Shown here: positions 1 to 24,529 of the stretch, in pieces | Layout of the letters: every line of letters begins with the position of its first letter | Numbering within the stretch: position 1 is the first letter of the stretch | NCBI GenBank assembly: GCA_005223085.1 | Contig: NJBP01000031.1 | Location: 1-24,529 of the forward strand | Length of the DNA stretch: 24,529 nucleotides | Direction of reading: 5' to 3' | Source: Candidatus Aerophobetes bacterium Ae_b3b | GTDB lineage: Bacteria; Aerophobota; Aerophobia; Aerophobales; AE-B3A | Made by a program: the position numbers and the translations under genes | The notes under the pieces: generated by a model | Database searches by the model: none | What the model was told of the DNA's origin: nothing | Seen by the model: only the letters and a program-made list of their open reading frames with translations

Positions 1-7
1 AAATATC

Positions 8-31
8 TTACAGTTCATATCACGACTGTAA
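8..31. repeat. Short inverted repeat at the left edge
   Basis: Arms TTACAGT (8-14) and ACTGTAA (25-31) are perfect 7-base complements around a 10-base spacer. The right arm runs into an A-rich stretch, so it is not an obvious plus-strand terminator. It could be an operator, or the end of a minus-strand transcript, where a T-run would lie on the other side. The stretch from 32 to 180 shows no gene and no convincing promoter. Confidence 0.3.
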
Positions 32-180
32 AAAGGTCGGTCATGAGAAAAGAGGGGAGAAAAGAAGAAGTATCTGTTGGAAATTTGAAATAAGATTTAG
101 ATAGACCGGAAATTGAGTTATTTTGTTGAGCTAAACAAACTGGAAGGTAGTTTAAGAACTTACCTTATTTAAAAGGGAAA

Positions 181-261
181 AGCTAAAGATGAGGCCAGAG
201 GGAGGTGAAAAGCGGGTAGGCCATTAGCTGGGAAATAAAGGAAGGTTTTCCAAAAAGAGAA
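181..261 (+). promoter_or_regulatory. Conserved structured leader motif, copy 1
   Basis: The leader of the first carbohydrate importer holds a foldable block. AGCTAA (181-186) pairs with TTAGCT (224-229), and inside it GGCC (193-196) pairs with GGCC (219-222). A second small hairpin follows (GGAA/TTCC, 240-251), then AAAAAGAGAA. A copy with the same order of parts lies at 20952-21037, before the second carbohydrate importer. The shared core reads TAGGCC(A/G)TTAGCTGGG. I do not recognise it as a known riboswitch class: the B12-box, TPP, SAM and glycine signatures are absent. It could be an unnamed cis-regulatory RNA or a protein-binding leader. Confidence 0.55.
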
Positions 262-335
262 GCGTGGAAAGATTAATTTCTCTTGCGGGAGCTTTCCATA
301 GAAATAATGAACTAGGTCTTAAAAAGGAGACTGCA

Positions 336-1667
336 ATGACAAGAAAAGTAAAAAAAGTAGGGTTTTTTGTCTTGATGATGTTTTTACTTGCTGGGTTTTC
401 TTCTATAGGTTGGGCTGACGTGGGAAGACTGTGGTACGGTCAACCAGACTGGGCAAAAGGAGTGGATAAGTTAACAGTATTTAACTTAGGGGCAGTAGAG
501 TACGATCCTGCTATTGAAGAACTCTGCATAGCGTTTGAAGAGATAACTGGTATCAAAATTGATATTTATCCAGCTCCCGCCGCAACATTACTGGAAGAAG
601 CTACTAGATCTCTCGCTTTAGGTGAAAGCACTTACGATGTTCTTGATTTTCCTCCTATTTGGTGTATGCCTGACTGGGTTGATGCAGGTTGGTTAGAACC
701 TTTAAATGATGTGATTCCACCAGGAATGATAGAACAGTGGCCTCCTGGTATGGTACCCTCACTGATGAAAGATGGAAAAATCTACTTTGTACGCCATCAG
801 GTAGAACCTAGGGTAGTATACTATAGGAAAGATTTGGTAGAACAAGCAGGCTATGGGAAGCCACCTAAGGATTGGAATGAGCTTGTGGATCTAGCTAAAA
901 AGCTGACCATAGATAAGGATGGAGATGGTAATATTGATCAATGGGGGTATGCCTACTCAGCTAGTCCTACAGGAGAAACAGTTCATGAGACCTTTGGTAG
1001 TTTTCTGTACGTTGCTGGTGGAGAGTTTTGGAACGAGGATGGCTCTCCTGCTTTTAATGGTCCAGAGGGACTGGCGGCTTTGACATTTATGAGTGATGTG
1101 GTTAACAAATATAAAATTGTACCTCCCGGTGTAATAACTTATAGAGAAGGGCCTCTGATGGATCTTTTAGGTTCCGGAGCAGTAGCTGTAGCTGAGGGAG
1201 ATTGTAGCTTAATGTTGCGCACTTTGTCCTCTGAGCCTTATGGAGAGAAAATTGCTGTAGCAGTACCTGCACCTTACAAGGCAGGCATGGTGTCTGGAAA
1301 AGACTTCTACTACTTCAGCAAAGGCATAAGTTACTGTGTTAACAAAAATTCGAAGCATTTAGAGGCAGCAAAACGATTAGCTGCTTGGGTAGGTGGTTAT
1401 GAAGCTAACTGGTTTGAAGGAGCGGTAGAGCTAAATTTTCCTTTCAATCGAGCGGTGTTTAGAAGTCCCTATTTAAAAAGTAGGATTCCCTTTTTTGAGG
1501 TACTAGCAAAGGTAGCTGAAGCGGGGAAAGTGGAGACACATGCAAATGTGCCTCTATTTGAGGACATTCTTGCCAAAGGAGTCAACTCAGCTATAAGTCA
1601 GGAAAGGACTCCCCAAGAAGCTTTGGATTGGATGGTAGCAGAAATGAGACGCCAGAAGGTCTTTTAA
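336..1667 (+). CDS. Carbohydrate ABC transporter, extracellular solute-binding protein (family 1)
   Basis: This is a periplasmic binding protein that should deliver a sugar or oligosaccharide to the two permeases downstream. The 443-residue form starts at ATG 336, with an AAGGAGA-like site 6 bases upstream. An in-frame ATG at 264 would put 24 residues ahead of the signal peptide, so it is rejected. Residues 1-27 form a signal peptide (basic MTRKVKK, hydrophobic core, cleavage after GWA) with no lipobox cysteine. An EF-hand-like loop with D193, D195, D197, N199 and D201 resembles the calcium loop seen in some family-1 binding proteins. The length is normal. The ligand cannot be read from sequence; the UroD-like genes downstream hint at an unusual carbohydrate. 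A terminator-like hairpin follows the stop codon. Confidence 0.88.
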   Translation: MTRKVKKVGFFVLMMFLLAGFSSIGWADVGRLWYGQPDWAKGVDKLTVFNLGAVEYDPAIEELCIAFEEITGIKIDIYPAPAATLLEEATRSLALGESTYDVLDFPPIWCMPDWVDAGWLEPLNDVIPPGMIEQWPPGMVPSLMKDGKIYFVRHQVEPRVVYYRKDLVEQAGYGKPPKDWNELVDLAKKLTIDKDGDGNIDQWGYAYSASPTGETVHETFGSFLYVAGGEFWNEDGSPAFNGPEGLAALTFMSDVVNKYKIVPPGVITYREGPLMDLLGSGAVAVAEGDCSLMLRTLSSEPYGEKIAVAVPAPYKAGMVSGKDFYYFSKGISYCVNKNSKHLEAAKRLAAWVGGYEANWFEGAVELNFPFNRAVFRSPYLKSRIPFFEVLAKVAEAGKVETHANVPLFEDILAKGVNSAISQERTPQEALDWMVAEMRRQKVF

Positions 1668-1680
1668 ACCAGAATTTGCT

Positions 1681-1714
1681 GGGGGATAAACCTTTGGGTT
1701 TATCCCCCTTTTTT
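1681..1714 (+). terminator. Intrinsic terminator or attenuator after the binding-protein gene
   Basis: A perfect 12-bp stem (1681-1692 with 1697-1708, beginning GGGGGATAAACC) has a 4-base loop and is followed directly by six T (1709-1714). It sits between the binding-protein stop codon and the first permease. It probably ends many transcripts, so that binding protein is made in excess over the membrane subunits. Part of the RNA must read through for the permeases to be expressed. Confidence 0.85.
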
Positions 1715-1762
1715 GATGAGGATGAGGACAAAAATTTCTCTATAGGGGTGAGACGATACCTG

Positions 1763-2656
1763 ATGAAGAAGATATTTACTAAAATCATTAACTTTGTTGA
1801 CAGTAAGTTTTGCTATATTACTACTTTTCCTGCTTTAATAGTTATATTACTGGTGGTTGGATTTCCAACTGTGTTTGGGATATATACTAGTTTTTTTGTA
1901 AGGAATATATTGAGACGGGCTATTTATTTTAATGGGATAGGAAATTATATCTCGTTAATTCAGGATCCTTCATTCTGGCGTTATTTAGCTCATACGGCAA
2001 TTTACACAGGAGGCTCTGTGGGAGTAGGATTTACTCTAGCTCTATGTCTGGCTTTGGCTTTAAACAGTGGGATACGGTTTCGATCATTTTTTATTGTAGC
2101 AATTCTGCTTCCCTGGATGACTCCTGCTGTTTCCGGTTGTATTATGTGGAGGTGGATGGTTCACGATATATATGGATTATTAAATGTAATTTTAGTTAAA
2201 TTGGGGCTATTAAATCAGAATTTTTTCTGGTTAGGTAACCCTTTTACAGCTATGTTCTTCCTTATATTAGTGGACGCATGGTACAGAATTCCTTTGTCAA
2301 CATTGATTTTATTCGCGGGCATGCAACGTATTCCTTCAGAACCGTATGATGCAGCTAAAGTAGATGGAGCAGGCAGGTGGTATTGTGTTAAACATATAAC
2401 TCTTCCGTTGATAAGACCAGAAATTCTTATTGTTTTAGTTATTCATAGTATGTTTAGCTTTCGTGAATTTGGCATACCTTTTCTTTTTACAGGGGGTGGG
2501 CCTGTAGATAATACCGAAACACTAGCCCTCTATATTTACAAGAATGCCAATCTTTTTTTACGTCAAGGTTACGCTGCCTCTTTAAGTGTAGTTATGTTTA
2601 TAATGATAACAATCTTTGTAGTTGGCTATTTTAAGGCTATTGGCAGAAAAGTATAA
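1763..2656 (+). CDS. Carbohydrate ABC transporter permease (MalF/UgpA-like)
   Basis: This is an inner-membrane subunit of the importer, expected to pair with the permease at 2676. The 297-residue form starts at ATG 1763, with an AGGGGTGA site near 1744-1751. Earlier in-frame starts would translate through the terminator hairpin and are rejected. The protein has about six hydrophobic segments and the cytoplasmic EAA loop (PYDAAKVDGAG, about residues 194-204, followed by LPLIRPE), which contacts the ATPase. The first part is typical of the MalF/UgpA class. The next gene starts 19 bases downstream. No ATPase gene of the MalK/UgpC class is present in the window. Confidence 0.88.
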   Translation: MKKIFTKIINFVDSKFCYITTFPALIVILLVVGFPTVFGIYTSFFVRNILRRAIYFNGIGNYISLIQDPSFWRYLAHTAIYTGGSVGVGFTLALCLALALNSGIRFRSFFIVAILLPWMTPAVSGCIMWRWMVHDIYGLLNVILVKLGLLNQNFFWLGNPFTAMFFLILVDAWYRIPLSTLILFAGMQRIPSEPYDAAKVDGAGRWYCVKHITLPLIRPEILIVLVIHSMFSFREFGIPFLFTGGGPVDNTETLALYIYKNANLFLRQGYAASLSVVMFIMITIFVVGYFKAIGRKV

Positions 2657-2675
2657 TGCAGGAAGAAAATAAATT

Positions 2676-3509
2676 ATGAAAAGAGCCAGAAAGATAAATT
2701 GGGCAAAAATTGGTATTTATGCTTTTTTAATATTATTTATAGTTTTTAGTTTGTTTCCGCTTTTTTGGATGGTGGATACGTCTCTTAAATCGGATGAGGA
2801 AGTTTTTAAAATGCCTCCTGTTTGGTTTCCAACTATCAAGTTAGAAAACTACCGGATCTTTCTTCTACAAAGACCCTTCCCAAAATATACATTTAATTCC
2901 TTGATAGTATCTTTATCTGTGGCCGTTCTTTGTATTGGGTTGGGCACCCCAGCAGCTTATGGCTTCTCCCGATTTAGGTTTAGGGGTAATAGGTTAATGT
3001 TCGGAGCAATTCTAGCTAGCCGTTTAGTTCCTCCTATATCTTTTATAGTTCCTTTTACCATAATATTTAGCTGGTTCAGAATGGTGGATACTTTACCAGT
3101 ATTGATAATATCTTACATTTTCTTTAATTTACCCTTTGTTATTTGGATTTTATCAGGATTCTTTGAATCTATTCCCCAAGAACTAGATGATGCAGCCAGG
3201 ATTGATGGGTGTGGTAATATCACTGCTTTCTGGAAAGTTATTTTGCCTATCACTAAACCTGGAGTAATTGCTGGGACAATATTGACTTTTCTTATGTGCT
3301 GGAATGAATTTATGTTTGCTTTAGTTTTAACTAGATTAAATGCTAAGACTCTCCCTATAGGCTTGTATGATTTTTTCGCTGATGGTTTTGTGCGCTGGAA
3401 CTGGCTGGCCGCAGCTACAATATATACTTTGATTCCTGCTGTAATATTTGTTCTCTTTTTTCAAAAGCATTTAATAAAAGGGATACTTGCTGGGGCAGTA
3501 AAGGGATAA
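2676..3509 (+). CDS. Carbohydrate ABC transporter permease (MalG/UgpE-like)
   Basis: This is the second membrane subunit of the same importer, 277 residues, usual for the MalG class. It opens with a short basic cytoplasmic tail (MKRARKINWAK), then a first membrane segment ending in the family pattern FPLFWMVDTSLKS. The EAA loop is clear (QELDDAARIDGCG, residues 168-180, followed by LPITKPG). The start is ATG 2676 with an AGGAAG site upstream. It lies in one operon with the preceding permease, and the UroD-like gene follows after 15 bases, so transport and that enzyme are probably co-expressed. Confidence 0.88.
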   Translation: MKRARKINWAKIGIYAFLILFIVFSLFPLFWMVDTSLKSDEEVFKMPPVWFPTIKLENYRIFLLQRPFPKYTFNSLIVSLSVAVLCIGLGTPAAYGFSRFRFRGNRLMFGAILASRLVPPISFIVPFTIIFSWFRMVDTLPVLIISYIFFNLPFVIWILSGFFESIPQELDDAARIDGCGNITAFWKVILPITKPGVIAGTILTFLMCWNEFMFALVLTRLNAKTLPIGLYDFFADGFVRWNWLAAATIYTLIPAVIFVLFFQKHLIKGILAGAVKG

Positions 3510-3524
3510 AATAAAAGTGATGCT

Positions 3525-4583
3525 ATGACTTCCCGAGAAAGAGTTCTTACCGCTTTAAATCTAAAGAAACCGGACCGAGTGCCGTTTTTAGACGCTTACA
3601 TAGATCCTAATATACAAAGGGCTCTATTGCGGACAGAGAGATTAAGTGTACCCACTATTTCAGAGACTACGCCTGGATGGGAATCCTGGGGATCTTTCGA
3701 AAGACAAGATAATAAATTTAAGCTCCGCTTAGCCTACTCCATTTCTCCGGAGTTTGTGGAAAAATTTGGGTTGGATGGATTTGGTATAGATTTTCTACCC
3801 CCCTTATTTGTTAAGGTGAAATACGGAAAGCAAGGACGAGAATTCATAGCCGATGGATTATTAACTTCAGATAAAGCTTTAAAACTAGTGACTTTACCTG
3901 ATCCTGCCGATGAATCCTTGTACGAGCCAGCAAGAAAAATATTAGAAAGATATGGCAATGAGTACGCTGTTCATGGTAGAATTCGTTTAGGAGTATCACC
4001 CGCTCTATTAAGTATGGGCATAGAAGGTTTTTCGTATGTCCTTCAGGACAATCCAGCCTTAATTGAGAAGGTGTTGGATATTTATACGGACTGGAGTGCT
4101 GAGTTAGTTAAACATCTTAGCAAATTGGGATTTGCTTTTTTATGGGCTTTTGATGACATAGCTTATAACAGTGGACCTATGTTCTCTCCCTCTGTATTCA
4201 GAGAAATATTCTTACCTCAAATGAAGAAAGTAGCTAATGGTATAAGAATCCCTTGGGTTTACCACAGCGATGGGAATCTTACGCCTTTACTTGACGATTT
4301 GCTTACTTTAGAAATGAATGGCCTTCACCCTATTCAGCCAGATGTTATGGACATTGTAGAGTTAAAAAAGGATTATGGAAATAAGATTTGTTTATTGGGA
4401 AATATAGATGTAGGTCTTCTTGCTAAGGGGATACCTGAGGAAGTTGAGAAAGAAGTTAAGGAAAAAATAGAAACCCTTGCTGCCGATGGGGGATATATTC
4501 TTACTAGTGGTAATAGTATCCCCTCTTATTGTAAGCCGGAAAATGTGATAGCTGTGATTAGGGCAGTGCATAAATATGGTTAA
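3525..4583 (+). CDS. Uroporphyrinogen decarboxylase (URO-D) superfamily protein
   Basis: This 352-residue TIM-barrel protein has the URO-D/MtaA superfamily layout: N-terminal RERVLTALNLKKPDRVP, a metal-region motif at H247-S-D249-G-N251, LHP (267-269), LLGNID (290-295) and the C-terminal SGNSI (328-332). Family members include true UroD and zinc-dependent corrinoid methyltransferases (MtaA, MtbA, CmuA). It is not a typical MtaA: the zinc motif His-X-Cys reads H-S-D, and the usual C-terminal GCE cysteine is replaced by N330. It is also unlikely to be heme-pathway UroD, since it lies 15 bases behind a sugar permease with no heme genes nearby. Likely role: an uncharacterised enzyme in the catabolism of whatever the importer brings in. 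The start ATG has only a weak ribosome site. Confidence 0.8.
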   Translation: MTSRERVLTALNLKKPDRVPFLDAYIDPNIQRALLRTERLSVPTISETTPGWESWGSFERQDNKFKLRLAYSISPEFVEKFGLDGFGIDFLPPLFVKVKYGKQGREFIADGLLTSDKALKLVTLPDPADESLYEPARKILERYGNEYAVHGRIRLGVSPALLSMGIEGFSYVLQDNPALIEKVLDIYTDWSAELVKHLSKLGFAFLWAFDDIAYNSGPMFSPSVFREIFLPQMKKVANGIRIPWVYHSDGNLTPLLDDLLTLEMNGLHPIQPDVMDIVELKKDYGNKICLLGNIDVGLLAKGIPEEVEKEVKEKIETLAADGGYILTSGNSIPSYCKPENVIAVIRAVHKYG

Positions 4584-4947
4584 CATTATTGCAAGCATTT
4601 AAGAAGGTGTATTTTCGCAGAAGACAGTACCCTAAAAATTTCTGAGAGTTCTAATGGAACAAGGGGTCTCAATGGATGGTTCGTATGGGACGGATAAAAG
4701 ATGCACTGGAGGTTACGAAAAAAAATAAAGACAAAAATATAAAAATAATGTTAGAACCCTAATATCGAACTTATTACAAGGTAGTGTCGGATTACATCAA
4801 GCCTTCATATAATCTTAAACCAGTGATGCATTAGTTACAAGGCAGGTGTAGCTACCCATTCTGGCGAAAGTACTAAATTTATGTTTCTCACAGTCGATTT
4901 CCTGTGGCGGAAATTCGGGTAAAATTTGATGATAAAGAGAAGCTAAC
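4584..4947 (+). pseudogene. Decayed gene remnant between two URO-D family genes
   Basis: No intact gene is present, but protein-like segments in shifting plus-strand frames look like a degraded coding region. From 4655 one frame reads WNKGSQWMVRMGRIKDALEV, continues to KIMLEP, hits TAA at 4760-4762, then resumes as YRTYYKVVSDYIKPSYNLKP to TAG at 4832-4834. A second frame then carries SYKAGVATHSGESTKFMF and FLWRKFG to TAA at 4920-4922. An overlapping frame upstream gives NGWFVWDG just before the shift. The amino-acid texture is that of a folded cytoplasmic enzyme. I cannot name the family. The alternative is non-coding sequence with chance open stretches. Confidence 0.4.
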
Positions 4948-6012
4948 ATGACACCTTTACAAAGATTCAAAATAGCAGCTAAGCTAGGGATACCCGACCA
5001 GGTACCGGTAATGCCTTTTGCCACAGGACATTACATAGCCTGGTTTGCCGGAATCGATGAGAAAGATTACTGGTGGGATCCGGTTAAGAAATTCAAAGCT
5101 CAGTTGAAGCTTCAGGATAGATTTCCAGATGTTATGTTTTATCCAGGGATTTGGCCTGACTTTAGTATTGCAGTCGAAGTATCATCCCTAGGATGCAGAA
5201 TAGAATGGCCACAGCACGCCAGTCCCCAGGTTCGCGAACATATAACCGATATAGATACTCTGGAACCACCCGATCCCTGGAAAGATGGCTTAATGCCCAA
5301 GGCTTTGGAAACCTATCAGTATATGTTAGAAAATATGTCTTTTCGCTATAAAGAACAATATGAGTATCTTGATGGCTGGGCAATATCTTTAGGTCCCATA
5401 GACATGGTAGGTCTTTGTATCGGTTATGATGCTCTTTTTCGTAATTTTTACCTACATCCTGAAAAGATACATAAACTAGTGGAGATAACTACAGAAACAG
5501 TTATCAGGTACATAAGGGCTCAGGAGAAAATTGGAGGAAGATTAAAGAGATATGAGGTAGCAGACGATGCCATTGGTCTCATCTCACCCCAGCATTTTAG
5601 GGAATTTGCCTTACCCTATCTAAAAAAAATATTTGCTACTTTTTCCTATGCTATTGGAATCTTTCATTGTGATGCTAATACTTCTCATTTGTTGGATGAT
5701 ATTCCCAATATAGGCATGGATGTATTCAATTTTGGCCCTGAGGTGAATCTCCAGGAGATCAAAAGCAAAATAGGGAAAAAGATCTGTCTTTTAGGTAATG
5801 TACCTACTATAGATATAGATGATATCCTTCCCTCGTCTACTTTGTTAAGAGGAACACCCGAAGAAGTGGATGAGGTTTGTCGATACCAAGTAAAAGTAGG
5901 CAAACCAAATGGAGGATATATCTTAACTTCCGGAAGCGGTATGGCTCGGGGAACACCGGAGCAGAATATAGAGACTATGATAAGAGCAGCAGGAAAATAT
6001 GGGAAATATTGA
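4948..6012 (+). CDS. Uroporphyrinogen decarboxylase (URO-D) superfamily protein
   Basis: This 354-residue URO-D-like TIM-barrel protein belongs to a different subgroup from its neighbour at 3525. It opens with TPLQRFKIAAKLGIPDQVPV and has a metal-region motif H240-C-D242-A-N244, then LLGNV (281-285). The C-terminal family region is SGSGMARGTPEQN (328-340), the form that aligns with the P-x-EN motif of the superfamily. A cysteine sits inside the H-C-D motif, one position off the H-x-C zinc ligand of MtaA-type enzymes. The 364-base gap before it is filled by a decayed gene. The ribosome site before ATG 4948 is weak. Its reaction is unknown; corrinoid- or metal-dependent methyl transfer or a decarboxylation are both conceivable. 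Confidence 0.78.
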   Translation: MTPLQRFKIAAKLGIPDQVPVMPFATGHYIAWFAGIDEKDYWWDPVKKFKAQLKLQDRFPDVMFYPGIWPDFSIAVEVSSLGCRIEWPQHASPQVREHITDIDTLEPPDPWKDGLMPKALETYQYMLENMSFRYKEQYEYLDGWAISLGPIDMVGLCIGYDALFRNFYLHPEKIHKLVEITTETVIRYIRAQEKIGGRLKRYEVADDAIGLISPQHFREFALPYLKKIFATFSYAIGIFHCDANTSHLLDDIPNIGMDVFNFGPEVNLQEIKSKIGKKICLLGNVPTIDIDDILPSSTLLRGTPEEVDEVCRYQVKVGKPNGGYILTSGSGMARGTPEQNIETMIRAAGKYGKY

Positions 6013-6070
6013 ATGTATGATAAGCTCGAGATTTTAGTTAGATAGAATTTAGGGAAAGTCCAGGATTTTT

Positions 6071-7039
6071 TTACAATAGGTGGCAGGCTGTCAGGTGTCC
6101 GTTACCTATATCCTTTAGCTCTGGCTCATTCTCTTGACAAATAGATTTAACATATCTGCACCTGGTGTGAAATCTACACCCCGGGGGAAGATTTATAGGG
6201 CTGGGAACATCTCCCATCAAAATTGTTCCTTTTTTTCTGAGTCGCGGATTCGGTATAGGTATCGCAGAAAGCAGAGCTTCAGTGTAAGGATGTTTTGAAT
6301 TATCAAACAATTCTTTCTTGGGCGCCATTTCAACTATTTTGCCCAAATACATCACGGCGACTCTATCGCTTATATGTTTTATTACACTTAGGTCATGAGC
6401 TATAAATAAAAGGGTAAGCCCGAATTCCTTCTGTAAATCCTGCAGGAGATTGATGATTTGAGCTTGAATGGAAACATCCAGGGCTGACACGGGTTCATCT
6501 GCAACTATGAACTCTGGATTTGTTGCCAAAGCTCTGGCAATCCCTATTCTTTGCCTTTGGCCGCCGCTGAATTCATGAGGGTATCTATTTATTTGATCAG
6601 GCGTAAGACCGACCTTTCCCATAATTTCTATTACTTTCTTTTCTTTTTCCTTTTTCGAAGCAATGTTGTGTACTTCGATTGGCTCAGCAATAGCTGCTCC
6701 TACGGTCATTCTTGGGTCGAGGGAGCCAAAGGGGTCCTGGTAGATAATCATCATTTTTCTTCTGAATTTTATCATTTCTTTTCTTTCTAAATGGGTTATA
6801 TTATGGCCGTCAAAGTAAATACTGCCGGCGGTGGGGTCTACTATTTTTAAAATTACTTTTCCACAAGTTGTTTTCCCGCATCCGGACTCTCCCACAAGAC
6901 CAAGAACCTCTCTCTTTTTTATATAGAAACTCACATCATCTACAGCTCTAACGGCTTCTTTCTTCCCAAAAAGTACGCCACCTGTCCAGAACCATTTTTT
7001 TAGATTTTTAACTTCTATCAATTTCTCTATTTGATTCAT
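6071..7039 (-). CDS. dppF: Dipeptide/oligopeptide ABC transporter ATPase, DppF/OppF type
   Basis: This is the second cytoplasmic ATPase of the peptide importer, 322 residues. Walker A is GESGCGKT (50-57), the signature is FSGGQ (157-161), and Walker B is FIVADEP (177-183). The C-terminal oligopeptide-ATPase extension has the cysteine pattern GCRFHTRC...C...C, found in this family and possibly metal-binding. It is the last gene of the operon, and its start overlaps the end of dppD by 32 bases, which suggests translational coupling. An AAAGGA sits almost on top of ATG 7039, so the true start could be a nearby in-frame codon just downstream. It converges on the URO-D gene ending at 6012, with no clear terminator between. 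Confidence 0.92.
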   Translation of the reverse strand: MNQIEKLIEVKNLKKWFWTGGVLFGKKEAVRAVDDVSFYIKKREVLGLVGESGCGKTTCGKVILKIVDPTAGSIYFDGHNITHLERKEMIKFRRKMMIIYQDPFGSLDPRMTVGAAIAEPIEVHNIASKKEKEKKVIEIMGKVGLTPDQINRYPHEFSGGQRQRIGIARALATNPEFIVADEPVSALDVSIQAQIINLLQDLQKEFGLTLLFIAHDLSVIKHISDRVAVMYLGKIVEMAPKKELFDNSKHPYTEALLSAIPIPNPRLRKKGTILMGDVPSPINLPPGCRFHTRCRYVKSICQENEPELKDIGNGHLTACHLL

Positions 7040-8009
7040 TTCCTTTAACTAAATGGCATTTTACCAGATGATGATCTTCTGCTTCTATCAACTCAGGCAT
7101 CTCTTCAATGCATTTCTTCAAGCAAAGATCACATCTTGGATGGAATGAGCATCCCGAAGGGAGATCGAGGAGATTGGGCACCAGACCTCTAATTGTATCC
7201 AGATGTTCAACTTCTACATCGAGTCTTGGTATCGATTTATTCAATCCTTTTGTGTAAGGGTGAAGTGGATTGCGGAAAAGTGTATCTACATCCGTATACT
7301 CTACGATATGTCCTGCATACATTACCGCAACATAGTCACACATTTCGGCAATTACCCCAAGGTCATGAGTTATCAACATCACCGAAGCGCCAAATTTCTC
7401 CTTTAGTTCATTGATTAATCTTAAAATCTGAGCCTGAATGGTAACATCCAATGCAGTTGTTGGTTCATCAGCAATGAGTAAGGTAGGATTGCAGGATAAG
7501 GCCATAGCAATCATGGCTCTTTGTCTCATTCCTCCGGATAACTCATGAGGATAGTGGCTGATCCTTTTTTCTGCATCAGGCATCCCTACGGTTTTCAACG
7601 CTTCTATCGTCTTTTGTCTTGCTTCTTCTTTTTTTAGCCCTTGATGTAATTGAATCGATTCCATAATCTCATGACCAATGGTAAATACTGGGTCTAATGA
7701 AGTCATAGGTTCCTGGAAAATCATAGATATCTTTTTACCCCTTATTTTTCTCATTTTCCTCTCATCTAATTCTAAGAGGTTCCTACCTTCAAAATAGATC
7801 TCTCCACTCACAATCTTTCCGGGAGGATGGGGAATTAGTCTCATAATGGAGAGTGCGGTGACGCTTTTACCGCATCCAGATTCTCCCACGAGTCCCAGAG
7901 TTTCTCCCAGGTTAATGTTGAAACTGATCCCGTTTACAGCTTTTACCGTTCCTTCATGGGTAAAAAAGTGTGTTTTCAGGTTTTTTGCTTTAATAAGTAG
8001 TTTTTTCAT
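7008..8009 (-). CDS. dppD: Dipeptide/oligopeptide ABC transporter ATPase, DppD/OppD type
   Basis: This is the first ATPase of the peptide importer, 333 residues, normal for DppD. Walker A is GESGCGKS (42-49), the signature is LSGGM (157-161), and Walker B is LLIADEP (177-183), followed by TTALDVTIQ. The C-terminal cysteine motif GCSFHPRCDLC...C...C is intact. It pairs with DppF to power the DppBC channel. It is separated from dppC by 123 bases holding a palindromic element (8043-8102), the only sizeable gap among the dpp B, C, D and F genes. It may therefore depend on read-through of that element. Confidence 0.92.
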   Translation of the reverse strand: MKKLLIKAKNLKTHFFTHEGTVKAVNGISFNINLGETLGLVGESGCGKSVTALSIMRLIPHPPGKIVSGEIYFEGRNLLELDERKMRKIRGKKISMIFQEPMTSLDPVFTIGHEIMESIQLHQGLKKEEARQKTIEALKTVGMPDAEKRISHYPHELSGGMRQRAMIAMALSCNPTLLIADEPTTALDVTIQAQILRLINELKEKFGASVMLITHDLGVIAEMCDYVAVMYAGHIVEYTDVDTLFRNPLHPYTKGLNKSIPRLDVEVEHLDTIRGLVPNLLDLPSGCSFHPRCDLCLKKCIEEMPELIEAEDHHLVKCHLVKGNESNREIDRS

Positions 8010-8042
8010 ATAAAATCTTGTTTTCCCTTTAATCCTTTAATT

Positions 8043-8102
8043 GGTAGCCGCGGGCTTTAGCCTGAGGCTTATCTTTTACGCAACCTAAAGGTTGCGGCTA
8101 CC
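8043..8102. mobile_element. Palindromic REP/MITE-like element between dppC and dppD
   Basis: Outer arms GGTAGCCGC (8043-8051) and GCGGCTACC (8094-8102) are perfect 9-base complements. Inside are two further palindromes: GGCT-TT-AGCC near 8053-8062, and CGCAACC/GGTTGCG (8079-8085 with 8090-8096, loop TAAA). The second overlaps the outer arm, so the two folds compete. Near-identical pyrimidine-rich flanks (TTTCCCTTTAATCCTTTAA on the left, TTTCCCTCTTAATCCTTAA on the right) look like a decayed target duplication or a tandem slip. It encodes no protein. It resembles small non-autonomous palindromic repeats that spread in intergenic gaps. A role as RNA stabiliser or attenuator within the dpp mRNA is possible. 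Confidence 0.6.
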
Positions 8103-8132
8103 GGTTTCTTTTTCCCTCTTAATCCTTAATCC

Positions 8133-9014
8133 TTATGTTTTAAGCCTCGGGTCTAAAATATCCCTTAAACCGTCACCTAACAGGTTGAGCCCTAGTACCG
8201 AAAATAGTATGGCTATGCCGGGAAAGGTTGCTGCCCACCACGCTCCGCTCACAATATACGAGTAACTTTTGGAGAGCATAGCTCCCCATTCCGGTGTTGG
8301 AGGTTGAGCACCCAGGCCCAGGAAGCCCAATGCTGCGCAGTCAAGAATAGCTGTCGCCAGCATCAGGGTTCCGTATACAATGACGGGTGCCATACTATTT
8401 GGCAAAACATGACGAAAGATAACTCTCCAATTACTGGAGCCTATTGCCTTTTGCACTTCGATGTACTCCATCTCCTTAATGTAGAGCACCGAACTCCTTA
8501 TAATTCTCGCCATTTGGGGAGCGTAGACTATGCCTATGGCAACCATCGCCTTGCTCAATCCCTGACCTATAACTGTCACAATTACTATAGCCAACAGTAA
8601 AGCTGGAAATGCAAACATAATGTCGACCATTCTCATAATCACAGCATCCACCCTTCCCCCATAGTAGCCGGCTGTTACTCCAAAAGTTATGCCCAGAAGC
8701 ATGGCTATTCCAACGGCAACAAAACCTGCACTCAAACTGACCCTGGCTCCATAGAGAATCCTACTGAGAACACATCTTCCCAGAGCATCGGTTCCCAGGG
8801 GCATGCCTTTTATTCCATCTTCACTCCAGAATCCGGGTTTTAAGCTGTTGAATAGTTCCGGAGGAGAAGGAGTGGGATTATTGGGGGCAATATAGTTTGC
8901 CAGTATGGCACACAAAACAAGCACAAGAACAATTACCAGACCAAAAACTGCTGATTTGTTGTATTTAAACCTTCTTATTAATTCTCCAGTTTTTGTCTCT
9001 CTTTTCCTTTCCAT
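8133..9014 (-). CDS. dppC: Dipeptide/oligopeptide ABC transporter permease, DppC type
   Basis: This is an inner-membrane permease of the peptide importer, 293 residues. A cytoplasmic N-terminal region (MERKRETKTGELIRRFKYNK) precedes the first membrane segment, as in DppC/OppC. The periplasmic loop carries the family pattern PLGTDALGRCVLSRILYGAR. The EAA-like loop reads EVQKAIGSSNWRVIFRHVLP, followed by the conserved LPNSMAPVIV stretch. The C-terminus GDGLRDILDPRLK is diagnostic. It begins 6 bases after the dppB stop codon, so the pair is tightly coupled. Confidence 0.93.
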   Translation of the reverse strand: MERKRETKTGELIRRFKYNKSAVFGLVIVLVLVLCAILANYIAPNNPTPSPPELFNSLKPGFWSEDGIKGMPLGTDALGRCVLSRILYGARVSLSAGFVAVGIAMLLGITFGVTAGYYGGRVDAVIMRMVDIMFAFPALLLAIVIVTVIGQGLSKAMVAIGIVYAPQMARIIRSSVLYIKEMEYIEVQKAIGSSNWRVIFRHVLPNSMAPVIVYGTLMLATAILDCAALGFLGLGAQPPTPEWGAMLSKSYSYIVSGAWWAATFPGIAILFSVLGLNLLGDGLRDILDPRLKT

Positions 9015-9020
9015 TTTGTC

Positions 9021-10025
9021 CTATTCATAATGAATTCTCGGGTCGATATATACATACATAATATCCGTTACCAAATTTACAATTACAAACACGAAAGCAA
9101 AAAATAGTACACATCCCTGCACAGCAGGGTAATCCCTCATGCGTACTGCACTTACAACATATCTACCTATTCCCGGCCAGGAGAAAACTGTTTCTGTAAG
9201 AATAGCTCCTGCCAGCAGCAAACCAAAATTTAATCCAATTACTGTAATTACAGGAATCATTGCATTTCTTACCGCGTGTTTGTAGATTACTACTCTCTCT
9301 GATAATCCCTTCGCTCTTTCCGTCCTTATAAAATCCTGTCTCAACACCTCCAGCATACTCGATCTGCTTACTCTGGCGATTGTGGCCATGGGTATGGTTG
9401 CCAGAGCAGTGGAGGGTAGAATTAGATAACGAAGCGTACTTATCAAAGCCGCAAAATTGCCGGTGATTATGCTATCCAGCAAATAAAAACCCGTGATACG
9501 ATGGAAAGGGATGAGGATATTTATACGCCCTCCTATAGGGAGCCATCTCAGGTATACTCCAAAAATCATCATAAGCATAATTCCCAGCCAAAAAACGGGC
9601 ATCGATATACCGAAAAGTGCTATTCCCATAAATGTGTAATCAAGAGCAGAATACTGCTTGGATGCAGAGATAATCCCCGCCATGGTGCCTATAGCTATAG
9701 CCAAAATCATGGCGAAGAAAGTAAGCTCAAATGTATTGGGAAATCTGTCAAGTATCTCTTTAGTTACGTATTCGTTGGACACGATGGAGCGGCCCATATC
9801 GCCATGTAAGGCGCGGTTAAGCCATATTCCATATTGAATATAGATAGGTTTATCCAGTCCATATTTTTCCCTTATCGCATTGATTGTCCGTTGAGATGCG
9901 TGTTCGCCGGCCATCGTTCTTGCAGGATCACCAGGGGCGAGATGTATTAAAGAAAATGCAATAATTGAAGTTCCCAGTAAAACTGGGATTAACATCAGGA
10001 GTCTTTTTATGATATACCACTTCAT
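9021..10025 (-). CDS. dppB: Dipeptide/oligopeptide ABC transporter permease, DppB type
   Basis: This is the partner permease of DppC, 334 residues, full length. It begins MKWYIIKRLLMLIPVLLGTS with the typical first membrane segment, followed by the periplasmic motif LAPGDPAR. The EAA loop is FIRTERAKGLSERVVIYKHA, followed by RNAMIPVIT. The C-terminus ends DPRIHYE, as in the family. It follows the binding-protein gene after about 95 bases that hold an attenuator-like hairpin, the same layout as in both carbohydrate importers of this window. Confidence 0.93.
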   Translation of the reverse strand: MKWYIIKRLLMLIPVLLGTSIIAFSLIHLAPGDPARTMAGEHASQRTINAIREKYGLDKPIYIQYGIWLNRALHGDMGRSIVSNEYVTKEILDRFPNTFELTFFAMILAIAIGTMAGIISASKQYSALDYTFMGIALFGISMPVFWLGIMLMMIFGVYLRWLPIGGRINILIPFHRITGFYLLDSIITGNFAALISTLRYLILPSTALATIPMATIARVSRSSMLEVLRQDFIRTERAKGLSERVVIYKHAVRNAMIPVITVIGLNFGLLLAGAILTETVFSWPGIGRYVVSAVRMRDYPAVQGCVLFFAFVFVIVNLVTDIMYVYIDPRIHYE

Positions 10026-10051
10026 TTGCTAGTTCCTATTTTAGAAAGCAT

Positions 10052-10098
10052 AAAATAAAGGGTCGACAATCCCTATATTAAAGATCGCCGACCCTTTA
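10052..10098 (-). terminator. Attenuator-like hairpin between peptide-binding protein gene and dppB
   Basis: TAAAGGGTCG (10056-10065) and CGACCCTTTA (10089-10098) are perfect 10-base complements. Read on the minus strand the hairpin is followed by only TTTT, so it is a partial terminator or an mRNA-stabilising 3' end. It lies directly after the binding-protein stop codon (10121) and before dppB (10025), and probably raises binding protein over channel subunits. Confidence 0.6.
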
Positions 10099-10120
10099 GC
10101 CTAAACAAAAACAGTCTCTC

Positions 10121-11767
10121 TTATTCTATCCACACAGGGTAGAAGAACTTTCTCGAGGTGGGATGGAGGACATAACCCTGCACATTTGCCCTGAAGACTA
10201 CATTCTGGTTCGAATGAGCCAGATACACCCAGGGAGCAGCTTCGTGTATCATTTCCTGCACTTTCTGGTAGTATTCTGCTCTTTTTGACTCATCATAGGT
10301 TTGTAATGCCTTGGACAGTAAATCTTGGGCTTCTTCATCATTGTAGAAGCCGTAGTTCCCGGCCGTACCTATTGAACAAGCATTCGGTCCATATAGTACA
10401 TTCATAAAGTTGTCCGGGTCTCCATTGTCACCGGTCCATCCCAGAAGGCACATCTGATGGTTTCCAGCTTCGGTTTCCTGAAGATAGGTGCCCCAATCCA
10501 CTTGATAAATTCTTACGGTTATACCCACAGCGGCTAAATAACCTTGAATCGCTTCCCCAATCTTGGGAGGGTCGAACATATAAGGTCTGGAAACAGGCAT
10601 TACATACAAAGTGACCTCGAAGCCGTCTGGATATCCTGCTTCTGCCAAAAGTTTTTTGGCTTTTTGGGGGTCGTAGGGATAGTCTTCTATATCATCATTG
10701 TATCCCAGCATAAATGGGGGCATCCCGTTCTTTGCCACTATGGCCGTTCCCTTATAGAGATTATCCACTATCGACTTCTTATCAATGGCATAGTTAATTG
10801 CCTGTCTCACCTTTTTCTTGGTGAGAGGTTCAAAATATCCGGGAGTTTTAACCCAGGGCTCATCCGCGTCACGCACTCCATTTGCATTTGCATCTTTATA
10901 TCCATAGCCAGTATTCATAGCCATATACCCGACATTCATTCCTGGTTCTGTTAGAAGTTTTAAATCTGGATTAGATTTTATTCTATCGAAATGAGTGGGA
11001 TCTGGATACTCTATTCCCTGGACTTCGCCCACTTCTAAAGCCATCAGTCTTGCCGAAGGATCAGGGACGACCTTGAAGATTAATCTGTCCAGTTTAGGTC
11101 TTTCACGCCAATAATTATCATTAGCCTCTAGGGCGATGTGGTCAGCTTTCACCCACTCAACGAACTTAAACGGACCCGTTCCCGCAGGGTGTTTAAAAGT
11201 ATCCGGGCCCCATTTGGCCGCATTGGTGGGACTGACAATATTAACGGTGAACATGGCCAGACTGGTCATTATTGAGGCGTTTACCGTTTTCAGGACGAGT
11301 TTTACTGTGTAGTCGTCAATCTTTACTACTTTCTCTACATCACTGAACATGTATCCCCAATACGCCCATTCTCCATAATCATGCCAGGGAAGATAACCTT
11401 TATCATACTGTCTTCTCAAGGAGAATACCACCGCGTCGGCATTGAAGTCGGTCCCATCGTGGAATTTAACTCCTTTTCTCAAGTGAAAGGTAATTTCCTT
11501 TCCATCTTTAGATGTCTCCCATGAGGTGGCTAAACAGGGTTGTATTTCTGTAGAACCTGATTTATATTCAACTAAACCGTCAAAAATATTATCCATTCTC
11601 TGGATAGATTCTCCATCGGTTACGTCTGCAGGATCCAATCTAACTGCATCTCCACTGCTACCAAAAACTAGTGTTCCCCCAGCCTGGGCGGCTGAGCCAA
11701 CCAAGGTAGTGCTGCATATTAAACCCACTGCTATCAGCAGAACCAACCATATTTTACTTTTCATCAT
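10121..11767 (-). CDS. dppA: Peptide/oligopeptide ABC transporter substrate-binding protein (family 5)
   Basis: This periplasmic binding protein captures di- or oligopeptides (some members bind other ligands) for the DppBCDF importer. From ATG 11767 it has 548 residues. AAAGGAG lies about 6 bases before this ATGATG, while an in-frame ATG 24 bases upstream has no good ribosome site. Residues 1-29 form a signal peptide cleaved after AQA, with no lipobox. Family-5 signatures are visible: FHLRKGVKFHDGTDFNADAV, GTGPFKFVEW and the RQAINYAIDK region. An aspartate/asparagine-rich stretch (DANANGVRDAD, about residues 292-302) looks like a calcium-binding loop. The transporter is complete in this operon. 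Confidence 0.92.
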   Translation of the reverse strand: MMKSKIWLVLLIAVGLICSTTLVGSAAQAGGTLVFGSSGDAVRLDPADVTDGESIQRMDNIFDGLVEYKSGSTEIQPCLATSWETSKDGKEITFHLRKGVKFHDGTDFNADAVVFSLRRQYDKGYLPWHDYGEWAYWGYMFSDVEKVVKIDDYTVKLVLKTVNASIMTSLAMFTVNIVSPTNAAKWGPDTFKHPAGTGPFKFVEWVKADHIALEANDNYWRERPKLDRLIFKVVPDPSARLMALEVGEVQGIEYPDPTHFDRIKSNPDLKLLTEPGMNVGYMAMNTGYGYKDANANGVRDADEPWVKTPGYFEPLTKKKVRQAINYAIDKKSIVDNLYKGTAIVAKNGMPPFMLGYNDDIEDYPYDPQKAKKLLAEAGYPDGFEVTLYVMPVSRPYMFDPPKIGEAIQGYLAAVGITVRIYQVDWGTYLQETEAGNHQMCLLGWTGDNGDPDNFMNVLYGPNACSIGTAGNYGFYNDEEAQDLLSKALQTYDESKRAEYYQKVQEMIHEAAPWVYLAHSNQNVVFRANVQGYVLHPTSRKFFYPVWIE

Positions 11768-11856
11768 TTCCTTCTCCTTTCCATATCTCATGACTAAGTT
11801 TACTGAATTTTGGGCTCTTTGCTCACCCCCTTTTCCTTAATTTGGACTCGAGATAC

Positions 11857-11903
11857 TCGAGGGGGGAAATATCCCCCCTCGACGGCTCGATCGGCAAAGC
11901 CGA
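11857..11903. repeat. GC-rich hairpin cluster in the leader of the peptide importer
   Basis: TCGAGGGGGG (11857-11866) and CCCCCCTCGA (11873-11882) form a perfect 10-bp stem with a 6-base loop. TCGGC/GCCGA (11891-11895 with 11899-11903) forms a second. Just beyond, 11904-11930 repeats the motif TCGAG several times and can form more short stems. The block is far richer in GC than its surroundings. It has no U-tract on the minus strand, so it is not a standard terminator of the hslU transcript. It may be a repeat element or a structured leader of the peptide importer. Confidence 0.6.
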
Positions 11904-11977
11904 CTCTCGCTTCACTCGAGCAAGTCGAGCCTGCTCCCCTCTTTTTTCTGATATTTGGTCTACCGAGGTTTACTTGA

Positions 11978-12020
11978 CAATAATTCAGAGAGATTATTGA
12001 AATTCCTATACCTTGGAATT
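11978..12020. repeat. Two adjacent inverted repeats with equal 8-base spacers
   Basis: CAATAAT (11978-11984) pairs with ATTATTG (11993-11999), and AATTCC (12001-12006) pairs with GGAATT (12015-12020). Both have 8-base spacers and are separated by one base. They lie 30-75 bases downstream of the proposed transcription start of the peptide importer operon on the minus strand. They could be repressor half-sites or small leader hairpins. Confidence 0.4.
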
Positions 12021-12058
12021 AGCAAACCTTAACCCTATTTGCTTAAGAGGTGCTTTTT

Positions 12059-12086
12059 AATTTATCATCCTCAGTGATTTTGTCAA
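12059..12086 (-). promoter_or_regulatory. Predicted sigma-70 promoter of the peptide importer operon
   Basis: On the minus strand a perfect -35 TTGACA (12086-12081) is followed after 16 bases by TAAATT (12064-12059), 4 of 6 matches to TATAAT. It lies just after the hslU stop codon (12098). A start near 12052 would give a leader of roughly 285 bases before ATG 11767. Confidence 0.55.
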
Positions 12087-12097
12087 GAACGCTATCA

Positions 12098-13462
12098 TCA
12101 CAGGATGTAGCGGGAAAGATCTTCACTCTCCACGATATCTTTGAGCCTTTTTTTGACGTAGCTAGAGGCGATGGTAAGGGACTTTCGCCTCATTTTGGAA
12201 GCATTGAAGCTGATATCTTCCAGAAGCTTTTCCATAACGGTGTAAAGCCTCCTGGCCCCGATGTCCTCGCTTCGCTCATTCACCAGAGATGCCAGATGAG
12301 CGATTTCCTTAATTGCGCTTTCCTCGAAGGTTAATTGTATCCCTTCGGTTTTCATCAAAGCTTGATACTGCTTTATTAAAGCAGTATCAGGTTCGGTTAG
12401 GATGCGCTCGAAGTCCTTCTGGGTAAGTCTATTCAATTCGACCCGAATGGGAAATCTTCCCTGAAGTTCGGGGATCAAGTCGGAAGGAGAAGCAGCATGA
12501 AAGGCCCCGGCAGCGATAAAGAGAATATGATCGCTTTTGATGGCCCCATAACGGGTAGCTACAGTAGTTCCCTCAACAATAGGCAGAAGATCTCTCTGCA
12601 CTCCTTCCCGGGAGACGTCTATTTTATCCACTCCTCCTCCCCCGGCAACCTTATCTATCTCATCAATGAATATTATACCGGAGTTTTCCGCACGACCGAT
12701 TGCTTCCTCCATGACTTTGTCTTTGTCTATCAGCTTTTGGGACTCCTCCTCCAGGATAATCTGGCGAGCTTCCTTTATGGGGGCCTTTCGGTCTCGAGGA
12801 CGTTTTGGTAACATATCACCCAGCAGATCTTGAAAGTTCATCCCCATCTGTTCTACTCCGGCACTACTGAATATCTCTATCATAGGAGTGAACTTATCGG
12901 TTGCCTTGATCTCAATTAATCTATCTTCCAGTTCCTTATTCTTCAGTTTCTCTCTTAGTCTTTTTCTGGTGTTCTTTGCTTTTTTAATCCGCTCATCCTC
13001 CTCAAGCTCTCCTCCTTTGTGGGAAATCGAGGTACTTTGGGGAAGAGGAAGGAGAATATTCAGAAGTCTTTCTTCAGTCAATCTCTTCGCCTTCTCCCTT
13101 ACTTTTTTCATCATCTCCATTTTCACTGTGTGTACCGCCACATTGGTAAGATCCCTTACCATGGACTCTACATCCCTTCCCACATAACCTACTTCGGTGT
13201 ATTTACTTGCCTCCACCTTTATGAAAGGTGCCTGGGCTAGTTGAGCTAACCTTCTGGCAATCTCTGTCTTTCCTATGCCCGTCGGGCCTATCATGATGAT
13301 ATTCTTGGGAGCTACTTCGTCTCTAAGTTTAGGAGGAAGCTTTTGCCGCCGCCATCTATTTCGCAGGGCAATTGCCACCGCCCGCTTAGCATCATCCTGC
13401 CCTATAATGTATTTGCCCAGCTCCTTTACTATGATAGGAGGGGTAAGCCATTTTTCCCTCAT
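12098..13462 (-). CDS. hslU: ATP-dependent protease ATPase subunit HslU (ClpY)
   Basis: This AAA+ unfoldase feeds proteins into the HslV peptidase. It has 454 residues, slightly above the usual 440-470 midpoint. Walker A is GPTGIGKT (59-66), the pore loop is GYVGRD (92-97), Walker B is IIFIDEID (263-270), the arginine-finger region is QGRFPIR (334-340), and sensor 2 is GARRL (402-406). The intermediate I-domain lies at about 110-240 and is lysine/glutamate-rich. The C-terminal tail ends LSRYIL, the segment that docks into HslV and activates it. ATG 13462 has a clear GAGGAG site. It is the last gene of the topA-xerC-hslV-hslU block, 68 bases after hslV. Confidence 0.97.
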
Positions 13463-13530
13463 TTTTTATCTCCTCAATGGTTTTAAAAGTGTTAATCGCT
13501 AAGAAAGCGTTTTTGATCTTCTTTTTTTTA

Positions 13531-14058
13531 TCATAATTCCTCAACACTAATCTGATTATTAGTATAAATACAGATAGAGGCGGCTATAGTCATAGCTGTC
13601 TCCACGATTTTTCTGGGAGGATAATCTGTGTGGTCAGCCAAGGCTTGAGCTGCTGCCTGGGCAAAGCCGGCTCCTGAGCCGATGGCTACTACTCTGTCAT
13701 CAGGTTCGATCACATCTCCGTTACCTGAGATAATAAAGGATTTTTCCTTATCAGCCACGATCATTAGAGCCTCCAGTCTGCGCAATATCTTATCCTGCCG
13801 CCAGTCTTTTACCAGCTCTAATGAAGCCCGGGCAAGATTTCCCTGATACTGTTCAATCTTCTTTTCGAACCTCTCAAAGAGGGTAAGGGCATCAGCAATG
13901 GCTCCAGCAAAGCCAGCTAAAACGCGTCCTTTATAAAGTCTCCTTATCTTCTGGGCCTTGTGTTTCATAACTATGTTCTCGAAAGTAACCTGCCCATCAC
14001 CGGCAATAGCCACTTTGTCTTTATCTCTCACTGCCAAGATAGTAGTTGAGCGAATCAT
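13531..14058 (-). CDS. hslV: ATP-dependent protease peptidase subunit HslV (ClpQ)
   Basis: This proteasome-related threonine protease works with HslU. It has 175 residues, normal length. The nucleophile should be T5: MIRS is a four-residue propeptide and the mature chain begins TTILAV. Other active-site positions are in place: D21 in AGDGQ, K37 and S128 in IGSGAG. AAAGGAGGT lies just before ATG 14058, and the xerC stop is only 11 bases upstream, so the two are tightly coupled. The order xerC-hslV-hslU is a well-known conserved cluster, for example in Firmicutes. Confidence 0.97.
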
Positions 14059-14069
14059 CTAACCTCCTT

Positions 14070-14957
14070 TTATGCCCTGGGGTGCGTGGCTTGATAAATC
14101 TTCTTGAGTCTCCTGGTGTTTAAATGGGTATAGACCTGAGTAGTGGAGAGCCGTTCGTGACCTAAAAGTTCCTGGATACTGCGTATATCTGCTCCCCGGT
14201 TCAAAAGATGGGTAGCAAAGGAATGACGCAGTATGTGTGGACCGGCTGCCTTTTGAATGTTGGCTAATTCCAGGTATTGATTCATTTTTTTTCGCAAAGA
14301 CCTGTCGGAGAGTCTTCCTCCGAATCTATTGATAAAAAGGGCCTTTACTCCAGGTTTTACTTCCTCTTTTCTCATGGGTAAATATGTGATTAGTGCTTTA
14401 ACGGCATAACTTCCCATCGGTATTATCCTTTCTTTGGAGCCTTTACCTCTAACCTTCACCGTCTCTGACCCAAAGTCAAGATCCTCAACCTCAAGGTTTA
14501 CTAACTCAGCCGCTCTCATTCCAGTGGCATATAAAAGTTCCAGAATTGCTCTATCCCGAAGGCGAATAAAATCCTCTCCTTTTGCTGCATTGAGAAGTCT
14601 TTGCACCTCTTCCTCCTCCAGATAAGCCGGGATTTTTCTTCCCTGTTTTGGGCCTCGCATACCAGACAGAGGAAAAGATCCTAGGTGTCCCTTCAAATAG
14701 AGAAAATGAAAGAAGCTTCGTAAAGAAGCAACTCTTCGGGCGAGAGTAGATTTTCTCCTTTCTTTTTTTTGGAGTAGGCCCAGATACTCTCGTACCTCAG
14801 GATAGCCTACTTCTTTCAAATCTTCCTTCTGGAAATGGAGAAATTTTAAAAAATCCTTCACATCACTGGTATAGCTCTTAACCGTGGACGAGGAAAGATT
14901 TTTTTCCTCTTCCAGGAAACGATGAAATCTATCCAGCCAATTTATTTCTAGCTCCAT
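14070..14957 (-). CDS. xerC: Tyrosine recombinase XerC
   Basis: This site-specific recombinase resolves chromosome dimers at dif. It has 295 residues from ATG 14957. An upstream in-frame extension to 15092 would overlap the end of topA by about 100 bases and adds no conserved sequence, so it is rejected. The SAM-like N-terminal core-binding domain covers about 1-90. All catalytic residues are visible: R148 (ATGMRAAEL), K172 (GKGSKER), H241 and R244 (HILRHSF), H267 (LLGHERLS) and nucleophile Y276 (TTQVYTHLN). No strong ribosome site precedes ATG 14957, so coupling to topA 29 bases upstream is likely. No mobile-element context, so this is the chromosomal enzyme rather than a phage integrase. 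Confidence 0.94.
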   Translation of the reverse strand: MELEINWLDRFHRFLEEEKNLSSSTVKSYTSDVKDFLKFLHFQKEDLKEVGYPEVREYLGLLQKKERRKSTLARRVASLRSFFHFLYLKGHLGSFPLSGMRGPKQGRKIPAYLEEEEVQRLLNAAKGEDFIRLRDRAILELLYATGMRAAELVNLEVEDLDFGSETVKVRGKGSKERIIPMGSYAVKALITYLPMRKEEVKPGVKALFINRFGGRLSDRSLRKKMNQYLELANIQKAAGPHILRHSFATHLLNRGADIRSIQELLGHERLSTTQVYTHLNTRRLKKIYQATHPRA

Positions 14958-14986
14958 AGAAATTTGCCACAAGGGGACTGACTGCT

Positions 14987-17110
14987 TTAGCTGCCAGTAG
15001 TTGACCTTCTTTTCATTATTTTGAAAGGGACTCTGCCCAGTTTGAGTTCTTCGACCAGAAACTCTTCTATTCTTTTTCCACACTCTGGACACTTTAAGCC
15101 ATTCTTAACCTTTACCAGATAAGAATTCCCGCAATGAGGACAATTTTCTACCACCGGTTCGGTTTTCAAAACAAACCGGCATTGAGGAAACCTCGAGCAG
15201 CCATAGAAAATACTACCCTTTTTGGATGATCTCTCGATGATCTCTCCCTCACAGCCCGGGGAAGGACATCTAACTCCGGTCTTTTGAGTTACTTTCCTGG
15301 TGTTCTTACAGCGAGGATAATTAGAACAAGCAAGAAATTCTCCGTAGCGGCCGAATTTAAGAACCATTTTCCCTCCGCATTTCTCACATTTAAGAGATGA
15401 GGCTTTCCATCCCTCTTTTTTGATATCCTTCATCTTTTGTTCAGCCGCCTCGAGGTCTTTCTTAAAATGATGATAAAAATCGCCTACTAAATCAGCCCAG
15501 GGTCTTTCCCCCTGTTCCACTGCATCCAGACCTTCCTCCATCTGGGCGGTGAAATGAGGGTCAAGGAGAGTGGAAAAACTATTCACCAGAAGGTCATTCA
15601 CCACTCTTGCCAGGGGTGTAGGAACGAACCAACCCCTAGTAGATTTCACATAACCCCTTTTCTTAATGGTGAAGATAATGGGAGCATAAGTGCTCGGCCT
15701 TCCGATTCCCTTTTCTTCCAGGGCTTTAATCAGACTAGCTTCGGTGTATCGGGGAAGTGCTTTGGTAAATTGCTGTTTTGAGCTAAGCTCTTCTAACTTT
15801 AACTTTTCATTTTCTTTGACCACTGGCAGACTCTCATCTTTTTCAGCTTTCTCTTTATAAATTAGAAGATAGCCGGGAAATCTAATTTTTCGACTCTCGG
15901 CTTTAAAAAGATATACTCCTCCCTGAATGTCTACTTTAACTGTGTCTATAACCGCCCTTTCCATTTGAGAGGCGATGAATTTTCTCCAGATGAGCTGGTA
16001 GAGTTTATAATGAGGATTTGATAAGTACTTTTTTACTCTCTCCGGATCTCGCTTGATCCTGGTTGGTCGTATAGCTTCGTGAGCATCCTGACTCGATTTT
16101 CTGTTCCTGTAATAAGGGATTTTTGAAGGTAGAAATTCTTCTCCTAATTTCTTCTTTATATACTCTCGTGCCTCCTTCTGTGCTTCCTTGGCCACCCGGA
16201 CAGAATCTGTCCGCATATAGGTAATAAGACCTACTCTTCCCTCAGATCCAATCTCCTGGCCCTCGTAAAGATCCTGGGCTAGCTTCATGGTGCGGGCTGC
16301 CGAAAACCTCAGGTTATAAGCGGCTGCCTGCTGTAAGGTGCTGGTGGTAAAGGGAGGCTGGGGAGATTTCTTCTTCTCTTCTCTTCTTACCCTTATAATC
16401 TGGTAGCTCTGCTCTTTTATTTTTTCCGCAATTTCCTTTACCTGAGCTTCGCTACTTATTTTTACCTTTTGGCTATCAATCAGGGAAAGTTTCGCCTCCA
16501 GGCAAGCCTTTTTGAGAGATAACCCAAATCTGGCCTTGACTATCCAGTACTCCTCTGGTCTAAATTTTTCTATCTCATTTTCTCGATCACAGATAAGCCG
16601 AACCGCTACTGACTGGACCCTTCCGGCAGAGAGTCCTCTCTTTACCTTCTCCCAGAGAAGGGGCGAGAGCTTATATCCCACTAATCTATCTAATATTCTT
16701 CTTCCCTGCTGAGCGTTCACTTTATTAAGGTCGACCTGGCCAGGTCTTTTAATAGCCTCACGGATAGCTTCTCTAGTGACCTGATTGAAAACTATTCTTG
16801 CCTTGTCCGGATGAGCTAGCTCCTGGGAAAGATGCCAGGAAATCGCCTCTCCCTCTCTATCTATATCCGTAGCCAGATAGACCTTTTCTATCTGGCGGCT
16901 TAAATCCTTTAATTTCTTGACTACTTTCCTTTTTCCAGGGATTATGCGGTAGGCCGGTTTAAACCCATTTTCTATATCTATCCCCAAATTTTTCTTGGGT
17001 AGATCTTTTATATGCCCATAGCAGGACTCCACCCGAAAATCCTTACCCAGGAACTTATTTATGGTTTTAGCCTTGGCTGGCGATTCTACAATGACTAAAT
17101 TTTTAGGCAT
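14987..17110 (-). CDS. topA: DNA topoisomerase I (type IA)
   Basis: This enzyme relaxes negative supercoils. It has 707 residues. The Toprim domain carries VESPAK (8-13) and the acidic motif TDIDREGE (81-88). The catalytic tyrosine is Y298 in ITYMRTDS. EKGIGRPSTYAPII (466-479) is the usual domain III/IV motif. Three C-terminal zinc ribbons follow: C575/C578/C595/C601, C615/C620/C638/C644 and C657/C660/C674/C677. The tail after 690 is basic. It heads the minus-strand block with xerC, hslV and hslU. The trmFO gene often found between topA and xerC in Firmicutes is absent. Confidence 0.97.
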   Translation of the reverse strand: MPKNLVIVESPAKAKTINKFLGKDFRVESCYGHIKDLPKKNLGIDIENGFKPAYRIIPGKRKVVKKLKDLSRQIEKVYLATDIDREGEAISWHLSQELAHPDKARIVFNQVTREAIREAIKRPGQVDLNKVNAQQGRRILDRLVGYKLSPLLWEKVKRGLSAGRVQSVAVRLICDRENEIEKFRPEEYWIVKARFGLSLKKACLEAKLSLIDSQKVKISSEAQVKEIAEKIKEQSYQIIRVRREEKKKSPQPPFTTSTLQQAAAYNLRFSAARTMKLAQDLYEGQEIGSEGRVGLITYMRTDSVRVAKEAQKEAREYIKKKLGEEFLPSKIPYYRNRKSSQDAHEAIRPTRIKRDPERVKKYLSNPHYKLYQLIWRKFIASQMERAVIDTVKVDIQGGVYLFKAESRKIRFPGYLLIYKEKAEKDESLPVVKENEKLKLEELSSKQQFTKALPRYTEASLIKALEEKGIGRPSTYAPIIFTIKKRGYVKSTRGWFVPTPLARVVNDLLVNSFSTLLDPHFTAQMEEGLDAVEQGERPWADLVGDFYHHFKKDLEAAEQKMKDIKKEGWKASSLKCEKCGGKMVLKFGRYGEFLACSNYPRCKNTRKVTQKTGVRCPSPGCEGEIIERSSKKGSIFYGCSRFPQCRFVLKTEPVVENCPHCGNSYLVKVKNGLKCPECGKRIEEFLVEELKLGRVPFKIMKRRSTTGS

Positions 17111-17172
17111 CTTTATTCATGTTTTTAATTAGTTTTTTCTATTAGTAACTTGTGGTTAGCTTGCTCAAGAGT

Positions 17173-17200
17173 ACCATAGGACAGAAAAAAATTTTGTCAA
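17173..17200 (-). promoter_or_regulatory. Predicted sigma-70 promoter of topA
   Basis: On the minus strand TTGACA (17200-17195) is followed after 16 bases by TATGGT (17178-17173), which matches the -10 consensus at 4 of 6 positions. The start would lie near 17166, about 55 bases before ATG 17110. It probably drives topA-xerC-hslV-hslU. Confidence 0.6.
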
Positions 17201-17328
17201 GGGTTTGACTGGCCGCCTGATGCCTGTTCATAAATCAAGGAAATGAAAGACCTGTCTGAAAGCCATAAAGAGTCGGCTAAAATATTAAAAACGTCATAAT
17301 TATCGATTTGGTGACAATTTTTATAAAC

Positions 17329-17357
17329 TTGACAGGATAATTGACTTATATTAATTA
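17329..17357 (+). promoter_or_regulatory. Possible promoter of the one-carbon enzyme genes
   Basis: A perfect -35 TTGACA (17329-17334) is followed by a very AT-rich stretch. TAATTA begins 17 bases later at 17352 and TATTAA begins after 14 bases, and neither is a strong -10. A strong ribosome site (AAAGGAGTG) and ATG 17404 come about 50 bases downstream. The -35 and its position are convincing, the -10 is not. Confidence 0.4.
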
Positions 17358-17403
17358 GTTATAGAACTAAAAATGATTACATTCGATAAAGAAAGGAGTG
17401 AAA

Positions 17404-17445
17404 ATGGAGACAAAGACTAAGGCACGATGTGCTCGAGGTACGTGA
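17404..17445 (+). CDS. Very short ORF behind a strong ribosome site (leader or truncated gene start)
   Basis: ATG 17404 stands 5-6 bases after AAAGGAGTG and opens a 13-codon frame (METKTKARCARGT, then TGA 17443-17445). It is too short for an ordinary protein. It may be the 5' stub of a lost gene, because the damaged outer-membrane-protein fragment begins immediately after it. It could also be a leader peptide. Nothing in its sequence points to a function. Confidence 0.3.
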   Translation: METKTKARCARGT

Positions 17446-17456
17446 CCGTGACTCTC

Positions 17457-17572
17457 TCACTTGAAAAAGAAACGAAAACCCAGGGCGGTTTCCAAAAAGA
17501 AATCGAGGGGTACTGCATAAAAAGGTATTCCAAGCCCGCAATGGTCCTTATTCCAATCTCTGTTACTTCAGA
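17457..17572 (-). pseudogene. Broken 3' fragment of an outer-membrane beta-barrel protein gene
   Basis: On the minus strand this segment matches the C-terminal coding end of the gene at 24348-24529. The stop codon region and the coding stretch for GFRFFFK are nearly identical at the DNA level, as is the stretch for IVGLEYLF. Compared with that copy it lacks about 48 bases in the middle and has lost one G in the TTTGATGCA stretch, which shifts the frame. It has no 5' part: the fragment ends where the methyltransferase gene begins. It is therefore a dead duplicate. Confidence 0.8.
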
Positions 17573-17590
17573 GAGCTGGAGAAAAAAGCT

Positions 17591-18391
17591 ATGCTAATTA
17601 TTGGGGAGAAAATCAATACGGTAAGAAAAAATATAGCCTTGGCTGTGGAGAAAAGGGATGTTGAAACCATCCAAAAAGAAGCAATCAATCAAGTTAAAGC
17701 TGGAGTAGATGTGCTGGATGTAAACGTAGGAAGTCCACTCAAAGAGGCGGAGAATATGAGATGGGCGATAAAGGTTATCCAAGAAGTGGTGAATATCCCC
17801 TTATGCATAGACAGCCCTAGCCCAGAAACTATTAAGGCGGGATTCCAGGTATGCAAGGATAAAAGAAGAACCTGGGCCAATTCTATAACTCTTCAGAAGA
17901 AAAGGATGGAGGGTGTACTCCCCCTGGTCAAAAAGTATAACTGTCCCTTAATTGCGCTTTGTATGGATGATAAAGGAATTCCTTCTAGTGCCGAGAAAAG
18001 AGTAGAGGTAGCCAGAAGATTAATAAAGGTGGTGAGTGATTTTGGTATCTTCTTAGATAACCTTTACATAGACTGTTTAATTGAGCCCATCAGTGTAGGG
18101 CAGGGGAAAGCGCAGCAAACTTTAGCTACCATCAGGATGATGAAGAATACCTTCCCTCAGATAAAGACAGTAGTATGTTTAAGTGGAGTCTCTTTTGGTT
18201 TACCTGGGAGAGGATTAATTAACCGTACCTTTTTACCCCTTCTGATAGAAGCAGGAGTGGATGCTATTTTTCTGGATCCTTTGGATGAGGCTATTATGGC
18301 CACTTTTAAGGCGGCTAATGCCCTACTGAATAAGGATGAGAGTTGCCTGAAATATATCAGTGCCCATCGAGAGGGAAAACTCAAGGTTTAA
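17591..18391 (+). CDS. Methyltetrahydrofolate:corrinoid methyltransferase-like pterin-binding protein (AcsE/MtrH type)
   Basis: This 266-residue TIM-barrel protein has the dihydropteroate-synthase-like fold of AcsE, MtvC-like MeTr and the MetH folate domain. These move methyl groups between tetrahydrofolate and a cobalamin protein in the cytoplasm. Visible motifs are MLIIGEKIN (1-9), LDVNVG (42-47), CID74S, ANS98 and YID161. The INRTFL block (210-215) is also present. One key position is unusual: the LSNVS motif that holds the catalytic asparagine of Moorella MeTr (Asn199) reads LSGVS here (G199). GGAG lies 9 bases before ATG 17591. The next URO-D gene follows after 13 bases, so the two are co-transcribed. 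No corrinoid protein gene is nearby. DHPS is unlikely given the AcsE-like ends. Confidence 0.82.
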   Translation: MLIIGEKINTVRKNIALAVEKRDVETIQKEAINQVKAGVDVLDVNVGSPLKEAENMRWAIKVIQEVVNIPLCIDSPSPETIKAGFQVCKDKRRTWANSITLQKKRMEGVLPLVKKYNCPLIALCMDDKGIPSSAEKRVEVARRLIKVVSDFGIFLDNLYIDCLIEPISVGQGKAQQTLATIRMMKNTFPQIKTVVCLSGVSFGLPGRGLINRTFLPLLIEAGVDAIFLDPLDEAIMATFKAANALLNKDESCLKYISAHREGKLKV

Positions 18392-18404
18392 GAAGAGAGA
18401 AAAA

Positions 18405-19655
18405 ATGACCAAAAAAGAAAGAGTAAAGATGGCCTTGTCTCATAAGGAACCGGATAGTGTACCCCTTTTTGAACTTACTGTAGCTAATCCTGTTCTGGAG
18501 AGTGTGTTAGGCAAAAAAATCACAGGATTTGGTACTGGAGAGGCCAAAATGGCTGGTATAAGAGCGGCCATGGAGGGAAGAGAGGCAAGGAGGGCCATTA
18601 TTAGAGAAAATGTAGAGGGGATGCTGGAGATGTACAGTAAAGTAGGTTTTGATATGTTCTGGTTCAGACCTACTGAGTATCTTGCTCCTGTGGAGATGGG
18701 ACTTCCCGATAACATTACTGCTAATTACATCTTTGATGTTACTATAAAGGAGATTGAGAAAAACACTTTTTGTATCGAGAGCAAAGAACATGGTTTTTGG
18801 TCTATAGAAAAATACGAAGAAAAAGGTGATACCTGTGTTACCGTTAATGATTGTATAAAAGAAGGAGGAATTGAAGAGCTGCGCAGATATGTAGAATATC
18901 TGGAGAGGGCAAAGATTACTCCTCTTCATCAATGCCTCCAGGATGGGCTGGAGTCAATCAGAATAGCTGTGGAGAGAGAAAAAGAAAAAGAGGATGGAAT
19001 GTTTGTGCTGGGAGCAGCAGATATTGCCTGCCCCACTTTTCTTCCCTATTTTCCGCTATTTCTCCAAGCCATGGTTGATGAACCAAAATTAGTGGAAAGG
19101 TATATGGAGGCAACCACTGAAGGAGTAATACCTTTACTGAGAGCTCAACTTGAGATGGGTGTGGATGGGATTCTGGGAGCTGTGGACTGGTGTTATGGAG
19201 GAGGCCCTCTATTTTCTCCGCAAATGTTTAAAAGATTTATGGTCCCTCATCTAAAGAGAATCGCTGATGAGTGTCACTGCTATGGGGTGCCTTATATAAA
19301 ACACCTCGATGGAAATACTACCGTCTTGTTGAATATGCTGGTCTACGAGGTGGGAATGGATGGCCTTCACAGTATTGAACCTCCGGCAGGTATGGATATT
19401 AGCTGGATCAAGAAAAAATACGGGGATAAGATTACTATTCTGGGGAATATAGATTGTGGGCATCTCTTAACTTTCGGAAGCAAGGAAAAAATAATAGAGG
19501 GGGTAAAGAGAATCATAGAAGTAGCCTCTCCCGGAGGAGGTCACGTTTTCAGCTCCAGCAATTCTATCCACAGTGGAGTATCTCCGGATACTTTCTGGAC
19601 AATGATAAAGGCCGTAAGAGAGTTTGGAAAGTATCCAATATCTATGTCTGACTAG
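18405..19655 (+). CDS. Uroporphyrinogen decarboxylase (URO-D) superfamily protein
   Basis: This is a 416-residue URO-D-like protein, longer than its two relatives in the window because of extra sequence at about 35-200. The start is ATG 18405, after AAGAGAG. The longer in-frame option at 18360 overlaps the methyltransferase gene and adds a non-conserved tail. Motifs: KKERVKMALSHKEPDSVP (3-20), H300-L-D302-G-N304, LHSIEP (321-326), ILGNID (345-350) and SSSNSIHSGVSP (383-394). As in the protein at 3525, H-x-D replaces the zinc-site H-x-C and N386 stands where MtaA-type enzymes have cysteine. Its place between MeTr-like and MetF-like genes suggests a role in one-carbon transfer or in removing a group from a carbohydrate, but the chemistry cannot be stated. 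Confidence 0.8.
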   Translation: MTKKERVKMALSHKEPDSVPLFELTVANPVLESVLGKKITGFGTGEAKMAGIRAAMEGREARRAIIRENVEGMLEMYSKVGFDMFWFRPTEYLAPVEMGLPDNITANYIFDVTIKEIEKNTFCIESKEHGFWSIEKYEEKGDTCVTVNDCIKEGGIEELRRYVEYLERAKITPLHQCLQDGLESIRIAVEREKEKEDGMFVLGAADIACPTFLPYFPLFLQAMVDEPKLVERYMEATTEGVIPLLRAQLEMGVDGILGAVDWCYGGGPLFSPQMFKRFMVPHLKRIADECHCYGVPYIKHLDGNTTVLLNMLVYEVGMDGLHSIEPPAGMDISWIKKKYGDKITILGNIDCGHLLTFGSKEKIIEGVKRIIEVASPGGGHVFSSSNSIHSGVSPDTFWTMIKAVREFGKYPISMSD

Positions 19656-19671
19656 ATCCTTTTGATTATGA

Positions 19672-19926
19672 AGTAAGTATGGAAAAACTTTTTACTGTGA
19701 TGGACGGGTTCTAATTGGCCAGGATTTTCTCAATCCTTTTGGCAAATTTGTACCCAAGTTTGTTAAGCAGTACGTGGACTTATCCCCAATAATTGAAGAA
19801 GCCTTCAAGCAATATAAGAAGGATGTGGAAAAAGGGAAGTTCCCGGATGGCTCTCGTAGTTTTCCAACAGAAGATGAAGAATTCAGCAAATTAGTGGGTA
19901 TTTTAGCAAAGAGGCATAAAAATTGA
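19672..19926 (+). pseudogene. 3'-terminal remnant of a PanB-like (ketopantoate hydroxymethyltransferase) gene
   Basis: This frame has no usable start codon yet stays open for 84 codons up to TGA 19924-19926. It encodes the C-terminal third of a PanB-family protein: FYCDGRVLIGQDF, then FGKFVPKFVKQYVDLSP, then KKDVEKGKFPDGSRSF. The family pattern PKFVKRYA...EYxxDVxxGxFP is plain. A complete PanB has roughly 270 residues, so about two thirds are missing. The preceding URO-D gene ends 16 bases upstream, where a deletion could have joined them. The remnant's stop overlaps the TTG start of the MetF-like gene (TTGA), an operon-type junction left from the intact gene. PanB uses methylene-tetrahydrofolate, which fits the one-carbon neighbourhood. 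Confidence 0.8.
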
Positions 19927-20789
19927 GCTTTTCAGATGTCTTAAAGAGTGGAAAATTTTTGATAACTACGGATGTTATTCCTCCCAAGGGGATAAATATC
20001 TCAAAGATGTTAAGCAGAATTGACTCTCTTGTGGGTAAAGTGGATGCAGTGAATGTGGTTGATCTTCCAAGTTCGGTAATGAGAGTAAGCCCTTTGCCCA
20101 TAGCTCTTCTCTTAAAAGAGCGACGGTTAGAGCCTATTCTTCAAATGACGTGCAGGGATCGTAACAGGTTAGCTCTACAGGCAGATCTTTTGGGAGGCTA
20201 CATAATGGGTATAACGAATATACTTGCACTTACTGGGGATGAGATACATCTAAGCGATGATCCTGAAGCAAAACCCGTCTTTGACCTTGATTCAATTGAA
20301 CTTTTAAAAGCTGCACGAAAACTGGAGAAAGGATACGATTTAGGGGGTAATCCCCTGAGAGGATTACCAAAATTCTGTGTAGGAGCAGTCGTTGATCCCG
20401 GAGCAAATCCTATCGAGCCTGAAATTGAGAAGATGCAGCGAAAAGTAGAAGCAGGAGCAGAATTTTTTCAGACTCAGCCCATATTTGATGTTACGGTGCT
20501 TGTTGAATTTTTGGAAAAAGCTGGCGAAGTAGAGGTTCCTATACTGGGGGGTGTACTTCTTTTGAAATCTGCAAAAATGGCTCGATTCATGAATGAAAAA
20601 GTGCCGGGAGTGAGAATACCTGAACATTTTATTCATCAGATGGAAAAGACACAAGATCCAGTACAAACGGCTATTAAAATTACCTCCAGTATAATTAATC
20701 AGATAAAAGGCACTTGTAGAGGAGTTCATATTATGACACTTAATTGGGAAGACAAAGTTCCTGCGGTATTAAAAGCAGCTAGTTTTTAA
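19923..20789 (+). CDS. Methylenetetrahydrofolate reductase family protein (MetF-like)
   Basis: This cytoplasmic flavoenzyme interconverts 5,10-methylene- and 5-methyl-tetrahydrofolate. It has 288 residues, usual for the bacterial TIM-barrel form. Motifs: FLITTDVIPPKG (12-23), QMTCRDRNR (74-82), LALTGD (101-106) and AGAEFFQTQPIFD (177-189). GVHIMTLN (267-274) closes the barrel. The catalytic acid of E. coli MetF, Glu28, corresponds to D17 here. The start is TTG 19923: without it the first barrel strand would be lost, and an AGAGG lies about 7 bases upstream. It overlaps the PanB remnant's stop codon. Together with the MeTr-like gene it suggests handling of methyl-tetrahydrofolate. A housekeeping role in methionine synthesis is possible, though no met genes are near. 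Confidence 0.87.
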   Translation: MSFSDVLKSGKFLITTDVIPPKGINISKMLSRIDSLVGKVDAVNVVDLPSSVMRVSPLPIALLLKERRLEPILQMTCRDRNRLALQADLLGGYIMGITNILALTGDEIHLSDDPEAKPVFDLDSIELLKAARKLEKGYDLGGNPLRGLPKFCVGAVVDPGANPIEPEIEKMQRKVEAGAEFFQTQPIFDVTVLVEFLEKAGEVEVPILGGVLLLKSAKMARFMNEKVPGVRIPEHFIHQMEKTQDPVQTAIKITSSIINQIKGTCRGVHIMTLNWEDKVPAVLKAASF

Positions 20790-20811
20790 TCTATCTGATT
20801 TTCTCTATTCA

Positions 20812-20844
20812 GGGGATAAAGCTATTCTAGAAAGAGCCCCTTTT
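20812..20844 (+). terminator. Weak candidate terminator after the MetF-like gene
   Basis: GGGG (20812-20815) can pair with CCCC (20837-20840), with an inner GCT/AGC match, followed by TTTT. The stem is short and interrupted. It separates the one-carbon genes from the next promoter at 20892. Confidence 0.35.
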
Positions 20845-20891
20845 CCCTTTCTCAAGAGAACAAGAGAGGTAATTTTCTCAAAAAGCGCCTC

Positions 20892-20919
20892 TTGACAGAA
20901 AAGGAAATTCGCTAATAAT
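20892..20919 (+). promoter_or_regulatory. Predicted strong sigma-70 promoter of the second carbohydrate importer
   Basis: A perfect -35 TTGACA (20892-20897) is followed, after a 16-base spacer, by AATAAT (20914-20919), 5 of 6 matches to the -10 consensus. A start near 20926 gives a leader of about 250 bases before ATG 21175, covering the conserved structured motif at 20952-21037. Confidence 0.65.
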
Positions 20920-20951
20920 TAGGAGTGACGTTAGATCTTTGACAAAAGAAA

Positions 20952-21037
20952 AACTAAAAACAAGGCTAGGAGGAGGCGAGAGATAAGAAAATAAATAGGC
21001 CGTTAGCTGGGTCTTCGGAAGGCTTCTGAAAAAGAGA
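20952..21037 (+). promoter_or_regulatory. Conserved structured leader motif, copy 2
   Basis: This copy has the same order of parts as copy 1 at 181-261: AACTAA (20952-20957) opposite TTAGCT (21003-21008), with one mismatch, and GGCT (20964-20967) opposite GGCC (20998-21001), using one G-U pair. A purine-rich GAGG block lies in the loop. GGG then leads into a second hairpin (TTCGGAAG 21014-21021 with CTTCTGAA 21023-21030), then AAAAAGAGAA. The second hairpin has a different sequence but the same place as in copy 1. It lies in the leader downstream of a good promoter, which favours an RNA rather than a DNA element. Confidence 0.55.
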
Positions 21038-21093
21038 ATTTTCAGTGACTGGCAGTAGTGTTACCCCTGAAAAAAAATCTCAGGAAGCGTCCT

Positions 21094-21117
21094 AAGGAGG
21101 TGATGTCTATGACCTGA
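21094..21117 (+). promoter_or_regulatory. Strong ribosome site with a minimal ORF in the importer leader
   Basis: AAGGAGG (21094-21100) is a full match to the anti-Shine-Dalgarno sequence. It is followed 8 bases later by ATG 21109, then ACC and TGA; an in-phase ATG at 21103 adds two codons. A hairpin CCTGA/TCAGG (21066-21070 with 21080-21084) lies just before it. It may bind ribosomes as a regulatory minimal ORF or be a relic of a lost gene start. The real binding-protein gene has its own AAGGAGG at 21161-21167. Confidence 0.3.
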
Positions 21118-21174
21118 ATAGCATTTGAAAAACACTAAAAAGAGAAGGTTAAGGAAACCCAAGGAGGCAAAATA

Positions 21175-22437
21175 ATGAGTAAAAGAATTAGTGGTTTGAT
21201 GGTAGGTTGTTCTTTATTGTTTCTCTTTTTCGGACTAGCCGCAGCCGCTGAGCCAGAACTTGTTCTGATGCACGATAAGGGAGGAGCGCCCAACTACCAG
21301 CCTGTCTATGAGGCTATGTCCGATGCTTGCTTTGAGGCTACCGGAGTAGCTTTCAAGCAGGTTCCCTATCCCACCACCGAGATTCATATGGCAGCGGTAC
21401 GAACTGCTCTTCCAACCAATAAGGCGCCAGAACTTTTCACCTGGTGGTCCACTTACCGAATGAAACCTCTAATTGATGCCGGGCTGCTGGCGGACTTGAC
21501 CAATTTATGGGATGCCAGAAAAGGTGAATATGACCCCGGTGTAAGAGGAGCCTTTGAATTTAATGGAAGAGTCTATGGGCTTCCCGGCAGCATGGCTTAC
21601 TGGGTAGTATGGTACCATAAACCTCTATTTGAGCAGTATGGTCTTTCCAGACCAAATACCTGGGATGAGTTCATTGAACTCTGTGATTTCTTTAAATCCA
21701 GGGATATTATTCCTCTGGGAACAACTGTTCAAGGGCGATGGCCAACCTTCATCTATACTGAGCAATTTCTTGTGGGAATGGACCCAGATTTTTACGAGGC
21801 CTTAATGGTTGGAAAAGCCAAGTATACTGATGAAACAGCGGTAAAGGCTTTTGAGGTCTATAAGGATATGTTAAAGAAAGGATACTTCTCAGACCCTGGT
21901 ACTGACATATGGACAGATTTTCCAAGACTGTTCGGGCAGGGAAAAGCCGCTATGATTCTAATGGGAAGCTGGTATGCTGTGACCTTAGAAAGCGCCGGTC
22001 TTAAAATAGGTGAGGATTTCGACGCATTTCTTATGCCTTCAGTCAATCCCAAATCTGGAAAGGTAGTCATATACGAGGCTTCTTCTCCTGTACTGGTTGG
22101 AAAGAAATCTGTAGGACTAAAGGATGCCCTAAAAGTGGCTAGCTGGTGGTTAACTCCTGAGGGACAGTATATGTTTGGTTCATTGTCTGGCGGCCAGATA
22201 CCCTGTAATACAGCAACTGATATTTCGTACCTGCCCCAGGTTAAGCAAAATATTGTAAAGACTCTAAAAACCGAAGGTTATAGATTAGTAAATCGCTACT
22301 GGGAGGCTACTCCAACGGATATTTGTGAGGAGGCGGTGGACAAGTTTGCCGAGTTTATCCTTAAACCGGATGCTTATATGCAGGTTTTGGGGGATCTGGA
22401 AAAGATTGCCCAGGACTACTGGAGAGAACACAAGTAG
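21175..22437 (+). CDS. Carbohydrate ABC transporter, extracellular solute-binding protein (family 1)
   Basis: This 420-residue periplasmic binding protein belongs to the second carbohydrate importer and is clearly different in sequence from the one at 336. Residues 1-25 are a signal peptide (MSKRISGLMVGCSLLFLFFG...AAAA, cleaved before EPE). The cysteine at 11 lies inside the hydrophobic core and is not a lipobox. Family-1 features include the ELFTWWSTYRMKPLIDAGLLADL stretch (split here by wording only), PGSMAYWVVWYHKPLFEQYG, and NTWDEF. ATG 21175 is fixed by AAGGAGG 7 bases upstream. A strong promoter and structured leader precede it and a terminator-like hairpin follows. Its ligand is unknown. 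Confidence 0.88.
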   Translation: MSKRISGLMVGCSLLFLFFGLAAAAEPELVLMHDKGGAPNYQPVYEAMSDACFEATGVAFKQVPYPTTEIHMAAVRTALPTNKAPELFTWWSTYRMKPLIDAGLLADLTNLWDARKGEYDPGVRGAFEFNGRVYGLPGSMAYWVVWYHKPLFEQYGLSRPNTWDEFIELCDFFKSRDIIPLGTTVQGRWPTFIYTEQFLVGMDPDFYEALMVGKAKYTDETAVKAFEVYKDMLKKGYFSDPGTDIWTDFPRLFGQGKAAMILMGSWYAVTLESAGLKIGEDFDAFLMPSVNPKSGKVVIYEASSPVLVGKKSVGLKDALKVASWWLTPEGQYMFGSLSGGQIPCNTATDISYLPQVKQNIVKTLKTEGYRLVNRYWEATPTDICEEAVDKFAEFILKPDAYMQVLGDLEKIAQDYWREHK

Positions 22438-22457
22438 CTCATCAGGAAGAGTCGGAT

Positions 22458-22499
22458 GAGGGGAAGAGCGTCAGTGATTGACTTTCTTCCCCTCTTTTT
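22458..22499 (+). terminator. Intrinsic terminator or attenuator after the second binding-protein gene
   Basis: GAGGGGAAGA (22458-22467) and TCTTCCCCTC (22485-22494) are perfect 10-base complements, with an inner GTCA/TGAC stem (22470-22473 with 22479-22482), followed by TTTTT (22495-22499). It lies between the binding-protein stop codon and the permease start at 22528. It is the third case in this window of a hairpin directly behind a binding-protein gene. Confidence 0.85.
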
Positions 22500-22527
22500 A
22501 GTATAGTTATCTCAAAAGGACATTAAA

Positions 22528-23394
22528 GTGAAAAGAAGCAAGAGCGTCTATCTCTTTTTAGCACCGGCTCTGGTTATGGTGGTGGTGTTCCTACTTTTTC
22601 CTATGGTTTACACTCTTTCGGTGAGCTTTACCAGGTGGGATGGACTAAGTCCTCCAAAGTTTAACGGATTGGAAAACTACATTGATCTGTTTCGCAGTCG
22701 TGCTTTTCTGGTCTCGCTCAAGAATACTTTTATATGGGTCATTTTTACTTTGCTCCTGCCAGTTGGTTTAGGCCTGCTTATTGCCTGGGGGGTTAGCAAT
22801 ATTAAACTGGCAGGTCTGTTTAAAGCTGTATTTTACATACCTCTTACCCTATCAGCGGTTACCACTGGTCTTATCTGGGTATGGATGTATGGGCCTCAAC
22901 TGGGGGTTCTTAATAATCTCTTTAGAGCATTACATCTTGATTTTCTGGCACATTCCTGGCTTACCGAGGTCCCCTTGAATACCTATTCTATGATTTTTGC
23001 CTGGACCTGGAGAACAACCGGCTCAAATATGATTATGTTTTTGATAGGGCTTCAGGCTCTTCCTAAAGAGCCTATTGAAGCATCGCAACTGGATGGCTTT
23101 TCAAAATGGCAAACTTTCATTTATGTTATGCTTCCTATGCTCCGTTCAATGACTACGGTAGTGGTGGCTATGGCTCTTATCAACTCCTTCAATATCTTTG
23201 ATATTATTTATGTAATGACCAGTGGTGGCCCTTACAGGTCTTCTGAAACGTTGGCAGTAACTATGTATCGGGAGTCCTTTGTCCTTTTCCATATGGGCTA
23301 TGGTGCTGCAGTAGCGGTAGTCCTGTCTATTATGGTTCTCCTGGTTTCAGCATTTTATGTGCGTGAAATGACCAAGCGAGAAATAACCTATTAA
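22528..23394 (+). CDS. Carbohydrate ABC transporter permease (MalF/UgpA-like)
   Basis: This is a membrane subunit of the second carbohydrate importer, 288 residues. The start is GTG 22528, with AAAGGA about 8 bases upstream. The first membrane segment begins at once (VYLFLAPALVMVVVFLLFP), and the pattern SFTRWDG and FNGLENYIDLF is typical of the class. The EAA loop is PKEPIEASQLDGFSKWQTF (about 179-197), followed by LPMLRSM. The next permease starts 10 bases downstream, so the two form one translational unit. Confidence 0.88.
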   Translation: MKRSKSVYLFLAPALVMVVVFLLFPMVYTLSVSFTRWDGLSPPKFNGLENYIDLFRSRAFLVSLKNTFIWVIFTLLLPVGLGLLIAWGVSNIKLAGLFKAVFYIPLTLSAVTTGLIWVWMYGPQLGVLNNLFRALHLDFLAHSWLTEVPLNTYSMIFAWTWRTTGSNMIMFLIGLQALPKEPIEASQLDGFSKWQTFIYVMLPMLRSMTTVVVAMALINSFNIFDIIYVMTSGGPYRSSETLAVTMYRESFVLFHMGYGAAVAVVLSIMVLLVSAFYVREMTKREITY

Positions 23395-23404
23395 GGAGAG
23401 GAGC

Positions 23405-24238
23405 GTGAGATTCAACAAATATTTTCTCTATGCTCTGTTGATTATATTTAATCTGGTCTGGATACTGCCTATCTGGCCAACAATACTGGTTGCCTGCAAA
23501 ACAAATATTGATTTTACCAGGCAGGCCTTCTGGCAGTTACCTACCCGGATGGCCTTTTGGGAAAATGCAGTGGAGGCCTGGACCACTGCTCAGCTGGGAA
23601 TATACTTCATTAACAGTCTTCTTTATGGTTTGGCAGGAAGTCTGGGGGCAATTCTTTTTTCTTCTTTAGCTGGTTTTGCCTTAGCACGCTTGAGACTTAA
23701 AGGGAGTTACTGGTGGTTTCTCCTCATCTGGAGCGGTACCATTTTTCCCTTTCAGATGTATGTCATACCCCTCTTCAAATTTTATAATATGTGGGGGCTT
23801 TATGATACCCGGATAGGAATGATACTTTTTTACATGGCTATCTGTATTCCATTCTGTGTGTTTATTTTTAGAAATTATTTTATTACCATATCTTTCCCGA
23901 TTCAGGAGGCAGCTACCCTGGATGGATGTTCAAGCTTTGGTATCTACTGGAGAATATTTATGCCTCAGGCTAAGCCAGCAATAGCAGTGCTCATTCTCTT
24001 TCAATTTACCTGGATCTGGAACGACCTTCTCTTTGGAATGATTTTAACCAGAAGTCCCCTGGCCAGACCTATAATGGTTGGCCTGGCACGACTTCAAGGT
24101 TTTCGAGCTGGCACAGGAACCAATGTGCCAGCTTTAATGGCCGGAGCAGTTTTAGGCTCGCTGCCCACTATTTTGTTATTCGTCGGTTTGCTCAGGTATT
24201 TCATCGAGGGGCTTCGTCTCTCCGGTGCCGGGGAATAG
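23405..24238 (+). CDS. Carbohydrate ABC transporter permease (MalG/UgpE-like)
   Basis: This is the partner permease, 277 residues, normal for the class. It starts at GTG 23405 behind an AAGGAGAGG site. The N-terminal membrane segment ends LPIWPTILVACKTNIDF, and the EAA loop is QEAATLDGCSSFGIYWRIF (167-185), followed by MPQAKPAIAV. It is the last gene of the operon. No ATPase gene follows; instead the convergent outer-membrane-protein gene comes in from the right. A shared carbohydrate ATPase encoded elsewhere must serve this importer, as for the one at 336-3509. Confidence 0.88.
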   Translation: MRFNKYFLYALLIIFNLVWILPIWPTILVACKTNIDFTRQAFWQLPTRMAFWENAVEAWTTAQLGIYFINSLLYGLAGSLGAILFSSLAGFALARLRLKGSYWWFLLIWSGTIFPFQMYVIPLFKFYNMWGLYDTRIGMILFYMAICIPFCVFIFRNYFITISFPIQEAATLDGCSSFGIYWRIFMPQAKPAIAVLILFQFTWIWNDLLFGMILTRSPLARPIMVGLARLQGFRAGTGTNVPALMAGAVLGSLPTILLFVGLLRYFIEGLRLSGAGE

Positions 24239-24347
24239 CAGAAATACCACCAATCCTCATTACCTCTTTAGCTGATTCGAGAGGAAAACTTGGGGAAAGC
24301 ATCACAAATTCCACTGACTGTCCTTCTCTTAAGGATTTAAATCCGTC

Positions 24348-24529
24348 TCACTTGAAAAAGAAGCGAAAACCCAGGGCAGCTTCTCCTTTAACTTTTGATT
24401 CCGGAGTTAACTGAAGCACGGGAGCGATTTGCAAAAAGAAATCGAGGGGTACTGCATCAAAAAGGTATTCCAAGCCCACAATGGCTCTTATCCCAATTTC
24501 ATTATCTTCGCCTTCTTTTAATTTAGCTT
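24348..24529 (-). CDS. C-terminal end of an outer-membrane beta-barrel protein (partial, runs off the window)
   Basis: The minus strand from the right edge is open for 60 codons and stops at TGA (24350-24348). The visible chain alternates hydrophobic and polar residues (EIGIRAIVGLEYLF, PLDFFLQIAPVLQLTP) and ends LGFRFFFK. This is the look of the last strands of an outer-membrane barrel, where an aromatic-rich C-terminal strand acts as the assembly signal. Here a lysine follows the three phenylalanines. The N-terminal part lies outside the window, so family and pore role cannot be told. The 3' end is duplicated in damaged form at 17457-17572. The 109 bases between it and the permease gene hold only a weak TCCTT/AAGGA hairpin near 24320-24335. 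Confidence 0.75.
   Translation of the reverse strand, partial: AKLKEGEDNEIGIRAIVGLEYLFDAVPLDFFLQIAPVLQLTPESKVKGEAALGFRFFFK

Follow-up and report, generated by a model that had tools for sequence, protein, structure and literature searches.

The window, meaning the whole stretch of DNA analysed (24,529 nt; contig NJBP01000031.1 of Candidatus Aerophobetes bacterium Ae_b3b), contains two importer operons, each with a gene for an extracellular solute-binding protein downstream of a leader (Table 1). The original prediction had placed leaders with the same ordered parts at both sites, and these were found there together with the outer and inner pairings described for each. A 16-nt core, TAGGCCRTTAGCTGGG, had exactly two mismatch-free sites in the window, compared with 0.32 sites at up to three mismatches in shuffled sequence. 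Copy 1 is a near-perfect member of the family described below and copy 2 a degenerate one, in whose P3 the improved covariance model skipped 31 positions.

Table 1. Features of the two leader copies in the window. R2 denotes the improved covariance model; E-values come from a shortened calibration.
Feature	Position	Strand	Details and basis
Leader RNA copy 1 (P1, P2, P3, tail)	177..318	+	R2 match, 128.4 bits, E 1.3e-25
Copy 1 P1 5′ strand AGCTAA	181..186	+	Pairs with 224-229 (TTAGCT); sequence and P1 covariation in 102 copies
Copy 1 P2 5′ strand GGCC	193..196	+	Pairs with 219-222 (GGCC); sequence and covariation
Copy 1 P2 loop, purine-rich, SD-like GGGAGGTGA, no start codon after it	197..208	+	
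Copy 1 P2 3′ strand GGCC	219..222	+	Sequence and covariation
Copy 1 P1 3′ strand TTAGCT	224..229	+	Sequence and covariation
Copy 1 P3, long hairpin	240..297	+	MFE fold and covariation of helices 3-5
Copy 1 P3 parts	outer 240-250/287-297; inner 255-262/277-284; loop 263-276	+	
Copy 1 conserved tail TGAACTAGGTC	308..318	+	
SBP_bac_1 extracellular solute-binding protein gene, 443 aa	336..1667	+	Heads the operon after copy 1
Promoter-like TTGACA-16-AATAAT 5′ of copy 2	20892..20919	+	
Copy 2 conserved 5′ extension GTTAGATCTTT	20930..20940	+	
Leader RNA copy 2	20948..21064	+	R2 match, 50.4 bits, E 4.9e-9
Copy 2 P1 5′ strand AACTAA	20952..20957	+	Pairs with 21003-21008; one A.C mismatch
Copy 2 P2 5′ strand GGCT	20964..20967	+	Pairs with 20998-21001
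Copy 2 SD-like P2 loop AGGAGGAGGCGA	20968..20979	+	Sequence
Copy 2 degenerate P3, CTGAAAA 21026-21032 / TTTTCAG 21039-21045	21026..21045	+	
SBP_bac_1 extracellular solute-binding protein gene, 420 aa, after copy 2	21175..22437	+	

The element proved larger than first seen: besides P1 and P2, whose loop is purine-rich, it has the long hairpin P3 and a tail. The leader limits drawn originally were too short; in copy 1, P3 and the conserved tail extend beyond them, and AAAAAGAGAA, previously placed after the second hairpin, is in copy 1 the 5′ arm of the inner stem of that hairpin. The good promoter announced 5′ of copy 2 was present, and none was found for copy 1. Between the copy 2 element and its gene start at 21175, positions 21093-21117 contain another perfect SD (AAGGAGGTGATG) and, after it, an ORF of two codons, ATG ACC TGA. 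Genes of the URO-D type, pterin-binding genes and MTHFR genes (3525-6012 and 17591-20789) adjoin both importer operons, suggesting that the operons may import methylated compounds and not plain sugars. A weak R2 match (18 bits, E 0.036) at 19797-19885 lies just 5′ of the methylenetetrahydrofolate reductase gene at 19923-20789, where a degenerate copy would be expected. Elsewhere in the window, one cluster (12098-17110) encodes an HslU-like AAA ATPase, an HslV-like proteasome-type protease, an XerC-like integrase-family recombinase and topoisomerase I.

Beyond the window, the core recurred in at least eight leaders of the same genome (2.04 Mb in 86 contigs, 88.6% complete), and a covariance model built on five copies (R1) found 28 copies there at E ≤ 0.01. 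Aerophobota is an uncultivated phylum known mainly from marine sediments; R1 detected copies in all 17 of its genomes examined, spanning 12 genera, with up to 29 per genome. We then searched 386 genomes with R2, built on 102 copies, under strict filters and with the eight best candidates kept per genome, settings that weak relatives could escape. Of the 17 phylum members, 16 gave matches, as did one of the 369 genomes sampled outside, each non-Aerophobota phylum being thinly covered; this sole outside match (L179, 38 bits) was rejected, as it appears to lie inside a coding region. The exact core pattern, run against 84,980 genomes, returned 32 loci, with the element only in three Candidatus Aerophobetes records and one MAG contig. 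As the latter genome, labelled Pseudomonadota, held only two copies, the contig is probably misbinned.

The original prediction had recognised no known riboswitch in the leader, in agreement with Rfam 15, where even under permissive filters nothing that overlapped the element came close to a gathering score. The idea that the leaders are a divergent member of an Rfam family is thereby left very improbable. Nor did literature searches turn up any account of a motif like this in Aerophobota. Structure and distribution establish the leaders as members of a new family of structured 5′ leader RNAs spread across Aerophobota, and we infer that they regulate the genes downstream.

Members are about 140 nt long, with a further 15-20 nt 5′ extension that is often present and conserved. 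The 5′ part of the consensus reads AGCUAA - AAAUAR - GGCC - RGRRGGAGGUGA(G)AAARNUARRUA - GGCC - R - UUAGCU - NGG, and the 3′ part GGAAAGCUUUCC-AAAGAGAAG-UGUUGAAARAUUAAU-UUCUCUUUURGGAGCUUUCC-ACAGAAAAAUGAACYAUGUC. Aligned leaders of the own genome share the long P3, its inner 5′ arm holding AAAAAGAGAA, and then the tail NUGAACYAUGUC. Some copies have a longer P2 loop, and in others most of P3 is missing. P1 occurs as GCUAA/UUAGC, GCUAG/CUAGC, GCUGG/CCAGC and GAUAG/CUAUC.

Across 102 aligned copies, 91.7% of cells were paired and 23 of 24 pairs showed double-sided changes, indicating that base pairs are kept through compensatory changes. Double-change cells numbered 212, compared with 74 ± 9 after shuffling (none of 500 shuffles reached 212) and 63 in the best slid control. 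Fitting the alignment to the R1 structure biases it towards that structure, a bias that the shuffles and slides control in large part; copies from one genome are, moreover, not independent. In the same line, seven structure pairs reached or exceeded the column-permutation maximum in APC-corrected covariation, and the non-structure pairs above the permutation null were local pairs within the P3 loop and tail. Unpaired nucleotides were strongly conserved in the A-rich P1/P2 bulge, the P2 loop and the P3 loop, as was the tail. A pseudoknot between P3 loop and tail was rejected for want of covariation support, and a reading of the tail as a short upstream ORF was rejected by eye, since stops occur and the third codon varies freely. 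A hairpin in the 5′ extension, P0, was only weakly more stable than shuffles.

The copies lie on the same strand as the genes that they precede, just 5′ of them: a gene start with an SD was found within 120 nt downstream in 101 of 132 copies, compared with none of 52 at the other end on the opposite strand. The spacing from tail to start codon had a median of about 24 nt (108 copies with a spacing of 5-80). This placement bears on the notion of a dispersed repeat or mobile element that has landed before genes by chance, for which the many copies per genome would speak. Such an element would be expected to show high identity without structure-keeping changes, and random orientation; we found compensatory base changes, exclusively sense orientation beside start codons, and presence in all 12 genera examined. 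Flanks were also less alike (0.475 and 0.484) than the element itself (0.64), and we consider a chance repeat hardly credible. The proposal that the leader is conserved beyond simple operon duplication held up likewise: copies lie far outside the two operons, and every helix shows compensatory changes. The proteins encoded downstream of the two window leaders are, as claimed, only distant relatives (26% identity over 136 aa).

The covariance-model search advocated in the original prediction yielded many further copies 5′ of binding-protein genes. Among 130 downstream proteins, 53 were SBP_bac_1 and 23 SBP_bac_5, with Peripla_BP, DctP, TctC and other families adding further binding proteins; a rough pattern for signal-peptide-like N-terminal stretches fitted 115 of 131 downstream proteins. 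The remaining genes encode GH36-, GH65- and GH2-like glycosidases, a sulfatase, a mandelate-racemase-like protein, aldehyde ferredoxin oxidoreductase, dehydrogenases, an OTC-like enzyme and, once, groES (genome G015). Given these unrelated binding-protein families, catabolic enzymes and groES, the leader is not specific to sugars: of the suggested new cis-regulatory RNA for sugar importers, the conserved structured leader stands and the restriction to sugar importers falls. As most of the genes serve uptake and catabolism, the set points to regulation and not to plain high expression, and a regulatory input is likely. Conversely, 41 SBP_bac_1 places were found in the own genome, and at 14 of the 30 examined R2 gave a clear element (E below 1e-5), with several more weak matches at the expected position. 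At one locus (L075), tandem copies (1285-1433 and 1501-1644, complement) precede a single family 5 binding-protein gene.

Strong sigma-70 promoters, mostly ending 20-35 nt before P1, accompanied 17% of copies, compared with 3% on the reverse strand, and the motif GUUAGAUCUUU occurred 15-21 nt 5′ of P1 in 57 of 131 copies, compared with 8 of 131 in a control stretch. The sequence just 5′ of P1 thus suggests that, in copies with such a promoter or motif, the element would form the 5′ end of the transcript.

The P2 loop carries an SD-like RRGGAGGUGA that fits the 16S tail of the phylum, GGATCACCTCCTTTC in seven genomes. A perfect Watson-Crick complement of at least 8 nt to this tail was present in 98 of 139 loops, compared with about 2% of composition-matched shuffles. 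In 61 short-loop copies, loop positions opposite a 16S C were G in 286 cases and A in 16, and those opposite a 16S U were A in 133 and G in 48; this bias by opposite base is the pattern of anti-SD pairing, unlike that of a generic purine run. No ATG, GTG or TTG followed the motif in 75 of the 94 loops carrying it. An intrinsic terminator within the leader was rejected, with terminator-like structure in 1 of 114 copies, and so was masking of the gene's ribosome site, as this site paired with its own leader no more strongly than with those of other genes (difference 0.23 ± 0.27 kcal).

These results weigh against a riboswitch that responds to a single global signal of nutrient or energy status, such as a nucleotide second messenger or a central metabolite, in which P1/P2 would bind the ligand and set all operons. 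Among global riboswitches, the c-di-GMP and ykkC-type classes occur in many copies per genome and resemble the leader in placing one conserved RNA before many unrelated operons of one physiological programme. The coherent downstream regulon, the strongly conserved unpaired nucleotides in bulge and loops, and the L075 tandem, an arrangement known for some riboswitches, all fit this idea. The leader differs from these classes in that it matched no Rfam family, showed neither of the two expression platforms sought (terminator or masked ribosome site; others are possible) and has no ligand assigned; moreover, its P2 loop varies as anti-SD pairing predicts, and no pseudoknot signal was seen. We therefore regard a riboswitch as unlikely, while giving it real weight.

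A phylum-specific RNA-binding protein acting as a global post-transcriptional regulator of carbon uptake, in the manner of Hfq/Crc or CsrA, is in our judgement rather improbable, though a serious rival. Leaders bound by CsrA or Hfq/Crc carry purine-rich (GGA or A-rich) sites on catabolic genes, and the GGA-rich hairpin loop resembles such protein-bound sites; many targets per genome, and HPr over the cut-off in 8 of 17 genomes as part of known sugar-control systems, would suit a protein as well. However, the conserved site of the Aerophobota leader is a long SD match set within a large RNA of two domains, and among the 17 genomes CsrA was found in none and Hfq in one, barely at the cut-off, so that a new protein must be assumed. 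These genomes appear to be MAGs and are mostly incomplete, which makes the absence of a protein family weak evidence.

Considering the 16S complementarity together with the lack of start codon, terminator and masking, we tentatively favour, with confidence somewhat below even, the reading that the leaders form a new RNA family whose P2 loop docks 30S subunits, as a STAB-SD-like or standby site, and which tunes uptake genes. Docking at the P2 loop would place a 30S subunit close to the mRNA 5′ end; the docked subunit might stabilise the message, keep a ribosome on standby for the true ribosome-binding site, which lies about 100 nt further 3′, or do both. P3 and the tail could position or insulate the docking module, and expression of uptake and catabolic genes would be raised or tuned as one regulon. 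Tandem copies before one gene suit docking and a switch alike. Against docking, conservation of the bulge, P3 loop and tail goes unexplained by 30S binding alone, and the purine-rich loop could be conserved for another partner; the restriction of the gene set to uptake and catabolism, with its hint of regulation, also weighs against it.

Among the closest known systems is STAB-SD of the cry3A 5′ UTR of Bacillus thuringiensis, which blocks the 5′-3′ exonuclease RNase J (Agaisse & Lereclus 1996, as described in PMC4113751). It is described as an SD-like sequence and not as a conserved folded RNA; lying close to the mRNA 5′ end, some 100-130 nt ahead of the start codon, it directs no initiation but is able to pair with 16S rRNA. 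The leader shares the non-initiating, 16S-complementary SD near the 5′ end, a position deduced for the promoter-bearing subset, whereas its SD occupies a loop of a covarying fold that also has P3 and a tail and that recurs dozens of times per genome. Exonuclease-blocking stabilisation by an SD also lacks its usual enzyme here: canonical RNase J was not found over the cut-off in the 17 incomplete genomes, nor canonical RNase E/G in a search of phylum genomes, and we therefore do not file the leader as STAB-SD. Ribosomal-protein leader RNAs (for example in PMC7247131) are likewise structured leaders at the level of phyla; they precede ribosomal protein genes and serve autoregulation, whereas importer genes follow the Aerophobota leader, and the main text of PMC7247131 mentions neither ABC transporters nor Aerophobetes.

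If 30S docking is correct, the 16S anti-SD could itself be the ligand, with docking of free 30S subunits coupling much of the uptake programme of the phylum to ribosome availability; we rate this step as speculative and doubtful. A ribosome-sensing regulon would then take the place of global control by proteins. More broadly, the family would mark uptake and catabolism as a programme throughout an uncultivated phylum, in about 30 copies per genome at most, and offer a handle on the control of feeding in bacteria lacking CsrA and, on present findings, Hfq. With its non-initiating SD set in a conserved fold, the leader allows a direct test of whether ribosomes dock on an mRNA leader.

Several individual loci showed unusual arrangements. 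In G015, a copy with a good promoter (L118, 251-397) lies 5′ of groES-groEL, outside the importer and catabolic theme. At L107, two divergent copies about 1 kb apart (1301-1446, minus strand; 2471-2617, plus strand) each lead into their own binding-protein gene. A leader-like remnant lies 3′ of the main copy at L089. Finally, the copy at L047 (contig C65 of G000) has inverted, repeat-like sequences after it in place of a clear gene; an insertion may have separated it from its gene.
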